A DNA stretch of 64,000 nt from Hymenobacter canadensis (GTDB lineage: Bacteria > Bacteroidota > Bacteroidia > Cytophagales > Hymenobacteraceae). Positions 1-64,000 of the stretch are shown here, in pieces. Position 1 is the first letter of the stretch, and each line of letters opens with the position of its first letter. The position numbers and the translations under genes are program-made. The stretch lies in assembly GCF_027359925.1 (NCBI RefSeq), contig NZ_CP114767.1:3224001-3288000 (forward strand). Reading direction: 5' to 3'. The notes beneath the pieces are model-generated. The model worked only from the letters and a program-made list of their open reading frames with translations. It was not told where the DNA came from and ran no database searches.

Positions 1-549
1 CACCTCCTGCGAGGTGTAGCCGATGAAGCTGAACACCAGCGTGCCCGTGTCGGGGGCCGTGATGGTGTAGCGGCCGTCGGGGTCGGTCTGGGTGCCGTTG
101 CTGGTGCCTTTCACCACCACGTTCACGCCGGGCAGGCCGGCGCCTTTCTCGTCCAGCACGCGGCCGGTTACCGGCACGTCGGCGGCGGCGGCCGGCTTCA
201 GGATGATGCCGCTGTCCATGGGCTCGTAGGCAATGCGCAGCGGGTCGAGGAGCACATGCAGCACCTCGCTCAGCGGCTGCCCGCTGGCTTCAATGGATAC
301 GCGGCGCCCGGCCTGAATCAGCTGGCGGCTGTACTGAAACCGGAAGTCGGTCTGGCGCTCGATCTTGCTGAGCACCGCGGCCACGGTTTCGCCGCTGGCC
401 TGCAACGAAATGGGCTGGTTGAGGGAGGGCTGGGCCGCGGAAGGATGGGCGGCGGCCATGCCGCTGAGCAGCGTCAGGCACAGTGGCTGCAGCAGCGCCG
501 CCCGCTTCAGGTCACGGACGGTGCGGGGAAATGGTAGGCGTGGGTTCAT
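1..549 (-). CDS. SusC/RagA-family TonB-linked outer-membrane receptor, N-terminal 183 residues (cut by window edge)
   Basis: The reading frame is open from an ATG at 549 to the window edge and has no stop, so only the N-terminus is present. Residues 1-40 form a signal peptide with a hydrophobic core and an Ala-rich end. Residues about 45-118 match the secretin/TonB short N-terminal (STN) fold used for signalling to FecR. Residues about 127-183 are a carboxypeptidase-regulatory-like beta domain (VTGRVLDEKGAGLPGVNVVV, then DPDGRYTI). STN plus this domain before the plug is the standard layout of regulated SusC proteins that import glycans or siderophores with TonB energy. The sigma and anti-sigma genes upstream on the same strand fit this. 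The substrate cannot be judged without the barrel and a SusD partner. Confidence 0.9.
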   Translation of the reverse strand, partial: MNPRLPFPRTVRDLKRAALLQPLCLTLLSGMAAAHPSAAQPSLNQPISLQASGETVAAVLSKIERQTDFRFQYSRQLIQAGRRVSIEASGQPLSEVLHVLLDPLRIAYEPMDSGIILKPAAAADVPVTGRVLDEKGAGLPGVNVVVKGTSNGTQTDPDGRYTITAPDTGTLVFSFIGYTSQEV

Positions 550-726
550 GCGAAAGTGGGAATTTGGGAAGCGTGTTCCCGGTGGCGGGCAAAGTTTCGC
601 GGGCAGGGGCCGGCGGTGCAGGCCCGGTCGGCAGGGCGGCATTGGGCGGGCAAAGGCGGAGGAACGGCGGGATTATCGGGCCATAGGCAATGCGGGGGCG
701 GGTGGTAGGAAAAGGGTAGTCAGGCG

Positions 727-1767
727 CTAGGGATTCTGGCAGCCGGGACTACGAAACTCGATGCGCGCGTCTTGCTGGGAGTAGCTGGCGCCCAGCACCT
801 GGCACAGCACATCCAGCTTGCCGTAGAGCGACTGGCGCTGCAGATTCAGGGTCACGGTGCAGCCGGCCAGCGCGGCGGCGTCGTAGCGGATATCCACGCC
901 GTAGGCGGTGCCCAGCGCGGCCAGCACGTCGGCCACGGGCTGGTCATCGAACACGAAAAATTGCGGCTGCAGCACCACCGGCTCAGGCACCAGTTCGCGG
1001 TGCAGCGGCTGCTGGCCCGCCGCGTACACGGCCTGCTGGTTGGGCACTACCGTCACACTGCCCTTGCTGGCCAAGGCCAGCATCCGGCGCGGCGTCACAC
1101 TCACCCGTCCAGTGCTCACTTTCACTAACTCCTGCGGCTGCCCGGCGTAGGCACGCACCCGGAAGCTGGTGCCCAGCACGGTGGTCACCAACTGCTCGGT
1201 ATAGACCTGAAACGGATGGGCCGCATCGGGTCGGACGTGGAAGAAGGCTTCGCCCACCAGCCGCACTTGGCGTTGGCCGCCCCCAAACTGCGTGGGGTAG
1301 CGCAGAGAGCTGGCCGGGGCCAGCACTACGGTGCTGCTGTCGGGTAACGTGAGTGGCAAGTGCTGGCGGCCCGAGTTACGGAGGGTGCGCCAGGCACCAG
1401 CCGGGGCCGGCCGGGTGGTGGCAGCCGGAGCAGTGGCTACGTCGGCGGGGGTGGGGCGGCCGGCTACGTACCAGGCACCCAGCCCCAGGCCGGCGGCCAA
1501 TGTGGCCGCGGCAGCCCAGTGGCTGGCGGCGGGCCAGGCCCGGAAGCCGCCCGGTGCAGGCGCGGGAGCGGCGGCCGGGGCAATAGTGCCGGCGGTAATC
1601 CGGTGCCAAAGCTCGGTGCGCAGGGCTTCCCGCTCGTCGGTGGTCATGAGCAGCGGCGGGTCTTGCCGCAGGGTGTCGTACCACGTCTCCACCTGCTGCT
1701 GCTCCTCGGGCGTGCACTGGCCGGCCTGGTAGCGGCGGAGCAGAGTTTGCAGGTCGGCCTGGTTCAT
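727..1767 (-). CDS. FecR-family anti-sigma factor
   Basis: This protein of 346 residues should be an inner-membrane anti-sigma regulator relaying receptor occupancy to the ECF sigma factor encoded upstream. The first about 75 residues are the cytoplasmic sigma-binding part. One membrane segment lies at about 77-95 (ATLAAGLGLGAWYVAG). The periplasmic FecR domain follows at about 130-210 (LPDSSTVVLAPASSLRYP, GEAFFHVRPD, FQVYT, VLGTSFRVRAY). The C-terminal about 75 residues resemble the DUF4974/STN-like fold (DDQPVADVLAALGTAYGVDI). I chose the ATG at 1767 because residues 1-11 of the longer frame from 1800 look non-coding and homologues start close to MNQADLQ. The SusC-like gene begins 177 bp downstream, so the order is sigma, FecR, receptor. 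Confidence 0.92.
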   Translation of the reverse strand: MNQADLQTLLRRYQAGQCTPEEQQQVETWYDTLRQDPPLLMTTDEREALRTELWHRITAGTIAPAAAPAPAPGGFRAWPAASHWAAAATLAAGLGLGAWYVAGRPTPADVATAPAATTRPAPAGAWRTLRNSGRQHLPLTLPDSSTVVLAPASSLRYPTQFGGGQRQVRLVGEAFFHVRPDAAHPFQVYTEQLVTTVLGTSFRVRAYAGQPQELVKVSTGRVSVTPRRMLALASKGSVTVVPNQQAVYAAGQQPLHRELVPEPVVLQPQFFVFDDQPVADVLAALGTAYGVDIRYDAAALAGCTVTLNLQRQSLYGKLDVLCQVLGASYSQQDARIEFRSPGCQNP

Positions 1768-2098
1768 GGAGCGGGTGCTATCGAACTCAAAACCGACCAA
1801 TGCGGGCGGTATAAGTGCAGACGACCAGCCTGGCCGGCATCCCTAGCCGGGGTCTGAAAAAAATTATCGACAACGTCGCAGATGCCGGCCAGGCTGTAGG
1901 CTTTTTTCAGCCGTGAGGCCGGTCGCGAAGCTTGCAGTCAGGTGGTTGCGGGTCTAACGGGGCAGACACGCGACACTTCGCGGCGTGTCGTTGAACGGCC
2001 GGCATTACAGCAACAAACAACGTCAGCAACCTCAGCAAACTAAAGCTAACGTCGCGTCGCGCCTCTACAGCTGTCAGGCAGAAAAACGGCAGCATGCT
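1768..2098. other. 331-bp gap between sigma-factor and FecR genes
   Basis: No believable gene is seen here. The only short minus-strand reading frame (1907-2095) lacks any recognisable domain. The gap holds a perfect 15-bp inverted repeat, listed separately. It is long for a sigma/anti-sigma pair, where the genes often lie close together, so it may carry a separate FecR promoter or an RNA-level control site. No clear TAnnTTTG element was found in it. Confidence 0.6.
1826..1896. repeat. 15-bp perfect inverted repeat upstream of fecR-like gene
   Basis: CAGCCTGGCCGGCAT at 1826-1840 is the exact reverse complement of 1882-1896, with 41 bp between. On the plus strand the second arm is soon followed by a run of T (1901-1907), as in a terminator, but nothing is transcribed towards it from the left. 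In the minus-strand mRNA it would form a long-looped hairpin 70 nt upstream of the FecR start codon. Confidence 0.7.
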
Positions 2099-2722
2099 TC
2101 ACCCCGCCACTCCCAGCAACGCCAGCATCAGCACCAGAAAGTCCTTCAGGCTCACGCGCAGCTGCCGGAGGGCGCGGGTGAGGTGGTACTCCACGGTTTT
2201 GCGCGAGAGGTTGAGGCGCACCGCAATTTCGGGTACCGACTGGTGCTCGAAGCGGCTCAGCCGAAACACTTCCCGCGTGTGCCGGGGGAGCTGCGTGAGG
2301 CTGGCCTGCAGGGCACCGCTCAGCTCGTCGGCGGCCACTTCTTCTTCGGTACAATGATCGGGCTGCATCAGGCGGGCGCCGTGGTAGGCCACGTAGGTTT
2401 CGCGCGGGGCCCGGGCCTTGATGCAGTCGATGACGCGGTGGCGGACGGCCGCGTGCAGGTAGTGCTGCAGGTGCTGGATCTGGTGTTCGGCGCGCTTGTG
2501 CCAAAGCACCGTAAACAGGTCCTGCACTATTTCCTCGGCCACTTCCCGCGAGCCCAGCTTGCGCGCCGCCAGCTGAAAAAGTGGCCACCAGTGCCGCTCG
2601 TAGATCTGCGCGAAGGCCAGGGTATCGTCGTGGCGCAGGGCCTGCACCAGCGCTGCATCGTCCCAGGAGGCGTACACCTGCTGGGTCGGATGAGCAACGG
2701 TGGTGAAAGCGGGGCGGGACAT
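2099..2722 (-). CDS. ECF-type RNA polymerase sigma-70 factor
   Basis: This 207-residue protein has the two-domain build of group 4 sigma factors. Region 2 lies at about 38-78 (EIYERHWWPLFQLAARKLG, then EEIVQDLFTVLW). Region 4 is a helix-turn-helix at about 130-185 (LPRHTREVFRLSRFEHQS, VPEIAVRLNLSRKTVEYHL). The ATG at 2722 is preferred over the first in-frame ATG at 2815, whose extra 31 residues are low-complexity and outside the family. It should recruit RNA polymerase to the downstream receptor operon when FecR releases it. The C-terminal tail (FLVLMLALLGVAG) is hydrophobic, as in many Bacteroidota homologues. Confidence 0.93.
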   Translation of the reverse strand: MSRPAFTTVAHPTQQVYASWDDAALVQALRHDDTLAFAQIYERHWWPLFQLAARKLGSREVAEEIVQDLFTVLWHKRAEHQIQHLQHYLHAAVRHRVIDCIKARAPRETYVAYHGARLMQPDHCTEEEVAADELSGALQASLTQLPRHTREVFRLSRFEHQSVPEIAVRLNLSRKTVEYHLTRALRQLRVSLKDFLVLMLALLGVAG

Positions 2723-2987
2723 GGGCGCGCGGAGGGAAGAAGATGGTGACGCTGCACAGAGCCAGCAGTGGCCGGCTGCACCCGCCAGACGGCCAGCGGA
2801 TCCGGCACTGCCCATGCGACTTGTGCCTGTACTTGTGCCTACTGTAGTATGATACGCATTCTGTTGCCCGATAGATAGCAGAAAGCCTTACCGGCCTGGT
2901 CCCGGCCGCTCCAGGAAGCCTGAATTCAATCGAAAAATCGTTTATTTATCCCTGCTCCATTGCTTTCGTGCTATTGTTCGTCGCACT

Positions 2988-3539
2988 ATGTATTTCCGAT
3001 TACCCGCTGCCAGCCGGCCGCTGCTGCTATTCTGCTCGTTGCTGGCCGGCTGCCGCAGCGAGCAGGTGGCGTTTCGGTTCCGGCCGGGACCAGCCGGTGC
3101 TACGGCCCCGGCTACGGCCGCCCACTCGCCGGCCTCGCAACTACCCAAGCCAACGCCTACCGCGTCTTTGCCCACGGCTACCGTCCTCCCAGATGTACGG
3201 CCGCCCCATCAGCAGGCCGTAAGCCCATCACCTCAAAAAGCGGTGGCCTTGCTTCCGGTTACGCGCACCGCCCGCCGGCTGCCCGCTGCCGCAGCGCGGC
3301 TAGTGCGGCGCCCGGCCTCCGAAGCAGCCGCGGCCCTTACCACTACCAAGCTCCAAAAGGCCGGCCTGGTATTTCTGGGTTTCGGCGTGCTGCTGCTGGT
3401 GTTGGTGTTGGTGCTGGTGCTGGCTCCGGGCACGTTCACTCTGGCCGGGGCGATTATGCTCTATATGGGCTACCTGTTTGGTATTGCCATGCTCGTCGTT
3501 GGGTTGGTGCTGCTGTTGATTTCGCTGCTCAGTGCCTGA
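2988..3539 (+). CDS. Predicted membrane lipoprotein, tandem paralogue 1 (unknown function)
   Basis: I do not recognise a named family. The 183-residue protein begins with a signal peptide ending in a lipobox (LLAGC, Cys at about residue 20) followed by RSEQVAFRF. The middle is rich in Pro, Ala and Thr and looks disordered. The C-terminal third has two hydrophobic segments (about 124-145 and 150-182) separated by a very short turn. The next gene (3600) repeats the design: lipobox, CRSPQTAFRF, disordered middle and C-terminal hydrophobic hairpin. They are therefore tandem paralogues. A lipid-anchored N-terminus plus a C-terminal hydrophobic hairpin is unusual. The lipobox suggests an envelope location. 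Confidence 0.75.
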   Translation: MYFRLPAASRPLLLFCSLLAGCRSEQVAFRFRPGPAGATAPATAAHSPASQLPKPTPTASLPTATVLPDVRPPHQQAVSPSPQKAVALLPVTRTARRLPAAAARLVRRPASEAAAALTTTKLQKAGLVFLGFGVLLLVLVLVLVLAPGTFTLAGAIMLYMGYLFGIAMLVVGLVLLLISLLSA

Positions 3540-3588
3540 TAATCCGCCGGGGCGCTGTGCCGGCTTATGGCCGGCCGGCTGCCGTAGC

Positions 3589-3596
3589 TACCTTCG
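3589..3596 (+). promoter_or_regulatory. -7-like element TACCTTCG immediately upstream of the 3600 start codon
   Basis: TACCTTCG differs at one base from the Bacteroidota -7 consensus TAnnTTTG and ends 3 nt before the ATG. No -33 TTTG is visible at the right distance. If real, transcription would start at or near the start codon and the mRNA would be leaderless. Confidence 0.3.
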
Positions 3597-3599
3597 GCC

Positions 3600-4139
3600 A
3601 TGCATTCTTACCGCCACTGCTTGAAATCTATCCTCACGTTCTCCTGGCTGCTCTTGCTGGTAGCCGGGTGCCGCAGCCCGCAAACTGCTTTCCGGTTTGC
3701 ACCCGCCCCAATGCAAGCCTCCTTTGTGGCGGCCGCAGCCCCGGCTTCGGCCCCTGCAATGCCCGCCGGGGCAGTTCCAGCTGCTGTCGGGGAAGCCGCC
3801 ATTCACCAGCCAACACAGCGCCCTGGCACGGCGTCGCTGCTGGCCCGGGCCCGGGTATTGCGCATGCCGCGGGTGCAACCAGCGGCCACGGAAACGACTG
3901 CGCACCACCCACTACGGGCCCGGCACCAACCGCAACAGCCGCAGCTGGAACACACCGGCGCGTTTGTGCTGGGTGCGGCGCTGGTGGTGGGCGGCGTGGT
4001 GGCGGGCCTGCTGCTGGGCGGCTGGCTGGGCCTGGGTGTAGGGGCGCTGGTAGTGCTGGCGGGCTACTATTTTGTGGGCGTAGGGCTGGGCGGCAAGCAC
4101 GCCTGGCTAGAGGTGTTCCAGGAGTTCTTCAATATGTGA
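3600..4139 (+). CDS. Predicted membrane lipoprotein, tandem paralogue 2 (unknown function)
   Basis: This 179-residue protein is the paralogue of the gene at 2988. It has a signal peptide with lipobox (LLVAGC, Cys at about 24), the shared motif CRSPQTAFRF, and a disordered Ala/Pro/Gln-rich region to about residue 120. A Gly/Val-rich hydrophobic hairpin follows at about 122-165 (GAALVVGGVVAGLLLGGWLG), then a short soluble tail (KHAWLEVFQEFFNM). The conserved sequence is only at the N-terminus and in the hairpin topology. The genes are 60 bp apart, so co-transcription is possible. No enzymatic motif is present, and I cannot assign a function. Confidence 0.75.
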   Translation: MHSYRHCLKSILTFSWLLLLVAGCRSPQTAFRFAPAPMQASFVAAAAPASAPAMPAGAVPAAVGEAAIHQPTQRPGTASLLARARVLRMPRVQPAATETTAHHPLRARHQPQQPQLEHTGAFVLGAALVVGGVVAGLLLGGWLGLGVGALVVLAGYYFVGVGLGGKHAWLEVFQEFFNM

Positions 4140-4187
4140 GCCGACAGGGTGCCGCAGCCTCCCCACCAAAGCTGCCGCCCGCAACCT

Positions 4188-4195
4188 TACCTTTG
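4188..4195 (+). promoter_or_regulatory. -7 promoter element TACCTTTG upstream of hemB
   Basis: A perfect match to the Bacteroidota sigma-A -7 consensus TAnnTTTG, 41 nt before the hemB ATG. No TTTG or TTG is seen about 20 bp upstream, so the -33 box is weak or absent, which is common in GC-rich relatives. Confidence 0.5.
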
Positions 4196-4236
4196 CGCCG
4201 GTTGTTCTCTCTCGTCTTACCAACTAACCGAACCTC

Positions 4237-5229
4237 ATGCCCCAGCTCCCCACGCACCGCCCGCGTCGCAACCGCAAGTCGCAGATTATCCGCGACATGG
4301 TGCAGGAAACCCGCCTGACTACGCACGACTTCATTTTCCCACTGTTTCTGATTGAAGGCCACAGCCAACAGGTGGAAATTCATTCCATGCCGGGCATTTT
4401 CCGGTTTTCGGCCGACAAAATCATCGACGAGGTAGGCCGCTGCGTGGAACTGGGCATCCACAGCTTCGCGCCGTTTCCGAGCATCAACGACGGCCTGAAG
4501 GACCGGCTGGCCCGCGAATCGGCCAACCCTGATGGGCTCTACCTCAAGACCATTGCCGACATCAAGCGCCAGTTTCCGGACGTGGTGCTGATGACCGACG
4601 TGGCCATGGACCCCTACTCTTCCGACGGCCACGACGGCGTGGTAGATGCTGAGTCGGGCGAGATTCTCAACGATGCCACCCTGGAGGTGCTCGGCCAGAT
4701 GGCCCTGGCACAGGCCCGCGCCGGCAGTGACATCATTGGTCCCTCCGACATGATGGACGGCCGCGTGGCCTGGATCCGGGACGTGCTGGATAGCAACGCC
4801 TTCAGCCACGTGAGCATCATGAGCTATACGGCCAAGTATGCCTCGGCCTTCTACGGCCCGTTCCGCGACGCGCTGGACTCGGCCCCGAAAAAAGGCGACA
4901 AGAAAAGCTACCAGATGAACCCCGCCAACCGCCGCGAAGCCCTGCGCGAGCTGGCCCTCGACGAAGCGGAAGGCGCCGACATGGTGATGATCAAACCGGC
5001 CCTGAGCTACCTGGACGTGATTCGGGAGGTGCGCGACCATACGCATCTGCCCGTGACGGCCTACAACGTATCGGGCGAGTACGCCATGGTGAAGGCCGCC
5101 GCTCAGAACGGCTGGCTCGACGGCGAGAAAACCATGATGGAAGTCCTCACCAGCATCAAGCGCGCCGGCGCCGACGCCATCCTGACCTACTTCGCCAAGG
5201 AAGCCGCCGAAGTGCTGCGGCGCGGCTAG
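4237..5229 (+). CDS. hemB: Delta-aminolevulinic acid dehydratase (porphobilinogen synthase)
   Basis: Condenses two 5-aminolevulinate molecules to porphobilinogen, the second common step of heme synthesis, in the cytoplasm. The 330-residue length is typical. Both Schiff-base lysines are visible: Lys200 in SYTAKYASAFYGPF and Lys253 in MVMIKPALSYLD. The metal-site segment at 121-134 reads DVAMDPYSSDGHDG. The cysteines of zinc enzymes (DVCLCPYTSHGHCG type) are replaced by Ala, Asp and Asp, so this should be a magnesium or monovalent-ion dependent, Pseudomonas-like enzyme. No other heme gene is adjacent. A -7 element lies 41 nt upstream and a hairpin terminator follows, so it is probably monocistronic. 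Confidence 0.97.
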   Translation: MPQLPTHRPRRNRKSQIIRDMVQETRLTTHDFIFPLFLIEGHSQQVEIHSMPGIFRFSADKIIDEVGRCVELGIHSFAPFPSINDGLKDRLARESANPDGLYLKTIADIKRQFPDVVLMTDVAMDPYSSDGHDGVVDAESGEILNDATLEVLGQMALAQARAGSDIIGPSDMMDGRVAWIRDVLDSNAFSHVSIMSYTAKYASAFYGPFRDALDSAPKKGDKKSYQMNPANRREALRELALDEAEGADMVMIKPALSYLDVIREVRDHTHLPVTAYNVSGEYAMVKAAAQNGWLDGEKTMMEVLTSIKRAGADAILTYFAKEAAEVLRRG

Positions 5230-5258
5230 ACTGCAGCTAGGCAACTGCACGCCGGACT

Positions 5259-5301
5259 TGGGCAATTTTCGCGCTTTATCTCGCGGGAATTGCCCATTTT
5301 T
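5259..5301 (+). terminator. Rho-independent terminator after hemB
   Basis: TGGGCAATTTTCGCG (5259-5273) pairs with CGCGGGAATTGCCCA (5282-5296) except for a two-base internal mismatch, around an 8-nt loop, and is followed by a run of five T. Confidence 0.75.
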
Positions 5302-5341
5302 GTCTTCTGACTTTCTGCTGCATAGTCGTTATTTTCTTTTT

Positions 5342-6544
5342 ATGCTATCTGTTTTTCGCGGTGTGCCGCTGGCGCTGCTGCTGGGGCTCATGGGCCAGCC
5401 GCTCGCCGGACACGCGCAGACCGCCAAGCCCCGTACGCCGCCGCCACCTTATCAGGCGGTGGATGCCCGTATGCGGCAGATTCCGGATTCCGCTACGCAT
5501 ACCGTGGGCAGTCTGGCCCGCTACATCAACGCCTCGTTTGCGACGGAGGCAGATAAGGCCCGCGCGGCCTTCGTGTGGGTGGCGCGCAACATCCGCTACG
5601 ACCGGGAAAACATGTACCTGCTGGAGTTTGAGCGGGAGCCGGCCGAGGTAGTGCGCGAGACGCTGACCAAGCGCCTCGGCGTGTGCCGGCACTACGCCGA
5701 GCTGTATAAGACCCTGGCCAGCGCGGTGGGCGTGCCAACCTACGTGGTGCCCGGCTACACCAGCCTGCGCGACGCCACTGGTCACGCCTGGTGCGCCAGC
5801 CGCATCGACGGGCAGTGGTACCTGATGGACCCCACCTGGGCCCTGCAAACCCGGACGGTCAATGGCAAGCCGCTGGTGGTCTTTCGCGACGACTACTTTC
5901 GCATGAAGCCCGCGCAGGCCATCGAGTCGCACATGCCTTATGACCCGCTGTGGCAGCTGCTGACGGCGCCCCGCACGCCCGAGCAATTTCAGTACGGCCA
6001 GGTGCCTGCCACCCCGGCGCAGCCTTTCGCGTACCTGGATTCGCTGGCCGTGTACGAGCGGCAAAGCCCGCTGGAGCAACTGCGGGCCGTCAATCGGCGC
6101 ATTGAGCGGAATGGCGTGCGCAACGGCCTAACTTTCACGTACCTGAGCAGCAACCGCACCCGGGAGGAAAACCTGCACATCGGCACCTACAATGCGGCTT
6201 TGCAGGAGTTGAATGCCGGGGCCGAGCAGCTTAATGCCTTTATGGATTTCTTCAACCACCAGTTCCTGCCCCGTAAAACCGACGCCGAGCTGGCGCTGCT
6301 GCTGCCTCCTGCGGCGGCTCGCCTGGCCCGTTCGCGCGAGCTGCTGGCCTCTTTGCCTCTTTTACAGAGTCCAGCTCACCAAACCAACATACGGCAGTTT
6401 GAGGCTTCGCTGCGCGAAGCGGAAACTTTGCTGGCAAACAGCCAGGCTTTCCTGGTCCGCTACCTGGGCACCGGCAAGCTGCTGCGGCCTACGCTGTTTA
6501 TGCAAATCAGTACGCTCAACGGCCGTCACGAAATGCAGCGTTAG
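5342..6544 (+). CDS. Secreted transglutaminase-like domain protein
   Basis: The 400-residue protein starts at the ATG at 5342. The in-frame ATG at 5258 would begin inside the hemB terminator and put a non-signal peptide first. Residues 1-26 are a signal peptide ending AGHAQ. The transglutaminase-like (papain-fold) core lies at about 55-165, with the catalytic triad Cys115 (RLGVCRHYAELYK), His148 (ATGHAWC) and Asp163 (YLMDPTWA). Residues 170-400 have no recognised domain and are mostly helical in character. Proteins of this class are usually periplasmic proteases or peptide-crosslinking enzymes. The substrate is unknown. A second, different transglutaminase-like protein is at 35122. Confidence 0.85.
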   Translation: MLSVFRGVPLALLLGLMGQPLAGHAQTAKPRTPPPPYQAVDARMRQIPDSATHTVGSLARYINASFATEADKARAAFVWVARNIRYDRENMYLLEFEREPAEVVRETLTKRLGVCRHYAELYKTLASAVGVPTYVVPGYTSLRDATGHAWCASRIDGQWYLMDPTWALQTRTVNGKPLVVFRDDYFRMKPAQAIESHMPYDPLWQLLTAPRTPEQFQYGQVPATPAQPFAYLDSLAVYERQSPLEQLRAVNRRIERNGVRNGLTFTYLSSNRTREENLHIGTYNAALQELNAGAEQLNAFMDFFNHQFLPRKTDAELALLLPPAAARLARSRELLASLPLLQSPAHQTNIRQFEASLREAETLLANSQAFLVRYLGTGKLLRPTLFMQISTLNGRHEMQR

Positions 6545-6587
6545 CGCTGCGCGAAACACGCCGCTTCACCTTGTCAATATCAACCAG

Positions 6588-7091
6588 ATGCCCCGCCTCG
6601 CCATCATCGCCGATTTGCCGGCCATTCTTGACCTCATCAGCCGCGTAGTGCCGCTGATGAATGCGGCCGGCAACTGGCAGTGGACGGCGGAGTACCCGAA
6701 CGAGGATGTATTCCGGCGCGACATAGAGCGGCAGCACCTCTGGGTGGCCGAACTGGATGGCCGCGTAGCCGCCGTGGCCGCCCTCACCCACAACGACCAG
6801 GACGCCGAGTACGCCCAGGCCGACTGGGACGCCGCCGAGCCGGCTTTGGTCACGCACCGGCTGGCCGTGGCGCCCGCCGCCCAGGGCCACGGCTTGGCCG
6901 CCGCGCTGATGGTTCAGGCCGAAACGCTGGCCCGCCAGCAAAGCCTGCGGGTGCTGCGCGTGGATACCAACTCCGAAAACCAGGCCACCCAGCGGCTTTT
7001 CCCGAAGCTGGGCTACCGCTACGCCGGCGAAATCACGCTGGCGTTCCGGCCGGGCCTGCGGTTTTTCTGCTACGAGAAGCGGCTGGGGTAG
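6588..7091 (+). CDS. GNAT-family N-acetyltransferase
   Basis: A single-domain acetyltransferase of 167 residues that should transfer an acetyl group from acetyl-CoA to an amine. The acetyl-CoA motif A is at about 90-112 (HRLAVAPAAQGHGLAAALM), with the expected Q/R-x-x-G-x-G/A loop. It is followed by the NSENQATQRLFPKLGY segment typical of the family. The ATG at 6588 lies 43 bp after the transglutaminase-like gene, so read-through is possible. Its 3' end converges with the permease gene with only 20 bp between. The substrate cannot be told from sequence. Confidence 0.9.
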   Translation: MPRLAIIADLPAILDLISRVVPLMNAAGNWQWTAEYPNEDVFRRDIERQHLWVAELDGRVAAVAALTHNDQDAEYAQADWDAAEPALVTHRLAVAPAAQGHGLAAALMVQAETLARQQSLRVLRVDTNSENQATQRLFPKLGYRYAGEITLAFRPGLRFFCYEKRLG

Positions 7092-7111
7092 CCAAACGCT
7101 CCAGCTACTCG

Positions 7112-8485
7112 TTACCGCTCAAACGGCCAGCGGCCCAGCCGGCGGCTCCAGAGCAGAAACGCCCCTACTCCGGCCCCAATAACGGCCAGCCCGGAGAGCA
7201 TGAACTGCGGGCCGGTGCTCCAGAACACCCACAGCCACACGGCCACTGCCAGCACCACCGGCAGCGGGTACAGCGGCATCCGGAACGGCAAGTGCGCCGT
7301 GCCATTCCTGCGGCGCAGCAGCACCAAGCCCACGGCCTGACCCACAAACTGCACCAGAATCCGCATGGCCAGGATGGCAGAAATGACCTCGCCCAGCCGG
7401 AACAGCAAACTGAACACGAACCCCACGCCACCCAGAATCAGCAACGAGACATGCGGGAAGTGCTTGGTGGGGTGGGTTTTGGCGAATATGGGCAGAAACT
7501 CGCCGTCGGCGGCCGCTGCGTACGGGATGCGCGAGTAGCCCAGCAGCACCGCAAACAGCGAGGCAAACGCCACCCACAGCACCAGCGCCGTAGCGGCCTG
7601 CGCCGCCAGTGGCCCGTAAATCTTCTCCACGAAGCTACTCACGATGAACTCGGAGTGCTGCGCTTCCTGCCACGGAATAACCGAGCCCACGCTCCAGTTC
7701 AGCAGCAGGTACAGCGCCATGATGCCGAGGATGCTCAGGAAAATGCTGCGCGGAATCACACGCTGTGGCTCCTTGATTTCGCCGCCCAGGTGGCACACGT
7801 TGTAGTAGCCGAGGTAGCTGTAGATGGTCTTGACGGTGGCCTGGCCCATGGCGGCCGAGAGCAGCACGCCCGGCAGCGCCGACAGGCCGCCTTCGGGCAG
7901 CCACGCCACCGGCACCGTGGCGTGCGTGACGCCCCCGAAAATCAGCCAGCCCATCAGCCCCAGCACGCCCACCCACAGCATGACGCCCAGCTTGCCGATG
8001 TCCTCAATGCGGCGGTAGAGCAGCGCAATCAGCAGCAGCACCACCACGCCCGACACCAGCTTGGGCTGCCACCACTCGGTGAGCGGCACCAGATAGCCGA
8101 AGTACTGCGCGAAGCCAATGGCGCCCGAAGCCACCACCAGCGGGGCCTGCACCAGCGTCTGCCACACGTACAGGAACGAGAACAGCCGGCCCCATTTCTG
8201 CTCGCCGTAGGCTAGTTTGAGGAAGCGGTAGGAGCCGCCGGCCTCGGGGTAAGCCGCGCCCAGCTCACTCCAGATCATGCCATCCACCAGGCTCAAGCCC
8301 GCCCCCACCAGCCAGGCCAGCAGGAAGTTCGGCCCCATGAAGCCCATCACCAGCGGCAGCGTCACGAAGGGTCCGATGCCCACCATGTCAATCATGTTCA
8401 GGGCCGTGGCCTGCACCAGCCCCAGACGGCGGCGCAGCGGCGCAGTGGTTTCGGCAGAAGCAACGGCAGGGTCGGGGTGGGGCAT
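7112..8485 (-). CDS. APC-superfamily amino-acid permease
   Basis: A 457-residue inner-membrane transporter with about 12 hydrophobic segments. The first helix carries the unwound substrate-binding motif of the APC fold (MVGIGPFVTLPLVMGFMGPN). Next come ELGAAYPEAGGSYRFL and, further on, the segment with YNVCHLGGEIKEPQR, both family landmarks. The ATG at 8485 gives a short cytoplasmic N-terminus (MPHPDPAVAS). The longer frame to 8620 would add an Arg-rich stretch not seen in the family and would run into the divergent promoter region. It is divergent from the cation transporter gene at 8629. The amino acid carried is not predictable. Confidence 0.93.
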   Translation of the reverse strand: MPHPDPAVASAETTAPLRRRLGLVQATALNMIDMVGIGPFVTLPLVMGFMGPNFLLAWLVGAGLSLVDGMIWSELGAAYPEAGGSYRFLKLAYGEQKWGRLFSFLYVWQTLVQAPLVVASGAIGFAQYFGYLVPLTEWWQPKLVSGVVVLLLIALLYRRIEDIGKLGVMLWVGVLGLMGWLIFGGVTHATVPVAWLPEGGLSALPGVLLSAAMGQATVKTIYSYLGYYNVCHLGGEIKEPQRVIPRSIFLSILGIMALYLLLNWSVGSVIPWQEAQHSEFIVSSFVEKIYGPLAAQAATALVLWVAFASLFAVLLGYSRIPYAAAADGEFLPIFAKTHPTKHFPHVSLLILGGVGFVFSLLFRLGEVISAILAMRILVQFVGQAVGLVLLRRRNGTAHLPFRMPLYPLPVVLAVAVWLWVFWSTGPQFMLSGLAVIGAGVGAFLLWSRRLGRWPFER

Positions 8486-8628
8486 ACGCGGGGAGAGAAG
8501 CTGTAAAAGTCGCAGAAACGAAGAATGTTCGCCGGCACCTCTTCTACGGTGCCGAACCGGACGCCAGCCCCGCATTTCCAACCCCGACCCAACCCAGCGC
8601 GTACCAGCAGGCACACGCACCTTGCCTT

Positions 8629-9585
8629 ATGTCTGCCGGTTCTTCCAAGATTGCCATTTACGGGGCCATTGGCGCCAACGTCGCCATTGCCATCAGCAAG
8701 TTTGTGGCGGCCTTTTTCACCGGCAGCTCGGCCATGCTGTCCGAGGGCATTCACTCACTCGTGGATAGTGGCAACGGCCTGCTGATTCTCTATGGCGTGA
8801 AGCAATCGGAGAAGCCGGCCGATGCCCGCCACCCGTTCGGGCGCAGCAAGGAGCTGTATTTCTGGTCGCTGATTGTGGCCGTGCTGGTGTTTTCGGTGGG
8901 CGGCGGCATGTCATTCTATGAGGGCATCGAGCACCTGAAGCACCCTGCCCCAATTACCGACCCCACTTGGAACTACTGGGTGCTGGGCCTCTCGATGCTG
9001 TTTGAGGGCATTTCCTGCTTCCTGGCGTTCCGCGAATTCAACAAAACCCGCGGCGATGCCGGCTTCTGGGCCACGCTGGGCCGTAGCAAAGACCCCTCGG
9101 TTTTTGCCATTCTGATGGAAGATCTGGCTGCGCTGGTGGGCCTCGTCATTGCGCTGGCCGGCGTGTACTTCGGGCACGCGCTCAACAATCCGTACTTCGA
9201 TGGCGGCGCCTCCATATGCATCGGGGTGCTGCTGGTATCGGTGGCCATTTTCCTGATTTACAAGACTAAAGGCCTGCTGGTGGGCGAAGGCGTAGACGAC
9301 GAAACCCTCGATAGCCTCGAAGCCATTGCGCGGCAGCAGCGCGGCGTAGAGCAGGTGCGCCGCCCGCTCACCATGTATATGGGCCCCCAGGATGTGGTGC
9401 TGGCCCTGGATGTGGAGTTTCACGACCACCTGTCGGCCGTGGAAGTGGAGCGCACCGTAGACGCGCTGCAGGACAGCATCCGGGCCCAATACCCGGAATT
9501 CAAGCGCATTTTTATTGAGGCCAAAGGCCTGGCCGGCAAGGAGCGCGGGCCGCTGGCCAGCGGTCCGGTGTCGCCGCAGATATAG
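8629..9585 (+). CDS. Cation diffusion facilitator transporter, ZnT9-like
   Basis: This 318-residue inner-membrane protein belongs to the CDF family that exports divalent metals in exchange for protons. The TM2 metal motif is H42-x3-D46 (EGIHSLVDSGN). The TM5 position reads MEDLAALVG (Glu164-Asp165) instead of the HxxxD of zinc-efflux CDFs. With ARHPFGRSKELYFW this is the pattern of the SLC30A9/ZnT9 subgroup. A cytoplasmic ferredoxin-like C-terminal domain lies at about 215-300 (VVLALDVEFHDHLSAVEVE). The metal is probably zinc, but the non-canonical TM5 site makes this uncertain. Confidence 0.92.
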   Translation: MSAGSSKIAIYGAIGANVAIAISKFVAAFFTGSSAMLSEGIHSLVDSGNGLLILYGVKQSEKPADARHPFGRSKELYFWSLIVAVLVFSVGGGMSFYEGIEHLKHPAPITDPTWNYWVLGLSMLFEGISCFLAFREFNKTRGDAGFWATLGRSKDPSVFAILMEDLAALVGLVIALAGVYFGHALNNPYFDGGASICIGVLLVSVAIFLIYKTKGLLVGEGVDDETLDSLEAIARQQRGVEQVRRPLTMYMGPQDVVLALDVEFHDHLSAVEVERTVDALQDSIRAQYPEFKRIFIEAKGLAGKERGPLASGPVSPQI

Positions 9586-9710
9586 CAGCAGCCGGCGCGC
9601 TCAGCAAAGCCCGGCGCTAACCCCACTGGCAGTTTTGCGGTAAACAAGGCGGTGCTGCCACCCTCCCGGGGTTGGCGGCACCGCTTTTTCGTTCACCAAA
9701 CCGCGCTTCC

Positions 9711-10916
9711 ATGTCTGCTGCCCCTACCCGTTCCAATCCGTTTCAATCCTTCTGGATGGCCGGCTACGAATGCACCGATCAGCTCAACGCCTTCGGCCAC
9801 CGGGTTGATTTCCTGCCGCTGACGGGCCACCTGCAACTCCTCGACGACGACTACCACAGCCTGCACCAGCACCAGTTGGGCACCGTGCGTGAAGGCATCC
9901 GCTGGAGCCAGATCGAAACAACGCCTTACCACTACGACTGGAGCACCGTGCGCCGGATGCTGGCCGCCGGCCAGCGCCACGGCATCCAGCAGGTCTGGGA
10001 CATCTGCCACTTCGGCTACCCCGACGACCTGACGCCGCTACACCCGCTGTTTGCGCGGCGCTTTGCCGCGCTATGCCGGGCCTTCGTGGCGTTCTACCGC
10101 GAAATGCGCCCTGAGGGCGAGCTGATTGTGACGCCTATCAACGAGGTGAGCTTCATGAGCTGGCTGGGCGGCGACGTGCGCGGTACCTCGCCCTACTGCG
10201 TGGGCCAGGGCTGGGAAGTGAAGCGTGGCCTGATGCGGGCCTACATTGAGGGCGTGGCCGCCATGCGCGAGCAGGACCCCAGCGTCCGGATTCTGACCAC
10301 CGAGCCGCTCATCAACATCATGCCGCGGGCCGGGGCCAGCCGCCAGGAGCGCCAGCGCGCCGCCGAGTTTCACGACAACCAGTTTCAGAGCGTAGACATG
10401 CTGGCCGGGCGGCTATGTCCGGAGCTGGGCGGCCGGCCCGAGTATATCGACATGCTGGGCTTCAACTTCTACTACGACAACCAATGGGAGCTGGAGCCGC
10501 ACTGCCGCATTCCATGGGCCGATGTGCCCGCCGACCCGCGCTGGCAGCCGCTGCGGCACCTGCTGGCCGCCGCCCACCGCCGCTACAACTGCCCCGTGGT
10601 GCTCACCGAAACCAGCCACCCCGGCCAGGACCGCCCCGGCTGGATCCGGATGATTGGCGAGGAGTGCGCCGCCGCGCTGCGCATGGGCGTGCCGCTGTGG
10701 GGCGCGTGCCTCTACCCCATCGTGGACCGGCCCGACTGGGACTTTCCGGAGCGCGAGTGGCACCGTTCGGGCCTCTGGGATGCCGTGCTGCGGCCCGACG
10801 CGCCCCCGCTGCGGGTGCTGCACGCTCCCTACGCCGAGGCCCTGGCCGAAGCGCAGCAGATGGTAGCGGAAGCTGCGCCGGAACTGGCTGGTTCGCTGGC
10901 GCTTTCTTTATCTTAG
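9711..10916 (+). CDS. Clan GH-A glycoside hydrolase (GH1-like), cytoplasmic
   Basis: A 401-residue TIM-barrel protein without a signal peptide. The acid/base glutamate is visible as Glu145 in IVTPINEVSFMS (the NE motif ending strand 4). The nucleophile is probably Glu300 in VVLTETSH (end of strand 7). LGTVREGIRWSQIE near the N-terminus resembles the GH1 motif preceding the active site. The ATG at 9711 fits homologues better than the one at 9672. A homologue with the same two motifs is encoded at 56255 next to an oxidoreductase cluster. The PLD-type nuclease gene begins 5 bp after the stop, so the two are co-transcribed. A beta-glycosidase role is likely, but the sugar is unknown. Confidence 0.85.
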   Translation: MSAAPTRSNPFQSFWMAGYECTDQLNAFGHRVDFLPLTGHLQLLDDDYHSLHQHQLGTVREGIRWSQIETTPYHYDWSTVRRMLAAGQRHGIQQVWDICHFGYPDDLTPLHPLFARRFAALCRAFVAFYREMRPEGELIVTPINEVSFMSWLGGDVRGTSPYCVGQGWEVKRGLMRAYIEGVAAMREQDPSVRILTTEPLINIMPRAGASRQERQRAAEFHDNQFQSVDMLAGRLCPELGGRPEYIDMLGFNFYYDNQWELEPHCRIPWADVPADPRWQPLRHLLAAAHRRYNCPVVLTETSHPGQDRPGWIRMIGEECAAALRMGVPLWGACLYPIVDRPDWDFPEREWHRSGLWDAVLRPDAPPLRVLHAPYAEALAEAQQMVAEAAPELAGSLALSLS

Positions 10917-10921
10917 GCCGC

Positions 10922-11641
10922 ATGAACCCACGGCCCGACTCCCCCACCGACCTGCTCCAGCACTTCCAGCGCGCCTTCGCCGATTCCACCCTCTCGCCCG
11001 ACGAGGCCCGGCAGTTGCGCCAGCGCCTCACCGAGCGCGCCCGGCACCCGGCTGGCCTCGCCGATTTGCGCCACCGCCTGTTTGGGCTGGCCCGCGACCG
11101 GTTCAACAACTTCCAGGACAAGGCCGTGGTGGAATGGCTGGAGGCGGCCAGCGCCCTGCTGCTGCCCGCTCCCGCACCGGCGGCAGCCCGCGCCACGCAC
11201 ACCGAGGTGTATTTCAGCCCCAACGACGACTGCGTGGCGGCCATCCGGCGGTTTCTGGGGCAGGCCGCGCGCCAGCTCGATATCTGCGTGTTCACGATTG
11301 CCGATGACCGCCTGACCGACGCCGTGCTGGCCGCCCACCGGCGTGGGGTGCGCGTGCGCCTGCTCACCGACAACGACAAGCTCCACGACCGGGGCTCCGA
11401 CGTGCGCCAGCTGCACGCCGCCGGCCTGCCCATCCGCGTCGACCGCACCGACAACCACATGCACCACAAGTTCGCCGTGGCCGACCGCCGTACCGTGCTG
11501 ACCGGCTCCTACAACTGGACCCGCTCCGCCGCCGAGCTGAACCAGGAAAACCTGCTCACCAGCGACGACGAGACGCTGGTGATGCGCTACGCCAACGAGT
11601 TCGACAAGCTCTGGAACGCGCTGGAGGAGTTCCGGGGCTAG
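10922..11641 (+). CDS. Phospholipase D-like nuclease/phosphodiesterase, single HKD motif
   Basis: A 239-residue protein. An N-terminal helical region (1-85) precedes a PLD-like domain with one HxKxxxxD motif: His181, Lys183 and Asp188 in HHKFAVAD, followed by TVLTGSYNWTRSA. One HKD motif means it must dimerise to form an active site, as in bacterial Nuc and mitochondrial PLD6. ARQLDICVFTIADDRLTDAV is the typical first strand-helix unit of that group. No signal peptide is present, so it acts in the cytoplasm. It follows the glycosidase gene by 5 bp and ends at a strong terminator. The functional link between the two is unclear. Confidence 0.85.
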   Translation: MNPRPDSPTDLLQHFQRAFADSTLSPDEARQLRQRLTERARHPAGLADLRHRLFGLARDRFNNFQDKAVVEWLEAASALLLPAPAPAAARATHTEVYFSPNDDCVAAIRRFLGQAARQLDICVFTIADDRLTDAVLAAHRRGVRVRLLTDNDKLHDRGSDVRQLHAAGLPIRVDRTDNHMHHKFAVADRRTVLTGSYNWTRSAAELNQENLLTSDDETLVMRYANEFDKLWNALEEFRG

Positions 11642-11665
11642 GCCAGCAGCATCACCTACCCAACG

Positions 11666-11706
11666 AAACAGCCCGCCCCGGATGTACTATCCGGGGCGGG
11701 CTGTTT
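11666..11706. terminator. Bidirectional terminator between convergent genes
   Basis: A perfect 18-bp stem (11666-11683 with 11689-11706) around a 5-nt loop. The arms end in AAA/TTT on each side, so it can stop transcription from the nuclease gene (plus) and the PA14 gene (minus). Confidence 0.9.
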
Positions 11707-11747
11707 CAGTTTACCGAGGCATAGAAGCCTTACGTAGAGCGTGGTAG

Positions 11748-13400
11748 CTATTTAGCAGCTTCCGGCTCCGGGGCTGCTTCGGTAGTACCTGCATTCGGAC
11801 GGCGGATGCTCACCATCTGGCGGGTGGTGGAGGCGCCCACGGTCAGGTTGAGGTTGTAGTCGCCGGAGGGCAGGCCCGTGAAGTCGATGGTCTGGTGGTG
11901 GGCGCCGGCGTTCTGGCGGCGGTAGTCGGAGACACGCACAGCCGAACCGCGCTGGTCGTAGAGCACCCAGCCCATCGGCTGGTCTTGGCCGAGCTGGTAG
12001 GCCATCTGCACCACGCCACTCGACGGGTTGGGATACACGCTCAGGCGGTTGGCGCCCGTCACGGGCACATCGGAGGGTAGGCCCGCAAACTGCGTCTGCT
12101 GCTGCGCTACGGGCTGCAGCTTCCATTGCTGGTTGGGCTTGCTGGCGTAGCGGCGCTGCTGCAGGCCGCCTTCTTCCTCGGTGCCGGCCGTCAGGGCCTT
12201 TTTGCTGTGCTTGGCGGTGAGCTTGTAGTAGCCATCGCCGGCATCCTCAATTTTCCAGAGCTGGTTGTTGCCGCTGTAGTAAGGCCACAAACTCAGGGGT
12301 GCGCCGTTGGAGGTGGAGCTGCCCAGCACTTCCATCACCTTGCGGCCACCCTGCACCGTGAGCTTGTAGAAACCAGTTCCGGCTTCCTCAATCTGCCACT
12401 GTGGGGCGCCGGCCGGCCCGGAGGCCAGGCCCGGTTCTTTCGATACGGGAGCCTCTCCCTGCACTTCCAGCGGCTTGCCGTCGGTGCGGCCCATGATGGT
12501 GAACACGCCCGGAATGCCGAGGGCTTTGGCCATTTCTTCCGGCGCAGGGGCTTCGGCTTTTGCTGGTTTGGCAGGAGCCGGCGCCTTTGCTACGGCGGGC
12601 TTGGCTGGAGCGGCCGGCTTGGCAACAGGCTTGGCGGCAGCAGTGGCTTTGGCGGCAGCAGTTTTAGCAGCAGCAGCCTTGGCAGCATCGGTTTTGGCGG
12701 TGGCTTTCGCGGCAGCAGCGGCGGAAGCCTCCGCATCGGCTTTGGCTTTGGCAGCGGCCTTGTCGATGGCGGGCTTGGCTTCCGGAGCCGGCGGCGGCGT
12801 GAAAGCCACCGGCGGCGCAGCTACCGGCATGCCCGGGCCTTCCAACGGATACAGATACACGGAAGGCACGGTCTGGGGGCCCTGGCCGGGGCGCACCCAC
12901 TGCAGGCGCACGGTAGCTTCGCCTTCCTGGTCATAGTATTCCACCTTGATGGTGGTACGCTCGCCGGCGGCCAGGCTCACTTCGGCGCTGGTGATGGTGG
13001 TGGTGCCCTGCGCGCTCCAGTTGTCCAGAATCTGCTTGCCGTTCACCCACAGCCGCACCCCGTCGTTGGAGCGGGTGATGAACTTGTAGCGGCCCGTGGA
13101 AGGCGCTTCCACCTGGCCTTCCCAGCGCACCGAGAAGTTGTCGTTGCGCACGCCGGGGGCCGGAATGCCTTCCTTCCACTCGAAGTCCACTACCGCATCT
13201 ACGCGGCGCAACAGTGGCGTGCCGGCCAGCGAGCCATTATTGAAGTAGGAACCGGTGAGGCCCGTGCCTTCGCCCACGCCGGCTACCACCGCGGCGGCAG
13301 GAGGACCCGGCAGGCCGGCGGGACCCGAAACGGCGGATCCGCCCAGCGCTGGGGCCGTAGAGAGCAGGCCGGCTACGAAACAGAACAGTAGGTGTCGCAC
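11748..13400 (-). CDS. Secreted PA14 / ricin-type lectin protein with T9SS sorting domain
   Basis: A 550-residue exported protein. Residues 1-20 form the signal peptide. A PA14 domain at about 45-185 (GLTGSYFNNGSLAGTP, GRYKFITRSNDGVRLWVNGK) is a carbohydrate-binding beta barrel. A highly repetitive Ala/Lys/Pro linker runs from about 205 to 295. Ricin-type beta-trefoil repeats follow at about 330-430 (GFYKLTVQGGRKVMEV, GNNQLWKIEDAGDGYYKL, NQQWKL). A T9SS type A sorting domain lies at about 455-533 (LSVYPNPSSGVVQM). Unusually, 17 residues (NAGTTEAAPEPEAAK at the end) follow the usual end of the sorting domain. Two binding domains and no catalytic domain point to a surface glycan-binding protein. 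The gene ends at the bidirectional terminator. Confidence 0.88.
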   Translation of the reverse strand: MRHLLFCFVAGLLSTAPALGGSAVSGPAGLPGPPAAAVVAGVGEGTGLTGSYFNNGSLAGTPLLRRVDAVVDFEWKEGIPAPGVRNDNFSVRWEGQVEAPSTGRYKFITRSNDGVRLWVNGKQILDNWSAQGTTTITSAEVSLAAGERTTIKVEYYDQEGEATVRLQWVRPGQGPQTVPSVYLYPLEGPGMPVAAPPVAFTPPPAPEAKPAIDKAAAKAKADAEASAAAAAKATAKTDAAKAAAAKTAAAKATAAAKPVAKPAAPAKPAVAKAPAPAKPAKAEAPAPEEMAKALGIPGVFTIMGRTDGKPLEVQGEAPVSKEPGLASGPAGAPQWQIEEAGTGFYKLTVQGGRKVMEVLGSSTSNGAPLSLWPYYSGNNQLWKIEDAGDGYYKLTAKHSKKALTAGTEEEGGLQQRRYASKPNQQWKLQPVAQQQTQFAGLPSDVPVTGANRLSVYPNPSSGVVQMAYQLGQDQPMGWVLYDQRGSAVRVSDYRRQNAGAHHQTIDFTGLPSGDYNLNLTVGASTTRQMVSIRRPNAGTTEAAPEPEAAK

Positions 13401-13670
13401 GATGCGTTAGGTCTAAGAATGAATAAATTGCATGCGGCCCGAAGAAACAGAAGCGGCAACTGGGAATCATTATTTCCAGCTATGGTTTGCCGCACGCTGA
13501 AGCAATATAAAGCATTCTTTTTCCACCTGCGTTGCGCGTTTGCAGACAACCTGTTCTTTTCCATTTTTTTCCTCCATAGAGTCCATTACTGGTCCCATTG
13601 TATCAAGGGGAGATATCCAACGGGCTTTTTTGCATTTTTGCCTTCTCGTTTCTCCTCCATTCTCTGTTCT

Positions 13671-14165
13671 ATGATTGACACGCAGGCTGTGCTTCTCACT
13701 CCGCTTGGCTGCCTGCGGCTGCAAGGCTCCGACGCCGGCCTGGCCGCCGTGGAATTTCTGGAAGCCGGGGAAGCACCAGCGCCTACCCCGCCGACGGCCG
13801 TAGCCACGCCCCTACGGGAGGCCTACACCCAGTTGCAGGCCTACTTCGGTCGCGAGCTGCGCGACTTCCAGCTCACCTACGATGTGCCGCAAGGCACCGA
13901 GTTCCAACGGCGGGTGTGGGCGGCGCTGCCGGCGGTGGGCTACGGCCGCACCGCCTCCTACCTGGATCTGGCGCGGCAGCTCGGCAACCCCGGCGCCGTG
14001 CGGGCCGTGGGCGCCGCCAACGGCCAGAACCCGCTGGGTCTGGTGTGGCCGTGCCACCGCATTATCGGGGCGGGCGGCCAGCTCACGGGCTACGCCGGTG
14101 GCCTCTGGCGCAAAAAGTGGCTTCTGGAGTTCGAGCAGCCCGCTGTCCAGACGGCTCTTTTTTAG
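13671..14165 (+). CDS. ogt: Methylated-DNA--protein-cysteine S-methyltransferase
   Basis: Repairs O6-alkylguanine by taking the alkyl group onto its own cysteine. The 164-residue protein has a short N-terminal domain and the conserved C-terminal DNA-binding half. Cys128 sits in the active-site motif VWPCHRII, and the arginine finger and recognition helix are in NPGAVRAVGAANGQNPL. TEFQRRVWAALPAVGYGRTASY is the usual helix entering that domain. The ATG at 13671 is preceded by a pyrimidine tract (TCTCCTCCATTCTCTGTTCT). Upstream in-frame codons to 13392 lie in AT-rich non-coding DNA. The symbol ogt is given by family and not by orthology. Confidence 0.93.
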   Translation: MIDTQAVLLTPLGCLRLQGSDAGLAAVEFLEAGEAPAPTPPTAVATPLREAYTQLQAYFGRELRDFQLTYDVPQGTEFQRRVWAALPAVGYGRTASYLDLARQLGNPGAVRAVGAANGQNPLGLVWPCHRIIGAGGQLTGYAGGLWRKKWLLEFEQPAVQTALF

Positions 14166-14183
14166 AGCTTAGAGTGTATGTGA

Positions 14184-14220
14184 AAGGCCCCACCGTAACC
14201 CGATGGGGCCTTCGTTTTTT
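14184..14220 (+). terminator. Rho-independent terminator after the methyltransferase gene
   Basis: AAGGCCCCA (14184-14192) pairs with TGGGGCCTT (14204-14212) around an 11-nt loop and is followed by CGTTTTTTTT. Confidence 0.85.
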
Positions 14221-14271
14221 TTGAAAATTCTACTTTCGAATACTCAGGCCCTACTCCCTAAGTCCCAGGCC

Positions 14272-15159
14272 CTAAGCCCCAAGCCCTATAAACTTCAGCA
14301 GCTCCTGGTAGATGATGTTGTGCTGGAAGTAGAGCTGCAGCACCATGGGTGCGTGTTTTTTGCCGGGCAGCACCGTTAGTTCCGGCTGCTGGCCCAAGCT
14401 GTGCAGCTTGCTCACGAACTTGCGGCTGCTGCCGCTGATGGAAGGGTAGGTTTCGCCGCCGATGAACAGCCGCATGGGAGGCGTCTGGGCCGTGACGTGG
14501 TACATGGCCGACACGTCGCGCCACACGGCCGGGTTTTTACCGAAGGGCACGAGGTACTGCGCGTCGCCGGGGTACTCCTGCTTCTGCAGGTAGTCATACA
14601 TATCGAGGCCAGCCGGGTCATCGAGCAGGACGCCTTTGACGGGATTCTGGGGCCAGCCGTGGCGGTCCAGCAGGCGGTTGTCGGCGGCCAGCAAAGCCGC
14701 CAGGCCGCCCCCGGCCGAATGGCCCATCAGAAACAGGCGCTGCGGGTCGCCGCCGTATTCGGCAATGTGCTGCGCGGTCCAGGCTACGGCGCGGGCGCAG
14801 TCGTCGGCCATTTGCGGCACCTGCACGGCCGGGGCCAGGCGGTAGTTGATAACCACAGCCACCACGCCCTGCTTGGCCAGCCGGCGCCCGATAAAGGAGT
14901 AGAAGTTCTTGTTGCCACTATCCCAGCTGCCCCCATGGATGAACACCACCACCGGGTAGGGGGCCGTGGCTTTCTTCTTGGGCGTGTATACATCGAGGCG
15001 GTGGCGCTCGGTATCGAAACCAGGGTCGGAGGCGGGCACGTAGGCCACGTTTTGGGTGCGGCGGCTGGGGCGGGCGGTGGCGTATTCGTTGGCCAAACCC
15101 AGCAGCAGGGGCAGCACCAGCAGAGCCGGCAGGTAGAGCCAGCGGCGGGAGAAAGACAT
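14272..15159 (-). CDS. Alpha/beta-hydrolase, esterase/lipase (HSL/BD-FAE type)
   Basis: A 295-residue hydrolase with an N-terminal hydrophobic segment (8-24) that is either a signal peptide or a membrane anchor. The oxyanion-hole motif HGG is at 75-77 (VVVFIHGGSWDSGN). The nucleophile Ser148 lies in LFLMGHSAGGGLAAL, the usual GxSxG elbow. A histidine near 273 (LPGKKHAPM) should complete the triad, with an aspartate probably near 240-250. Short-chain carboxylesterases and kynurenine formamidase-like enzymes share this layout, so a carboxylesterase call is safest. It is divergent from the TPR gene at 15330. Confidence 0.9.
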   Translation of the reverse strand: MSFSRRWLYLPALLVLPLLLGLANEYATARPSRRTQNVAYVPASDPGFDTERHRLDVYTPKKKATAPYPVVVFIHGGSWDSGNKNFYSFIGRRLAKQGVVAVVINYRLAPAVQVPQMADDCARAVAWTAQHIAEYGGDPQRLFLMGHSAGGGLAALLAADNRLLDRHGWPQNPVKGVLLDDPAGLDMYDYLQKQEYPGDAQYLVPFGKNPAVWRDVSAMYHVTAQTPPMRLFIGGETYPSISGSSRKFVSKLHSLGQQPELTVLPGKKHAPMVLQLYFQHNIIYQELLKFIGLGA

Positions 15160-15265
15160 AAAAGCAGGAAAAAAGCAGGGCCGGACCGGCCGCGCTTTGC
15201 ACCTACGCAGCCAGGCCCTGCCCGGATGCCACCCCGCTACACACCAGCGCCCGGCCAGCCGGCGT

Positions 15266-15273
15266 TATATTTG
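15266..15273 (+). promoter_or_regulatory. -7 promoter element TATATTTG upstream of TPR gene
   Basis: A perfect TAnnTTTG match, 56 nt before the ATG at 15330. No clear -33 box is seen. Confidence 0.4.
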
Positions 15274-15329
15274 CCGGAAGCCCTTGGCTGCCAGCCGGCG
15301 GCTTCTTCCCCCGTTCTTCTGTTCTCTCC

Positions 15330-16049
15330 ATGAAATACCCTTTTTACGCAGCCCTGGGGCTGCTTACGCTGCTGGCGGCCCCAGCCCACGCCCAGCGCAA
15401 AGTCAAAATCAAAGGCGACGCCGCTGCCGCGCTGACCTCGGCCAGCCGGTTGCAACCGCTGTTTGGCGGGGCCACCGCGGCCCAGGCCGAGGCCCTGCTG
15501 GGGGCCGGCTACGTGGATAAAGTGGCCGGCAGCTTCGCCTCCCGCGAGGAAGCTAGCCGCTTCCTGTCGGGCAAGGGCTACGAATACCTGGCCGAGGGCC
15601 TCGCCGATACGGCTGCCTTCCGCTTCAACCTGGCCTGGCTGCTCGACGCCAAAAACCCCGACGTCTACCGGGGCCTGGGCATTGTGGCCAGCCGCCAGCC
15701 CACCTCCGACCAAGCCATTGCGCTGCTCACCCAGGGCCTGGCCCTGGCCCCCACCAACGCCCTTATGCTCAGCGACCTGGGCGCCAGCCACCTCATCCGC
15801 TACGAGCAGACCAAGAAGAAAAAAGACCTCACCACCGCCACCGACCTGCTGCAGCGCGCCCTCGCGGCCAGCCCCGACAACGCCATTGCCTGGCAGCAGA
15901 TGGCCCGGGTCCATTATCTGCAGGAAGACTACCCCAAAGCCTGGGAAGCTGTATACAAAGGCCAGGCCCTGAGCATGACCAGCATCGACTTTGAGTTCCT
16001 GAGTGAGTTGATGGCCAAGATGCCCGATCCGCAGGGGAAGTTTAAGTAA
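15330..16049 (+). CDS. Exported TPR-repeat protein
   Basis: A 239-residue protein with a signal peptide (1-21, ending APAHAQ). The mature part is all helical. At least two or three tetratricopeptide-like helix pairs can be seen: AFRFNLAWLLDAKNPDVYRG, then ALLTQGLALAPTNALMLSDL, then LLQRALAASPDNAIAWQQMA. TPR proteins are binding scaffolds, and a periplasmic location is likely. No enzymatic motif is present. A pyrimidine-rich leader (CGTTCTTCTGTTCTCTCC) directly precedes the ATG. It is a plausible monocistronic unit followed by the GTGA-type repeat region. Confidence 0.85.
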   Translation: MKYPFYAALGLLTLLAAPAHAQRKVKIKGDAAAALTSASRLQPLFGGATAAQAEALLGAGYVDKVAGSFASREEASRFLSGKGYEYLAEGLADTAAFRFNLAWLLDAKNPDVYRGLGIVASRQPTSDQAIALLTQGLALAPTNALMLSDLGASHLIRYEQTKKKKDLTTATDLLQRALAASPDNAIAWQQMARVHYLQEDYPKAWEAVYKGQALSMTSIDFEFLSELMAKMPDPQGKFK

Positions 16050-16052
16050 GCC

Positions 16053-16290
16053 GTGATGAAGTGATGAGGTGATGGGGTGACATGACACGTCACACGTGAC
16101 AGGGAACAGGTGAAGGCGTAAGGTGAGCGATGGCGCGGGAAAGTGACGCGCGCGGAAACCTATTTTCAGACCAAAGCCGTACTTGCTTGCGTTGTAGGCT
16201 TGTCGCCGCTACCAACCGTGCCGGCAGCCTCCCTTCTCACCTGTCACCTATGACGTGTCACCTCATCACGTGTCACCCCATCACCTATTC
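16053..16290. repeat. Imperfect inverted repeat made of GTGATGA / GTGACAC units
   Basis: The left half (about 16053-16115) reads GTGATGAAGTGATGAGGTGA, GGGGTGACATGACACGTCAC and related heptads. The right half (about 16238-16290) carries the same units in reverse complement (CACCTCATCACGTGTCACC). The middle is ordinary sequence. It lies directly after the TPR gene and runs into the next gene's leader. The pattern resembles the ACTCAGTTACTC repeats at 32858 and 59439 in design but not in sequence. Confidence 0.6.
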
Positions 16291-16299
16291 CCCTACCGC

Positions 16300-17046
16300 G
16301 TGAAGCGTTTTGTGCTGATTTCTTCCTTAACGGCCAGCGTGCTGCTGGCCCATACGGCCACGGCGCAGGATGGGCCGGAGCGCCGCCGCCGCTACTACAG
16401 CAGCCAGGCGCGGGCCTACTACCGGGGGCCGGTCCGCTTCACGGCTGGTGCCGGTGCCGCCTTCTACAACGGCGACCTGGCCGGCAACCTCTCCGATAAT
16501 CTGCCGGGGGCCAGCGCCAGCCTGGGCGTGCTCTACCTGCTGCGCCCGCGGCTGGTGGTAGGCGGCGAGGCCACGTATTTTCAGATTGGAGCCAAGGATC
16601 AGCTACCGGAACGCGGCCTGGCCTTTCAGGGCCGCAACGTGAGCGGCGTCACGTTTCTGCGCTTCGAGCTGCTGCGCGACGAAAGCCAGTTTGCCACGCC
16701 CAAGCGGCCGCCGGCCCTCATCAAGCCCTACGTGAAGGCCGGGGCCGGTTTCCTGCTCTACAACCCCAAAGCCTACCGCGGCACCCTGCGCCCCGATGAC
16801 CGCACCAACTACCTGGAGCCCGAGCGCAACGACTACCCCGCTCTGGCGCTGGTAGCGCCCGTCGGGTTTGGGGTGGTGTTCCGGCTCACGCCTCAGCTCA
16901 ACGCCACAGCCGAAGCCGCCTACTACTTCACCACCACTGACCAGCTCGACGACATCAGCCCGGTGAGTGGCCGCTCCAGCTCCAGCCTCAACGACGGCTA
17001 CGGCCTGGCCGAAATCAAGCTGGAATATGCCCCCTGGGGCCGGTAA
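16300..17046 (+). CDS. Outer-membrane beta-barrel protein (porin-like/OmpA-barrel type)
   Basis: The 248-residue protein is read from a GTG at 16300, giving VKRFVLISSLTASVLLAHTATAQ, a clean signal peptide. The ATG at 16255 would add MSPHHVSPHHLFPYR, encoded wholly within the GTGATGA repeat, so I reject it. The mature protein has alternating hydrophobic strands typical of small Bacteroidota barrels (FTAGAGAAFYNGDLAGNL, LRPRLVVGGEATYFQIG, YPALALVAPVGFGVVFRL, LNATAEAAYYFTTTDQLDD). It ends in a strand without the usual terminal Phe (EIKLEYAPWGR). No ligand is predictable. A bidirectional terminator follows. Confidence 0.75.
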   Translation: MKRFVLISSLTASVLLAHTATAQDGPERRRRYYSSQARAYYRGPVRFTAGAGAAFYNGDLAGNLSDNLPGASASLGVLYLLRPRLVVGGEATYFQIGAKDQLPERGLAFQGRNVSGVTFLRFELLRDESQFATPKRPPALIKPYVKAGAGFLLYNPKAYRGTLRPDDRTNYLEPERNDYPALALVAPVGFGVVFRLTPQLNATAEAAYYFTTTDQLDDISPVSGRSSSSLNDGYGLAEIKLEYAPWGR

Positions 17047-17066
17047 AGCTGCCAGGCAGTACCACG

Positions 17067-17108
17067 AAAAAGGCGTTCCGACTTACGATAGTCAGAACGC
17101 CTTTTTTC
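17067..17108. terminator. Bidirectional terminator between convergent genes
   Basis: AAAAAGGCGTTC (17067-17078) pairs with GAACGCCTTTTT (17095-17106), and the stem extends inward through GACT/AGTC. A-tract and T-tract flank the two sides, serving the barrel gene (plus) and the beta-helix gene (minus). Confidence 0.82.
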
Positions 17109-17157
17109 TGTGATCCTGAAACAACGAAACGGTAATCTGGCCGTCCTGGCAGGAGAT

Positions 17158-19866
17158 TTACTCCACCAGCAGCCTAGCAGTAGCATTGCCACTGCGCACC
17201 ACGTACATACCCGGAGCCAAGCCCTGCAGGTTCAAAGAGCCGGCCTCAACAGCTTGCTGGCGCAACACGCGACCGGTCAGGTCCAGCAGTTGCACGGTAC
17301 CGATACCGCCCAGCACCTCTACAGCCTGCCGGGCCGGGTTTGGCGTGAGCACCAGTCGGCTTGTGGCCGGGGCTTCGCACACCACCACCTCCACCGGCGA
17401 GAAGCTGGCCGTGCCATCAGTATCCAGCTGGTGGAGGCGGTAGTACGCAGTGGACGGAGCGGTAGCATCAGTAGTTAAGGAGTAGCTGCGGCCCGAAGAA
17501 CTAGTGCCGGTGCCAGCCACAAAGGCAATGGGGCGAAACTGCGTGCCATCGAGGCTGCGCTGCACTTCAAAACCAGCGTTGTTGAGCTCGGTGGCCGTCT
17601 GCCAGCTAACCAGTACACCGCCAGCAGCGCAGGCCGCCCGGAAGCTGGTGAGCGTAACTGGCAGAGCGCCGGGCGGAATCGTATTCGGAATCAAGTTGAT
17701 ACCTGACTCCGACGTCCCGTAGCCCGCCTTAAACGCGGTGGAATTGATGGGGTCACTTGTTTGCAGAGCAGGCGATAAGTTAGCAGTCGGGAAGGTGATA
17801 TCCTGGTTGAAGGAACCATCCGCACCGGTGGTCAGGGAGCCGATGAAGTCGCGCGGCTCACCGTGGGGGAAAGTCTGGCCGTCGCCCACGAAAATCTCTC
17901 CGTTCTGGTTGGTATCGGTGGTATTATCCCCCCGGAAAAACTCCACTACGGAGCCACCGAACTGCGTCTGGTTACTCTGCCGGCCCACAAAGCCCTCTAC
18001 ATGCAGGATGGTGTTGGCACCCACTGTAGTCACGTTTTTCCGCGTGATGATCGGGTAATTCATACCGCCGTTGGCTTTGCTCAGATCCGGGATACCGTCG
18101 TTGGGAGTCACCCCGTCGCCTTGGCCGTAAGCTGCATTTCCGCCCACCCGGTAGCTAGGCGGCGTAAAGTCGATGGCAATCAGCCCCTGGCCGCCGGTGG
18201 TGCCGTCGCCATTGCCGTAAATCGAGTTCTGCGTTACCTGCACGTTGCGCTGCCCGTAGTTGATTACGATGGCCGACGACTGGTTAGCATTGATGATGTT
18301 ACGGCTAATAACGTCGGTATTGGTGCTGGTGCGGCCATCGGCGCGCAGCAGGTAGTGAATACCCGAGCCTTCCAGGCGGCTGTTGGTGCCGCCCTTGCCG
18401 TTGCCCGAAATGGTGTTGTTGTTCACCAGGTTGTTGCCGATGGCCCCAATCTCAAACTGAATGCCGCTGCTGTTGCTGTCCCGGATCAGGTTTTCGGTGA
18501 TGGTGAGCGGACCGGCCGTTCCCTGGTCGCCCACCGAAATATTGTCGCCGCCGGCTGTGGTGCGGCCGGCATGCACAAACTCGTTACGGGTGATGGTGTA
18601 GCCGCTGCCGCTCCCCGAGTAATTCAGGTTGGAAGAGCCGGAATAGGCCAGAATGTTGCGCCGCACTATCCCCGACGGATTCCGCAGGGAAACGATGATT
18701 GTGCCGGTAGGTCTGGTGGCCGGAGCAGCCACGCTGAACGCTGTAATTCCCAGGGCGTTGTCTTCAACCAGCAGGTTGGTGCCGGCCGTCGCCTGCAGGC
18801 TGGTGCTGCCGCCATGGATAGCCAGGCCGCGCACAATCAGGTTGTTGGCAGACAGTGTAATGCCCGTCGAGCCATCCGGCAGGCTCAGCTCCACCTCGGG
18901 CCCTGGCACCTGCGCCAGCGTTACTCTATCAACGCCAACCGTGCCGCCCGTACCCAGAAGTAGGGGGTTGGAGCTATTGAGGGTTGTCTGGGTGGTGCCA
19001 TCCAGGGCCGTATCGTCGGCGCTGAGGGCTGGCAGTGCCGTAGCCAGCGTAATCAACGCCCGGCTGTTGGTGGTAGCCGCCACGCCGCTGGCATCGGTCA
19101 GCAGGTTGGCCAGGCCAACACGCAGGCCGGGTTTGGCGGTGCCATCCGCCAGCATGAAAATGCTGGTTTCCTGCCCGGCCGGGAAATTGGTGCCAGCAGG
19201 TGTGCCATTATTGTCGAACTGCCGTTGGTCGAGACCGGTATTAGGCAGGGCATTGGCATTGAGCACAAACTGCCGCAACGAGCCTTGGCCGCTGTCGTTA
19301 GTGTTCACCACCACATCGAAGTTGAAGCCAAAGTCAATACCAGTGTAATTCTCCGCATTTGCACCATTGCCGTCAGCATCCGGCAGATTGGTTTGATTCT
19401 GCGCGACGGGAGTAATCGTATTGAATGCGCCGGTGTTGTTTCCTGCGTCTGCCAAACCAGGGTTCTGGCCGCCCACATAGTTTAGATCGTTGGCACTGCT
19501 GGTGGGCGTATTCCCAAAAGTCCGCCTGAATGTTACGACGGGCAGCAGGCCGGTAGTAGTTCCGCGGCTGGATACCAGCGAGCTGCTCACCACGCGCACA
19601 GTCAGGTTGTTGTTGGCAGCAGTGCCATAGTTGTAAGACCAGAAACCGTCGCTACCTGTCGTGACGAATGTTACGAACGTATTACCACGGTAAATTTCTA
19701 CACGGGCTCCGCCTATGCCCGCAAAGCCGCCGGTAGTAGCATACGGTGCTCCGCTGCCGCCACCGTAGTTCACATCCTCGAATACGCGGCCACCGATGGT
19801 GGCCCCCATAGCCGAAGAACTGCCCAGCGTTAGCAGCAGGCCCAACAAATGTAAAGTGTGTTTCAT
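17158..19866 (-). CDS. Large secreted parallel beta-helix protein with T9SS sorting domain
   Basis: A 902-residue protein starting MKHTLHLLGLLLTLGSSSAMG, a signal peptide. The first in-frame ATG, 11 codons earlier, would break that signal. Residues about 22-150 hold a SdrD-B/carboxypeptidase-regulatory-like beta domain (GRVFEDVNYGGGSGAPYATT, then GFWSYNYGTAANNNLTVRVV). From about 200 (VVNTNDSGQGSLRQFVLNAN, a CSLREA-like entry motif) to about 610 a right-handed beta-helix is indicated by repeated NNLIVRG, ITRNEFVH, ITENLIRDSNSSGI and NNNTISGNG units. The C-terminus (about 830-902) is a T9SS type A domain (LVLTPNPARQAVEVLGG, then GMYVVRS). It is likely a surface or extracellular polysaccharide-related or adhesive protein. 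No lyase residues are identifiable with confidence. Confidence 0.86.
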   Translation of the reverse strand: MKHTLHLLGLLLTLGSSSAMGATIGGRVFEDVNYGGGSGAPYATTGGFAGIGGARVEIYRGNTFVTFVTTGSDGFWSYNYGTAANNNLTVRVVSSSLVSSRGTTTGLLPVVTFRRTFGNTPTSSANDLNYVGGQNPGLADAGNNTGAFNTITPVAQNQTNLPDADGNGANAENYTGIDFGFNFDVVVNTNDSGQGSLRQFVLNANALPNTGLDQRQFDNNGTPAGTNFPAGQETSIFMLADGTAKPGLRVGLANLLTDASGVAATTNSRALITLATALPALSADDTALDGTTQTTLNSSNPLLLGTGGTVGVDRVTLAQVPGPEVELSLPDGSTGITLSANNLIVRGLAIHGGSTSLQATAGTNLLVEDNALGITAFSVAAPATRPTGTIIVSLRNPSGIVRRNILAYSGSSNLNYSGSGSGYTITRNEFVHAGRTTAGGDNISVGDQGTAGPLTITENLIRDSNSSGIQFEIGAIGNNLVNNNTISGNGKGGTNSRLEGSGIHYLLRADGRTSTNTDVISRNIINANQSSAIVINYGQRNVQVTQNSIYGNGDGTTGGQGLIAIDFTPPSYRVGGNAAYGQGDGVTPNDGIPDLSKANGGMNYPIITRKNVTTVGANTILHVEGFVGRQSNQTQFGGSVVEFFRGDNTTDTNQNGEIFVGDGQTFPHGEPRDFIGSLTTGADGSFNQDITFPTANLSPALQTSDPINSTAFKAGYGTSESGINLIPNTIPPGALPVTLTSFRAACAAGGVLVSWQTATELNNAGFEVQRSLDGTQFRPIAFVAGTGTSSSGRSYSLTTDATAPSTAYYRLHQLDTDGTASFSPVEVVVCEAPATSRLVLTPNPARQAVEVLGGIGTVQLLDLTGRVLRQQAVEAGSLNLQGLAPGMYVVRSGNATARLLVE

Positions 19867-19935
19867 AGGTAAGAGCAGAAGAAAAGGAGCGTTAAACATG
19901 ACTTATTCCCAGAATGAAACAGGCCCATTTTAAAG

Positions 19936-19963
19936 CAAATCTACAAATCAAGCTGATAAACAA
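19936..19963 (-). promoter_or_regulatory. Promoter of the beta-helix gene: TTG and TAGATTTG
   Basis: On the minus strand, TAGATTTG (19943-19936) is a perfect -7 match. A TTG lies at 19963-19961, 17 bp upstream, slightly closer than the usual 19-21. The region is AT-rich, unlike the surrounding DNA, and lies about 70 nt before the start codon. Confidence 0.45.
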
Positions 19964-20070
19964 CGTGTTAATACTATATTATATTTTTTGAATATTTTTT
20001 TTACACAGCACTCCTTTTACTATCACATCACAGTGTGGCGTATAGTAAGTCGTTAGCTACCCTGAACCAC

Positions 20071-20104
20071 AAAAAAAGGCCCGTCTCACGACGGGCCTTT
20101 TTCA
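20071..20104 (-). terminator. Rho-independent terminator after the M4 protease gene
   Basis: AAAAAGGCCCGTC (20073-20085) and its exact reverse complement (20090-20102) form a 13-bp stem with a 4-nt loop. A long A-tract on the plus strand becomes the T-run on the minus strand. Confidence 0.88.
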
Positions 20105-20142
20105 ATTGGCGGTCAGCAGTACCTGCTGCCTGAGCGGGTCAC

Positions 20143-22587
20143 CTATTGCTTGATGAAGCGCTGGTGGAACACTTTCTGGCCGTCGGTAGCGGTGAGGGTG
20201 TAGATGCCCTTGGCCAAGGCCGATACGTTCAGCTGGTCGCCTTCCATGCGTACGCCGGTTACTTTGGCGCCGCGCAGGTCAGTCAGCGTCACGGATACCA
20301 GCGGAGCGTTGTCGGGCATGCTGATGCGCACCACGTCGGTAGCCGGGTTAGGATACAGCTCCAGGCCGCGGGCCGTAGCGCCCTGCGTGAGGCCCATGCT
20401 GCTGCTGCCACCGGTGGTAGCACCGGCAATGGCGGCACCGCCCGTGATGTTCACGGTGTAATCTTCAGTTTCGCCGTAGCTGTAGCTGTTGCAGCTGGTC
20501 GTAGCGGAGGCGTCGCTCAGCACCACGCGCAGGCGGGTGGCGCCGGTGCGGGCCGAGGCGGGCACCGTGAACGTGCTGGTGAGCGTGACGGCCGAGTTGC
20601 TGCTGCGGCTGGCTACCAGTTCGCCGGCGTCGGTGAAGTCACCGTCGCGGTTGTAGTCGATATACACTTTCCAGTACTCGGTGTAGGCCGTCGAGGCGAA
20701 ACCGGCCGAATAGCTGATGGTCTGCGACGAGCCGGCAGCCAGCGACGTGCTGGTGGCCGTGCCGTTGTAGTAGCCGGCATCAGCGCCCGAGGTGCGGGCA
20801 ATGGTGCCCAGCTTCACGTAGTCGATCCACTCATAAGCTACGTTGTTGCCCTTGCTGGCGCAGTACGTAACCGTGGCAGGAGGAGGCGTGGTGCCGCCGC
20901 CGTAGGCAGCGCCTACGCCTACGGCAAACCAAGCGTTGGTTACGGCCTGCTCTTCGGCCGAGCCGGCGCCGTACAGGTCTTTGGCAGCCTGGATGGAGCC
21001 CGTGCGGGCAGCCGCATAGTTGGACGAAGCCGTGAGGTACACGGTTTCGGTGCGGTAGGCAATGCGGCCGGCCTTGTCGATGCCGATACCGGCTACGCTG
21101 AACACGCCGCCGATGTCGTTGGTGCCGCTGCCGCCGATGGCCAGCCGGTAGAACCAGTGGTTGAGCACGCCCGAGTTGTAGTGCACGCCGCCGTTGTCGC
21201 CGGTGCCGGTGTACCAGCTGGTGCCCTTGTAGGTGTCAGGCTGGCCTTCGGCGTTGGGGTTGCTCATGGAGCGCAACGCCGGACGCACCTTGTCGATGTC
21301 CTCGCCAATCAGCCAAGTGGCTTTGCTAGGGTCTTTGTAGTACTCCACGCAGGCACCCCAGATGTCGGAGAAGCCTTCGTTGAGGGCGCCCGACTCGTTG
21401 GAATACGTCAGGTTGGCCGACGACGAGCACACGGCGTGGCCGATTTCGTGGGCCGCCACGTCGAGCGAGGTCAGCGGGTCGAAGCGGGTGGCGCCGTCGC
21501 CGTAGGTCATGCGCGTGCCGTCCCAGAAGGCGTTTTCGTAGCCCACACCGTCGCCGGGCGTGTCGTCGAAGTGCACGTAGTTTCGGATGGCCGCCCCGGC
21601 ATTGTTATAGGAGTTGCGGCCGTGAATGTTCTTGAAGTAGTCGTAGGTGCTTTGGGCGCCGTAGTGCGCGTCCAGGGCAGCGTTGTCGAAGTTGGCGTTG
21701 TTGTATTCGGTCCAGCTGTTATCGGCGTCGGTGAAGTCCACGGCGGCCGTGTAGCTGCTGCCCTTCTTGCAGTTATAGGTCTGGATGCCGCCCCCGCGCG
21801 ATACGTCGCGCAGGCGGAACGTGCCGTTGAAGCTGTCGGTGGTGCCGGCCTGCGTGCCGCTATACTTGGTGGCAAACGTGCCGGTAGCGGCGGCGTGCTT
21901 GATGATGTCATCCTTGAGCACGATTTCGCCGGAGTGCGCATCCACGTAGATGAAGGCGCGGCTCAAGGGAGCCTTGGCGTACACGTTGAATTTCCAGGCC
22001 AGCATCGGCTTGCCGGCCCGTTGCGGGCTGGTGCTGCGCTGGTTTTCCACTACCACCAGCTCGCCCTGGGGGGCGTAGGTGGCGGCAGAATTGTTTTCCT
22101 GCTGGCGCAGGCCGGCTTCTTCAGCGGCATCCTGCCACATGTAGGTGCGGGCACCCACAAAGGCCAGCGCCCGCGACAGCGCGGCGGCGGCGTCCAGGGT
22201 TGGGGTGGTGCTCAGGCCGCTGATTTTCTCGAAGTGGCCGTTGAGCACTTCCACGCGTCCCTGGCGGGCATGCACCGAGTAGGTGCCGTGCTCCACCTTG
22301 ATGCCTTTGTAGAACTGCTGGTACTTCTCGTGTACAAAGCCCAGCTCGTCGGTTTCGGTTTTCAGCAGGTCCAGCTGATCGGTGGGTGCGAGCTGCAGCT
22401 GCTCGCGCAGCGCGGCCTTGGCGTCGCTGAGCCGATAGGCGGCACCTTGCACATTGAGTTCAATCAAAGACGGCATACCCTTCTCGTCAAGCTCCTTGCT
22501 TTTCACCCGGGAATAGTCCTGGGCCAACGACGAGGTAGTAAGGCCACCCAAGAGCAGGAGAGTGGCGGCGGAGTACTTGTTCAGCAT
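20143..22587 (-). CDS. Thermolysin-like (M4) zinc metalloprotease with GEVED domain and T9SS sorting domain
   Basis: An 814-residue secreted protease. Domains in order are signal peptide (1-22), then FTP and PepSY propeptide regions (about 30-225). The M4 catalytic domain (about 240-560) carries HEIGH at 380-384, NEGFSDIWG with the third zinc ligand, and the active-site histidine in GVHYNSGVLNHWFYRLA. A GEVED domain lies at about 600-735 (YIDYNRDGDFTDAGELV). The T9SS type A domain is at about 745-814 (LELYPNPATDVVRISMP, GIYTLTATDGQKVFHQRFIK). It should be exported, freed from its propeptide and anchored or released by T9SS, degrading extracellular proteins. It ends at a strong terminator and starts in an AT-rich region. 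Confidence 0.95.
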   Translation of the reverse strand: MLNKYSAATLLLLGGLTTSSLAQDYSRVKSKELDEKGMPSLIELNVQGAAYRLSDAKAALREQLQLAPTDQLDLLKTETDELGFVHEKYQQFYKGIKVEHGTYSVHARQGRVEVLNGHFEKISGLSTTPTLDAAAALSRALAFVGARTYMWQDAAEEAGLRQQENNSAATYAPQGELVVVENQRSTSPQRAGKPMLAWKFNVYAKAPLSRAFIYVDAHSGEIVLKDDIIKHAAATGTFATKYSGTQAGTTDSFNGTFRLRDVSRGGGIQTYNCKKGSSYTAAVDFTDADNSWTEYNNANFDNAALDAHYGAQSTYDYFKNIHGRNSYNNAGAAIRNYVHFDDTPGDGVGYENAFWDGTRMTYGDGATRFDPLTSLDVAAHEIGHAVCSSSANLTYSNESGALNEGFSDIWGACVEYYKDPSKATWLIGEDIDKVRPALRSMSNPNAEGQPDTYKGTSWYTGTGDNGGVHYNSGVLNHWFYRLAIGGSGTNDIGGVFSVAGIGIDKAGRIAYRTETVYLTASSNYAAARTGSIQAAKDLYGAGSAEEQAVTNAWFAVGVGAAYGGGTTPPPATVTYCASKGNNVAYEWIDYVKLGTIARTSGADAGYYNGTATSTSLAAGSSQTISYSAGFASTAYTEYWKVYIDYNRDGDFTDAGELVASRSSNSAVTLTSTFTVPASARTGATRLRVVLSDASATTSCNSYSYGETEDYTVNITGGAAIAGATTGGSSSMGLTQGATARGLELYPNPATDVVRISMPDNAPLVSVTLTDLRGAKVTGVRMEGDQLNVSALAKGIYTLTATDGQKVFHQRFIKQ

Positions 22588-22754
22588 AAGGAGTGGTTGT
22601 GGGAATTGAGGAGTACAGATTGCCTTATTTCAGTCAGGCGCCCCGCTAACTTACGTTATTTTCAATCAAACCGTATTTACCTTATCAAATTATTTTTCAA
22701 ATGCCCATTCGACTGAAAACCTCACAAATGAAGATATACTCATTTATGTCAACT

Positions 22755-22762
22755 TAACTTTG
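22755..22762 (+). promoter_or_regulatory. -7 element TAACTTTG upstream of SDR gene
   Basis: A perfect TAnnTTTG match in an AT-rich stretch 96 nt before the ATG at 22859. No TTTG box is seen 19-21 bp upstream. Confidence 0.35.
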
Positions 22763-22858
22763 CTTTAATCCAAAATTTCAGCTCCCAACGGCGTCCCCGG
22801 CCGGGCTGTGCTGCGTAGAGGCCTGGAACTGTCTTCTCTGTTTTCTGCTATTTCCCTT

Positions 22859-23656
22859 ATGGCTGTTTCCTCATCTTCTTCATCTGCTGCTGCTTCCCGC
22901 TGGCGCCTCGATGGCCAACTGGCCATTGTCACGGGCGCCTCCAAAGGCATTGGGGCCGCCGTGGCGGCCGAACTGCTGGGCCTGGGTGCCACCGTGCTGG
23001 CCGTGGCCCGAAAAATGCCCGACCTGGAGGCACAAGTAGCCGACTGGCGTACCCAGGGCCTGGCGGCCTACGCCATAGCCGCCGACGTAAGCACCGCGGC
23101 CGGCCGACAGCAGGTGCTGGAGGCCGCGGCCCGGCTTGGCCCAGCCCTGCATATTCTGGTTAACAACGTGGGCACCAACATCCGCAAGCCTACCATCGAA
23201 TACAGCCCCACCGAGTACCAGCACCTGCTGGCTACCAACCTCGAATCGGTGTTTGGGCTGTGCCAGGGCGCGTATCCGCTGCTGCAGGCGGCGGGCAGCG
23301 CCAGCATCGTCAATGTGTCGTCGGTGGCGGGGCTCACGCACGTGCGCACCGGCTCCATCTACGGCATGACCAAGGCGGCCATGAACCAGCTGGGCCGCAA
23401 CCTGGCCGCCGAGTGGGCCCCGGCCGGCATCCGGGTGAATACGGTGGCGCCGTGGTACATCCGCACGCCGCTGGCCGAAACCGTGCTGCGCAACCCCGAG
23501 TACCTGGAGCAGGTGGTGAGCCGCACGCCGGCCCGGCGCGTGGGCGAGCCGGAGGAAGTGGCCGCCGCCGTGGCGTTTCTGTGTTTGCCCGCCGCCAGCT
23601 ACATCACCGGCCAGACCCTAAGCGTAGACGGCGGCTTCAGCGTGAATGGTTTCTGA
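22859..23656 (+). CDS. Short-chain dehydrogenase/reductase, tropinone-reductase-like
   Basis: A 265-residue classical SDR that should use NAD(P)H to reduce a carbonyl. The cofactor motif TGASKGIG is at 25-32 and NNVG at 102-105. The catalytic residues are Ser155 (VNVSSVAG), Tyr168 and Lys172 ([20 protein letters not shown]). The start ([10 protein letters not shown]) follows a pyrimidine-rich leader. A Ser/Ala tail before [13 protein letters not shown] resembles plant and bacterial tropinone-reductase-like SDRs, but the substrate is unknown. The stop codon abuts the 23657 repeat element. Confidence 0.92.
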
Positions 23657-23824
23657 ATCACGGATTTTAGCGGATTAGACGGATTGGTCGGATTTTGTAG
23701 TCGACTCTGTTCTGGTTTTTACTTCTATATATACCCAAGCAAGAAGGGCTTGCCACACGGCAAGCCCTTCTTGTTTGAAACGAAATCGTCTACAAAATCC
23801 GGCTAATCCGCCGAAATCCGTGAT
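23657..23824. repeat. Composite inverted-repeat element, copy 1 (168 bp)
   Basis: The outer left part (ATCACGGATTTTAGCGGATT, then GGATTTTGTAG) is repeated in reverse complement at the right (CTACAAAATCCGG, TAATCCGCC, AAATCCGTGAT). A perfect 14-bp hairpin sits inside. A second copy of almost the same length and design is at 33523-33687. The right arm overlaps the 3' end of the ATP-grasp gene and supplies its last codons and stop. Confidence 0.85.
23741..23775. terminator. Terminator-like hairpin inside the composite repeat
   Basis: AAGAAGGGCTTGCC (23741-23754) and its exact complement (23759-23772) form a stem with a 4-nt loop, with A-rich and T-rich ends. It lies between convergent genes and can stop both. 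Confidence 0.75.
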
Positions 23825-24681
23825 AAGGCTTGCTCGTAGCGGGTGAGGCTTTGCTCATCGGACGCCAGATAGAGGAATGGCTCGATGAGTTCCAGTTCCA
23901 TGAGCAGCAGCTCGCCGTTGGCGTCTACACCGTCCACGCGGGCGTAGAGGCAGCCTTTGGCGAAGTCGCGCACGATTTGGTCGGCGGTGGCGCGCAGGTG
24001 GGCGGGCGCCTCTTGGGGCTCGATGCCGCCGCCGAGGTAGTGCTGCACCCGGAAGTCGCCGGCTTTGGGGGTTTTCAGCACACAATGGCTGAACTCGCCG
24101 CCCAGGTAGATGAGCGACCATTCGCCCTCGGTCTGGATTTCGGACTGGAAGGGCTGGGCCAGGAAGTCCTCGTGGCGCAGCAGCTCGGTGAGCTCCGGCG
24201 CGCGGCGCAGGGCTTCCGGCAACGTGAGGTCGAAGGTGTTTTTGGCGCCGCCGCTCACGGCCGGCTTCACCACCAGCCGCTCGGTGCCAAGGGCCGCAAA
24301 CACGCTTTCGGCGTCGAAAGGGGTACCTTTGGTGAGCCAATGCGTGGGCACGATGCGCACGCCGGCCTGCTGCATATCGAGCAGGTATTTCTTGTCGGCA
24401 TTCCAGCGGACGGTGGCCACGGGGTTGAGCAGGCGCACGCCCAGCGTGTCCAGCCGGTCCAGCCAGGCGTAGAACTCCTGCACCCGGTCGAAGTAGTCCC
24501 ACGGCGACTTGAGCACCACGGCGTCGTAGCTGCGCCAGTCTACGGCGGGGTTACTCCAGATGCGGGGCTCTACGTGGTGACCCTGCGCCCGCAGGTGGCG
24601 CGTGAGCAGGTTGTCTTCGTCATCGACGTTGGGGGCGGCGTATTGTGCCAGGGTTTCGCAGGTTACGAGGGCAATATTCAT
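23803..24681 (-). CDS. ATP-grasp superfamily ligase (RimK/DcsG-like)
   Basis: A 292-residue cytoplasmic protein starting MNIALVTCETLAQYAAPNVD. The longer frame to 24741 begins inside a palindromic repeat. The ATP-grasp fold is suggested by YDAVVLKSPWDYFDR, the lid lysine region RLVVKPAVSGGAKNTF, the acidic metal-binding strand LLLMELELIEPFLYL, and the preceding YARVDGVDANGELL. Related proteins form amide-type bonds between a carboxylate and an amine or related nucleophile with ATP, for example RimK-type glutamate ligases and the cycloserine enzyme DcsG. The substrate is not predictable. The final codons (SRISAD) and the TAG stop are encoded in the right arm of the composite repeat. Confidence 0.88.
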   Translation of the reverse strand: MNIALVTCETLAQYAAPNVDDEDNLLTRHLRAQGHHVEPRIWSNPAVDWRSYDAVVLKSPWDYFDRVQEFYAWLDRLDTLGVRLLNPVATVRWNADKKYLLDMQQAGVRIVPTHWLTKGTPFDAESVFAALGTERLVVKPAVSGGAKNTFDLTLPEALRRAPELTELLRHEDFLAQPFQSEIQTEGEWSLIYLGGEFSHCVLKTPKAGDFRVQHYLGGGIEPQEAPAHLRATADQIVRDFAKGCLYARVDGVDANGELLLMELELIEPFLYLASDEQSLTRYEQALSRISAD

Positions 24682-24715
24682 GTAGTAGGTGCAGGTGAGC
24701 AGGTAACAGGCCAGA

Positions 24716-24811
24716 CCGTCATGCTGAGCTTGCCGAAGCATCTCTACCGCCGCACTAATCCAATTGGTGCAATAAAGCGGTAGAGATGCTTCGGCAAGCT
24801 CAGCATGACGG
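24716..24811. repeat. GTCATnCnGAGC-family palindrome, copy 1 (35-bp perfect arms)
   Basis: 24716-24750 is the exact reverse complement of 24777-24811, with a 26-nt loop. It lies between the ATP-grasp gene start and the amidohydrolase stop, both on the minus strand. The unit begins CCGTCATGCTGAGC. Confidence 0.9.
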
Positions 24812-24819
24812 ACTTATTC

Positions 24820-26118
24820 TTACTTTTTCATCGCCAGGTAATCGGCGGCCAGCGCGGCCAGGGTCCGGACGCCCAGCGTGAGGCCGCTTTCGTCTACGAA
24901 AAAGCCGGGCGTGTGGTGCGGGGCGGTGGTAGCGGCGTCCTTGCCTTTGGGCATGCCACCCACAAACAGAAAGAAGCCGGGCACTTTCTCCTGGTAGTAG
25001 GCGAAGTCCTCGGCTCCGGTGACGGCCTTCTGCAGTACCACGTGTTCGGGGCCGGCCACGCGGCGCAGGGTGGGCAGCATCTGCTCGGTGAGGCGCACTT
25101 CGTTGAACGTCACAGGAGCGTAGTTCACGATGTCGACCTCGGCGGTGGCGCCGGCGCTTTCGGCAATGTTGGTGGCCGTCCGGCGCACGGCGGCCCAGAT
25201 CTGCTGCTGCATTTCCTTGTTAAGGGTGCGGATGGTGCCGGTCAGCTCCACCTGCTCCGGGATGATGTTGTTGCGCACCCCGCCGTGCACCATGCCCACG
25301 GTCAGCACGGCCGCGTCCTGGGTCAGCTCGGTCTGGCGGCTGATGATGGTCTGCAGACCCAGAATGATCTGCGCTGATGTCACCACGGGGTCCACGGCCA
25401 GCCACGGATACGCGCCGTGCGCCGACTTGCCCTTCACCTTGATGGTAAACACGTCCGACGAGGCCATCGTCCCCTCGGGCCGGTACTTGAGCGTGCCCAC
25501 CTTGGTCTGGGCGTTGATGTGCACGCCGAAGATGGCGTCGACCTTGGGGTTATCCAGCACGCCTTCCTGCACCATCAGCTTGGCGCCGCCCGTCACGCCG
25601 GGCAGGGAGCCTTCCTCGGCGGGCTGGAAGATGAACTTCACGGTGCCGCTGAGGTCTTTTTTCATCTCACTCAGCACGTTGGCGGCGCCCAGCAGCATGG
25701 CCACGTGGGTGTCGTGGCCGCAGGCGTGCATCACGCCCACTTCCTGGCCGTTGTACTGGGTGCGGGCCTTGGAGGCGAAAGGCAGCGTGGGGCTTTCCGT
25801 CACGGGCAGACCGTCCATGTCGGCGCGCAGGGCCACCACGGGGCCGGGCTTACCACCACGCAGGATGCCCACCACGCCGGTGCGCGCCACGCCGGTCTGC
25901 ACTTCTAGGCCCAGCCGCTTCAGTTCCGCCGCAATGATGCCGGCCGTGCGGGTTTCCTGGTTGCCCAACTCGGGGTGCTCGTGCAGGTCGCGGCGCCAGG
26001 CAATCACCTGCTTTTCCTGCTGCGCGGCCAGCTTGGCAATGCGGGCATCGAGGGCGGCGTTTTGGGCGGACGCGGCCAGCGGCAGCGTGAGGGCAAGTAA
26101 GGAAAGCAGGCGCTTCAT
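24820..26118 (-). CDS. M20-family metallo-amidohydrolase (N-acyl-amino-acid/hippurate hydrolase type), exported
   Basis: A 432-residue protein beginning MKRLLSLLALTLPLAASAQ, a signal peptide. The frame is open to 26508 but only this start makes sense. Zinc ligands are visible in VMHACGHDTHVAM and in FIFQPAEEGSLPG, with an early HEHPELGNQETRTAG motif. The family dimerisation lid domain follows the catalytic half (KVKGKSAHGAYPWLAVDP). Such enzymes hydrolyse N-acyl or aminoacyl amides, and the signal peptide suggests a periplasmic role. A TACCTTTTG element (26149-26141, minus) 23 nt upstream is a possible promoter with one extra base. Confidence 0.94.
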   Translation of the reverse strand: MKRLLSLLALTLPLAASAQNAALDARIAKLAAQQEKQVIAWRRDLHEHPELGNQETRTAGIIAAELKRLGLEVQTGVARTGVVGILRGGKPGPVVALRADMDGLPVTESPTLPFASKARTQYNGQEVGVMHACGHDTHVAMLLGAANVLSEMKKDLSGTVKFIFQPAEEGSLPGVTGGAKLMVQEGVLDNPKVDAIFGVHINAQTKVGTLKYRPEGTMASSDVFTIKVKGKSAHGAYPWLAVDPVVTSAQIILGLQTIISRQTELTQDAAVLTVGMVHGGVRNNIIPEQVELTGTIRTLNKEMQQQIWAAVRRTATNIAESAGATAEVDIVNYAPVTFNEVRLTEQMLPTLRRVAGPEHVVLQKAVTGAEDFAYYQEKVPGFFLFVGGMPKGKDAATTAPHHTPGFFVDESGLTLGVRTLAALAADYLAMKK

Positions 26119-26257
26119 AAGAACAGGCTGAAATTGGCGGCAAAAGGTACAACACGCGCGGCGGAGTGCCCTGGCGTGGCGCGTGGTTTGTGGGCGTACC
26201 TGCGGAAACCAGACTTCAAGGGCACAGAAGGCTTCATGGTACACACCGGCCAGGCTG

Positions 26258-26265
26258 TACTTTTG
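26258..26265 (+). promoter_or_regulatory. -7 element TACTTTTG directly before the PAP2 start codon
   Basis: A perfect TAnnTTTG match that ends 4 nt before the ATG at 26270. If functional, transcription starts at or beside the start codon, so the mRNA would be leaderless. Otherwise the true start lies further downstream. Confidence 0.35.
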
Positions 26266-26269
26266 CCGC

Positions 26270-26974
26270 ATGCCCGCTTCTCCTGCCGTTTCTGCTCCTG
26301 CTTCTCCTACCCTGCGCTGGCCCGAAGCCTGGCGCGCCCCAAGTTTCCGGGCGCGGCTGCTGCTGGTGCTGGCGTTGCTGCTGGGGCTGCTGGCCGCGCT
26401 GCCGCGCTTTTTCGCATACATCCAGGCCCGCCCCGGCGTGGTCCTGCCCGACCCGCTGCTGGCCGCGCTGCCCGCCCACGACGTTTCGGGGCTGATATTC
26501 GGGACCATCTACCTGAGCGTGGCGGCGAGCCTGTGGGTGCTACTGCCACGGCCCCAACTGCTGCTGCGGGCACTATGGGCGTATCTGCTGCTGCATGTGT
26601 GCCGCTGCCTGCTGCTGTGGCTGCTGCCGCTGGAGCCACCCGTGGGCCTGTTGTTGCTTCAGGATCCGCTCGTGGACCAGCTGGTATACGCCGCGCCGGC
26701 GCCCATCACCAAAGACTTGTTCTTCTCAGGCCACACGGCCACCGTAGTGCTGCTGGCGCTGGCCGTGGGCCGGGGCCGGCTGCGCACCGCGTTGTTGGCG
26801 GCTGCGGCGGCGGTTGGCACGCTGGTGCTGGTGCAGCACGCCCACTACACCTACGACGTGCTGGCCGCGCCACTGTTTGCCTGGGGCTGCTACCGGGTGG
26901 CCAGATGCATTGCGGACGGCGCTTTGACCGCGCCTCACCCCATAGCCCCCTCTCCCGTAGAGAGGGGGAACTAG
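26270..26974 (+). CDS. PAP2-like integral membrane phosphatase (sphingomyelin-synthase-like PAP2_C)
   Basis: A 234-residue protein with about six hydrophobic segments. The active-site pattern of the PAP2_C group is visible: KDLFFSGHTATVVLLAL (SGHT histidine) and HAHYTYDVLAAPLFAWG (second histidine and aspartate). These enzymes act on lipid phosphates or transfer phospho-head-groups at the membrane. Compared with sphingomyelin synthases the protein is short, and a phosphatase or lipid phosphotransferase is equally likely. The last 14 codons (APHPIAPSPVERGN) and the stop lie inside a palindromic repeat (26933-27043), so the original C-terminus may have been replaced. Confidence 0.8.
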   Translation: MPASPAVSAPASPTLRWPEAWRAPSFRARLLLVLALLLGLLAALPRFFAYIQARPGVVLPDPLLAALPAHDVSGLIFGTIYLSVAASLWVLLPRPQLLLRALWAYLLLHVCRCLLLWLLPLEPPVGLLLLQDPLVDQLVYAAPAPITKDLFFSGHTATVVLLALAVGRGRLRTALLAAAAAVGTLVLVQHAHYTYDVLAAPLFAWGCYRVARCIADGALTAPHPIAPSPVERGN

Positions 26975-27043
26975 ATGCAGAAAATAGAGAGCTAGCAAGC
27001 TAGCGGTGGAGCCCCTCTCTTTTAGGGAGGGGTTGGGGTGAGG
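26933..27043. repeat. CCTCACCCC...GGGGTGAGG palindromic repeat overlapping the PAP2 gene end
   Basis: The left part (CCTCACCCCATAGCCCCCTC) is mirrored by the right part (GGGAGGGGTTGGGGTGAGG). Inside lie a GAGAGGGGG/CCCCTCTC pair and the short palindrome GCTAGCAAGCTAGC. The left half is translated as the C-terminus of the PAP2-like protein. Confidence 0.75.
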
Positions 27044-27073
27044 TCCCGGCACAACCGGAGGTCATGCTACATT

Positions 27074-27859
27074 TTACTTCAGGTGCTTTTCGTATATACC
27101 GGCTGCAATCTTCTCGGTTATTGACTTTGGCACCAGCCCGGTAAGCTTCGAGGAAATCTTGTTCAGCGCACCCGGAATCAACTCGGCCTCGCCGGCCAGC
27201 AGCGCCGCAATGCCGGCGTGTGCCACCTGCGCGGGCGTCATCGAGACTTTGTTGGCAGTTTCCTGCAGGCCGGCGCTCATGCCAGCGCGGTCGGCGAAGT
27301 CGGTGGTGGTGGCGCCGGGGCTGAGGCAGGTCACGGACACCGGAGAGTCGCGCAGCTCGTAGCGCAGGCCGCGGGAGAAGCTCAGCAGAAACGCCTTGCT
27401 GGCCGCGTAGAGCGTGAGCGTGGGCACGGCCTGGTAGGCGGCCGTGCTCGACACATTCAGGATGTAGGCTTTGGGCTGCTGGCGCAGGGCGGGCAGCAAA
27501 CGGTGCGTGAGGGCCACCGGCACGTGCATGTTCAGCTGCAGCATGTTCTGCTGCTCTTCCAGGGCTAGGTCCTCAAACCGCCCCCACAGGCCGTAGCCGG
27601 CGTTATTCACCAGCACCGCCAGTTCCTGCGTCTGGCTGCTGGCCCACTCCGCCACGGCTTCCACGGCGTGGGGCGCGGCCAGGTCCTGGGTTAGGATGGC
27701 GGCCTGCACCCCAAATTGCTGCCGCAGCTCGGCAGCCACTTCTTCCAGCTGCGCCGCCGAACGGGCCACCAGCAGCAGGTTGTAGCCGCGGCGGGCCAGT
27801 TCGGCGGCGAAAGCGCGGCCAATGCCACGGGAGGCGCCGGTGATAAGAGCGGTAGGCAT
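27074..27859 (-). CDS. Short-chain dehydrogenase/reductase (DltE/YqjQ-like)
   Basis: A 261-residue SDR with the cofactor motif TGASRGIG at 7-14, NNAGYG, and catalytic Ser and Tyr-x3-Lys in LNVSSTAAYQAVPTL and YAASKAFLLSFSRGL. The C-terminal SPGATTTDFADRAG and the final segment match the group of SDRs involved in general oxidoreductase or lipid-related reactions. Start MPTALITGAS at 27859 is favoured. An ATG 14 codons earlier (27901) would place the N-terminus in the palindrome at 27893. The substrate is unknown. It lies between two palindromic repeats. Confidence 0.93.
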   Translation of the reverse strand: MPTALITGASRGIGRAFAAELARRGYNLLLVARSAAQLEEVAAELRQQFGVQAAILTQDLAAPHAVEAVAEWASSQTQELAVLVNNAGYGLWGRFEDLALEEQQNMLQLNMHVPVALTHRLLPALRQQPKAYILNVSSTAAYQAVPTLTLYAASKAFLLSFSRGLRYELRDSPVSVTCLSPGATTTDFADRAGMSAGLQETANKVSMTPAQVAHAGIAALLAGEAELIPGALNKISSKLTGLVPKSITEKIAAGIYEKHLK

Positions 27860-27892
27860 GTGTGATTTGGTGGGAGTGGTGGCGTGTTTATT

Positions 27893-27995
27893 TTCTGTCA
27901 TCCTGAGCGTGCGAAGGACCTTATCACGGCTGAACTTCTGCTGAGCGGCTCTATTCCGGCATGACAAGGTCCTTCGTACGCTCAGGATGACAGAA
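27893..27995. repeat. GTCATnCnGAGC-family palindrome, copy 2 (30-bp arms, one mismatch)
   Basis: 27893-27922 pairs with 27966-27995 at 29 of 30 positions. The unit reads CTGTCATCCTGAGCGTGCGA and then AGGACCTT. It lies between the start of the SDR gene and the stop of the dioxygenase gene. Confidence 0.9.
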
Positions 27996-27998
27996 CCT

Positions 27999-28814
27999 CT
28001 ACTTCACTAAGTGCAGGAACCGCAGATAGAACGGTGTGGGGCTATCGGCTTTTTTGGGAGAGTATTTGCCCGCAATGACAGGCACGTAGAGCACGCGCCG
28101 CCGCGAAACCTCGCCCACCAGCGGCGACTGCGCCACGCGGTGCCACATCCGGCCGTCGTGCACGGTCAGGTCGCCGGCCTCGGTTTCGATGGCCAGCTCC
28201 TCGGGGTCGGCGTCGTTGTCTTTGAAATACTTCTTGCGGAAAATCATGCTGGCCAGCGACTGGTGGTGCGTGCCGGGCAAAATGCGCAGACCGCCGTTGG
28301 TGGCCGGCGTGGCATCCAGGTGCACGCCCACGTTCAGCATGGGCCCGATGCGCTTGCCGTAAAACACGTCGCGCAGCGAGTCGGTGTGCCAGCCCATACG
28401 GCTGAACTCGCTGCCGGGCACGTTCACGTAGTGGTTCATCACCAAACCATCCTTCTCGTTTTCGCCTACCCGCTCATTGGTGGCTTCCAGCAGCGGAAAC
28501 AAGGCCTGGAAGCGGACATCCTGCAGGAAATCGTGTAGTACCGGGCTGTGCTGCGAGGCAAAGGCGAAGCGCTGCACAATGCGCGAGCCGTCTACGTCGT
28601 GGCCGTATTTGATGGGGACGCCGTTTACTTTTTCCACGCCCTCGGCCAGCCATTGCTGCTGAATGGCTTCAGTGGCGCGCAGAATCTGCTGTACCTCCCC
28701 GGGGGCAATGAAACCCCGGAAATGCAGAAAGCCATGTTGACGAAAAAAGTCGCGCTGCTCGGTGGTAAGGCTGGCTTGCAGCGTAAAGCGCGGATAAGAT
28801 TTCAAGGAAGTCAT
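27999..28814 (-). CDS. Phytanoyl-CoA dioxygenase-family Fe(II)/2-oxoglutarate oxygenase
   Basis: A 271-residue jelly-roll oxygenase. The iron-binding His-x-Asp is in MGWHTDSLRDVF, and the distal histidine is in LTVHDGRMWHRVAQSP. The arginine that binds 2-oxoglutarate is probably in SRRRVLYVPV. The N-terminal FFRQHGFLHFRGFIAPGEV is a signature of the PhyH family. It should hydroxylate a small molecule or lipid-like substrate with O2 and 2-oxoglutarate in the cytoplasm. The ATG at 28814 (MTSLKSYPRF) is preferred to an upstream ATG at 28853, which coincides with the -7 element. Confidence 0.9.
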   Translation of the reverse strand: MTSLKSYPRFTLQASLTTEQRDFFRQHGFLHFRGFIAPGEVQQILRATEAIQQQWLAEGVEKVNGVPIKYGHDVDGSRIVQRFAFASQHSPVLHDFLQDVRFQALFPLLEATNERVGENEKDGLVMNHYVNVPGSEFSRMGWHTDSLRDVFYGKRIGPMLNVGVHLDATPATNGGLRILPGTHHQSLASMIFRKKYFKDNDADPEELAIETEAGDLTVHDGRMWHRVAQSPLVGEVSRRRVLYVPVIAGKYSPKKADSPTPFYLRFLHLVK

Positions 28815-28850
28815 AGGAACCCAGGCCGCCTGAAAGCAGGCCTGCGGGGG

Positions 28851-28858
28851 CAAAGATA
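28851..28858 (-). promoter_or_regulatory. -7 promoter element TATCTTTG upstream of the dioxygenase gene
   Basis: A perfect minus-strand TAnnTTTG match, 36 nt before the ATG at 28814. It supports that start over the one at 28853. Confidence 0.5.
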
Positions 28859-28989
28859 CGAGGGGAAGACGGCGCTCTGATACGCCGCAGAAAACGGCAG
28901 CCTAACCAAGGCCCCAATTTGCATTCAGCAGTGTGAAGAACAAGTGAATAGCAACCGCCCGGCCGCGCACAGGTTTTCCGCTTCCCTCG

Positions 28990-28997
28990 TACCTTCG
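28990..28997 (+). promoter_or_regulatory. -7-like element TACCTTCG just before the WG-repeat gene
   Basis: One mismatch from TAnnTTTG, ending 5 nt before the ATG at 29003. The same 8-mer stands at the same distance class before the gene at 3600. No -33 box was found. Confidence 0.3.
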
Positions 28998-29002
28998 CCG
29001 GT

Positions 29003-29821
29003 ATGCCTGGTTTTCAGTTACTCCCGTTTTCGTTGCGCTGGCCGCTCTGGGCAATGGTGGGAATGCTGCTGGCCCCCGAAGTCGCCGCCCAAACCGCGCC
29101 GGCCACCCGGCTGGTACCGTTCCGGCAGGGCCGCCGCTTCGGCTACGCCGACCTCTCGCGCCGCCTGGTGCTGCCGCCCACCTACGACGATGCCGGCCCG
29201 ATGGTGAATGAAGTGGCCTGGGTGCGCCGGGGTGCGCTCTACGGCTACATTGATGGCAGCGGCAACCTCGTGACGCCGGTGCAATACACCGCCGCCGGCA
29301 CCTTCGGGCCCGACGGCCGCGCCACCGTGGTACTGGCCGCCGACACTTTCGCCATCGGCCTCGACGGCCAGCGCCTGACCGAGCCCGCCGCCCCCGCCCC
29401 CGAAACCGACTACCTGGAGCAGGGCGACCTGGTGCGCCGCCAGGGCAAGGTGGGCTTCCGGTTCACGAGCGGCTCCAGCACCGTGGTGCCGGCCGAATAC
29501 GACGAAATTCGGGACCTGCACCACGACGGGCTGCTGCTGGTGCGCCAGGGCACCAAATGGGGCGTGCTCAATGCCAAAGGCCGCCTCACGCTGCCACTGG
29601 AATATGATGCCATCCGAGCCACGCCGGCCAACGGCTTCGTGCTGCCGGTGGTGGAGCAGGCCGGCCGCTTCGGCTACCTCGGCCCCGACGGCAAGCTCCT
29701 GACGCCCATCAAATACGCCACGGCCGCGCCCTTCGCGCAGGAGGTGGCCCGCGTAACCACCGCCACCGGCCAGCCCGGCTACCTCGACAGCCGCGGCCGG
29801 GAGTTCTGGGACGACAAGTAA
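29003..29821 (+). CDS. Secreted WG-repeat protein
   Basis: A 272-residue protein with a signal peptide (1-29, ending EVAAQ). The mature part is made of WG-type beta repeats of about 45 residues: GRRFGYADLSRRLVLPPTYD, GALYGYIDGSGNLVTPVQYT, GTKWGVLNAKGRLTLPLEYD, GRFGYLGPDGKLLTPIKYA, and a final GQPGYLDSRGREFW. WG repeats form beta propeller- or solenoid-like surfaces of unknown binding role. The location is periplasmic or outer surface. A TACCTTCG element ends 5 nt before the start codon. Confidence 0.87.
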   Translation: MPGFQLLPFSLRWPLWAMVGMLLAPEVAAQTAPATRLVPFRQGRRFGYADLSRRLVLPPTYDDAGPMVNEVAWVRRGALYGYIDGSGNLVTPVQYTAAGTFGPDGRATVVLAADTFAIGLDGQRLTEPAAPAPETDYLEQGDLVRRQGKVGFRFTSGSSTVVPAEYDEIRDLHHDGLLLVRQGTKWGVLNAKGRLTLPLEYDAIRATPANGFVLPVVEQAGRFGYLGPDGKLLTPIKYATAAPFAQEVARVTTATGQPGYLDSRGREFWDDK

Positions 29822-29834
29822 GCGCCCCTTTTGC

Positions 29835-29919
29835 TGTGGCACGGACTTCAGTCCGTAGCCCGTTGGTACCGCGCAATTTATCGGGCTTCAGCGGGCTACG
29901 GACTAAAGTCCGTGCCACA
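29835..29919. repeat. Palindromic repeat with self-complementary arms (28 bp, one mismatch)
   Basis: 29835-29862 pairs with 29892-29919 at 27 of 28 positions. Each arm also contains its own small palindrome (CGGACTTCAGTCCG in the left arm), so alternative cruciform or clover folds are possible. It lies between the WG-repeat gene and the TonB-like gene. Confidence 0.88.
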
Positions 29920-29989
29920 GGCTGATGCTACCCGCAATAATGCGGCGCGGAAAGCGTATTTTTCAGGAGCTATCTATTCCCTCCTGCCT

Positions 29990-30712
29990 ATGCTACCGCT
30001 GCCTATCCTCAATGTGCATCTACAGCCCTGCTCCGAAGACTGGCAGCAGATGACGCCCACCGCCAAGGGCCGCCACTGCGCCAGCTGCCAGCGCACGGTC
30101 GTTGACTTCACCGATAAAACCCAAGCCGACCTCGAAGCCGCCCGCGCCGCCTCCCCCGACGGCCGCCTCTGCGGCCGGTTCCGGGCAGAGCAGTTGGCCC
30201 CACCGCCCCGCCTGCGCCCAAGGCTGAGGCGGTTTCTGGTGGCATTGGTGCTGGTGTGCGGGCTGGGATTGACGAGCCGGGAGGCTATAGGCCAATTTCT
30301 TACCTGCGCAAAACCTCCCACAACAGAGTTTCAGTCCATTGCTGATGCTACAGCAGAAGCATTAGGGTTGGAGCCTGTATCAATCTCTCGGACGCGGGAG
30401 TATCCTATGACTGGATTCATAACAACCGAACCCATGCCGGTTTTCCCAGGCGGACAGGATTCTCTGATGGCTTACATGAAAAGAAATCTACGCTACCCTG
30501 ATTCCACCTCCGACGAAGGCAAGGTGTTCATTAGCTTCGTCATCACGAAAACCGGGCACATCGCACAAGCCAAAGTGTTGAAAGGCGTTGATCTCATGCT
30601 GAATGCTGAAGCGTTGCGGGTGGTGCGGCAAATGCCCCGCTGGATACAGCCGCCCCGGCAGCAACCGACAGAAGTGAGCTACACGCTACCCATCACCTTC
30701 AGCCGGAAATAG
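29990..30712 (+). CDS. TonB-like energy transducer with N-terminal four-cysteine domain
   Basis: A 240-residue inner-membrane protein starting MLPLPILNVH. Upstream in-frame codons from 29831 lie in the palindrome. The cytoplasmic N-terminus (1-70) has a compact motif: P-Cys14, W18, MTP, GRHCASC (Cys30, Cys33), VVDFT and LCGRF (Cys61). These four cysteines could bind zinc or an Fe-S cluster. One membrane helix lies at about 82-98. The periplasmic TonB C-terminal domain is at about 148-240 (PVFPGGQDSLMAYMKRNLRY, GKVFISFVITKTGHI, VSYTLPITF). TonB proteins couple proton-motive force to outer-membrane receptors, but the short spacer between membrane and TonB domain here suggests a non-classical role. 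The next gene starts 2 bp after the stop. Confidence 0.85.
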   Translation: MLPLPILNVHLQPCSEDWQQMTPTAKGRHCASCQRTVVDFTDKTQADLEAARAASPDGRLCGRFRAEQLAPPPRLRPRLRRFLVALVLVCGLGLTSREAIGQFLTCAKPPTTEFQSIADATAEALGLEPVSISRTREYPMTGFITTEPMPVFPGGQDSLMAYMKRNLRYPDSTSDEGKVFISFVITKTGHIAQAKVLKGVDLMLNAEALRVVRQMPRWIQPPRQQPTEVSYTLPITFSRK

Positions 30713-30714
30713 CC

Positions 30715-31239
30715 ATGAAACTGCTGCTACTTCTGCCACTGGCGCTGCTTCTGCACCACGTCGGCGCTGCCCAGTCCGTCCCGGCGACAGTTGACACAAC
30801 CCTGTTTTACCTACTGAAACCCCCGCCTGCCCCTAATCCTCAGTCTACCCCACAACTCTGGGGACGAGACACGCACCACATCGACCAAATGCCTGTATTG
30901 CAAGGTGGCATTGTAGCCCTGCGTTGCCTCCTCTACCAAAACAACCAATTGGGCCAACCAGAGAGTGGTTACCCAACCGGGATAGTGTTCGTCGGATTCA
31001 TTATAGATACTACGGGGCTGGTAAGAGATGCACGAATTCTGCGCGGCCTGCATCCGGCCCTAAATACCGAAGCGTTGCGGCTGGCGAACCTATTAAACGG
31101 ACGCTTTATGCCCGCACGGAATAACAATCGGCCAGTTGCCGTTTCTTTTACTCTCCCAGTTCATTTCCCGGCACTAGCTCCTGCTGGCAGAAAGCAGCAG
31201 AAGCGTTGCGCCTCATCTTTTACTGCTAATACCCGTTGA
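30715..31239 (+). CDS. Secreted protein with TonB-C-like domain, partner of the preceding gene
   Basis: A 174-residue protein with a signal peptide (1-19, MKLLLLLPLALLLHHVGAAQ). Residues about 60-150 follow the TonB C-terminal pattern of the upstream gene: a Gly-rich entry (MPVLQGGIVALRCLLYQNNQ), GIVFVGFIIDTTGLVRDARI, LNTEALRLANLL and VAVSFTLPVHF. It has no membrane anchor after signal cleavage, so it cannot transduce energy itself. The 2-bp spacing means translational coupling. A soluble periplasmic modulator of the TonB-like protein is my inference. The C-terminal tail (GRKQQKRCASSFTANTR) is basic and unrelated to the family. Confidence 0.76.
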   Translation: MKLLLLLPLALLLHHVGAAQSVPATVDTTLFYLLKPPPAPNPQSTPQLWGRDTHHIDQMPVLQGGIVALRCLLYQNNQLGQPESGYPTGIVFVGFIIDTTGLVRDARILRGLHPALNTEALRLANLLNGRFMPARNNNRPVAVSFTLPVHFPALAPAGRKQQKRCASSFTANTR

Positions 31240-31298
31240 GGTAGCGAAAACCTTCCTATTTTCCCCGACCTGATTCCTCACCCATCCGCGCCCGCCCT

Positions 31299-32855
31299 AT
31301 GGTCTTCACGCCCAGCCCCATGCTTCTCAAGCTGCTTTACACCCGCGGCAGCCTGCACAATACGCCCGAAGGCGTGGCCTTCAGCATCAAGAACCGCCTC
31401 GACACGGTGCGCATCACCCGCATCGACCATGTGCAGCTGGATGGCGTGAAGATTGGCGTGGAGCAGATTGCGCTGGACCTGGGCGAGGGCGACGTGCGGC
31501 CCGCTACTACCTTCAACGCCGATAGTGCCGGCTTTACGCTGCCCGTGGGCCAGGCTGCTACCTTCCACCTCGCCACCGAGCACCTGAAAGAAGGCCTGCA
31601 TACCGTGCAGGTGCAGTTTGCCGCTGACCCCTTCGGCGACCTGAACGTGGAGGTGGAAGACGCCATTGCCACCCAACCCGACAAGCGCACCCGCATTCCG
31701 CGCTCCGACCAGGACGACTACTCCGACGACGCCATCCGGGCCCGGCAGCAGTTTGCCGAGGAATTTTCGGGGCAACAGTTCCAGCACCTCAAGCACTACT
31801 CCTTCGATGCCCACGACCTGCAGGGCAACTGTGAGCATTTCACGGGCGTGGCCCAGATTCCGGTGGGGCTGGCCGGCCCGCTGCACGTCAACGGCGAGCA
31901 TGCCCAGGGCGAGTTCCTGATTCCGATGGCCACCACCGAGGGCACGCTGGTGGCCAGCTACAACCGCGGCATTCAGCTCCTGAACCTGTGCGGCGGCGTG
32001 AAGTGCACCGTCATCGGCGACGCCATGCAGCGGGCCCCGGTGTTCGTGTTCGACGACGCCCGCGGCGCCCGCGACTTCGGCAAGTGGGTGGAGGAAAACA
32101 TGGACAAGATCCGGCCCGAGGCGGAAAGCACCTCCCGCATTGCCAAGCTGCAATACATCGACACCTACCTGAGCAACAAGTTTGCCTTCCTGCGCTTCAA
32201 CTACAGCACCGGCGACGCCGCCGGCCAGAACATGGTGGGCCGCGCCACCTTCGCTGCCTGCTCCTGGATTCTGGAGCACTACAAAGGCGCGCCCATCCGC
32301 CACTTCTACCTCGAATCCAACTTCGCCACCGACAAAAAAGCCTCCCAGATCAACGTGATGCGCACCCGCGGCAAGCGCGTGGTGGCGGAGGCCGTTATCA
32401 AGCGCGACATTCTGCAGCAGCGCATGCGCGTGACGCCCGAGCAGCTGGCCTACCACGGGCAGGTCAGCAACGTGGGCGCCTTCCTGAGCGGGGCCAACAA
32501 CAATGGCGCGCACTCGGCCAACGGCATCACGGCCCTGTTCATCGCCACCGGTCAGGATGTGGCCAACGTGTCGGAGTCGTCGGCCGGGGTGCTGTACTCC
32601 GAAGTCACGGCCGAGGGCGACCTGTACATCAGCATCACCATCCCGAGCCTGATTGTAGCCACCCACGGCGGCGGTACCGGCCTGGCCACCCAGAACGAGT
32701 GCCTGCGCATGCTGAGCTGCGTAGGCCGCGGCACCGTCAATAAGTTTGCCGAAATAGTGGCCGGCGTGGTGCTGGCCGGCGAGCTGAGCCTGGGCTCCGC
32801 CATCAGCAGCTCCGACTGGGTGAGCAGCCACGAGCAATACGGCCGCAACCGGTAA
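31299..32855 (+). CDS. Hydroxymethylglutaryl-CoA reductase (class I type) with an extra N-terminal domain
   Basis: Converts HMG-CoA to mevalonate, the committed step of the mevalonate isoprenoid pathway, in the cytoplasm. The catalytic part (about 145-518) shows the family residues: Glu214 in MATTEGTLVASY, Lys346 in ATDKKAS, Asp420 in TGQDVANV and His511 near the C-terminus. NYSTGDAAGQNMV (303-315) corresponds to the DAMGMN cofactor motif. Residues 1-125 are not part of the reductase fold as I know it and look like a beta-rich domain (AFSIKNRLDTVRITRIDHV). An alternative start is the ATG at 31320. No other mevalonate gene is adjacent. Confidence 0.93.
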   Translation: MVFTPSPMLLKLLYTRGSLHNTPEGVAFSIKNRLDTVRITRIDHVQLDGVKIGVEQIALDLGEGDVRPATTFNADSAGFTLPVGQAATFHLATEHLKEGLHTVQVQFAADPFGDLNVEVEDAIATQPDKRTRIPRSDQDDYSDDAIRARQQFAEEFSGQQFQHLKHYSFDAHDLQGNCEHFTGVAQIPVGLAGPLHVNGEHAQGEFLIPMATTEGTLVASYNRGIQLLNLCGGVKCTVIGDAMQRAPVFVFDDARGARDFGKWVEENMDKIRPEAESTSRIAKLQYIDTYLSNKFAFLRFNYSTGDAAGQNMVGRATFAACSWILEHYKGAPIRHFYLESNFATDKKASQINVMRTRGKRVVAEAVIKRDILQQRMRVTPEQLAYHGQVSNVGAFLSGANNNGAHSANGITALFIATGQDVANVSESSAGVLYSEVTAEGDLYISITIPSLIVATHGGGTGLATQNECLRMLSCVGRGTVNKFAEIVAGVVLAGELSLGSAISSSDWVSSHEQYGRNR

Positions 32856-32857
32856 AC

Positions 32858-32937
32858 GAGTAGCTGAGCAAGGGAGTAACTGAGTATCGTTCTGTCCTAC
32901 CCGACAGTTACTCAGTTACTCCCTTACTCAGCTACTC
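32858..32937. repeat. GAGTAGCTGAG / ACTCAGTTACTC palindromic repeat, copy 1
   Basis: 32858-32886 pairs with 32909-32937 at 28 of 29 positions. Further GAGTA units continue to about 32954. It is built of heptad-like units (AGTAACTG, AGTAGCTG) and starts 2 bp after the HMG-CoA reductase stop. A related repeat lies at 59439-59570. Confidence 0.85.
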
Positions 32938-32953
32938 TTTACTCAGCTACTCG

Positions 32954-33478
32954 CTACAGCGGGTCGGCGGTTACTTTGAACCTGGAATCGGAGCGGAGCG
33001 TGAGCTCCCGCGCTACGTTGCCGCGCAACGTCACCTCGGTGTAGAGCGTGTAGCTGGGGGCCTTCAGGTACTTATCGAGCTTGGCGTTGCTGGACTGCAA
33101 CTCGATGCTGGAGACGCCAGTCGGGATGTTATCCAGCGAAGCCAGCGGCACTTTGTCGTTCTGGTCGGTGCCGATGGAGATTTTGATGCTGCGCAGGAAG
33201 TTGAAGTTTTCGGCGGCTGGATCGGTGATGGTGAGGGTGAGTTTGGTGAGGCTGACGTCCTTTACCAGGTCGGCGCTGGTGTTGTTGTTTTTGAAGTTTT
33301 CCTGTGAGCGTGCCGGCACGGCTATGGGCAGGATGATAGGCGGCGTGACCAAGCCGCTGGCCGGGATTTTAATGTTCTGCGAATCCGAAATTTCGAACGT
33401 CAGTAGGTCGTTGATTTTTTTGCAGCCTAGCGTGAGCATAAGGGCCAGCAGCGGCAGAAGAAACAGTACTTTTTTCAT
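32954..33478 (-). CDS. Predicted lipoprotein of unknown function
   Basis: A 174-residue protein with a lipoprotein signal (MKKVLFLLPLLALMLTLGCK, lipobox Cys19). The mature part is predicted beta-rich (DLLTFEISDSQNIKIPASGL, then KLTLTITDPAAENFNFLRSI and YTLYTEVTLRGNVARELTLR). I recognise no named domain. The spacing of beta strands is like the structural lipoproteins common in this phylum. It is expected to be anchored in the outer membrane. Codon use and GC content are lower and more A-rich than in neighbouring genes. A TACATTCG element (33505-33498, minus) 19 nt upstream could be its promoter. Confidence 0.72.
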   Translation of the reverse strand: MKKVLFLLPLLALMLTLGCKKINDLLTFEISDSQNIKIPASGLVTPPIILPIAVPARSQENFKNNNTSADLVKDVSLTKLTLTITDPAAENFNFLRSIKISIGTDQNDKVPLASLDNIPTGVSSIELQSSNAKLDKYLKAPSYTLYTEVTLRGNVARELTLRSDSRFKVTADPL

Positions 33479-33522
33479 GTAATTTAAATTTTACACACGA
33501 ATGTACGGAGCACGTATTTCTT

Positions 33523-33687
33523 CGGATTAGGGGGATTGGGCGGATTTTGTGGACGGCGCTAAACTGCCATAGCCTGCACTCCGCTTTAGCACAACGCAGG
33601 GAGGCTTGCCAACTGGCAAGCCTCTCCTGTTTTTTAGCTGAACATAAATCGACTACAAAATCCGTCTAATCCGCCAGAATCCGTGAT
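33523..33687. repeat. Composite inverted-repeat element, copy 2 (165 bp)
   Basis: Same design as 23657-23824: a left part with CGGATTAGGGGGATTGGGCG and CGGATTTTGTGG, an internal hairpin GAGGCTTGCC (33601-33610) with its complement (33615-33624) and a T-run, and a right part with CTACAAAATCCG, TCTAATCCGCC and AATCCGTGAT. The last base of the element is the first base of the homogentisate dioxygenase stop codon. Confidence 0.85.
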
Positions 33688-34895
33688 TAGTCCATCATGT
33701 CGGCGGCGCGCGGCGGGTCGGGCACGAAGCCGGGCTGCCAGCTCATGGGGTAGCGCGGGTCGATGTAGGGCAGCGCGGCCTCGGTGAGGTAGAGCGGGCG
33801 GAAGGTGTCCACCATTACGGCCAGCTCGTGGGTTTCCTTTTTGCCGAGGCTGGCCTCCACGGTGCCGGGGTGCGGCCCGTGCGGAATGCCGCTGGGATGC
33901 CACGTAAACGAGGCCAGATCCACGCCCTTGCGCGACATGAAGTTGCCGGCCACGTAGTACAGCACCTCGTCGGAATCGACATTGGAGTGGTTGTAGGGCG
34001 CCGGAATGCTCAGTGGGTGATAATCGAAGAGGCGCGGCACGAAGGAGCAGATGACGAAGTTGTTGGCTTCGAAATGCTGGTGCACCGGCGGTGGCTGGTG
34101 CAGGCGGCCCGTAATCGGCTCGAAATCGTGGATGCTGGTGGCGTAGGGGTAAAAATAGCCGTCCCAGCCCACCACATCGAATGGCGAGTGGCCGTAGGTG
34201 AGATGGTGCAGCTGGCCTTCCTTCTTGATCTTGACCAGGTACTCGCCCGACTCCTGCACGTCGTCGGTAATCAGCTCGCTCGGCGGCCGGATGTCCCGCT
34301 CGCAGTAGGGCGAGTGTTCCAGCAGCTGCCCGAAGTGGTTGCGGTAGCGGCGGCAGGTTTCCACGGGGCTGAACGACTCGATGATGAGCAGGCGCACCGG
34401 CCCGTCCTCGAAGTGCAGCTGGTGGATGATGGTGCGCGGAATAACGATGTAGTCGCCGGGCTCGAAGGCCACCTTGCCCATCTGGCTCCACAGCTCGCCG
34501 CGGCCTTCGTGCACGAAAATCACCTCGTCGGCCAGCGCGTTTTTGTAGTAGTACTGCATCCGCTTTTCGGTGGGGTTGCAGATGCTCATGGTCACGTCGG
34601 CATTGCCGAGCAGGGTCTGACGGGCCTGCAGGTAGTCGCCGCCGGTGCTCACCTGGCCGAGGGTGCGCAGGTGGCTGGGCTCCAGCGGCCGGTCTTTCAG
34701 CAGCTTGGGGCTGTAGGGCTCGGGCGTGCCTACCTTCTGGATTTCGGTGGGCGGATGCTGGTGGTAGAGCAGCGACGAAACGCCGTGGAAGCCCAGCGTG
34801 CCCACCAGCTGCTCGGCGTAGAGCGTGCCGTCGGGCTGGCGGAACTGGGTGTGGCGCTTGCGCGGAATCTGGCCGAGGCGGTGGTAGTAAGCCAT
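33687..34895 (-). CDS. hmgA: Homogentisate 1,2-dioxygenase
   Basis: Opens the homogentisate ring to maleylacetoacetate in tyrosine and phenylalanine catabolism. It is an Fe(II) enzyme of the cupin fold. The 402-residue protein is slightly shorter than the classic 430-residue enzymes but fits the bacterial family. Conserved stretches include GFHGVSSLLYHQHPPTEI, VVGWDGYFYPYATSIHDFEP, the metal-site region PPVHQHFEANNFVICSFVPR, and SFTWHPSGIPHGPHPG. The start MAYYHRLGQIPRKRHTQFR at 34895 matches homologues, and the upstream in-frame codons to 35015 do not. No maleylacetoacetate isomerase or fumarylacetoacetase gene is nearby. The stop touches the composite repeat. Confidence 0.95.
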   Translation of the reverse strand: MAYYHRLGQIPRKRHTQFRQPDGTLYAEQLVGTLGFHGVSSLLYHQHPPTEIQKVGTPEPYSPKLLKDRPLEPSHLRTLGQVSTGGDYLQARQTLLGNADVTMSICNPTEKRMQYYYKNALADEVIFVHEGRGELWSQMGKVAFEPGDYIVIPRTIIHQLHFEDGPVRLLIIESFSPVETCRRYRNHFGQLLEHSPYCERDIRPPSELITDDVQESGEYLVKIKKEGQLHHLTYGHSPFDVVGWDGYFYPYATSIHDFEPITGRLHQPPPVHQHFEANNFVICSFVPRLFDYHPLSIPAPYNHSNVDSDEVLYYVAGNFMSRKGVDLASFTWHPSGIPHGPHPGTVEASLGKKETHELAVMVDTFRPLYLTEAALPYIDPRYPMSWQPGFVPDPPRAADMMD

Positions 34896-35067
34896 GGCGA
34901 AACGGACGTTGGGTGGGTGGGAAATATGGGGAGGTGAAGGTAAGAAGGTTTGGCGGCACCCACGCAGCCCGCGGCCCCACCGGAAAACGGCCAGCTCTGA
35001 TTGCACCAACTTCAACCATCAGGCTCCAACACCAGTCCGGGGCGCCAGCTGTCGAAACGGAATGGCC

Positions 35068-35075
35068 TACCTTTG
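35068..35075 (+). promoter_or_regulatory. -7 promoter element TACCTTTG upstream of the transglutaminase-like gene
   Basis: A perfect TAnnTTTG match, 46 nt before the ATG at 35122. The spacing and sequence are almost the same as for hemB. It also marks the ATG at 34894 as too far upstream. Confidence 0.5.
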
Positions 35076-35121
35076 TGTTAGCACTACCCAGGCGGCTGTT
35101 GCTGCTGTTTTTCTGTTCGTT

Positions 35122-36120
35122 ATGCGCTCTACTTTGCTTCGTTGCCTGCTGCCCGCTGGCGTCGCCTTGCTGGCGGCCGGCCCCACGTCGGCGCCCCGCA
35201 CCCGCACCTTCACCTTCGAGTACACGGCCACCGTGCCCGCCCTGCCCGCTACCGCCGACTCGCTGGAGCTGTGGCTGCCCGTGCCCCACCCCGATGCCTC
35301 GCAGGAGCTGCGCAACCTGAAAATCAGTACCACCGCGCCCTACACGCTTACCAAGGCGCCGTTCGGCAATACCATGCTGCACCTGAAAGTGCCCGCCGCC
35401 CAGGCGGCCGGCCTCACGGTTGCCATGCGCTTCGAAGCCACCCGGCGCGAGCACCAGAACCCCTACCTGGCCAGCGCCGCGCCCAAGAAACTACGCGCCG
35501 CCGATGCCGCCGACCCCAACATGGCCCGCTGGCTCCAGCCCGACCGCCTCGTGCCCCTCGACGACAAAATCAAGTTCTGGGCCCTGGAAGTGGTGGCCAA
35601 AGCCGGCGCCAAAACCGACCTCGAAAAAGCCCGCGCCATCTACGAGCACGTGGTCAGCACCGTCACCTACGACAAGTCCGGGCAGGGCTGGGGCCGCGGC
35701 GACATCTACTACGCCTGCGACGCCCGCCGCGGCAACTGCACCGACTTCCACGCCGTGTTCATCGGCTACTGCCGGGCCGTGGGCATTCCGGCGCGCTTCA
35801 GCATCGGGTTTCCGCTGCCTGCCGAGCGCGGCACCGGCGAAATCAAGGGCTACCACTGCTGGGCCGAGTTCTACACCGCCCAGACTGGCTGGGTGCCCGT
35901 CGATGCTTCCGAAGCCGCCAAAGACCCCAGCCGCCGCGCCTACTTCTTCGGCGCCCACGACGAAAACCGCGTGGAGTTCAGCCGCGGCCGCGACCTGGCC
36001 CTCACGCCCCGCCAGCAAAGCCAGCCGCTCAACTACTTCATCTACCCCTATGCCGAGTTGGGCGGCAAGCCCTTCGAGGGCGTGAAGCGCGAGTTCCGGT
36101 ATCAGGATCAGGCGAAGTAA
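35122..36120 (+). CDS. Exported transglutaminase-like protein
   Basis: A 332-residue protein with a signal peptide (1-23) and an N-terminal immunoglobulin-like region (about 28-110, FTFEYTATVPALPATADSLE). The transglutaminase core lies at about 150-265. The triad is Cys206 (ARRGNCTDFHAVFIGYC), His245 (IKGYHCWAEFYT) and Asp261 (WVPVDASEAAKDP). This matches the large group of bacterial periplasmic transglutaminase-like cysteine peptidases. It is only distantly similar to the 5342 protein. Substrate and partner are unknown. A palindromic repeat follows 6 bp after the stop. Confidence 0.86.
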   Translation: MRSTLLRCLLPAGVALLAAGPTSAPRTRTFTFEYTATVPALPATADSLELWLPVPHPDASQELRNLKISTTAPYTLTKAPFGNTMLHLKVPAAQAAGLTVAMRFEATRREHQNPYLASAAPKKLRAADAADPNMARWLQPDRLVPLDDKIKFWALEVVAKAGAKTDLEKARAIYEHVVSTVTYDKSGQGWGRGDIYYACDARRGNCTDFHAVFIGYCRAVGIPARFSIGFPLPAERGTGEIKGYHCWAEFYTAQTGWVPVDASEAAKDPSRRAYFFGAHDENRVEFSRGRDLALTPRQQSQPLNYFIYPYAELGGKPFEGVKREFRYQDQAK

Positions 36121-36125
36121 TAACC

Positions 36126-36219
36126 GTCATCCTGAGCTTGCGAAGGACCTTATTACGTTGAGGTTACTATCGAACGATTAGTGCTGACGTGATAAGGTCC
36201 TTCGCAAGCTCAGGATGAC
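36126..36219. repeat. GTCATnCnGAGC-family palindrome, copy 3 (28-bp perfect arms)
   Basis: 36126-36153 is the exact complement of 36192-36219, and the stem can extend a few bases into the loop. The unit reads GTCATCCTGAGCTTGCGAAG. It lies between the convergent transglutaminase-like and S41 protease genes. Confidence 0.9.
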
Positions 36220-36237
36220 AGTCTTTCTCATCTACCC

Positions 36238-36272
36238 CAAAATCAAAACGGCCGGAGTCCCCACCCCGGCCG
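36238..36272 (-). terminator. Probable terminator of the S41 protease gene
   Basis: CGGCCGG (36249-36255) and CCGGCCG (36266-36272) form a 7-bp GC stem. On the minus strand it is followed by GTTTTGATTTT. Confidence 0.5.
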
Positions 36273-36307
36273 CTTCGCAGTATAGATTTCCCCTAATTGT
36301 AATTCAC

Positions 36308-37990
36308 TTATTTCATGGACAGCTTTTGCATGGGATTGGCGGAACCGTCGGCCATGGCCTGCACCGCTTGTTTCAGTTCGGCGTCCTGCTCGCGCAGGGT
36401 GGCGTAGTAAGCGGGCTTGCCGTAGGCACTACGAGCAATATACGCTTTTAGTTGATTACGAAGTAGTTCGGCGCAGCGCTTCAGGTGGATGGGGTTGGCT
36501 GGCATGCCGTCTTTAGCCGCCACTTCGGCCAACTCCTGCAGCTGTGCGTCGCTGATGCGGAACGTGGCCAGGTACTGCTCGGGGCGCAAAGCCTCCAGCT
36601 CCGCCTTGTGGCCCTGGAAATAGTTGAGCGCAAACTCGCGCACCAGATTGTGGCTCTGCAGACGGGTGTAGTAGGCCGAAAACGCCGTGGTGTCGCGCGG
36701 CACAAACAGGTCGGGCATGATGCCGCCGCCGCCGTACACGGTGCGGCCGTGCACCGTTTTGTAGCGCAGCGAATCAGCGAAATGGATGCTGTCGGCGTGG
36801 AACAGCTCGCCGTGGCGCAGGCGGTTCTGCAGGTCCTGCTCGTAGGCGGCCAGCCCGTGGCTGTATGATTTCTGAATGCTGCGGCCCGAGGGCGTGTAGT
36901 AGCGCGCAATGGTCAGGCGCAGCTCCGAGCCGTCGTTGAGGGCAATGGGCTGCTGCACCAGGCCTTTGCCGAAGGTGCGGCGGCCTACCACCAGCGCCCG
37001 GTCGTGGTCCTGCAGGGCGCCGGCCACCACCTCGGCGGCTGAGGCCGAGCCTTCGTCCACGAGCACCACCAGCGGGCCTTCCTCGAACTCGCCCAGCACC
37101 CGCGAATAGGTCTGGGTGTCGTACTGGTCGCCTTTGCCGTCGGTGTACACGATTTTGCGGGTGCCGCCGATGAACTCGTCGGCCAGCTTGGTGGCGCGGT
37201 CGAGGTAGCCGCCGGGGTTGCCACGCAAGTCCAGCACGAGGCCGGTCATGCCCTGGCGGCGCAGGTCGCCGAGGGCCTGCTTGAACTCGTCGTAGGTGCC
37301 GCTGGCGAAGCGGCTGATTTTGATGTAGCCGGTGGTGGGGTCGAGCAGGTAAGCTACGTCCACCGAATTGTTAGGAATGCGGTTGCGCACCAGCGCCACG
37401 TTCATCGGCTTGGACACGGTGTGGCGGCGCAGCTGCAGCACCACCTTGGAGCCACGCGGGCCGCGCAGCTTCTGAAACATCTGGTCGGTGCTGATTTGCA
37501 CGCCCGACACCCGCTCGCCGTTCACGGCCAGAATACGGTCGCCGGCCTGCAGACCCGACTGCTCGGCGGGGCCGCCGCTGAGCGGGGCCACCACCGTCAC
37601 GGTGTCATGGAAAATATTGAACTCCACCCCGACGCCGTCAAAATCACTCTGTAGAAACGCCGAGGCGGCCTGCTGCTGCTTGGCCGGAATGAACACCGAG
37701 TGCGGATCGAGCCGCTCCAGCATGCGCGCAATGGCGTAGTCGGACAGGGCTTCGGCATCCACGGAGTCCACGTAGTCGCGGTCCACGTAGCTCAGGATTT
37801 CCTTGAATTTCAGGTAGCCACGCGCCGTGCCGTCGGGGTTCTGGTCGGAAGGCCGGAACGGATTGGCCCCGATCAGCACGCCGCACACCAACGCCAATGC
37901 CAGCAGCCACGGCTGCCGCGCCCGACGCCGCGCAGAGCGCGGCTCAGGCTCCGGAAAAAGCACTGGCTGAAGCGGAGGCTTGACTGCCAT
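36308..37990 (-). CDS. C-terminal processing peptidase (S41, Prc/CtpA-type) with PDZ domain
   Basis: A 560-residue membrane-anchored protease of the periplasm. A single N-terminal membrane helix lies at about 28-44 (LLALALVCGVLIGANPF) after a basic cytoplasmic tail. A short helical region precedes a PDZ domain (about 115-200, GVGVEFNIFHDTVTVVAPL, GLQAGDRILAVNG). The S41 core (about 205-390) has the catalytic dyad Ser317 (DEGSASAAEVVAG) and Lys342 (RRTFGKGLVQQP). A C-terminal about 170-residue extension includes FALNYFQGHKAELEAL. Such proteases trim or degrade envelope proteins at their C-termini. A TACCTTTG element at 38210-38203 could serve as its promoter with a long leader. Confidence 0.95.
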   Translation of the reverse strand: MAVKPPLQPVLFPEPEPRSARRRARQPWLLALALVCGVLIGANPFRPSDQNPDGTARGYLKFKEILSYVDRDYVDSVDAEALSDYAIARMLERLDPHSVFIPAKQQQAASAFLQSDFDGVGVEFNIFHDTVTVVAPLSGGPAEQSGLQAGDRILAVNGERVSGVQISTDQMFQKLRGPRGSKVVLQLRRHTVSKPMNVALVRNRIPNNSVDVAYLLDPTTGYIKISRFASGTYDEFKQALGDLRRQGMTGLVLDLRGNPGGYLDRATKLADEFIGGTRKIVYTDGKGDQYDTQTYSRVLGEFEEGPLVVLVDEGSASAAEVVAGALQDHDRALVVGRRTFGKGLVQQPIALNDGSELRLTIARYYTPSGRSIQKSYSHGLAAYEQDLQNRLRHGELFHADSIHFADSLRYKTVHGRTVYGGGGIMPDLFVPRDTTAFSAYYTRLQSHNLVREFALNYFQGHKAELEALRPEQYLATFRISDAQLQELAEVAAKDGMPANPIHLKRCAELLRNQLKAYIARSAYGKPAYYATLREQDAELKQAVQAMADGSANPMQKLSMK

Positions 37991-38202
37991 AAGACGCTGA
38001 GAGAGTAGAGGTTTGGGCGATAGAAGAAGCTGAGAATGGACAGGATTTCAAATCTATTGAAACTTTTCCAAGAAAATCACCGTGTACATACAGGGATATG
38101 AATTATCCGATAACAATACAATTATATCTTTCTTTAGATCAAAATACTGCCATTTAAAGTCAAATTCGGTGCAATTTTCTTCTGCCCCGCTGAGCTAACG
38201 TT

Positions 38203-38210
38203 CAAAGGTA
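38203..38210 (-). promoter_or_regulatory. -7 element TACCTTTG upstream of the S41 protease gene
   Basis: A perfect minus-strand TAnnTTTG match in the AT-rich part of the divergent region. It lies 212 nt before the start codon, so the leader would be long. No -33 box is clear. Confidence 0.35.
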
Positions 38211-38327
38211 TATTTATGATTATATGGTGATTAAATCTTTCGCTGAATACTACGAAATCCTCGGTGGGCCGGATTGGCTGCGCGACGGATTGTGGGCGAA
38301 CAGCGGGGCGGTTCCGGGGCCCTGTCG

Positions 38328-38335
38328 TATCTTTG
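38328..38335 (+). promoter_or_regulatory. -7 promoter element TATCTTTG upstream of ruvX
   Basis: A perfect TAnnTTTG match, 53 nt before the ATG at 38389. Its position argues for that start codon over the upstream in-frame ATG at 38224. Confidence 0.5.
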
Positions 38336-38388
38336 GGCGGCCGGCGGCGGGTGCCGCCGGGCCGCGCACTTTCTCTCCTGTTTCCGTG

Positions 38389-38799
38389 ATGGGCCGTATT
38401 CTTGCCATCGATTATGGCCATAAGCGCGTGGGGCTGGCCGTCACGGACCCGCTCCAGCTGATTGCCACTCCGCTGGACACCATCCACAGCAAGGACCTGC
38501 TGGCCTACGTGAAGGCCTACCACCAGCGCGAGCCGCTGGCGGCGCTGGTGGTGGGCATGCCCCGTACGCTGCTCAACGAGGCCACCGACAGCACCAGCGC
38601 CGTGGTGGGTTTGCTGCGCACGCTGCGCCGCGAGCTGCCCGAGGTGCCGGTGCACGAAATCGACGAGCGCTACACCTCACGGATGGCGCAGGCCGCCATG
38701 CTGGCCGGCGGACTGGGCAAGAAAGACCGCCGCGACAAAGCCACCGTAGACAAGGTGGCGGCCACACTCATTCTGCAATCTTTCCTCGAATCCCGATGA
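38389..38799 (+). CDS. ruvX: Putative pre-16S rRNA nuclease / Holliday-junction resolvase-like protein YqgF
   Basis: A 136-residue RNase H-fold protein implicated in 16S rRNA 5'-end maturation. The first strand with the catalytic Asp is MGRILAIDYGHKRVGLAVTD. The second acidic position is in LAALVVGMPRTLLNEATD, and the third region is VPVHEIDERYTSRMAQAAM, followed by KKDRRDKATVDKVAATLILQ. The start at 38389 gives the canonical N-terminus after a CU-rich leader. The stop overlaps the def start by 4 bp (ATGA), so the two are translationally coupled. Confidence 0.94.
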   Translation: MGRILAIDYGHKRVGLAVTDPLQLIATPLDTIHSKDLLAYVKAYHQREPLAALVVGMPRTLLNEATDSTSAVVGLLRTLRRELPEVPVHEIDERYTSRMAQAAMLAGGLGKKDRRDKATVDKVAATLILQSFLESR

Positions 38800-39395
38800 T
38801 TTACCCCATAGTTGCGTTCGGCGACCCGGTGCTGAAGGCCCGCGCCAAAGACATTCCGGCCGATATGCCGGCCGCTGACCTCAAGCAGATCGTGCAGGAC
38901 ATGTACGACACCATGTACCACGCCCACGGCGTGGGGCTGGCCGCGCCGCAGGTTGGCAAAGGCATCCGGCTGTTCGTTATCGACTCGGAGCCGATGATTG
39001 ACTCCGAAGACGAGGAAACCGGCGAGCCGCTGCCCGATGCCGAGCCGGCCGTGAAGCGGGCCTTCATCAACCCGCAGATGGTGAGCGAAACCGGAGAGGA
39101 ATGGGGCTTCGAGGAAGGCTGCCTGAGCATTCCGGGCGTGCGCGAAATGGTGTACCGCCCCGAAACCATCGTCATTCGCTTCGAGGACGAGCAGCGCCAG
39201 ATGCACGAGGAAACCTTCTCGGGCATGACGGCCCGCGTGATTCAGCACGAGTACGACCACCTGGAAGGCGTGCTGTTCACCGACAAGATTTCGGGCTTCA
39301 AGAAGCAGCTCATCAAGGGCAAGCTGGCGCGCATCACCAAAGGCGACGTTTCGGCCGACTACCGCATGCGGTTTGTGGGCCAAGGCCGGCGGTAA
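38796..39395 (+). CDS. def: Peptide deformylase
   Basis: Removes the formyl group from the N-terminal methionine of new proteins, an essential cytoplasmic metalloenzyme. The 199-residue protein has all three motifs: GVGLAAPQVG (45-54), EEGCLSIPG with metal ligand Cys109, and QHEYDHLEG with His151, Glu152 and His155. A loop of about 20 acidic residues (SEPMIDSEDEETGEPLPDAE, 64-83) is inserted between motifs 1 and 2, as in Bacteroidota type enzymes. It overlaps ruvX by 4 bp and is followed by a strong terminator. Confidence 0.97.
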   Translation: MIYPIVAFGDPVLKARAKDIPADMPAADLKQIVQDMYDTMYHAHGVGLAAPQVGKGIRLFVIDSEPMIDSEDEETGEPLPDAEPAVKRAFINPQMVSETGEEWGFEEGCLSIPGVREMVYRPETIVIRFEDEQRQMHEETFSGMTARVIQHEYDHLEGVLFTDKISGFKKQLIKGKLARITKGDVSADYRMRFVGQGRR

Positions 39396-39427
39396 GCGGC
39401 CAGACATCCCCTGCTACTACCCATGGC

Positions 39428-39468
39428 AAAGGCCTGCCGCAGTATGCACTGCGGCAGGCCTTTTTATG
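39428..39468. terminator. Terminator after def
   Basis: AAAGGCCTGCCGCAG (39428-39442) pairs perfectly with 39449-39463, with a 6-nt loop and a following T-run on the plus strand. Confidence 0.88.
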
Positions 39469-39532
39469 TACACGTGCGACAGTTCACGTACCCTACACAC
39501 GCCGGATTATTCACTCGGATAATTTACTGGTT

Positions 39533-39718
39533 CTAGGTTAGCTCGTTGAAGCTGACCACTTTCACGCCGGGAGTTGCCCGGAGCAGCTCGCTCAGCACTT
39601 GGCCGTGGGAGGCGCCGACGGCCACCACTACCCGGCGGGCGCCCTGCTGGCGGGCCAGGCGCACCACGTTGGCGCACATGCCCTGGTTGCGCAGCAGTGG
39701 CTTCGGTTCCGGCAGCCA
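39533..39718 (-). pseudogene. 3' remnant of a DUF5694/TraB-like gene
   Basis: A minus-strand frame ending at a TAG (39535-39533) reads WLPEPKPLLRNQGMCANVVR and then RVVVAVGASHGQVLSELL, RATPGVKVVSFNELT. This looks like the C-terminal part of the DUF5694/TraB-type families (MxxNIxxxA..., RVLVIVGASH). The frame has no start codon, and similarity stops at about 39718, where the oppositely oriented LytTR coding sequence begins. I therefore call it a 5'-truncated remnant. The family assignment is by eye and moderately sure. The coding character itself is supported by a good amphipathic pattern and no internal stops. Confidence 0.5.
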
Positions 39719-40038
39719 ATGACTACCTGTTCGTGAAGGGCGAAAGCAAGAACAAGTTTCTGCGCGTCAGCCACGCCGATATTCTCTACGCTGAGGCGCT
39801 GGGCAACTACGTGACGCTCTTCGTGGCGGGCCAGCGCCTCATCACCTACCAGACCCTCAAGGAGCTGGCCGCCCAGCTGCCGCAGCCCCCGTTTCTGCGG
39901 GTGCACAAGTCGTTTCTGGTATCCGTGGACAAAATCAGCATGATAGACGGCAACACGGTCTACATCGGTGAGCAGGCCATTCCGGTGGGCGAAACCTACC
40001 GCGACAGTCTGTACCGGCTGGTGCGGGAGCGGGACTGA
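39697..40038 (+). CDS. LytTR-type DNA-binding protein without receiver domain (probably truncated response regulator)
   Basis: The 113-residue frame from a GTG at 39697 contains a complete LytTR domain: DYLFVKGESKNKFLRVSHAD, ILYAEALGNYVTLFVAG, LKELAAQLPQPPFLRVHKSF, then DGNTVYIGEQAIPVGETY. In homologues a receiver domain of about 120 residues and a linker precede DYLFVK. Here they are absent, and upstream DNA is a minus-strand gene remnant. No ATG is in frame. A stand-alone LytTR DNA-binding protein is possible, but deletion of the 5' half is the simpler reading. No histidine kinase partner is adjacent. A truncated kinase lies 3.2 kb downstream. Confidence 0.7.
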   Translation: MASVPAANDYLFVKGESKNKFLRVSHADILYAEALGNYVTLFVAGQRLITYQTLKELAAQLPQPPFLRVHKSFLVSVDKISMIDGNTVYIGEQAIPVGETYRDSLYRLVRERD

Positions 40039-40043
40039 GGCTG

Positions 40044-40100
40044 GCTTAGCGAGGGATGGGGAAAATTCACTGTTTTTGCCCCATCCCTCGCTAAGCTTTT
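40044..40100 (+). terminator. Terminator after LytTR gene
   Basis: An 18-bp perfect stem (40044-40061 with 40079-40096), extended by GAAAA/TTTT pairing at the loop side, followed by TTTT. The arms read GCTTAGCGAGGGATGGGG and its complement. Confidence 0.72.
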
Positions 40101-40145
40101 GGTCATCTACTCCTCGATTATCTAATATCCTTTTACCACTTCCCT

Positions 40146-40889
40146 ATGCTTCATATACCGTATCTGATTTTACTGCTGCTATGGGGTTGCTCGCCGGCAT
40201 CATCAAGCCCGATAAGTGGTCATGTCCCTACAATCAGCCGGGCTCCCTACGAAGTAGTTGCCGAGCCAAAAGCATTTGAAACCAGCTTCTTCCCTGGCAC
40301 CCATCTTCTGCAGGACTCTATGGAAATACACCTGGAGCCGGAGTTTCTGGGTAACCTGGCTGTGCAGTCCGGAAAGCTCGTGGCAACTGATCCGGTGACC
40401 TTTCATGAGCAGGTAAAGCCCTTCGCCACTCAATTCCCGCGCGGACGGTTTCCAGTTGAATTGGCTATAGCCAGCCTTCATAACGACCACCGTGTGGCAT
40501 TTGCCCGGATACTTTTTTCGGCCAACCCTGTAAAGAAATGGGAGTTAGCCTTGCTGCCCGGACAGAAACCGTTGCCATTGCGTAGCGAAGAATACTACGG
40601 ATTTTCGGTGGATGGCGGCACAGCGCTATTCTTGGATGCCGCCAGCACAAACCGCTTCACCGCCCACCTGCGGCGCGACCGTAATGCCTATAAGGATATG
40701 TTCATTACCGGCTTTGAGAGCCAGTCTGAGCATCCCCGCAACGGATTTCTTTACGCTATTCGGCAGGACACGCTCGCCACGTTTTCCACCGGCTTCGGAG
40801 ATGGGTTTTATGCTACCTATATTGGGTTCGATGACGACCATAAGCCCTGCCGCTTACTGATTGACTTTCAGATTGTCGAGTGGCAATAA
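40146..40889 (+). CDS. DUF4241-family predicted lipoprotein
   Basis: A 247-residue protein with a short lipoprotein signal (MLHIPYLILLLLWGCS, lipobox Cys15). The body matches the DUF4241 pattern: PRGRFPVELAIASLHNDHRV, VKKWELALLPGQK, YGFSVDGGTALFLDA, and the C-terminal DGFYATYIGFDDDHKPCRL. The biochemical role of DUF4241 is not established. A lipid-anchored version implies an envelope location. Its codon use and GC content are lower than those of neighbours, hinting at separate ancestry. The next gene starts 19 bp downstream and could be co-transcribed. Confidence 0.76.
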   Translation: MLHIPYLILLLLWGCSPASSSPISGHVPTISRAPYEVVAEPKAFETSFFPGTHLLQDSMEIHLEPEFLGNLAVQSGKLVATDPVTFHEQVKPFATQFPRGRFPVELAIASLHNDHRVAFARILFSANPVKKWELALLPGQKPLPLRSEEYYGFSVDGGTALFLDAASTNRFTAHLRRDRNAYKDMFITGFESQSEHPRNGFLYAIRQDTLATFSTGFGDGFYATYIGFDDDHKPCRLLIDFQIVEWQ

Positions 40890-40908
40890 CCCTATCATCT
40901 TCGATTCT

Positions 40909-41895
40909 ATGCGCAGTAAACGGGGAGGAGTTGTACTGTTAACGTTGCTGCTCTTGCTGCTACTACCCCAGCGGCCGCAGGCGTGGGGGTTTTTCGGGCA
41001 CCGGCTGCTCAACCGGCTGGCCGTGTTTACGCTGCCGCCCGAAATGATGGGCTTCTACAAAACCAACATCGAGTACCTGACCACCAACGCCACCCGGCCC
41101 GACTCGCGGCGCTCGGTGGTGCCTGGCGAGGCCGCCCGCCACTTCCTCGACGTGGACGTGTACGGCGACTCGGCCCTCACCCGCCTGCCCCGCTCCTACG
41201 CCGACGCCGTGGCCAAGTACGGTGAGGACTCGCTGATGCGGCACGGCATTGTGCCCTGGCAGGTGGTGCGCATGAAGGGCCAGCTCACCGAAGCCTTCCG
41301 CCAGCGCGACGCCGACCGGATTCTGAGCCTCTCGGCCGATATGGGCCACTACATTGCCGATGCCTGCGTACCGCTGCACACCACCCACAACTACAACGGC
41401 CAGCTCACGGGGCAGCGCGGCATTCATGGGCTGTGGGAGTCGCGGCTGCCCGAAATCCTGGCCGCCAACTACGACTTCTTTACCGGCCCGGCGCCGTACC
41501 TGGAGCGGCCCTCCGAAACCATCTGGACGGCCGTGGCCCGCTCCAACGCCGCCGTCGACTCGGTGCTCAGCTTCGAGCGCGACCTGACGGCCAAAATGCC
41601 CGACGACAAAAAGTACGGCTTCGAGGAGCGCGGCAACGCCGGGGCCGTGCGCGTGTACTCGCGCGAGTTCAGCCGCGAGTACCACCAGCGCCTCGCGGGC
41701 CAGGTGGAGCGCCAGATGCGCCTGGCCCAGCGCCTAATCGGGGCGTTCTGGTACACCTGCTGGGTGGATGCCGGCCAGCCCGACCTCGACGCCCTGCCGA
41801 AGCAGCCCTCGGAGAAAGAGCAGCTGCGCCTGGCCCGTGAGACCAAAGACCTGCAGCAGGCGCCTCAGGCCGCCGTGCCGGGCCACGAGGACTAA
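40909..41895 (+). CDS. Exported zinc-dependent phospholipase C / S1-P1 nuclease-like protein
   Basis: A 328-residue protein with signal peptide (1-25, ending QAWG). The mature N-terminal WGFFGHRLLNRLAVFTLP and the helical core with GEAARHFLDVDVYGD, LSADMGHYIADACVPLHTTH and GIHGLWESRLPE carry the Trp/His/Asp zinc-ligand pattern shared by zinc-dependent phospholipase C and S1/P1 nucleases. The trinuclear zinc site is probably complete. The mature N-terminal Trp that is itself a ligand would be exposed by signal cleavage after QA. It should be periplasmic or secreted. The substrate (phospholipid or nucleic acid) cannot be settled by eye. Confidence 0.82.
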   Translation: MRSKRGGVVLLTLLLLLLLPQRPQAWGFFGHRLLNRLAVFTLPPEMMGFYKTNIEYLTTNATRPDSRRSVVPGEAARHFLDVDVYGDSALTRLPRSYADAVAKYGEDSLMRHGIVPWQVVRMKGQLTEAFRQRDADRILSLSADMGHYIADACVPLHTTHNYNGQLTGQRGIHGLWESRLPEILAANYDFFTGPAPYLERPSETIWTAVARSNAAVDSVLSFERDLTAKMPDDKKYGFEERGNAGAVRVYSREFSREYHQRLAGQVERQMRLAQRLIGAFWYTCWVDAGQPDLDALPKQPSEKEQLRLARETKDLQQAPQAAVPGHED

Positions 41896-41950
41896 GCCGC
41901 CAATGCAGCCATTTCTGCCGTATGCAGGCTTTTCCTTCTAGCTCTGCCCC

Positions 41951-42322
41951 ATGAAAGCGCTGTCCACCGTTGTGCTGCTCACCATCTCCAACCTGTTCAT
42001 GACCTTCGCCTGGTACGGGCACCTGCAGTTCAAAAAGATTTCGTGGCTGCAGGGGCTGGGGCTGGTGGGCGTGATTCTGGTGAGCTGGGGGCTGGCCTTT
42101 TTCGAGTACGTGTTTCAGGTGCCGGCCAACCGCATCGGGTTCGAGGAAAACGGCGGGCCGTTCAACCTGTTTCAGCTGAAAGTGATACAGGAGTTCATCT
42201 CGCTGTCCGTGTTCACGCTGTGCGCCGTATACGTATTCAAGACCGATAAGCTGGGCTGGAACCACCTCGTCGGGTTCGGGCTGCTGCTGGCGGCCGTGTA
42301 CGTCATCTTTAAGAAATGGTGA
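41951..42322 (+). CDS. DUF486 / DMT-family small membrane protein
   Basis: A 123-residue integral membrane protein with four hydrophobic segments. It shows the DUF486 signatures MTFAWYGHLQ near the N-terminus, GLAFFEYVFQVPANRIG in the middle, and LKVIQEFISLSVFTLCAVY. The family is related in fold to the drug/metabolite transporters but has no demonstrated substrate. It stands alone between the phospholipase-like and CD225 genes. Confidence 0.9.
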   Translation: MKALSTVVLLTISNLFMTFAWYGHLQFKKISWLQGLGLVGVILVSWGLAFFEYVFQVPANRIGFEENGGPFNLFQLKVIQEFISLSVFTLCAVYVFKTDKLGWNHLVGFGLLLAAVYVIFKKW

Positions 42323-42403
42323 GCGGCGGCGCGCGGAGTTGGGGATTGGAACGGGAATCTTTAGCTTTCCGCCATCTATCACTCTACTCCCTTTTCTTCC
42401 TGC

Positions 42404-42724
42404 ATGGAACAATCCTACGCTTCGCCTTCGGGCATGTCGCCGCTGCCTCCCGGCCCACCCCCGAAAAACTGGCTCGTTGAGTCGATTCTGGTGACGATTT
42501 TCTGCTGCCTGCCCTTCGGCATCGTGGCCATCATCAACGCCGCCAACGTGAATTCACGTCTGGCCCTCGGCGACTACGCCGGCGCGCTCGACGCTTCACA
42601 GAAAGCTGGCAAGTGGGTGAAATACTCACTGATCGGCTGGGCCGTGTTTGCCGTGCTGTATGTGGTATTTGTGGTGGTGATGGGCGTAGGCGCCGGTATG
42701 CTGGGCGCGCTCGACAACCAATAG
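42404..42724 (+). CDS. CD225/dispanin-family small membrane protein
   Basis: A 106-residue protein with a Pro-rich cytoplasmic N-terminus (MSPLPPGPPPKNWLVESI) and two hydrophobic segments joined by the dispanin loop (CCLPFGIVAIINAANVNSRL, then GDYAGALDASQKAGKWVKYS). This is the CD225 signature also found in eukaryotic interferon-induced IFITM proteins. The bacterial function is unknown. The ATG follows a CU-rich tract (CTCCCTTTTCTTCCTGC). The DUF2752 gene begins 25 bp downstream, a pairing I have seen in other Bacteroidota. Confidence 0.87.
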   Translation: MEQSYASPSGMSPLPPGPPPKNWLVESILVTIFCCLPFGIVAIINAANVNSRLALGDYAGALDASQKAGKWVKYSLIGWAVFAVLYVVFVVVMGVGAGMLGALDNQ

Positions 42725-42749
42725 CCTCGTTTTGCCTACTACCCTTGCT

Positions 42750-43145
42750 ATGCGGAGGGCCGCTGGCGCCGTTGTCCTGCTGGCAGGACTGGCGCTGGCG
42801 GCCCTTTACTTTCGCCTGAACCCGGCGCACTATCCCTTTCCGCGCTGCCCCGTGAACTGGCTGACGGGCCTGCACTGCCCGGGCTGCGGCACCCAGCGCG
42901 CTCTACACTCGCTGCTGCACGGCCGTTTGGCCGAGGCCGTGGGCTTCAATCTGCTGGCGGCCACGCTGGCGCCGCTGGTGGCCCTGGGGCTGCTGCACGA
43001 AGCCCGCCTGCAGCTGAGCGGGCAACCCCGCCGCCGCACGCTGCTCTACCGGCCGTGGCTGGCCTGGGGCATCGTGGGCCTGACGGTGGTATTCACAGTG
43101 CTGCGCAACACGCCCGGCCCGGTGGGGGCGTGGCTGGCTCCCTGA
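42750..43145 (+). CDS. DUF2752-family membrane protein
   Basis: A 131-residue protein starting MRRAAGAVVLLAGLALAALY. A TTG 18 bp earlier would add six residues. Key DUF2752 features are FPRCPVNWLTGLHCPGCGTQ, with a CPxCG-like cysteine cluster after the first membrane helix, RALHSLLHGRLAEAVGFN, and two further hydrophobic segments. The three cysteines could be redox-active or metal-binding. The function is unknown. It is co-transcribed with the CD225 gene. Downstream DNA to 43275 holds a small hairpin and the truncated kinase. Confidence 0.88.
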   Translation: MRRAAGAVVLLAGLALAALYFRLNPAHYPFPRCPVNWLTGLHCPGCGTQRALHSLLHGRLAEAVGFNLLAATLAPLVALGLLHEARLQLSGQPRRRTLLYRPWLAWGIVGLTVVFTVLRNTPGPVGAWLAP

Positions 43146-43275
43146 GCAGCGGCGAATCGGGCCTGAAAGCCACCTGAAGAAAAATTAATGTGGCCCTCAG
43201 CCTGGCCTCAGGTGCGGCAGGCGCACTGCCGCAGCACCTGGCCACTTCGTTCTCAATCAACTGTTAATAAGTCTC

Positions 43276-43692
43276 TTGGATCAGGTGCTGCCCCGTTACC
43301 AGGCCGCCGGCCGCCCCCTGCACCTGCACCTCGACGACACCGTGGCCAACTACACCGTGCCGGCCGACGCTGACAAGCTGCTGAGCGTGCTCCTCAACCT
43401 GCTCGAAAATGCCCTGCGCCACGCCCCGCAGGCCGCCGCCGTGCAGGTAGCACTGGGGCCGGCGCCTGCCGGGCCGGGCTGGCAGGTAGCCATCAGCAAC
43501 CCCGTGGCCCGCAGCCTCGGCGACCTGTCGCGGCTCACGGCGGCCTACTACCAGGCCGATGTGCTGAGCGAAGGTGCCGGGCTGGGCTTGTGGCTCAGCA
43601 GCCGCATTCTGGAGCTGCACGGCAGCAGCCTGCAACTAGCAGAAAGCAGAGGCGTTTTCTCGGCCGAATTCATGCTGGCGAACATCGAATAA
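43276..43692 (+). pseudogene. 3' remnant of a sensor histidine kinase (HATPase domain only)
   Basis: The 138-codon frame from a TTG reads the C-terminal ATP-binding part of a kinase: N box [18 protein letters not shown], then a degenerate G1 box ([11 protein letters not shown] in place of DxGxG), and G2 box [20 protein letters not shown]. The sensor, HAMP and phospho-acceptor (HisKA) domains are missing. Upstream in-frame codons back to 43189 have no similarity. With no ATG and no dimerisation domain it cannot act as a kinase by itself. The 3' end is intact. The missing G1 aspartate suggests decay or a long-inactive copy. Confidence 0.7.
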
Positions 43693-43811
43693 TAAGTATT
43701 ATTTATTTTCTATTCAGAAGCTTTGTGCGTAACTCCGCTGTAGCAGCAACCTGCCTTCCTGCTTTGCGTAGGAAACGCGCCGCCCCGGCGTGGGCCTCAC
43801 TCATTTTTTAT

Positions 43812-46148
43812 ATGCGCAAAACGTACTGTTTTCTCCATTTTTTACTGATCTGCCTGTTAGCAGGCACCACTGCCCAAGCCCAGAAAGTGGGCCTTGTACT
43901 ATCGGGGGGCGGGGCCAAGGGCCTGGCCCACGTGGGGGTACTGAAGGTGCTGGAGAAGAACCGCATCCCCATCGACTACATCGTGGGCACGAGCATGGGC
44001 GCCATTGTGGGCGCCATGTACGCCGCCGGCTACTCGCCAGCCGAAATCGAGGAAATCGTGCTCAAGCCCGAGTTCCAGAACTGGGTGTCAGGGGAGCCGC
44101 TGGAAGGCAAGGTGTATAACTACTACGACGGCGACTATAACCCCGCCGCCCTGCACCTGCGCCTGGCCATCGACTCGACGCTGAAGGCCCGCGTGACCCC
44201 CAAGCTCGTGGATGACGTGACGCTTAACTATGTGCTGGCCACCATGCTGGCGCCGGCCGGCGCCATTTCCGGCTACGATTTCAACAAGCTGCTGGTGCCC
44301 TACCGCAGCGTGGCCTCCGAGGTCTTCACCCGGGAGCGGGTGGTGCAACGCAACGGCTCCCTCTCCGATGCGGTGCGCAACTCCATGGCATTTCCGCTGG
44401 CCTTCCGCCCCATCCGGCAGCAGGACGGCCGCTACCTCTTCGATGGCGCCGTGGTGGACAACTTCCCCACCGGCGTGATGCGCGAGGAATTCAAGCCCGA
44501 CGTTATGATTGGGGTGAACGTGGGCGACGTGGCCTTCAATAAATACCCCAAGGAAAAGGACGATGCCCTGCTGACCAGCACGCTGCTGTTTCTGGGTTCC
44601 AATGTGGCTGATACCGCCTCGGTGGGCAAGAATGGCATTTTCATCCAGCCCAACCTGGAGGGCATCACGGCCGCCGACTTCAACAAGGTGAAGCAGCTGC
44701 TGAGCCTGGGCGAGCAGGCCACCGAAAAGAAGCTGGACCTGCTGCTGACCCGCATTACGCGCCGCGAAGACACGCTGGCGCTGCAGCAGCGCCGCCGCGA
44801 CTTCCAGGAGCGCGCCCCTAAGCCCGATTTCAAGCAGGTGAGCGTGCAGGGCGTACCCAAGCAGCAGCAGGAGTTTGTGCGCCGCTTCTTCCAGCGCACC
44901 GGCTCTACCTACTCGCCCGGCGACGTGGAAGAAGGCTACTACCGCCTCGTCAACAACGACTTCTTCAACAACGTGTACCCGCGCATCCGCTACGACAGCA
45001 AGCTGCAGGGCTACGACCTCAACCTGGACGCCCGCCAGAACTCCAACCTCACCACCGACCTGGGCGTGCTGCTCTCGTCGCGGTCCATGAGCAATTTCTA
45101 CCTGGGCGCGGCCTACCGCTACCTCAACCGCTACCTCTACACCATCAAGGCCAATGCCACCATCGGGCGCTTCTACAACGGGGCGCAGGGGTCGTTTCGG
45201 GTGAGTGTGCCGGGCCGGGCGCCGATCTACTTCGAGCCTACTGTCACGTTCAACAACTTCAACTACCAGGATACGGGCGGTCTGCTGGGCAGCTCGGCCC
45301 AGAACACCCAGCTGCAGCAGCGCGACCTGAAAACCTACCTGCAGATCGGCTACAGCCCCAACTACCGCAGCCGCTACATCCTGAGCGGGGGCGTGTTCAC
45401 GAGCCGCGACCGGTTTGCCAACACCAACGAAATCAGCTCCGGCGCCGAGCTGGACCAGAACCGCCTGGATGGCGCTACGGCGGCCCTGCGCTTCGAGCGC
45501 AACTCTCTGAACCGCCGGCAGTACGCCGTGAATGGCCGCCGGGTCGAGGTTGCCTTCCGGGGCGTGCTGGCCGAAGAAGAATACACGCCGGGCACCACGG
45601 CCAACGGCCTGCCGGGCCGCACCAAAGACCACCAGTGGCTGCAGGCACGGGTGTACACCGAGCAGTATTTCACGTTTCATAAAGTAGATTCGGTGGGCCG
45701 GCGGGTGCATGCCTGGGGCTACACCGTAGATGCCGTGGCTACCACGCAGGGCAGCTTTGCTACCTACCGCTCGTCGCTGACGTCGGCGCCGGCTTTCCTG
45801 CCCCTGCCCGACTCGCGCACGCAGTTCCTGGACCGCTACCGTGGCACCGCCTACGCCGCCGTGGGCCTGAAGTACATCAAGGCCGTTGCGGGCTCCTTGG
45901 AATGGCGCACCGAAGCCTATGTACACACGCTGTTCCGGCCCTGGGAGCGGGAAACCATCAACCCACTGCTTCCCCGCCGCGGCCCTACCATCAGCCGCCC
46001 CTACCTGACGGCCATGACCGGCTTCGTGTACCAAACGCCCGTTGGACCGGCCTCGTTGCAGGTCATTCACTACGATGACCCCGACCACCAGTTCGGCGTA
46101 TTTGCCCACATCGGCTTCGTATTGTTCCGCGAGCGGGCCCTCGATTAG
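43812..46148 (+). CDS. Patatin-like phospholipase fused to POTRA and outer-membrane beta-barrel (type Vd/PlpD-like)
   Basis: A 778-residue protein with a signal peptide (1-25). The patatin domain (about 26-320) has the oxyanion motif [10 protein letters not shown] (31-40), nucleophile Ser61 in [10 protein letters not shown], and the catalytic Asp211 in [16 protein letters not shown]-like region follows (about 385-470, [20 protein letters not shown]). The C-terminal about 300 residues are an amphipathic barrel ([20 protein letters not shown] and similar strands) ending with aromatic-rich [12 protein letters not shown]. This matches PlpD-type self-exported lipases, although in this phylum the patatin may remain periplasmic. 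A long AT-rich leader precedes it. The convergent repeat at 46181 follows. Confidence 0.92.
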
Positions 46149-46180
46149 CGGAGTAGCAACACAACGGATATGACGCCATA

Positions 46181-46281
46181 GAACGTCATTCCGAGCGGAG
46201 CGAGGAATCTCGCGTGCTGACGCAGGAATAGTAATCCAACGTCAGCACGCGAGATTCCTCGCTCCGCTCGGAATGACGTTC
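46181..46281. repeat. GTCATnCnGAGC-family palindrome, copy 4 (42-bp perfect arms)
   Basis: 46181-46222 is the exact complement of 46240-46281, with a 17-nt loop. The unit begins GAACGTCATTCCGAGCGGAG. It is nearly the same as 57640-57736 except for a 6-bp block changed in both arms. It separates convergent genes. Confidence 0.92.
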
Positions 46282-46293
46282 TGCTTTTACTAC

Positions 46294-47055
46294 CTAATGC
46301 GCCGCGCTAGCCCATTGCCGCACTTTCTCGCCAAACGCTCGTAGCAGCGTCGCCACCTCGTCGGGGGCTTCGTAGGGCAGCAGGTGGCCGGCGGCGGCTA
46401 TTATTTCCAGCGGCGTGCCTTCAGGCAGCAGCGGCAGCGTTTCCAGCCCGTGCACCGACGGCGACATCACCGCGTCCTGGTCGCCGGCCAGGATGGTGCA
46501 GGGCACGCGCACCTCACACATCCGAGCCACCAGGTTTTCGCGGCTGCCATGCAGCAACCAGGCATCCCAGGCGGCTTTGGAGCTGCGCAGGTTGTCGGCG
46601 AGGATGTGCTGGCGCAGGGCAGGCGCCAGCGGCCGGGCGGTGATGTGCTGAAGCGTATTTTCTGCTTCGACGCGCTGGCCCCAGGCGTGCAGGCTGGCTT
46701 TGCGGTCGGCGTCAGTCATAGGCTCGGGCGTGGGCGGCGATGGGCTGAGCAGGGCCACGCCCCGCAGACCGGCCGGCTGCCGGGCCGCTAGGGCCAGCGC
46801 AATTTTGCCGCCCATGCTGTGGCCTACCAGCACGTAATCCGTCAGTTGATGCGCCGCCACAAAAGCGGCCACTTCGTCGGCGTAGGCATCCACAGTATAG
46901 CCGCCGGCTGGCGCCGGCGCATCGCCGAAGCCGCCCAGGTCGGGAGCTAGCACGGCGTAGTCGGGGGCCAGGCGCTCGGCCACGGCCTGAAACGCGCGGC
47001 CGGAACCGGCCCAGTAGTGGAGGTAGAGAAAGGTAAGTGGAGTGGCTTTCGGCAT
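46294..47055 (-). CDS. Alpha/beta-fold hydrolase
   Basis: A 253-residue cytoplasmic hydrolase. The oxyanion region is LTFLYLHYWAGSGRAFQAV. The nucleophile elbow VLVGHSMGGKIALAL has Ser80. The acid is probably in ILAGDQDAVMSPS, and the histidine is in IIAAAGHLLPYEAPDE. This is the pattern of the MhpC/esterase-haloperoxidase group. Unusually, Tyr-Trp replaces the common HG after the first strand (LHYWAGSG). The ATG at 47055 (MPKATPL) is preferred to the distal ATG at 47187, whose additional residues are unlike the family. The substrate is unknown. Confidence 0.9.
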   Translation of the reverse strand: MPKATPLTFLYLHYWAGSGRAFQAVAERLAPDYAVLAPDLGGFGDAPAPAGGYTVDAYADEVAAFVAAHQLTDYVLVGHSMGGKIALALAARQPAGLRGVALLSPSPPTPEPMTDADRKASLHAWGQRVEAENTLQHITARPLAPALRQHILADNLRSSKAAWDAWLLHGSRENLVARMCEVRVPCTILAGDQDAVMSPSVHGLETLPLLPEGTPLEIIAAAGHLLPYEAPDEVATLLRAFGEKVRQWASAAH

Positions 47056-47195
47056 AGGAAACGGTGCTGAGAGAATAGTAGCAAACGGCCGCGGCCGCGC
47101 TGCCCCTGTATACTGCTGGCTGGCGCCGGCGTTGCTCAGGCCCATCTTTTCTGACCGACCTGCTGGCGGGCACAAGACAGGGGCCATGTATCCAC

Positions 47196-47229
47196 AAAAA
47201 AATACCCGGCCCTGATGGGGCCGGGTATT
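47196..47229 (-). terminator. Terminator of the 47277 T9SS gene
   Basis: AATACCCGGCCC (47201-47212) pairs perfectly with 47218-47229 around a 5-nt loop. The A-tract at 47196-47202 gives the T-run on the minus strand. Confidence 0.86.
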
Positions 47230-47276
47230 CTGTTAGCCGAAAGCTACCGGGCTGCATTGGCAGCGGTAGCACCTCG

Positions 47277-49706
47277 CTATTTGGTGAGCACCAGCTGACG
47301 GATGGAATACTCCGAGCCGGACTGCACGCGCAACACATACATGCCGGTAGCCAGGCCCGACAGGTCGAGCTTGTTTACGGCGTTGTCCTGCACGGTAGCG
47401 CGGTGCACCACTTGGCCGAGGGTGTTGGTAACCTGCACCTGCATAGCGCCTTTGGCTTTGGCGTCGCGGATATCCAGCGTTACCTGGCCCTGGCTGGGGT
47501 TCGGGAACATGGAGATAGAGCGGGCCAGCGCCGGGCTGTTGTTGGACAGTACACGCGAGCTGAACCCAACCTCGATGCCGAGGCGCGTCTGGAGCGTCGT
47601 TGTGTTCACGTCTGACCAGGCACCGGCAGCGGTGGTCTGGAAGAAGAAAGTACCCGAGCGAAGGGGGTTTTCCACCTGATAGCCGATGGCAACGCCACCC
47701 GAAACTTCTCTCAGGCCAACGAAGAACGTACCGTTAACTGTCACCCCGGTTACAGGCACCGTCACGACACCCGCCGCCGTAGGACGGTTGAGAGTTGGTG
47801 AAGTGAAGACTACCGTGCCGGGCGTGCCCGTAGCGCTGGCATTCAGTATCACCACCTGATAAGTGGAGGTGGTCGTCGGGATGGCCAGGAAGTTCAGCTT
47901 CACCTCGCCGATGTTAGCCGACGAGTTGATGTTGTATTTCACGGCCAGGGTGCCGCCGGGAGTAGTGCTCGAAACACTAACGCTGGCCGTTACAGGCTGG
48001 CTGTCGTTGAGGTAAGAAATGCTATTGGCCGTTACCAGCTGCGCGAAGGTCTGCGTGTTGTTGGTATTCAGACCATCAGGCTGCAGCGTTACCGTGAGCG
48101 TATTGGCTCCGATAGCAGCCGGCGTGTAGCTCGTGAACGTTACGATAGCCGAGGCCCCTACGGCAAGGGTTGGAATAATTTTGGCATCTGCAAAAGTCGT
48201 GGCCCCCGTTACGTTCAGGGTCACGGGCACGTTGGTCAGAGCAGTGGAGCCGTTGTTGCGAATCACAGCCTGTACTACCTGCGGAGCAGATACCGGAGCC
48301 TTGCCAACCGAGTAGATAGCCTGTACTGCAGCATCGTTAGCTGGTAACGAGAAGGCACAAATACCGAACTGACCGGTTGGCGTGGTGCCGAAGCTCCACA
48401 CGCGGGCGTAAATGGTGGAACCTGGCGTCAGGCCGCTGGCCGTCGTCGAGGAGAAGAGGCCGGTGGCGTCGTCGCTGCAGGCCACTTCCGTGAGCGTGCC
48501 GCAAGCACCCGTGTACAATACCAGGCCCGTATCCTCTACCAGCGAACCAGTAACGGCGCTGGTGGTTACCGTAACGGCACCGGAAGCCGGCACGACCATG
48601 CTGTACCACACGTCGTTGCTGACCGGCGTAGCGGCCACGAAACAGCCAGTGCCCGTGGAGTTGGGAGCCGGCACGCCCGTGGAGGCCGTGGCACCCAAGT
48701 TGGTGGTGGTGGTAGGCGTGCAGCTGGTGCCAACAGTCAGGGCCGTGGCCGTGGCGCAGTTATCATTGCCGGGGGCCACTACAGTGGTGCTGAACGAGGT
48801 AGTAGCAACAGGCGACGTCGTGCTGCCCGAGCAGTTACCAGTGATGGTTACGGTGTAAGCCGTGCCGGAGGTCAGGCCCGTCAGGCTGATAGGCGAAGCC
48901 GTGGGAGCTGGGGTAACGGTAGTGGCCGTGCCGCCCGCGGGCGTATACGTGACGGTGTAGCTAGTGCTGGCCGCCCCTGGCGTGAAAGCAATCTGGGCCG
49001 AGGTAGGCGTAATGTTGCTGACCGTAATGCCCGTCACGGGTGGGCAGGACAGCGGCGCGAGGCCCGTGAGCTGGATGTTGGGCCGCAGCAGGCTAAGCGT
49101 GCCGGCGGTGGTTGGCGGGTTGGTATCGGTGGCCCACAGCTGCGTGCGGTTGTTGCCGGTGCCGGTGGAAGAGTAGCGGAAGGCTTTCCCGGCAATAGGC
49201 TCGTTGCCGGCGCCAGTGGCATTGGTTTCCACAATTACTTCCAGGTTGGAAGTACCGTTGTAAGCGAAGGGCGCCGAAAGAGGCACGCTCACCCAGGTAT
49301 CAGGCGTAAACGAAGCCGCCGGAATCGTGGCGTCATACACCAGCGTGGCCCCTGTTTCCTCGGCCGCTACCGTGGTGGCCGCCGCAAACGTAGCATTGGC
49401 AACGGTTTTGAGGTAGATTTTGGTGGGCGTTGCGCCGGGCGTTGCCACTGCACTCACATAGAACCCGACACGCGTAAGGTTGCCGCTGGTGCCAATTTCG
49501 GCTGCCGTGTAGATCATGGCGCTACGCTCGTAGCCAAAATACGTAGCCAAAGGGCGGCGCGAAGTTCCCCCGTTGGGGTTGCCGGCGGGCACTTCAATCT
49601 GCGCCCAGGCCGCAGGGGCCATTAAGAGGGCCGTAGCCAGGGCTACCAGCCGCGGCCGCAGCTTTGCAGAAAGCCAGCCGGTTGAGGAGTAATGAGTTGC
49701 CGTCAT
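47277..49706 (-). CDS. Secreted fibronectin-III protein with T9SS sorting domain
   Basis: An 809-residue protein. Residues 1-35 form a signal peptide with an unusually long hydrophilic start (MTATHYSSTGWLSAKLRPRL then LVALATALLMAPAAWAQ). A first beta domain spans about 36-210. A fibronectin type III repeat is at about 215-295 (PPVTGITVSNITPTSAQIAF, SPISLTGLTSGTAYTVTI). A pre-peptidase-like beta domain follows at about 305-460 (NDNCATATALTVGTSC, VSNDVWYSMVVPASGAVTV). A CARDB-like region lies at about 465-565 (VQAVIRNNGSTALTNVPVTL). The C-terminal T9SS type A domain (about 735-809, SISMFPNPSQGQVTLDI, GMYVLRVQSGSEYSIRQLVL) is complete. No catalytic motif is visible, so a surface adhesin or structural role is likely. 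Confidence 0.88.
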   Translation of the reverse strand: MTATHYSSTGWLSAKLRPRLVALATALLMAPAAWAQIEVPAGNPNGGTSRRPLATYFGYERSAMIYTAAEIGTSGNLTRVGFYVSAVATPGATPTKIYLKTVANATFAAATTVAAEETGATLVYDATIPAASFTPDTWVSVPLSAPFAYNGTSNLEVIVETNATGAGNEPIAGKAFRYSSTGTGNNRTQLWATDTNPPTTAGTLSLLRPNIQLTGLAPLSCPPVTGITVSNITPTSAQIAFTPGAASTSYTVTYTPAGGTATTVTPAPTASPISLTGLTSGTAYTVTITGNCSGSTTSPVATTSFSTTVVAPGNDNCATATALTVGTSCTPTTTTNLGATASTGVPAPNSTGTGCFVAATPVSNDVWYSMVVPASGAVTVTTSAVTGSLVEDTGLVLYTGACGTLTEVACSDDATGLFSSTTASGLTPGSTIYARVWSFGTTPTGQFGICAFSLPANDAAVQAIYSVGKAPVSAPQVVQAVIRNNGSTALTNVPVTLNVTGATTFADAKIIPTLAVGASAIVTFTSYTPAAIGANTLTVTLQPDGLNTNNTQTFAQLVTANSISYLNDSQPVTASVSVSSTTPGGTLAVKYNINSSANIGEVKLNFLAIPTTTSTYQVVILNASATGTPGTVVFTSPTLNRPTAAGVVTVPVTGVTVNGTFFVGLREVSGGVAIGYQVENPLRSGTFFFQTTAAGAWSDVNTTTLQTRLGIEVGFSSRVLSNNSPALARSISMFPNPSQGQVTLDIRDAKAKGAMQVQVTNTLGQVVHRATVQDNAVNKLDLSGLATGMYVLRVQSGSEYSIRQLVLTK

Positions 49707-50163
49707 GCAGAAAAAGGAAAAGAGATGGATGAAAGGAAAAACGAGAAGTGTCCAACGAAACAGCCATTGTGCCTCAATGACGATTTAAGTTACCTTCTTT
49801 TCCTGCACTGCCAACTTTTTTCCTGTATTATCATAATGTAAAAATCAGAATACAGGGGAATATCCATATTGCCGATCCGCTATTGCTCTTCCCGAACCTA
49901 TGTAACCAACCTGATTTCTCAACATTTTGACATACAGACGACTACCTGCTTTGCCTCCAGTTCATTAGAATGGGCACACACTATAACAGCGTGTGCTCAT
50001 CCTGATGCTGGCCCAACCAACGAGGCCAACCCTGCTTCATCGGGGGGGCTGCTTCACCCACACCCCCCAAAGAAGCGGTAGAAACGCTTTTACCAACTCA
50101 GTATATAGACACAGGCCATAGCTTCCCGGTCGTTCTTTCCCCAAGTATTTTCAAAATTTCTAT
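49707..50163. other. AT-rich intergenic region between two T9SS genes
   Basis: About 460 bp without a believable gene. The part near 49740-49900 is AT-rich and should contain the promoter of the 47277 gene (read leftwards). I found no perfect TAnnTTTG element. A G-run and a C-run (50041-50048, 50062-50069) flank a 13-nt spacer. The 70-codon frame at 49869-50081 has no recognisable domain, no good start context and a composition unlike genes here, so I do not call it. Confidence 0.5.
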
Positions 50164-50208
50164 CAACAAAAGAGCCGGCCTCCCAAAGGAAAGCCGGCTC
50201 TTTTGTTG
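50164..50208 (-). terminator. Terminator of the 50235 T9SS gene
   Basis: A perfect 16-bp stem: CAACAAAAGAGCCGGC (50164-50179) with 50193-50208, with a 13-nt loop and U-rich arm. Confidence 0.88.
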
Positions 50209-50234
50209 AGCAGAGTAGCTTAGCAGCCGACCCG

Positions 50235-52547
50235 TTAACGCTTGATTATGCGCTGAGTCTGGGCTTTGCCGGCAGGTGTTACCACGCGCAGCATGTAGGT
50301 ACCGCTCTGCACACCCGACAGATCCTGCAGTTCCAGGTCGTTGGTACCGCTGGTCAGCTCTACGTTGCGTTGCAGCACCACGCGGCCCGTCAGATCCAGA
50401 AGTTGCAGCTGGCCCTTGCCGGCCGCCGCCGATTGCACCGTCAGGCGCACCTCGCTCTGGAAGGGGTTGGGGTAGGCTTCCATCCGGGCCTCAGCAGTAG
50501 CCGAGCCGGAGAAGCTCAGCACCTTAGGACCGTAGAAGTTCTCCTTGCCATCCACATCAATCTGGCGCAGACGGTAGTAGCGGATACCGCCTTTATTGGC
50601 TTCGGTGTCGAGGTAGCGGTAGCGCAGCAGGCGGTTGCTGTTGGCATCCTGACTCGGAATGAACGCAAGAGTGCGGAACGTGCGGCCGTCGGTGGACACT
50701 TGCACTTCGTAGCCGCGGTTATTCTGCTCGCTCACCGTTTCCCAGGTGATTTCAGCGTTGGTACCGATGCGCTTGGCCCCGAAAGCCGTGAGCGTAACCG
50801 GCAGCGGCTCCGTAGCCTCACTCAGCGTGAAGGTGGCAAAGGAAGTGATGTTGCTCTTTGTCAACTCGTTGGTGGTGGTATTGATATTGTCGCGGCCCAG
50901 CTGGCCGAACACGTCACCTGACGAAGTCGATACGAACAGGGCCAGATCTTGCTCGTTTACCGTCTGGGAGTTAGGGTCCAGGTTGGTCGTTTCGTTGTTG
51001 AGGTAGCGGAACACCATATTAGCACGCAACCCGCCGTTGTTGGTTTGCTGGTCAGCCGGACGGACCCCAAATACGCGGCGGATGCTAGGGTTATTGTTTG
51101 CACCGTTATTGATAGTAGCGTAGTTCCCACCCGTGTTGCGGGTTATCGTTACTACACCAGGATTGTTAGGGGCAAGGAAGGTCATAGTCATACCGATGTT
51201 GCTAAAATCCTGCGGCACACCCAGTACCACCCCCTGCGAAGTTTTGACAATACCCCGCAGATAGGAGGTTTCGCTTTCACCCAGCAAACGGGCAGCGGGA
51301 ACCGTGGCAACACCTGTCCCAGCCGAGTTAGCCAACTCTACGAAAGAGGTGGTTACGCTGGAAATGTTGGTGGTGAGAATGCCGTTGATAAAACGCAGGG
51401 TGCCACCAGGCTGCACTGCGAAGTTGGAAATCAGAGTCTTCACACCGCCGCCATCAATTTCCACGTTTACCAACCCAGATGCCGAACCACTAATGGACTG
51501 AGCGGTACCGGCAAAGCTAATGGTGGTATTTTCGCGCTGAATGAAGCTATCCTGCAGGTTGCTGAAGTCACGATACACTTCCAGACGGCCTACTACTAAC
51601 CGTGCAATAGAGCGTCGCAATTGGTCGGTACCGCGCATGATAAAGTCACGGGTTTGAGCCGGGCCGGAGGTTGAGTTATTATAGCCGGGTACTGTCGTGA
51701 TAACAGTAGAGAAAGTACCATCCGGGTTCTTGATACTGGTTGGTACTTGCGTATCCGGTTTGATGGCGTTGCTGTAGATGTTCGGATAGGAAACCGTGGA
51801 GCCGGAGGGGAAGTCGGGAATGGTGGCGTCCGTAGTGGCCGTAGGTACGCCCTGCGTCCAGTTGGCGGCGTCAAACCAGTTGTCGTTCTTGCCGCCGGTC
51901 CAGGTCGTGGACGTTGGAGGCTCTGCTGGGCGCACACCTTCTACGGTAAAACTAGCAGTGTAGAAAGTTTGTGGAGGATCTTCTTTAGTGAAAGCAGCAC
52001 CAGTTGTTGAATTACGGCCGTTAGCACTAAATCTGACGTCCACAAAATACCTTCCTGCCGGCAATACTGTATTAGGAGTTAGCCCTGCCAGAAGGTTGAT
52101 ATTCGATGTGATATTCGAAAAAGTTTTAGCTCCGTTGGTGTTATCAGTCAGCGGTAGATTGATGGAGCGGAGTCCACCGGTGAATGTGGCACCACTGGCG
52201 TCCGATACCTCGTAGAAAAGCAACCCACCACGGACGACATCCGGAGCAGTTTCAGTAGTACGAAGAGTACCACCATTGAGTACTAGGATCGTGTTGAAGT
52301 TGCTTACGTTGAAAACACCAAGGTCCTTTGTATCGAATCCTTGTGGCAGCGTACCACCTTGGCCAATGAAAGCTTCATTGCCATTGCCACGGTCAATAAT
52401 GATAGTGGAGCCGGTAATGCTGCTGTTAGCCTGTGCCTGCGCCGTGCGGGTAGAGCCAAGGCTTATAAACAGGACCAGCAGCGGCAGTAACCCCTGCCAG
52501 GCACGGCCAAACAGCCGGAGATTGTGAGTAAGAGTTTTAGGTTTCAT
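50235..52547 (-). CDS. Large secreted protein with T9SS sorting domain
   Basis: A 770-residue protein starting MKPKTLTHNLRLFGRAWQGL, with a signal peptide ending RTAQAQ at about 40. The ATG at 52685 would add a 46-residue non-signal stretch. The central part is beta-rich (FNTILVLNGGTLRTTETAPD, then TWTGGKNDNWFDAANWTQGV and a long region with PGGTLRFINGILTTNISSV). The WTGGKNDNWFDAANWT segment resembles the domain found in many T9SS cargo proteins before beta-helix-like repeats. The C-terminus holds a discoidin-like region (ITWETVSEQNNRGYEVQVST) and a T9SS type A domain (MEAYPNPFQSEVRLTVQ, ending TQRIIKR). No enzyme residues are recognised. Confidence 0.83.
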   Translation of the reverse strand: MKPKTLTHNLRLFGRAWQGLLPLLVLFISLGSTRTAQAQANSSITGSTIIIDRGNGNEAFIGQGGTLPQGFDTKDLGVFNVSNFNTILVLNGGTLRTTETAPDVVRGGLLFYEVSDASGATFTGGLRSINLPLTDNTNGAKTFSNITSNINLLAGLTPNTVLPAGRYFVDVRFSANGRNSTTGAAFTKEDPPQTFYTASFTVEGVRPAEPPTSTTWTGGKNDNWFDAANWTQGVPTATTDATIPDFPSGSTVSYPNIYSNAIKPDTQVPTSIKNPDGTFSTVITTVPGYNNSTSGPAQTRDFIMRGTDQLRRSIARLVVGRLEVYRDFSNLQDSFIQRENTTISFAGTAQSISGSASGLVNVEIDGGGVKTLISNFAVQPGGTLRFINGILTTNISSVTTSFVELANSAGTGVATVPAARLLGESETSYLRGIVKTSQGVVLGVPQDFSNIGMTMTFLAPNNPGVVTITRNTGGNYATINNGANNNPSIRRVFGVRPADQQTNNGGLRANMVFRYLNNETTNLDPNSQTVNEQDLALFVSTSSGDVFGQLGRDNINTTTNELTKSNITSFATFTLSEATEPLPVTLTAFGAKRIGTNAEITWETVSEQNNRGYEVQVSTDGRTFRTLAFIPSQDANSNRLLRYRYLDTEANKGGIRYYRLRQIDVDGKENFYGPKVLSFSGSATAEARMEAYPNPFQSEVRLTVQSAAAGKGQLQLLDLTGRVVLQRNVELTSGTNDLELQDLSGVQSGTYMLRVVTPAGKAQTQRIIKR

Positions 52548-52783
52548 TCTAAAAAAGGGACGAATTTTGAGAGAATCGAACCATTTCGTGTCGAATTGAG
52601 ACAGGGTTCGAGCGGCGTATACGGAGTTGCAGGAATAAGGCCGACATTTTGCATATAAAAAATAATATCCCTGTAAAATATCCATAAATAGCCCTTGTTT
52701 ATGCGCTCATTCAGACGCGAAAAGGCCCTCTCCTCTCTCCAGCAGTACAATAAGCTATTCCTACTATTCATTTATTTCCCACT
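52548..52783. other. AT-rich leader region of the 50235 gene
   Basis: This 236-bp stretch has no coding signature. It is AT-rich, especially at 52635-52775, as expected for the minus-strand promoter and 5' leader. No perfect TAnnTTTG element was found. Confidence 0.5.
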
Positions 52784-52975
52784 TTAGTGCACGACGCTAT
52801 ATGGCGGTACGGTCAGCGCTTTCTTAAAACGGGAAAGCTCAACATCTAACACGTCGTGCACGCTCACCCGAATTTTGTTGGCGAGCTGGGTAATGGGCAG
52901 GTCGTTGCTGTCGGTGCCGAAAGGCCGCGCTGTTTCTTCGCCAGCCCTCTCCAGGTCCAGAGCAGCACCCCGACA
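52784..52975 (-). pseudogene. 3' remnant of a bestrophin-family gene
   Basis: A minus-strand frame ending at TAA (52786-52784) reads LERAGEETARPFGTDSNDLP, ITQLANKIRVSVHDVLDVEL and then SRFKKALTVPPYSVVH. The stretch P-F-G-T-D-x-N-D-L-P with the following amphipathic helix is the C-terminal signature of bacterial bestrophin-type chloride channels. The frame is closed by an in-frame stop about 20 codons upstream and has no start codon, and all membrane segments are absent. It is therefore a remnant of about 60 codons. The assignment is by eye. Confidence 0.52.
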
Positions 52976-53062
52976 ACCCGCTACTCACCACACTTCATCT
53001 TCCGTGAAACCGGCTTCCTTTTAGCCAGCGCAGGGCCCACTTTCGCCGCTGGCGAGGCGCAC

Positions 53063-53092
53063 AAAAAAGCCGCGTCGGAAATCCGGCGCGGC
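53063..53092 (-). terminator. Terminator of the M16 peptidase operon
   Basis: GCCGCGTCGG (53069-53078) pairs with CCGGCGCGGC (53083-53092) with one G-T mismatch and a 4-nt loop. The six A at 53063-53068 give a T-run on the minus strand. Confidence 0.82.
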
Positions 53093-53116
53093 GTTCTGCG
53101 GGTAGGCTTGGGGGCG

Positions 53117-54565
53117 CTACAGCGGCTTCTTGCGGGAAGCCTGGAACTTTTTGATCTGCGGGTCGATGATTTTCCGGTCGCCGACTACCACGATGGTCAT
53201 GGCTTCGGGGCGCACGTACTTGCGCGCCGTTTCGCTGACCTGTTGGGGCGTCACGGCATTGATGTTTTTCACCTGCTCGGTCAGGTAGGAGTCGGGCAGG
53301 CCGTGCAGGTCGAGGGTGTTGAGCTGGCCGATGATGCCCGCCGGCGTGGAGTTGCGCAGCACAAACAAGCCCGACTCGTAGTTCTGGATGCCTTTCAGCT
53401 CTTCGGCCGAAGGCGGGGTTTTCTGCAGCTGCTCAATCTCATACACGATTTCTTTGAGCGAATTGCCGGTTTCCTGGGTGGTCACGTCGGCGTTCTGGCT
53501 CCAGTTGCCGGTGCGGTAGTGGGTTTCGAGGTAGCTGTAGGGCGAGTAGGTGTAGCCCTTATCCTCGCGGATGTTGCGCGTGATGCGCGAGCCGAAAGAG
53601 CCGCCCAGCAGCGAGTTCATCACCCGCACCCGCATATAATCGGGGTGCGAGGGGTCCACGACGGGCAGGCCGATGACGATGGTGGACTGCGGTGCCCCCG
53701 GCCGGTCCAGGGTCGTGACGTCGGGGCGGGTCTGGGATTTGGCTATTTCAATGCGCGGGGCCGGGCCCTGGGGCATGGTGGCCCAGGCGCGGGTAATGGC
53801 CTCGCGCACAGCCCCGTTGTCGAACTTACCGGCTACGTACACGCTGGTGCGCTGGGCGCCGTACTGGGTCTGGTAGAAGGCTTTCACCTGCGCCATCGTC
53901 AGGGCGTCGATTTCGGCATCGGTGGGGATGGGGCGGCCGTAGGGGTGGCTGCCGTAGAGGGCCTGGCTGAACTTCTGGCGGGCCTGAGTACCGGGCTGGG
54001 CGCGGGCCAGGTTCATCTGGCGCTTGAAATCGGCCTTGATGCGGGCCAGCTCGCTCTCGGGCAGCGCCGGGCGCTGCACCACCTCGGCCAGGAGCGCCGC
54101 CAACTCGGGAGCAAACTCGCTCAGGCATGAAGCGTAGATCAGGGTCTGGTCCTGGCCCACCGAAACATTGAGCCAGCCTCCCATCCGGGCCACTTTGTCG
54201 GCGAACTGCGCGCCCGTCAGCGTAGCAGTGCCTTCGCTCATGAGCTTGCTCAGCAGGTCGGCCACGCCGACTTCGGTAGCGGCTTCATGCACGTTGCCGG
54301 CCTGGATGGCCACCAACATCGTGGTTTTGGGCACCTGGCCGTAGGGCACCAGTTTCGCCTTGAGGCCGTTGGGCAACGTGAATTCCTCTTTGGCCGGCAG
54401 CTCAAAGTCGCGGGGGGTGCCGCCGGCGGGCGGAGTTTCGCGGGGTGCGGCCGGGGCCACTGCTGCCGCCGGAGCGGGCTTGGGTTTCGGCTTGGTTTGG
54501 GCCAGGGCAGCCGGGGCGGCGGTAGCCAGGGCCACGCAGAGCAGCCCGAAGTGAAGTGGTTTCAT
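53117..54565 (-). CDS. M16-family peptidase, catalytically inactive partner subunit
   Basis: A 482-residue protein with a signal peptide (1-22) and a Pro/Ala/Lys-rich linker (KPKPKPAPAAAVAPAAP). The M16 fold is clear (FTLPNGLKAKLVPYGQVPKT, HPYGRPIPTDAEIDAL, LLGGSFGSRITRNIREDKGY). The zinc motif HxxEH is missing: the aligned segment reads VADLLSKLMSEG. Such subunits form heterodimers with an active M16 subunit and help bind substrate, as in mitochondrial processing peptidase and the Sphingomonas M16 pair. It lies 17 bp after the active-subunit gene and ends the operon at a terminator. It is expected to be periplasmic. Confidence 0.93.
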   Translation of the reverse strand: MKPLHFGLLCVALATAAPAALAQTKPKPKPAPAAAVAPAAPRETPPAGGTPRDFELPAKEEFTLPNGLKAKLVPYGQVPKTTMLVAIQAGNVHEAATEVGVADLLSKLMSEGTATLTGAQFADKVARMGGWLNVSVGQDQTLIYASCLSEFAPELAALLAEVVQRPALPESELARIKADFKRQMNLARAQPGTQARQKFSQALYGSHPYGRPIPTDAEIDALTMAQVKAFYQTQYGAQRTSVYVAGKFDNGAVREAITRAWATMPQGPAPRIEIAKSQTRPDVTTLDRPGAPQSTIVIGLPVVDPSHPDYMRVRVMNSLLGGSFGSRITRNIREDKGYTYSPYSYLETHYRTGNWSQNADVTTQETGNSLKEIVYEIEQLQKTPPSAEELKGIQNYESGLFVLRNSTPAGIIGQLNTLDLHGLPDSYLTEQVKNINAVTPQQVSETARKYVRPEAMTIVVVGDRKIIDPQIKKFQASRKKPL

Positions 54566-54582
54566 GGCGTAGTCTTCGTGGG

Positions 54583-56013
54583 TTAGCTTTTGGCCAGCGG
54601 GTTCACAATCAGCAGGGTGCGGTTGGTGGGCCGCAGGTATTCCTGCATGGTGCGCTGCATGAGGGCGGGCGTCACCTTACGGAACTCGGCCTCCAGCCGG
54701 TTGATGCGACCGGGGTCGTTGTCGAACAGCGCAAACGAGGCCAGCATATCGGCGCGGCCGAAGTTGTCGGAACCCGAAAGCTGGTCGTAGAGGCTGGAGC
54801 GCAGCTTCACCACGGCCAGATCCAGCGTGGCCTGGTCGATGCCGCCCTTGGCCAAGCGGTTGATTTCCTGGTCGAGCACACTTACCACCGAGTCGGCTTT
54901 CACCGACTGGTCGTAGATCAGGTCGCCCATCCAGAGCATGGGGCCGGAGTAGTTGAAGGCGTTGCCGAGGTAGTTGATGCCGCCGTTCACGTTGTCGGAG
55001 TAGCCGCGCTTCTGCACCAGGGCCTGGTAGAGGCGGCTGTCTTTGCCCTGCAGCAAAATCTGGTCGAGCAGGATGAGGGCGTAGTACTCCGGCGTGTTGC
55101 GGTCGGGCATGTGGTAGGCGAAGGCCAGGGCGGGCTTGGTGGCCAGCTTGTCGTCTTTGGTGAAGCGCTGCTCTTTCTCCTGGCGGGGCTCCGAAATGTC
55201 GGGCTTGGGCGGCTGCGGGGCGCTGGGAATGTTGGCGAAGTACTTCTGCACCCAGGCTTTGGCTTCGGCCGGCTCGAAGTCGCCGACCACGGCCAGGGCC
55301 GCGTTGCCGGGGGCGTAGTAGGTTTTGAAGAACTGCTGGGCATCGGCCAGGGTGGCCGCGTCGAGGTCTTTCAGGTCGCCGTAGAAGTTGTGGGCGTTGT
55401 TCCAGTTCTGGTTGGCTTTCTGGGGCATATCCAGCCACGGAAAGCCGCCATAGGGCGCGTTCAGCACGTTCACGCGCACCTCGTTTTTCACCACGCCCTG
55501 CTGGTTGGCCACGTTGGCCTGCGTGATGGCCAGCCCGCGCATGCGGTCGGCTTCAGCCCACAGCATAGTTTCCAGCTTGTGGCTGGGCACCACCTCAAAG
55601 TAGTTGGTGAAATCGAAGCGGGTGGAGCCGTTGAGGATGCCGCCGTTTTTCTGAATCAGCTGAATGAACTCCATCTTGCCCAGGTTCTGGGAGCCCTGAA
55701 ACATCAGGTGCTCAAACAGGTGAGCGTAGCCGGTCCGGTCGCGGGGCTCGTTGCGGAAGCCCACGTTGTAGTAGGCTGCCACGGTAGCCGTGGGGGCGGT
55801 ATGGTCGGGCGAGAGCACCACTTTCAGCCCGTTGGGCAGCGTGTAGTACTCCACCGGAATCTGGAAGGCGGCGGCCGGCGCGGGGGCAGCGGCAGGTGCA
55901 GCGGCCGGGGCGGGCGCCGTCACAACGGCCGTGGCTTTGGGGCTGCAGGCATGCAGCCCCAACAGCCCGGCCAGCCCCAGCAGATAGTGGCGGCCGGAAA
56001 ATCGGTTCTTCAT
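54583..56013 (-). CDS. M16-family zinc metallopeptidase, active subunit, lipoprotein
   Basis: A 476-residue protein with a lipoprotein signal (lipobox LGLHAC, Cys23) and an Ala/Pro linker. The inverted zinc motif is His98-Leu-Phe-Glu101-His102 (GYAHLFEHLMFQG), with the distal ligand Glu178 in VVKNEVRVNVL. The C-terminal half (PALAFAYHMPDRNTPEYYAL, GINYLGNAFNYSGPML) forms the second M16 domain. It should act with the 53117 product as a two-component peptidase cleaving unfolded proteins or peptides in the envelope. Being the first gene of the operon, it sets expression of both. The leader before its ATG is CU-rich. Confidence 0.95.
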   Translation of the reverse strand: MKNRFSGRHYLLGLAGLLGLHACSPKATAVVTAPAPAAAPAAAPAPAAAFQIPVEYYTLPNGLKVVLSPDHTAPTATVAAYYNVGFRNEPRDRTGYAHLFEHLMFQGSQNLGKMEFIQLIQKNGGILNGSTRFDFTNYFEVVPSHKLETMLWAEADRMRGLAITQANVANQQGVVKNEVRVNVLNAPYGGFPWLDMPQKANQNWNNAHNFYGDLKDLDAATLADAQQFFKTYYAPGNAALAVVGDFEPAEAKAWVQKYFANIPSAPQPPKPDISEPRQEKEQRFTKDDKLATKPALAFAYHMPDRNTPEYYALILLDQILLQGKDSRLYQALVQKRGYSDNVNGGINYLGNAFNYSGPMLWMGDLIYDQSVKADSVVSVLDQEINRLAKGGIDQATLDLAVVKLRSSLYDQLSGSDNFGRADMLASFALFDNDPGRINRLEAEFRKVTPALMQRTMQEYLRPTNRTLLIVNPLAKS

Positions 56014-56170
56014 AGGAGAGAATAAGATAGGGTGACGAACAGGTGGAAAACGCCGTCAACCTACACAATCCCGGGAAGAAAATACAATATTCCGCTATGG
56101 AAGAAAACGCGGCCTGAGCGAAGTGCAAGCATCTAGCAGAAAGCCCATTGAGCATACCTCACCGCCCAAC

Positions 56171-56208
56171 AAAAAAACCCCGGCAACATCTGGTGCTGCC
56201 GGGGTTTT
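56171..56208 (-). terminator. Terminator of the 56255 glycosidase gene
   Basis: AAAACCCCGGCA (56174-56185) pairs perfectly with 56197-56208. The A-tract from 56171 gives the T-run on the minus strand. Confidence 0.82.
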
Positions 56209-56254
56209 GAAAGGTGCGGGTATCGGTGCGCGCGGCCAGCAATGGCGCGCGCAC

Positions 56255-57589
56255 CTACTTCTTCACTTTAAGCGTGGCGGGGCGGTTGGTGAATTCGAAC
56301 ATCTCGCCGTGGGGCATGATGGTAATCTGGCCGAACTCGCGGATGAGCATCTTGTAGCTCTCCCCCACCGGCCGGATTTTGCGGTCCAGGTCGTAGAGGC
56401 CGCAGGCGTTGACGGTGAGGCGCTTTTCGGCCAGGCTGATGTCCCAGTCCACTTGGTCGAGCAGGCTGTACCAGGTGAATCCCACCACCGGCACGCCGTC
56501 GTGGCGGATGCGCTGCACGTTCACCCACTGCTTCCAGAGCCAGCATTCGGCGTCTTTGGGGTTGAAGGTGTTCGTTTCGGTGTGCATCACGGGCTTGCGG
56601 TACCGCTCGTAGTACTGGCGTGTCATAGTATACCAGCCCAGCACGTCCTCGGCCTGGCAGATCTGGCCGTCGGGCTTGATAATCTTCTCGTTGCGGCCGT
56701 AGTAGTCGTTGCCCATGATCTGGTAGCCGGGCGGCTCGCCGGCCATAAACCAGTCGAGCTCCTGGCGGGTCAGGCCGTTATCGAGGCAGTAGAGCAGCAC
56801 TTCCGAGTCAAGCGGGTGGGCGTAGAGCAAATCCAGCGACAGAAACCGCAGCTTGTTGACCAGGCAGATTTCGGGCGTGGGCACGGCGCGCATCTCGTGG
56901 ATGTACTCGGCCGACTCGCTTTGCACGATGATGCAGTCGGGCCGCACCTTGGCAATCTGCTGGGTGCCCATGATGCTGGCCGCCGTGATGTGCTTGATGG
57001 CCGTCACGAAGGCGCGGTCGTCCTTAAGTTGCTCGTTCCAGATGCCGTCTTTGGCGGAGGCGCGGGCCGTCACGTAAATCTCATTGACGGGCGTGTAGAA
57101 GCGCACCCAGGGGTAGCGCCGCGCCACGGCCCCGCAGTACTCGGCGAAGTGCACTGGCAGCTCAGGATTCTGGAAGTTGCCCACCCAGTCGGGCACGCCA
57201 AAGTGCATCAGGTCTAGGATGGGCGTGATGCCCAGGCGCTGGATTTCGGCCATGGCGGCATCGGCAAACTCCCAGTCGAACTGGCCGGGGGCCTTGTGCA
57301 CGAGGTAGTACGGCAGGTTGTAGCGCAGCACCTTCAGGCCCATTTCCTTTACCAGCCCCAGGTCTTCCTTGTAGCGGTTGTAGTGGTCGGTTTCGGCCAG
57401 CAAATCGCGCCGAATGGTGCCGTTGGCGATGGTAGGGTACGAGCACTCGATGCCGGTGGCGAACATGAAGTTGCCCGCGTCGCCGGTAGGCAGGCCGGAG
57501 CCGTCGTGGCCGGCCGCGCCGCCGAACTGGTCGCCCTCGTAATGGCCGTCGCCGAAGGCTTCTTTGATGTGGGTGAGGAAAGACTTCAT
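56255..57589 (-). CDS. Clan GH-A glycoside hydrolase (GH1-like)
   Basis: A 444-residue TIM-barrel enzyme without a signal peptide. The acid/base glutamate lies in RFYTPVNEIYVTARAS (end of strand 4), and the putative nucleophile is in RKPVMHTETNTFNPKDAE. ATGIECSYPTIANGTIRRDL at the start and VGFTWYSLLDQVDWDISL near the end are typical of GH1-related proteins. It shares both motifs with the 9711 protein. Start MKSFLTHIKEAFGDG at 57589 is preferred. The first ATG (57646) lies in the palindromic repeat. It follows the GMC oxidoreductase gene, so it may act on glycosides oxidised by that enzyme, which is inference from context. Confidence 0.86.
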   Translation of the reverse strand: MKSFLTHIKEAFGDGHYEGDQFGGAAGHDGSGLPTGDAGNFMFATGIECSYPTIANGTIRRDLLAETDHYNRYKEDLGLVKEMGLKVLRYNLPYYLVHKAPGQFDWEFADAAMAEIQRLGITPILDLMHFGVPDWVGNFQNPELPVHFAEYCGAVARRYPWVRFYTPVNEIYVTARASAKDGIWNEQLKDDRAFVTAIKHITAASIMGTQQIAKVRPDCIIVQSESAEYIHEMRAVPTPEICLVNKLRFLSLDLLYAHPLDSEVLLYCLDNGLTRQELDWFMAGEPPGYQIMGNDYYGRNEKIIKPDGQICQAEDVLGWYTMTRQYYERYRKPVMHTETNTFNPKDAECWLWKQWVNVQRIRHDGVPVVGFTWYSLLDQVDWDISLAEKRLTVNACGLYDLDRKIRPVGESYKMLIREFGQITIMPHGEMFEFTNRPATLKVKK

Positions 57590-57639
57590 TTTTTGAAGCT
57601 GAAATGATGCGCCAGAAGGGTGCCTCATAATTAAGAAGA

Positions 57640-57736
57640 ACGTCATTCCGAGCTTGCCGAGGAATCTCGCGTGCTGACGCCTGAATAGTATTGCAACATC
57701 AGCACGCGAGATTCCTCGGCAAGCTCGGAATGACGT
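57640..57736. repeat. GTCATnCnGAGC-family palindrome, copy 5 (38-bp perfect arms), inside a gene cluster
   Basis: 57640-57677 is the exact complement of 57699-57736, with a 21-nt loop. The unit begins ACGTCATTCCGAGCTTGCCG. It lies between GMC and glycosidase genes of the same orientation. Confidence 0.92.
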
Positions 57737-57752
57737 GCTGATTCAGCCTACG

Positions 57753-59435
57753 CTATGCCCGCAACGACGCCAGAAACTTGTCGGCGGTGCGCAGGCTCAG
57801 GGCCATGATGGTAAGGGCGGGGTTGACGCTCAGGGCACTAGGGAATACTGAGTTGTCGCAGATGTAGAGGTTGGGCACATCGAAGGCCTTTCCGTCGGGG
57901 TTGACCACCGCATCGTCGCCGCTCAGGCCCATGCGCGCCGTCCCGATGACGTGGGCGTAGCGCTCGAAAGCCCAGATGTCCTTGGCGCCGGCGGCTTCCC
58001 AGATCTGGCGCATCAGCTTTTCGGCGTGGCGGTTCATGCGCTGCTCGTTTTCCTGGGCCGTGAAGTGCAGGCGCGGCTTGGGCAGGCCGCGGGCGTCCTT
58101 CTCGTCGCTGAGCTCCATGAAGTTGGCAGCGTGCGGCAGGCAGTCACCCAGGATGTTGATGCCGGCCGTGTGGTTGTAGCTGCGCATGTAGTCGCGCAGG
58201 GGCTGGCCCCAGAGCTTACGCTGGCGCACCATCTGGGTGGCAAAGGTCACGGGCATCACCCCGATGCTTTGCAGCAGGTAGCCGCCGGCAAAGTCGGCGT
58301 CTTTGGGGCGGTGGGTGTCCTCGGAAATCAGGCCGCCGGGAATGCCTTTGTAGGGCCGGATGTCCTCATCGAACGTGCCCCAGACCTGCATGCCGGGGTG
58401 GGCCATGAAGTGCTTGCCGACCTGCCCGCTGTTGAGGGCCAGCTCGTTGAGCATCAGCAGGCGCGGCGTTTCCACGGCGCCGGCGCACAAAAACAAGTGG
58501 CGGCAGCGCTGGCGCACGGTGCGGCCGTGCTGCTCGTACACCACGGCCACCACGCGGCCGGAGGCGTCGCGCTCAATCTCCGTCACGTAGGCATCGGCCC
58601 GGATTTCAGCCCCGAAGCTTTCGGCCAGGGGCAAGAAGGTGACGTCCATGCTGGCCTTGGCGCCACGGTTGCAGCCGGCCTGGCAGAAGCCCCGGTTGGT
58701 GCAGGCCTCGCGCCAGCCAATGCCCTCCTGGTAGTAGCGCGCCGACAGGGCCGCGTTGGCCGCCGGCGAGGTTTCGATGCCCAGCTGGGCGCAGGCTTTC
58801 TGCATGAGCAGGGCCGCACCGTTTAGGGGCAGCGGGGCCAGCGGGTAGCCCTTGCGGCGGCCGGCATCCCAGGGGTAGGGCGTGGGGCCGGAAACCCCCA
58901 GAAAGTGCTCAATCTCCTCGTAGTACGGTTCCAGCTCCTCGATGCCGAAGGGCCAGTCGACGCCCTGGCCAAAGTCGGTGTGCAGCTGCAGGTCGCCGCG
59001 GTGGGCGCGGGGCGTGTAGGCCGTGTAGTGCAGCGTGGAGCCGCCCACGCCGGTGCCAGAGTTGTTTTTGCCGAAGGCCACTGGGTTCTGGCCGGCCGAG
59101 AGGCGCTCGTCGTTCCAGAACAGGAAGTTCTGGGCTTTTTCGTCGGTGGCGTACTCGGTTTTGGGGTCGCGGCGGGGGCCGGCTTCCAGGGCCACCACCT
59201 TCAGGCCGGCCATGGCCAGACGGGCCAGCAGCGGCGCGCCGCCCGCGCCGGTACCAATCACCACGCAATCCACCTCGTCGGTGGGGTCGGGCAGCGGATT
59301 GGGGGCTTCCTCGCCGGTGGGCTCGGTGGCCGGGGTGGCTTCGTTATCGGCCAGAATGCTTTTCAGCAGCGGGTCCTGTATTTCGGGCTGAACCGGGTTC
59401 AGCACGCCTTCTTCGAGTACTTCTTCGTCGGGCAT
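57753..59435 (-). CDS. GMC-family FAD oxidoreductase (glycoside/glucose dehydrogenase type)
   Basis: A 560-residue flavoprotein. The FAD-binding Rossmann motif is VDCVVIGTGAGGAPLLARLA (55-74) after an acidic 50-residue N-terminal tail. GKNNSGTGVGGSTLHYTAY is the second FAD-contact motif. A cysteine-containing loop (CTNRGFCQAGCNRGAKASMD) marks the gluconate- and glycoside-dehydrogenase subgroup. The active-site His and Asn are in RYAHVIGTARMG and SALSVNPALTIMALSLRTAD. With the small subunit encoded just upstream it should oxidise a sugar or glycoside, possibly at C3, and pass electrons to a periplasmic carrier. No Tat signal is present in either subunit, so transport is unexplained. Confidence 0.93.
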   Translation of the reverse strand: MPDEEVLEEGVLNPVQPEIQDPLLKSILADNEATPATEPTGEEAPNPLPDPTDEVDCVVIGTGAGGAPLLARLAMAGLKVVALEAGPRRDPKTEYATDEKAQNFLFWNDERLSAGQNPVAFGKNNSGTGVGGSTLHYTAYTPRAHRGDLQLHTDFGQGVDWPFGIEELEPYYEEIEHFLGVSGPTPYPWDAGRRKGYPLAPLPLNGAALLMQKACAQLGIETSPAANAALSARYYQEGIGWREACTNRGFCQAGCNRGAKASMDVTFLPLAESFGAEIRADAYVTEIERDASGRVVAVVYEQHGRTVRQRCRHLFLCAGAVETPRLLMLNELALNSGQVGKHFMAHPGMQVWGTFDEDIRPYKGIPGGLISEDTHRPKDADFAGGYLLQSIGVMPVTFATQMVRQRKLWGQPLRDYMRSYNHTAGINILGDCLPHAANFMELSDEKDARGLPKPRLHFTAQENEQRMNRHAEKLMRQIWEAAGAKDIWAFERYAHVIGTARMGLSGDDAVVNPDGKAFDVPNLYICDNSVFPSALSVNPALTIMALSLRTADKFLASLRA

Positions 59436-59438
59436 GTG

Positions 59439-59570
59439 GTAGAGTAACTGAGTAGTTGAGTAGCTGATTAAGTGATGAATGGGTAGCGGGAAAACTGATT
59501 GTATAGCACTGAAATCTAAACGATTACTCAGTTATTCCGCTACTCAGTTACTCTTCACTCAGCTACTGCC
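59439..59570. repeat. AGTAACTGAG / CTCAGTTACT repeat, copy 2, between two cluster genes
   Basis: The left part (AGAGTAACTGAGTAGTTGAG at 59441-59460) is mirrored by the right part (CTACTCAGTTACTCTTCACT at 59540-59559), with additional units around. The arms are less perfect than in copy 1 (32858). The right end overlaps the stop and last codons (Val-Ala-Glu) of the small subunit gene. Confidence 0.75.
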
Positions 59571-60196
59571 TCCGGCTCGCGGGGTTCGAGGGTGTTGGGG
59601 GTGACGTGGGGCCAGCCGGGCACGTCGGCCATACCCACGTAGCCGATTTCTTCCTGGGCCAGCGGGTGGGCGTAGTAGTTCTCGGTCAGCTCGGACAGAA
59701 ACTCCTCGAAAAACCGGTCCTGAGGTACCTGTTGCCAGTTTTCGCCGGCTGCTTTGCCGGCGGCCAACTGCCCGATAACCGCGTCCTGCTGCTCGGCGCT
59801 CAAGGCCATGAAGGGCTGCTGAAACTGCGCTTCGGCGGCTTGGTTGATGCCGCCCAGGCCGAGGCGGTAGGCTTCGCGGTCGGGCGGCATGGCGTCGTAG
59901 CGCCAGCCGTCGGCGGTGCCGTCGGTGAGGCGCTTATCCACGGCTGGGGCCAGCTCGATGGGCGTTTCGCGGTCGGGCTGGGGGAAGATGCGGGCGGCCA
60001 CGGCACGCAGCAGCTGGTACGTATCCGCGTCGAAGAACTGCGGGGCGTAGTTGGCGGGGGCGTTGAGGCGGGCCTCCAGGGCGGCGCGGGTAGCGGGCGT
60101 CACCAGCTCGGTCTGGAGCAGCGCCCGGACGGTGCCTTCGGGGTAGGTATTCAAGCGTTTTATTGCTAGTAAATGACGAAGCTTTGGGGAGCGCAC
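59555..60196 (-). CDS. Gluconate 2-dehydrogenase subunit 3-like protein
   Basis: A 213-residue protein. The subunit 3 signature is clear: FFDADTYQLLRAVAARIFPQ, PIELAPAVDKRLTDG, and the C-terminal QDRFFEEFLSELTENYYAHP and GMADVPGWPHVTPN. It normally escorts or stabilises the GMC subunit, which is encoded next. No ATG lies near the N-terminus: the first in-frame start is GTG at 60196, and a TTG 14 codons later (60154) is an alternative. The usual Tat signal is missing, so the true N-terminus may be disturbed. The end is encoded by repeat 59439-59570. Confidence 0.86.
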   Translation of the reverse strand: MRSPKLRHLLAIKRLNTYPEGTVRALLQTELVTPATRAALEARLNAPANYAPQFFDADTYQLLRAVAARIFPQPDRETPIELAPAVDKRLTDGTADGWRYDAMPPDREAYRLGLGGINQAAEAQFQQPFMALSAEQQDAVIGQLAAGKAAGENWQQVPQDRFFEEFLSELTENYYAHPLAQEEIGYVGMADVPGWPHVTPNTLEPREPEAVAE

Positions 60197-60301
60197 CTGC
60201 GGCGCTTTATCTCAACAGTACTCATCATTACTGTCTGGCAGGGTATTTAGTTATGATGCCTATCGGTATTTTTTGAAATCTCTGCTACGGGCTAAAAATG
60301 C

Positions 60302-60364
60302 CATAAGCTTCGCCCTGACTATCCATCAGCCATACGCTGGTTGATAGTCAGGACGAAGCTTATG
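60302..60364. repeat. CATAAGCTTCG palindrome (22-bp arms, one mismatch)
   Basis: 60302-60323 pairs with 60343-60364 at 21 of 22 positions. The loop itself can pair further (ATCAGC region). It stands just after the stop of the DUF2723 gene on the minus strand and may act as its terminator-like hairpin. Confidence 0.82.
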
Positions 60365-60379
60365 AGGGGGCAGCTGGGC

Positions 60380-63379
60380 TTACTGCCGTAGGTAGGGTTG
60401 CAGAAGCTGGAACGCCTGGTTGGCGCGCCGCTCGTCGCCGATTTGCTGGGCTGCCAGGTAGAGCTGCTGCGTGGTAGCGAGCTGCTGGCTTAGTTCCCGG
60501 TCGAAGAGGGCATAGGCGGGGTTGCTGTAGTAAGTGAGGGCGCGCTGGGCCCGGCCAAGCAGTAAGTCGAAGAGCTGGTTGGCTCGCTTACTCTCCCCGC
60601 CTGCCGTCAGGGCCGGCAGCAGCTGCGGGGTGTAGAAGTCGTAAGGAATGGCGCGGTCGGGCATGACGGCTAGGCACTTGTCGGCCAGCTTTTTGGCGGT
60701 GGCGGTGTCGCCGGCGGCCAAGTAGGCATTGGCCAGGCGGGCGAACTTTGCGCGGTAGTTGGCCGGGAACATCTGGCTGTTTTCGTCGTGGAAAACGGCG
60801 GGGTTGTTGAGGCCGCGGTAGGTGAATTGCTGCATCAGCTTCTGGTAGAGCAGATCTTTGGCTAAGTAGCCGGCTTCCTCGCGCGGGTCGTCGTTGGGGT
60901 TCTTCAGCGGCAGCACGCGCCAGGCCAGGCCTTCCAGCTGGAAGTAGGCATCCAGCCCCAGGTGGTCTTCGGTGCGCGCTACGCTGGTAGCGAAGTACAC
61001 GGGCCGCTTCCATTGGTTGGTGGCCAGAATATCGAGCACGAATAGGTTGCGCTTTTCCATGGCGCCCTTGCCGATGTTGAACTCCATCTGCGGCACCAGC
61101 TGCCCGCGGCGGCCGGGCGGAATAATGCCAAGCTGCTTCACCGCCGTGGTATCAACAGGCAGGTAAAACCTGGGCGACGGAAACGAGAGTAGCGTGGGGC
61201 TACCGTCGCCGTAGCTGACTTTGAGCAAGTCGCTGTTGGCCTTCACTAAACCGATGAAATCGTGAAGATTGACGCTGCTGACGTTAGGATTTTCCACGTA
61301 GGGCAGGTAGTCGTTGGTACCTTGCCGGTACCGGGCGGCGGGCAGGGAAATGGGCAGCGGCTGCGACTTGTAGGCGCGGTTCGTCATCTGCCGGATGTAC
61401 CAGTCGGTGTTCAGATAGCTGAGCACGGCCACCCGCACATCGGTGCGGATGCCTTCCACTTCCTGCGCGTACCAGAGCGGAAAGGTGTCGTTGTCGCCGT
61501 TGGTGAACAGGATGGCGTTGGGCGCGCAGGAGTTCAGCAGGTTCTTGGCCGCATCGACAGAGGTAAACCGGTCGGATCGGTCGTGGTCGTCCCAGCCTTC
61601 AGCCAGCATAATACCCGGCACTATCAGGCCCAGCAGCAAGGCCACGGCGGCCCGGGCGGTGTCGGCTTTCAGCGCCCACCTCAGAACCTCCGCCAGCGCC
61701 AGCACGCCCAGCCCGATCCAGATGGCAAAAGCATAGGTGGCCCCCGTGAAGGTGTAGTCTCGCTCCCGCGGCTCCAGGGGTGGCTGGTTGAGGTAGACGA
61801 TGATAGCCAGACCGGTAAACAGGAACAACAACCCCACTACCAGCGCGTTGCGGGGGTCGCGGCGCACCTGATACACCAGCCCCAGCACCCCGAGCAGCAG
61901 CGGCAAGGCCAGGAAATTGTTGCGGGCTTTGCTGTCGGCCACCCGTTCGGGCAGGGCCTCGTGGCTGGTGGTGGGCCACAGCACGCCGGCGTGCTGCACG
62001 TCACTTTCGCGGCCCACGTAGTTCCAGAGGAAATAGCGCCAGAACATGTGGCCCATCTGATAGCGCAGCAGGAACGCAAGGTTCTGGCCCATTGTCGGCT
62101 TCACCCCTTCCTGAATATCAACCCACTGCCGGTAAGCGGCGGCGCGTTGGGAGGCGCTGGAAGTGCCGTCGGAATACAGGCGGGGCAGCAGCATCTTGTC
62201 TTCGTCGCGGTAGATCAGCTCCTGCCGCTGCTCGGCCACCACGTACTTGCTGCCCTCGCGCACGTAGCGCGGGCCGGCATCTTCCTGGGCAATGGGCTGG
62301 GCAAATACGTGGGGCCCGTAGAGCAGGGGCCGGGAGCCGTACTGCTCGCGCTTGAGGTAGCTCACGAAACTGAGCACATCGCGCGGTCCGTTCTGGTTGA
62401 TGGTAGGCTGATAGCCACTGCGAATCGGCACAATCAGGTAGCAGGAGTACCCAATCAGGATGAAGGTGAAGCCCAGCAGGGCCGTATTCAGCAGCCGGGC
62501 GTTCTGCCGGTGCGACACCCGGAACCCTAGCACCAGCAGCCCCAGCAGCAGCACCACAAACCCCACCACGCCCGAGTTGAAGGGCATCCCCAGTGAGTTC
62601 ACAAAAAACACCTCGAAGCTCCCCGCCAACGACGGCAGCCCCGGAATGACCCCGACCAGCACAACCCCCACGATTACGCTGCTAATCAGCAACGTAACCA
62701 CGCTGCCCCACAGCGTGGGCGCAGGCTGCCGCCGATGGTAGTACAGCAAGCCCAGCGCCGGAATAGCCACCAGGTTCAGCAAATGCACCCCAATGCTCAG
62801 GCCGATAACGTAGGCAATGAGCACCAGCCACTTATCAGAATCGGGCTCGTCGGCGCGGTTTTCCCATTTCAGCATCAGCCACACCACCGCCGCCGTGCAT
62901 AGGGCCGACATGGCGTACACCTCGGCTTCCTCGGCGTTGAACCAGAACGAGTCGGAGAAGGCAAAGGCCAGCGCCCCTACCACGCCCGCCGCCTGCATCA
63001 ACAGCGCCTGCCCGCGGGTGGGTACCAGCAGCGCGGGGCTTGCTGGCGTGGGGCGGGGCAACACCAGCTTGGCCGCCAGCAGCGTGATGCTCCAGAACAG
63101 AAACAGCACTGCAAACGCGCTGCTCAGCGCCGACAGCGTGTTGATAAGCACCGCCACTTTGCTGGTGTCGCCGAAGCTGAGCAGGGAAAACAGCCGGCCA
63201 AGTAGCAAAAACAGCGGGGCGCCAGGTGGGTGCGGCACCAACAGCTTATAGGAGCAGGCAATGAACTCGCCACAGTCCCAGAACGAGGCCGTGGGCTCCA
63301 GGGTGAGCAGATACACCACGGTGGCCACGGCAAATACCAGCCAGCCCACCACATTATTCAAACGCGCATACGAACCCAT
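60380..63379 (-). CDS. DUF2723 membrane protein, TMEM260/GT117-like glycosyltransferase
   Basis: A 999-residue inner-membrane protein. The N-terminal half has about 10-12 hydrophobic segments. The DUF2723 hallmark is near the start: TLEPTASFWDCGEFIACSYK then LVPHPPGAPLFLLLGRLF, the motif region that carries the conserved Asp/Glu of GT-C-type transferases. FSDSFWFNAEEAEVYAMSAL is the second conserved block. The C-terminal third is soluble and faces the periplasm (helical repeats at about 890-990, ANAYLAAGDTATAKKLADKC). It should transfer a lipid-linked sugar to envelope proteins or glycans. The ATG at 63379 is preferred over one 8 codons earlier. Confidence 0.93.
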   Translation of the reverse strand: MGSYARLNNVVGWLVFAVATVVYLLTLEPTASFWDCGEFIACSYKLLVPHPPGAPLFLLLGRLFSLLSFGDTSKVAVLINTLSALSSAFAVLFLFWSITLLAAKLVLPRPTPASPALLVPTRGQALLMQAAGVVGALAFAFSDSFWFNAEEAEVYAMSALCTAAVVWLMLKWENRADEPDSDKWLVLIAYVIGLSIGVHLLNLVAIPALGLLYYHRRQPAPTLWGSVVTLLISSVIVGVVLVGVIPGLPSLAGSFEVFFVNSLGMPFNSGVVGFVVLLLGLLVLGFRVSHRQNARLLNTALLGFTFILIGYSCYLIVPIRSGYQPTINQNGPRDVLSFVSYLKREQYGSRPLLYGPHVFAQPIAQEDAGPRYVREGSKYVVAEQRQELIYRDEDKMLLPRLYSDGTSSASQRAAAYRQWVDIQEGVKPTMGQNLAFLLRYQMGHMFWRYFLWNYVGRESDVQHAGVLWPTTSHEALPERVADSKARNNFLALPLLLGVLGLVYQVRRDPRNALVVGLLFLFTGLAIIVYLNQPPLEPRERDYTFTGATYAFAIWIGLGVLALAEVLRWALKADTARAAVALLLGLIVPGIMLAEGWDDHDRSDRFTSVDAAKNLLNSCAPNAILFTNGDNDTFPLWYAQEVEGIRTDVRVAVLSYLNTDWYIRQMTNRAYKSQPLPISLPAARYRQGTNDYLPYVENPNVSSVNLHDFIGLVKANSDLLKVSYGDGSPTLLSFPSPRFYLPVDTTAVKQLGIIPPGRRGQLVPQMEFNIGKGAMEKRNLFVLDILATNQWKRPVYFATSVARTEDHLGLDAYFQLEGLAWRVLPLKNPNDDPREEAGYLAKDLLYQKLMQQFTYRGLNNPAVFHDENSQMFPANYRAKFARLANAYLAAGDTATAKKLADKCLAVMPDRAIPYDFYTPQLLPALTAGGESKRANQLFDLLLGRAQRALTYYSNPAYALFDRELSQQLATTQQLYLAAQQIGDERRANQAFQLLQPYLRQ

Positions 63380-63493
63380 ACAGACAGCCGTAAACCACGC
63401 CAAGCGTGGGCAGCCGAGGAAGTTGCTGCGGCAGCAAAGGACCGCTAAGGGGGTGTAAACGACTGTTATTTTGTGTTAATGATTGTTAACGAC

Positions 63494-63524
63494 TTGGTAG
63501 GGCCCGGCTAGCCCTGTACTTTCG
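63494..63524 (+). promoter_or_regulatory. Promoter of the histidine kinase gene: TTG and TACTTTCG
   Basis: TTG at 63494-63496 and TACTTTCG at 63517-63524 are separated by 20 bp, the expected spacing for Bacteroidota -33/-7 boxes. The -7 box has one mismatch to TAnnTTTG. The ATG lies 30 nt downstream. Confidence 0.45.
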
Positions 63525-63554
63525 ATTGGCTGCCTATCAGCAGTACTCCCGCGT

Positions 63555-64000
63555 ATGAAAAGCCGCCTGCGTATTATCTTCTGGCTGATGAGCTTGTGCA
63601 TGCTGGGCATCAACGGGTTTCAGGCGTACTGGCTCTATACCACGTACCAGCTGACGGCCACCCAGTTTACGCGCACGGCGCACGAAGCGCTGCTGGCAGT
63701 GGTACAGCGGCAGCAGCTGGCCGAGGTGCGGGCGCTGCTTGAGCCTACGGCTCCCGGCCATCCCTACGGCCAGGTAGCCCTGCCCACGCCGCACCTTGAT
63801 ACGGCGGGCCGCGCCCAGCTGCGGCAGCTGCTGCGGGCCGGCGGCCAAGAGCGGGCTACGGCCCTGGCCACGTACCGCCAGGATGATAGTGTGGCCCAGG
63901 CGTTTCTGCAGTTTCTGCTCCGCAACGCCGACCACCAGCCCACGCTCAACCTCGCGCGCCTCGCCACCGCCTACCAGGCCGAGCTGCGGCAGCGCGGCGC
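63555..64000 (+). CDS. Sensor histidine kinase, N-terminal part (cut by window edge)
   Basis: Only 148 codons are in the window, without a stop. The start MKSRLRIIFWLMSLCMLGIN and GFQAYWLYTTYQLTATQFTR form the membrane helix and the periplasmic junction typical of Bacteroidota kinases of the GFQAYWL type. After that the sensor region is helical and Gln/Leu-rich. The catalytic domains lie beyond the edge. The gene is divergent from the DUF2723 gene. The stimulus is unknown. Confidence 0.85.
   Translation, partial: MKSRLRIIFWLMSLCMLGINGFQAYWLYTTYQLTATQFTRTAHEALLAVVQRQQLAEVRALLEPTAPGHPYGQVALPTPHLDTAGRAQLRQLLRAGGQERATALATYRQDDSVAQAFLQFLLRNADHQPTLNLARLATAYQAELRQRG

Follow-up and report, generated by a model that had tools for sequence, protein, structure and literature searches.

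Matching arms in head-to-head REP-like dimers of Hymenobacter suggest spread as units with occasional copying between arms

Why do the two arms of a long intergenic palindrome mirror one another when the sequence varies from copy to copy? The question arises from five palindromes in a 64,000-nucleotide stretch of the Hymenobacter canadensis genome (contig NZ_CP114767.1, positions 3,224,001 to 3,288,000; "the window"). They are listed here in window coordinates, with arm length and arm match in parentheses.

REP dimer 1: 24713..24814, unstranded; head GCT, loop TTGCC, tail CTCTACCGC; arms 24713-24750 and 24777-24814 (38 nt, 97%)
REP dimer 2: 27893..27995, unstranded; head CCT, loops GTGC and GTAC; arms 27893-27934 and 27954-27995 (42 nt, 88%)
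REP dimer 3: 36123..36222, unstranded; head CCT, loop TTGC; arms 36123-36158 and 36187-36222 (36 nt, 94%)
REP dimer 4: 46180..46282, unstranded; head TCC, loop GGAGC, tail CTCGCGTGCTGACG; arms 46180-46230 and 46232-46282 (51 nt, 94%)
REP dimer 5: 57637..57739, unstranded; head TCC, loop TTGCC, tail CTCGCGTGCTGA; arms 57637-57677 and 57699-57739 (41 nt, 98%)

The five palindromes described in the initial annotation are real, and rank as the top five of the 31 inverted-repeat pairs in the window. RNA folding of dimer 1 gives -81.8 kcal/mol (z -15.2 against shuffles), and the z values of dimers 2 to 5 are -12.0, -15.6, -19.8 and -15.2. Dimer 4 is a near-complete palindrome of 103 nt, and the outer head end of dimer 5 is separated by about 17 nt from the stop codon of ORF 57753-59435 (minus strand). 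The common outer ends that had been reported are present as exact GTCATNCNGAGC at all ten arm ends; the 10 exact matches to this motif in the window are the five inward-facing pairs, and allowing up to one mismatch gives 11, a number that none of 100 shuffles reached (mean 4.0, maximum 9). The block said to distinguish the copies at 46181 and 57640 (GGAGCG versus TTGCCG) likewise occurs in both arms of the respective copy. Arms were originally put at 28-42 bp and loops at 17-66 nt, figures that we replace by arms of 36-51 nt and gaps of 1-28 nt; the earlier arms may have been ended at the first mismatch. No Rfam family passed its gathering threshold anywhere in the window, and a terminator scan of 45000-59000, limited to loops of 3-8 nt with at most 20 pairs counted, gave 18 matches, none of them at a dimer.

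Each palindrome consists of two CGTC/TGTC-tagged REP-like units (5'-[C/T]GTCATNCNGAGC...) placed head to head. A single arm makes its own small hairpin: ATNCN pairs with N'GN'AT over 5 bp (the AT being preset by the search pattern), next come an opposed GA/GA step and GC/GC, and the loop is variable; both arms together make a hairpin of about 80-120 nt. The base preceding GTCAT in 174 arms is C in 95, T in 71, A in 4 and G in 4, with GTC and AT fixed by the search pattern; the tag is mostly [C/T]GTC, not of the GTAG type. The left-arm loop between GAGC and GA, whose length depends on the stem end chosen, has 4-5 nt in 48 of 60 arms, 6 nt in one and at least 16 nt in 11. Tails fall into the classes CTC, CTT, CCT and a few others, and CCA is absent among the top classes listed. 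Searching the whole H. canadensis genome for further copies with the 12-mer GTCATNCNGAGC gave 295 heads in forward and 294 in reverse orientation; the reversed pattern matched 5 and 3 times. Heads were found in all 61 Hymenobacter genomes searched, H. canadensis included, at 61-1159 per genome. Over 800 kb of H. canadensis, 61 forward and 59 reverse heads form 50 inward pairs; head-to-head dimers predominate, with few clusters. From a sample of 87 of the up to about 290 dimers in this genome, arm parsing kept 60 (in the other 27 the arms were not both parsed). By a crude gene model these 60 lie at a median distance of 23 nt beyond the 3' end of a gene, 46 of them between unidirectional genes, 7 convergent, 3 divergent and 4 inside a gene; the overlapping dimers 3574155 and 3574173 count as two of the 60 in the gene-context and ortholog tallies. 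T makes up 42-51% of positions 5-9 outside both dimer ends, against a background of 19%.

The closest known elements, matched by description rather than base by base, are the CGTC-tagged REPs of Di Nocera, De Gregorio and Rocco (2013; PMC3733652), which that account places in Bacteroidetes among other phyla. They are described there as having an unpaired CGTC (or TGTC/CCTC) end, an AT-starting stem of 8-9 bp, a loop of 4-5 nt and a short unpaired tail that is mostly CCA, with head-to-head dimers predominating and clusters rare; the account gives them no dedicated transposase and names their mover as unknown (PMC3733652). The Hymenobacter dimers share with that description the CGTC/TGTC end, a stem start in AT insofar as the search pattern preset it, the predominance of head-to-head dimers (homodimers and heterodimers), the position closely 3' of coding regions and the lack of linked transposase genes, for which the class examined here was Y1_Tnp in H. 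canadensis (PMC3733652). They depart from it in the 11 of 60 left-arm loops of at least 16 nt (by the stem end chosen here), the CTC/CTT/CCT tails, the stem broken by the opposed GA/GA step and, in the window, near-perfect arms of 36-51 nt that run beyond the REP core (PMC3733652).

Within a copy, the mirroring of arms claimed in the initial annotation stands as a strong tendency, but not as a rule. Among the parsed H. canadensis dimers, heads are identical between arms in 57 of 60; when the arms are compared separately, loops are identical in 35 of 57, whereas 2,000 shuffles of right arms within head class give 13.9 on average (sd 2.5, maximum 25). Agreement of tail classes is moderate only (32 of 57, against 22.9, sd 3.1, with a maximum of 34 in the shuffles), and 25 of the 60 dimers have arms that differ in head, loop or returning stem. 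Genome G015 gives the same head in 29 of 31 neighbouring inward pairs among the matches listed (counted by eye). Nearest-arm and private-variant comparisons used 76 of the 87 dimers, the 11 outside 76-135 nt being dropped. With privacy judged among those 76 only, there are 140 runs of private one-arm changes in 65 dimers, and mirrored private 11-mers in 7. For the 152 arms, an arm of another dimer is closer than the partner in 99, tied in 47 and more distant in 6, a weak test since a minimum over 150 arms, biased low, is set against one partner. A near-identical heterodimer of one short-loop and one long-loop arm stands at four H. canadensis loci (294576, 3609737, 3621004 and 3621660), which fits copying as units. 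Two mirrored variants, GAAGCATCGCGNGTGCTGA in genome G006 and GTCATGCCGAGCNGAGCGAAGC in H. canadensis, each occur genome-wide once forward and once reverse, both times in the same dimer; the variant GAAGCATCGCG is also present once in H. canadensis, in a lone unit. The inner stem of a GCC variant is broken in both arms, and the variant is still mirrored.

The site of dimer 5 (57642) allows a locus to be followed between species. We inspected 36 of 61 loci, of which 8 have a head downstream of the gene at no more than 330 nt; four of the 8 are free of gaps relative to H. canadensis and were used, and L200, L218, L245 and L254, arranged otherwise, were left out. In the resulting five species (H. 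canadensis, H. duratus, H. perfusus, BT190 and norwichensis), picked because their dimers align, the 93-nt dimer aligns without indels, the junctions are common to all and a leader of some 50 nt is conserved. Over 38 arm positions, H. canadensis and H. duratus differ at 7 pairs in mirrored fashion and at 1 position without a mirror. The two arms of the H. perfusus dimer, a heterodimer, carry the H. canadensis head type and the duratus head type respectively, and in the tree H. perfusus is the sister of H. canadensis (support 100/99). The H. canadensis-perfusus comparison itself has no mirrored and 5 unmirrored differences, and the step between the two may just as well mean that one arm of perfusus was re-converted; perfusus-norwichensis gives 1 mirrored and 11 unmirrored, and BT190-norwichensis 1 and 8. 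Covariation, on five rows only, reaches 0.220, whereas shuffling gives 0.128 on average (none of 500 as high) and slid registers give 0.035-0.096. Compared with H. canadensis, perfusus and duratus, the BT190 spacer matches at 15-17 of 21 positions when inverted (best of three shifts) and at 10-11 when direct; the spacer is partly self-complementary, and that of norwichensis fits the BT190 spacer in neither orientation. Dimer presence at this site is not congruent with the gene tree (the 5 species require 4 changes, against 4.7 on average after shuffling). Places resembling the spacer with at most two mismatches number 6 others in H. canadensis, 4 in G006 and 9 in H. perfusus (G076); the spacer is thus not unique in kind, and a whole dimer may have been replaced.

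At other loci, compared between G006 and H. canadensis, the loop change at 3251897 is mirrored, a 10-nt change of loop length at 3148801 affects both arms, the loop at 3140725 differs in one arm only, and the dimer at 3056544 has an interior that is unlike throughout in G006, with one junction kept. Dimer 2 has a G006 counterpart with GGAGC in both arms, and none was seen in H. perfusus; at the sites matching dimer 1 in G006 and H. perfusus no such dimer was seen; and the G006 site matching dimer 3 has none, the H. perfusus gap holding a GCT-type dimer. For dimer 4, the sides being derived from match strands, 19 congener loci retain the neighbouring gene: a dimer of another subtype stands on that side in G015 and G017, a lone head in G007 and G012, and neither in 15. 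Turnover must be fast, because no counterpart was recognised in G006 for 36 of the 41 H. canadensis dimers with both flanks found there (a 46-bp palindrome at site 3208860 was not counted as an ortholog). The compared stretches of G003 and G026 likewise gave a counterpart for none of six G003 dimers. The same gaps in other species are occupied by other palindromic repeats.

On balance we think it probable that the dimers spread as units, with occasional arm-to-arm rewriting at fixed loci. The dimer would have multiplied as a whole, mainly into gaps closely 3' of stop codons, by a route that seemingly needs no Y1 (RAYT) transposase. Its arms would then match for two reasons: most copies appear to go back to a limited number of symmetrical types, as the recurring sets of head, loop and tail suggest, and one arm at a fixed locus may now and then be rewritten from the other, so that the halves of a copy probably stay mirror-like because one sometimes templates the other. 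Such rewriting would most likely occur when the polymerase switches template from one inverted arm to the other, an event that could also flip the spacer. The orthologs display mirrored states at one locus, and it is from these sequences that we infer the copying step. Hairpin-templated repair or conversion between arms, as first proposed, thus gains support at some loci, from the orthologous mirrored differences, the heterodimer, the apparent spacer inversion and the two mirrored variants unique in their genome, but not as constant correction, since private one-arm changes far exceed mirrored private ones.

It is also possible, though less likely than not, that no arm is ever copied: matching arms would reflect descent from symmetrical master dimers, and switches at a locus would be ectopic gene conversion or re-insertion of whole dimers. 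Such descent would accommodate the mostly one-arm private changes, the close arms present in other dimers, the unlike interior of 3056544 in G006 despite one common junction, the recurring kinds of spacer and the fast turnover. It sits less well with the two mirrored variants that have no second genomic copy, and hence no present donor found, or with H. perfusus bearing one arm of each kind; moreover, every new symmetrical master itself requires a mirrored change.

Unlikely, in our estimate, is selection on a transcribed hairpin (a terminator or mRNA 3' end) that fixes compensatory changes singly. The dimers do lie closely behind mostly unidirectional genes and have T-rich outer flanks, all five in the window fold well below shuffles, and palindromic repeats of other kinds fill the same gaps elsewhere; however, placement and T-richness may reflect insertion preference, the changes come in blocks of 4-7 positions, some of them in loops that are unpaired when the arms fold singly, and the mirrored GCC variant disrupts the inner stem of both arms.

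Arm-to-arm copying as we favour it has parallels elsewhere. Homogenised arms and inverted spacers are described as marks of template switching between inverted repeats (PMC8604942), and the Hymenobacter case, read in this way, would resemble template switching and quasipalindrome correction as presented in PMC8604942 and PMC8794818: arms made alike, compensatory changes spanning several bases, and a spacer or loop turned round at an inverted repeat. The systems treated there are yeast genes and RNA genes. PMC8604942 also cites earlier work on short inverted repeats of proteobacteria, and in the open-access collection searched we found no paper linking REPs with template switching or with gene conversion of inverted-repeat arms. 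We tentatively suggest that Hymenobacter REP dimers could be natural template-switching hot spots, in which a block changes in one arm, the partner is rewritten and the spacer occasionally flips, such that new symmetrical subtypes might arise and persist without a transposase, with H. perfusus as an intermediate. Arm copying would address how REP families keep their symmetry and how their subtypes originate, and a heterodimer between two homodimer states at one locus makes it directly testable.

The initial annotation also considered spread by a transposase of the REP/RAYT type. A REPIN-like route of this kind, with a RAYT (Y1) enzyme working in trans, is not supported and seems to us very unlikely, because 18 of the 61 genomes have no Y1_Tnp match and still carry 61-994 heads (H. 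perfusus, with 352, among them), and the Y1 genes of H. canadensis are flanked by unlike palindromes of their own. An inverted REP doublet as the unit, with a foldable spacer, is indeed the organisation of REPINs as described by Bertels and Rainey (2011; PMC3116915); REPINs are tied there to RAYTs, whereas the Hymenobacter dimers have another end tag and no RAYT tie was found. The 18 genomes may carry a Y1 gene beyond the reach of the Pfam model, or may have lost one recently; they allow arm copying to be separated from RAYT activity. Head counts are somewhat higher with a Y1_Tnp match (median 330 in 43 genomes) than without (198 in 18; Mann-Whitney p 0.045), but the association is weak (Spearman 0.21, p 0.10). 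H. canadensis itself has four Y1_Tnp matches, three of them above the Pfam cut-off; none of the four is flanked by the repeats studied here, and the REP dimer nearest to one of these genes (L032:589-702) lies about 0.66 kb away.

An inverted-repeat search of the window returned 31 inverted pairs, with the five palindromes of the initial annotation (24713-24814, 27893-27995, 36123-36222, 46180-46282 and 57637-57739) in the top ranks. All ten exact window copies of GTCATNCNGAGC lie within them as five inward pairs, which bears out the common outer ends claimed there. The initial annotation had also proposed a genome-wide copy count, and across the 5.09 Mb H. canadensis genome this 12-mer head occurs 295 times forward and 294 times in reverse, while the reversed pattern is found 5 and 3 times. 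An 800 kb stretch surrounding the window contains 61 forward heads and 59 reverse ones; these form 50 inward pairs, of which 45 measure 80-119 nt.

Each arm follows the layout [C/T]GTC-ATNCN-GAGC-loop-GA-N'GN'A, with C or T preceding GTCAT in 166 of 174 arms. Among 60 left arms the head letters pair within the arm (CT-AG 23, GT-AC 19, TC-GA 14), and 11 have long loops. All 61 Hymenobacter genomes searched, this one included, hold heads (61-1159 per genome); across the order (148 genomes), counts above 80 are confined to the 10 Hymenobacter genomes. The palindromes are REP-like dimers of the CGTC group, which every Hymenobacter genome searched carries, and a variation on a known type. Compared by description, as far as the accessible part of the source gives it, they share with the CGTC-tagged REP super-family (PMC3733652) the tag, the head-to-head dimers and the lack of a linked transposase, but differ in their tail and in the long loops. 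The window holds other palindromic repeats: an inverted pair CTGTGGCACGGACTTCAGTCCGTAGCCCG at 29834-29920, whose end resembles a GTAG-type REP; a GAGTAACTGAGTAGCTGAGTA-like repeat at 32855-32940 and 59441-59567; and inverted repeats whose arms resemble GGATTTTGTAGTCGAC / AATCCGTCTAATCCGCC (23657-23824 and 33530-33675), which may form an additional family.

The initial annotation held that the two arms change together. Of 87 H. canadensis dimers sampled, 60 parse in both arms; heads are alike in 57 of these, and loops in 35 of those 57, versus 13.9 expected (sd 2.5, maximum 25; 2,000 shuffles of right arms within head class), while tails agree in 32 of 57 versus 22.9 when shuffled. The claim therefore stands as a strong tendency but not as a rule, since 25 of the 60 dimers show a mismatch between arms in the head, the loop or the returning stem. 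Two mirrored variants were each seen once in their own whole genome by exact-pattern search. Privacy was assessed within a set of 76 dimers (the genome may have up to about 290): a mirrored private 11-mer occurs in just 7 of the 76, and one-arm private runs occur in 65 (140 runs in total); arm-to-arm copying, if real, would therefore be slower than point mutation.

Both flanks of 41 of 60 dimers (from 800 kb) were found in 1.2 Mb of H. duratus BT646. Six of these sites were flagged as occupied and five are real counterparts, three with mirrored differences. Between two other genomes, G008 and G022, both flanks are present for three of four G008 dimers, and two sites are occupied.

Differences between counterpart dimers
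3281642 (window 57642), H. canadensis-H. duratus: mirrored, seven positions in each arm
3251897, H. canadensis-H. duratus: mirrored loop difference
3148801, H. canadensis-H. duratus: loop length differs by 10 nt in both arms
3140725, H. canadensis-H. duratus: difference confined to one arm
3056544, H. canadensis-H. duratus: dimer interior replaced
34545, G008-G022: two mirrored differences in the loop, and others that are unmirrored
156155, G008-G022: one mirrored loop base; tails differ

In the gap matching the 3140725 dimer, H. perfusus (L263) and genomes G075 (L267) and G015 (L272) have other palindrome-like sequence, and G012 has next to nothing where H. canadensis and H. duratus carry the dimer. 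A separate cluster, L093 (C1:3618611-3622698), packs five dimers into about 4 kb, among them a single homodimer class as well as heterodimers of the short-loop/long-loop kind; H. duratus has the flanks of each of the five, with no recognised dimer there.

At site 57642, the junctions, the leader and an ungapped 93-nt dimer are common to H. canadensis and four named species (duratus, perfusus, BT190 and norwichensis). Among named genomes, 61 loci encode a relative of the neighbouring protein, and 57 of these are in Hymenobacter; H. perfusus is nearest among the compared loci (92.2% over the neighbouring gene), and the gene tree groups it with H. canadensis at 100/99 support.

Arm differences at site 57642 (eight of ten species pairs)
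canadensis-duratus: 7 mirrored pairs, 1 unmirrored difference
canadensis-BT190: 6 mirrored pairs, 8 unmirrored differences
canadensis-norwichensis: 5 mirrored pairs, 7 unmirrored differences
duratus-BT190: 5 mirrored pairs, 7 unmirrored differences
canadensis-perfusus: 0 mirrored pairs, 5 unmirrored differences
perfusus-duratus: 3 mirrored pairs, 4 unmirrored differences
perfusus-norwichensis: 1 mirrored pair, 11 unmirrored differences
BT190-norwichensis: 1 mirrored pair, 8 unmirrored differences

Covariation over 46 pairs exceeds that in 500 of 500 shuffles and in all six slid registers, for five related rows. The perfusus dimer has four arm mismatches, at which one arm has the head type of canadensis and its partner that of duratus. 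Because the first head position is G in either arm of duratus, BT190 and norwichensis alike, the T head type is probably derived. It would then have arisen in one arm first (the perfusus state) and reached the other arm later (the canadensis state); the opposite order, with reversion of a perfusus arm by conversion, would take the same number of block events. Matching arms reflect spread as symmetrical units and, at fixed loci, probably also the use of one arm as template for the other, the latter being the part of interest. The BT190 spacer fits better when inverted for three of the other four species. In four of the six dimer-less species shown (H. rigui, piscis, psychrotolerans and telluris; L199, L203, L205, L209), which are dispersed across the gene tree, the corresponding gap contains a palindromic repeat of another kind (GTGCTTAGTGCCTAGTGCTTGG...).

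As to what spreads the units, our search covered the Y1_Tnp transposase family, and the RAYT-type transposase suggested in the initial annotation fares poorly. A profile search of the H. canadensis genome gave four Y1_Tnp matches, three above the Pfam cut-off; one has a dimer of the five-palindrome type about 0.66 kb off, but none of the four genes is flanked by arms of this type, and they have their own palindromes instead. No Y1_Tnp match at E 0.001 was found in 18 of 61 Hymenobacter genomes, which still hold 61-994 heads (H. perfusus, for example, 352). Median head number is 198 without and 330 with Y1_Tnp (p 0.045; Spearman 0.21, p 0.10). The four loci themselves (L031-L034; C1:3882004, 673259, 4320867 and 4238417), each with its own palindromic flanks such as GTAGCCCAGGGCTTCAGCCCTGGGA and TGTAACGCGAAGTTCCACTTCGCG, look like four separate RAYT-REP systems within one genome.

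A crude gene model puts 46 of 60 dimers between same-direction genes, 7 between convergent and 3 between divergent genes, and 4 inside a gene; unidirectional, convergent and divergent gaps make up 57, 25 and 18% of the gap length. The dimers lie at a median of 23 nt from a gene 3' end. These positions, the T-rich DNA (read outward) directly beyond both dimer ends and the folds of the five window dimers (z -12 to -20) suggest that the dimers may act like terminators or at 3' ends, or that insertion favours such sites.
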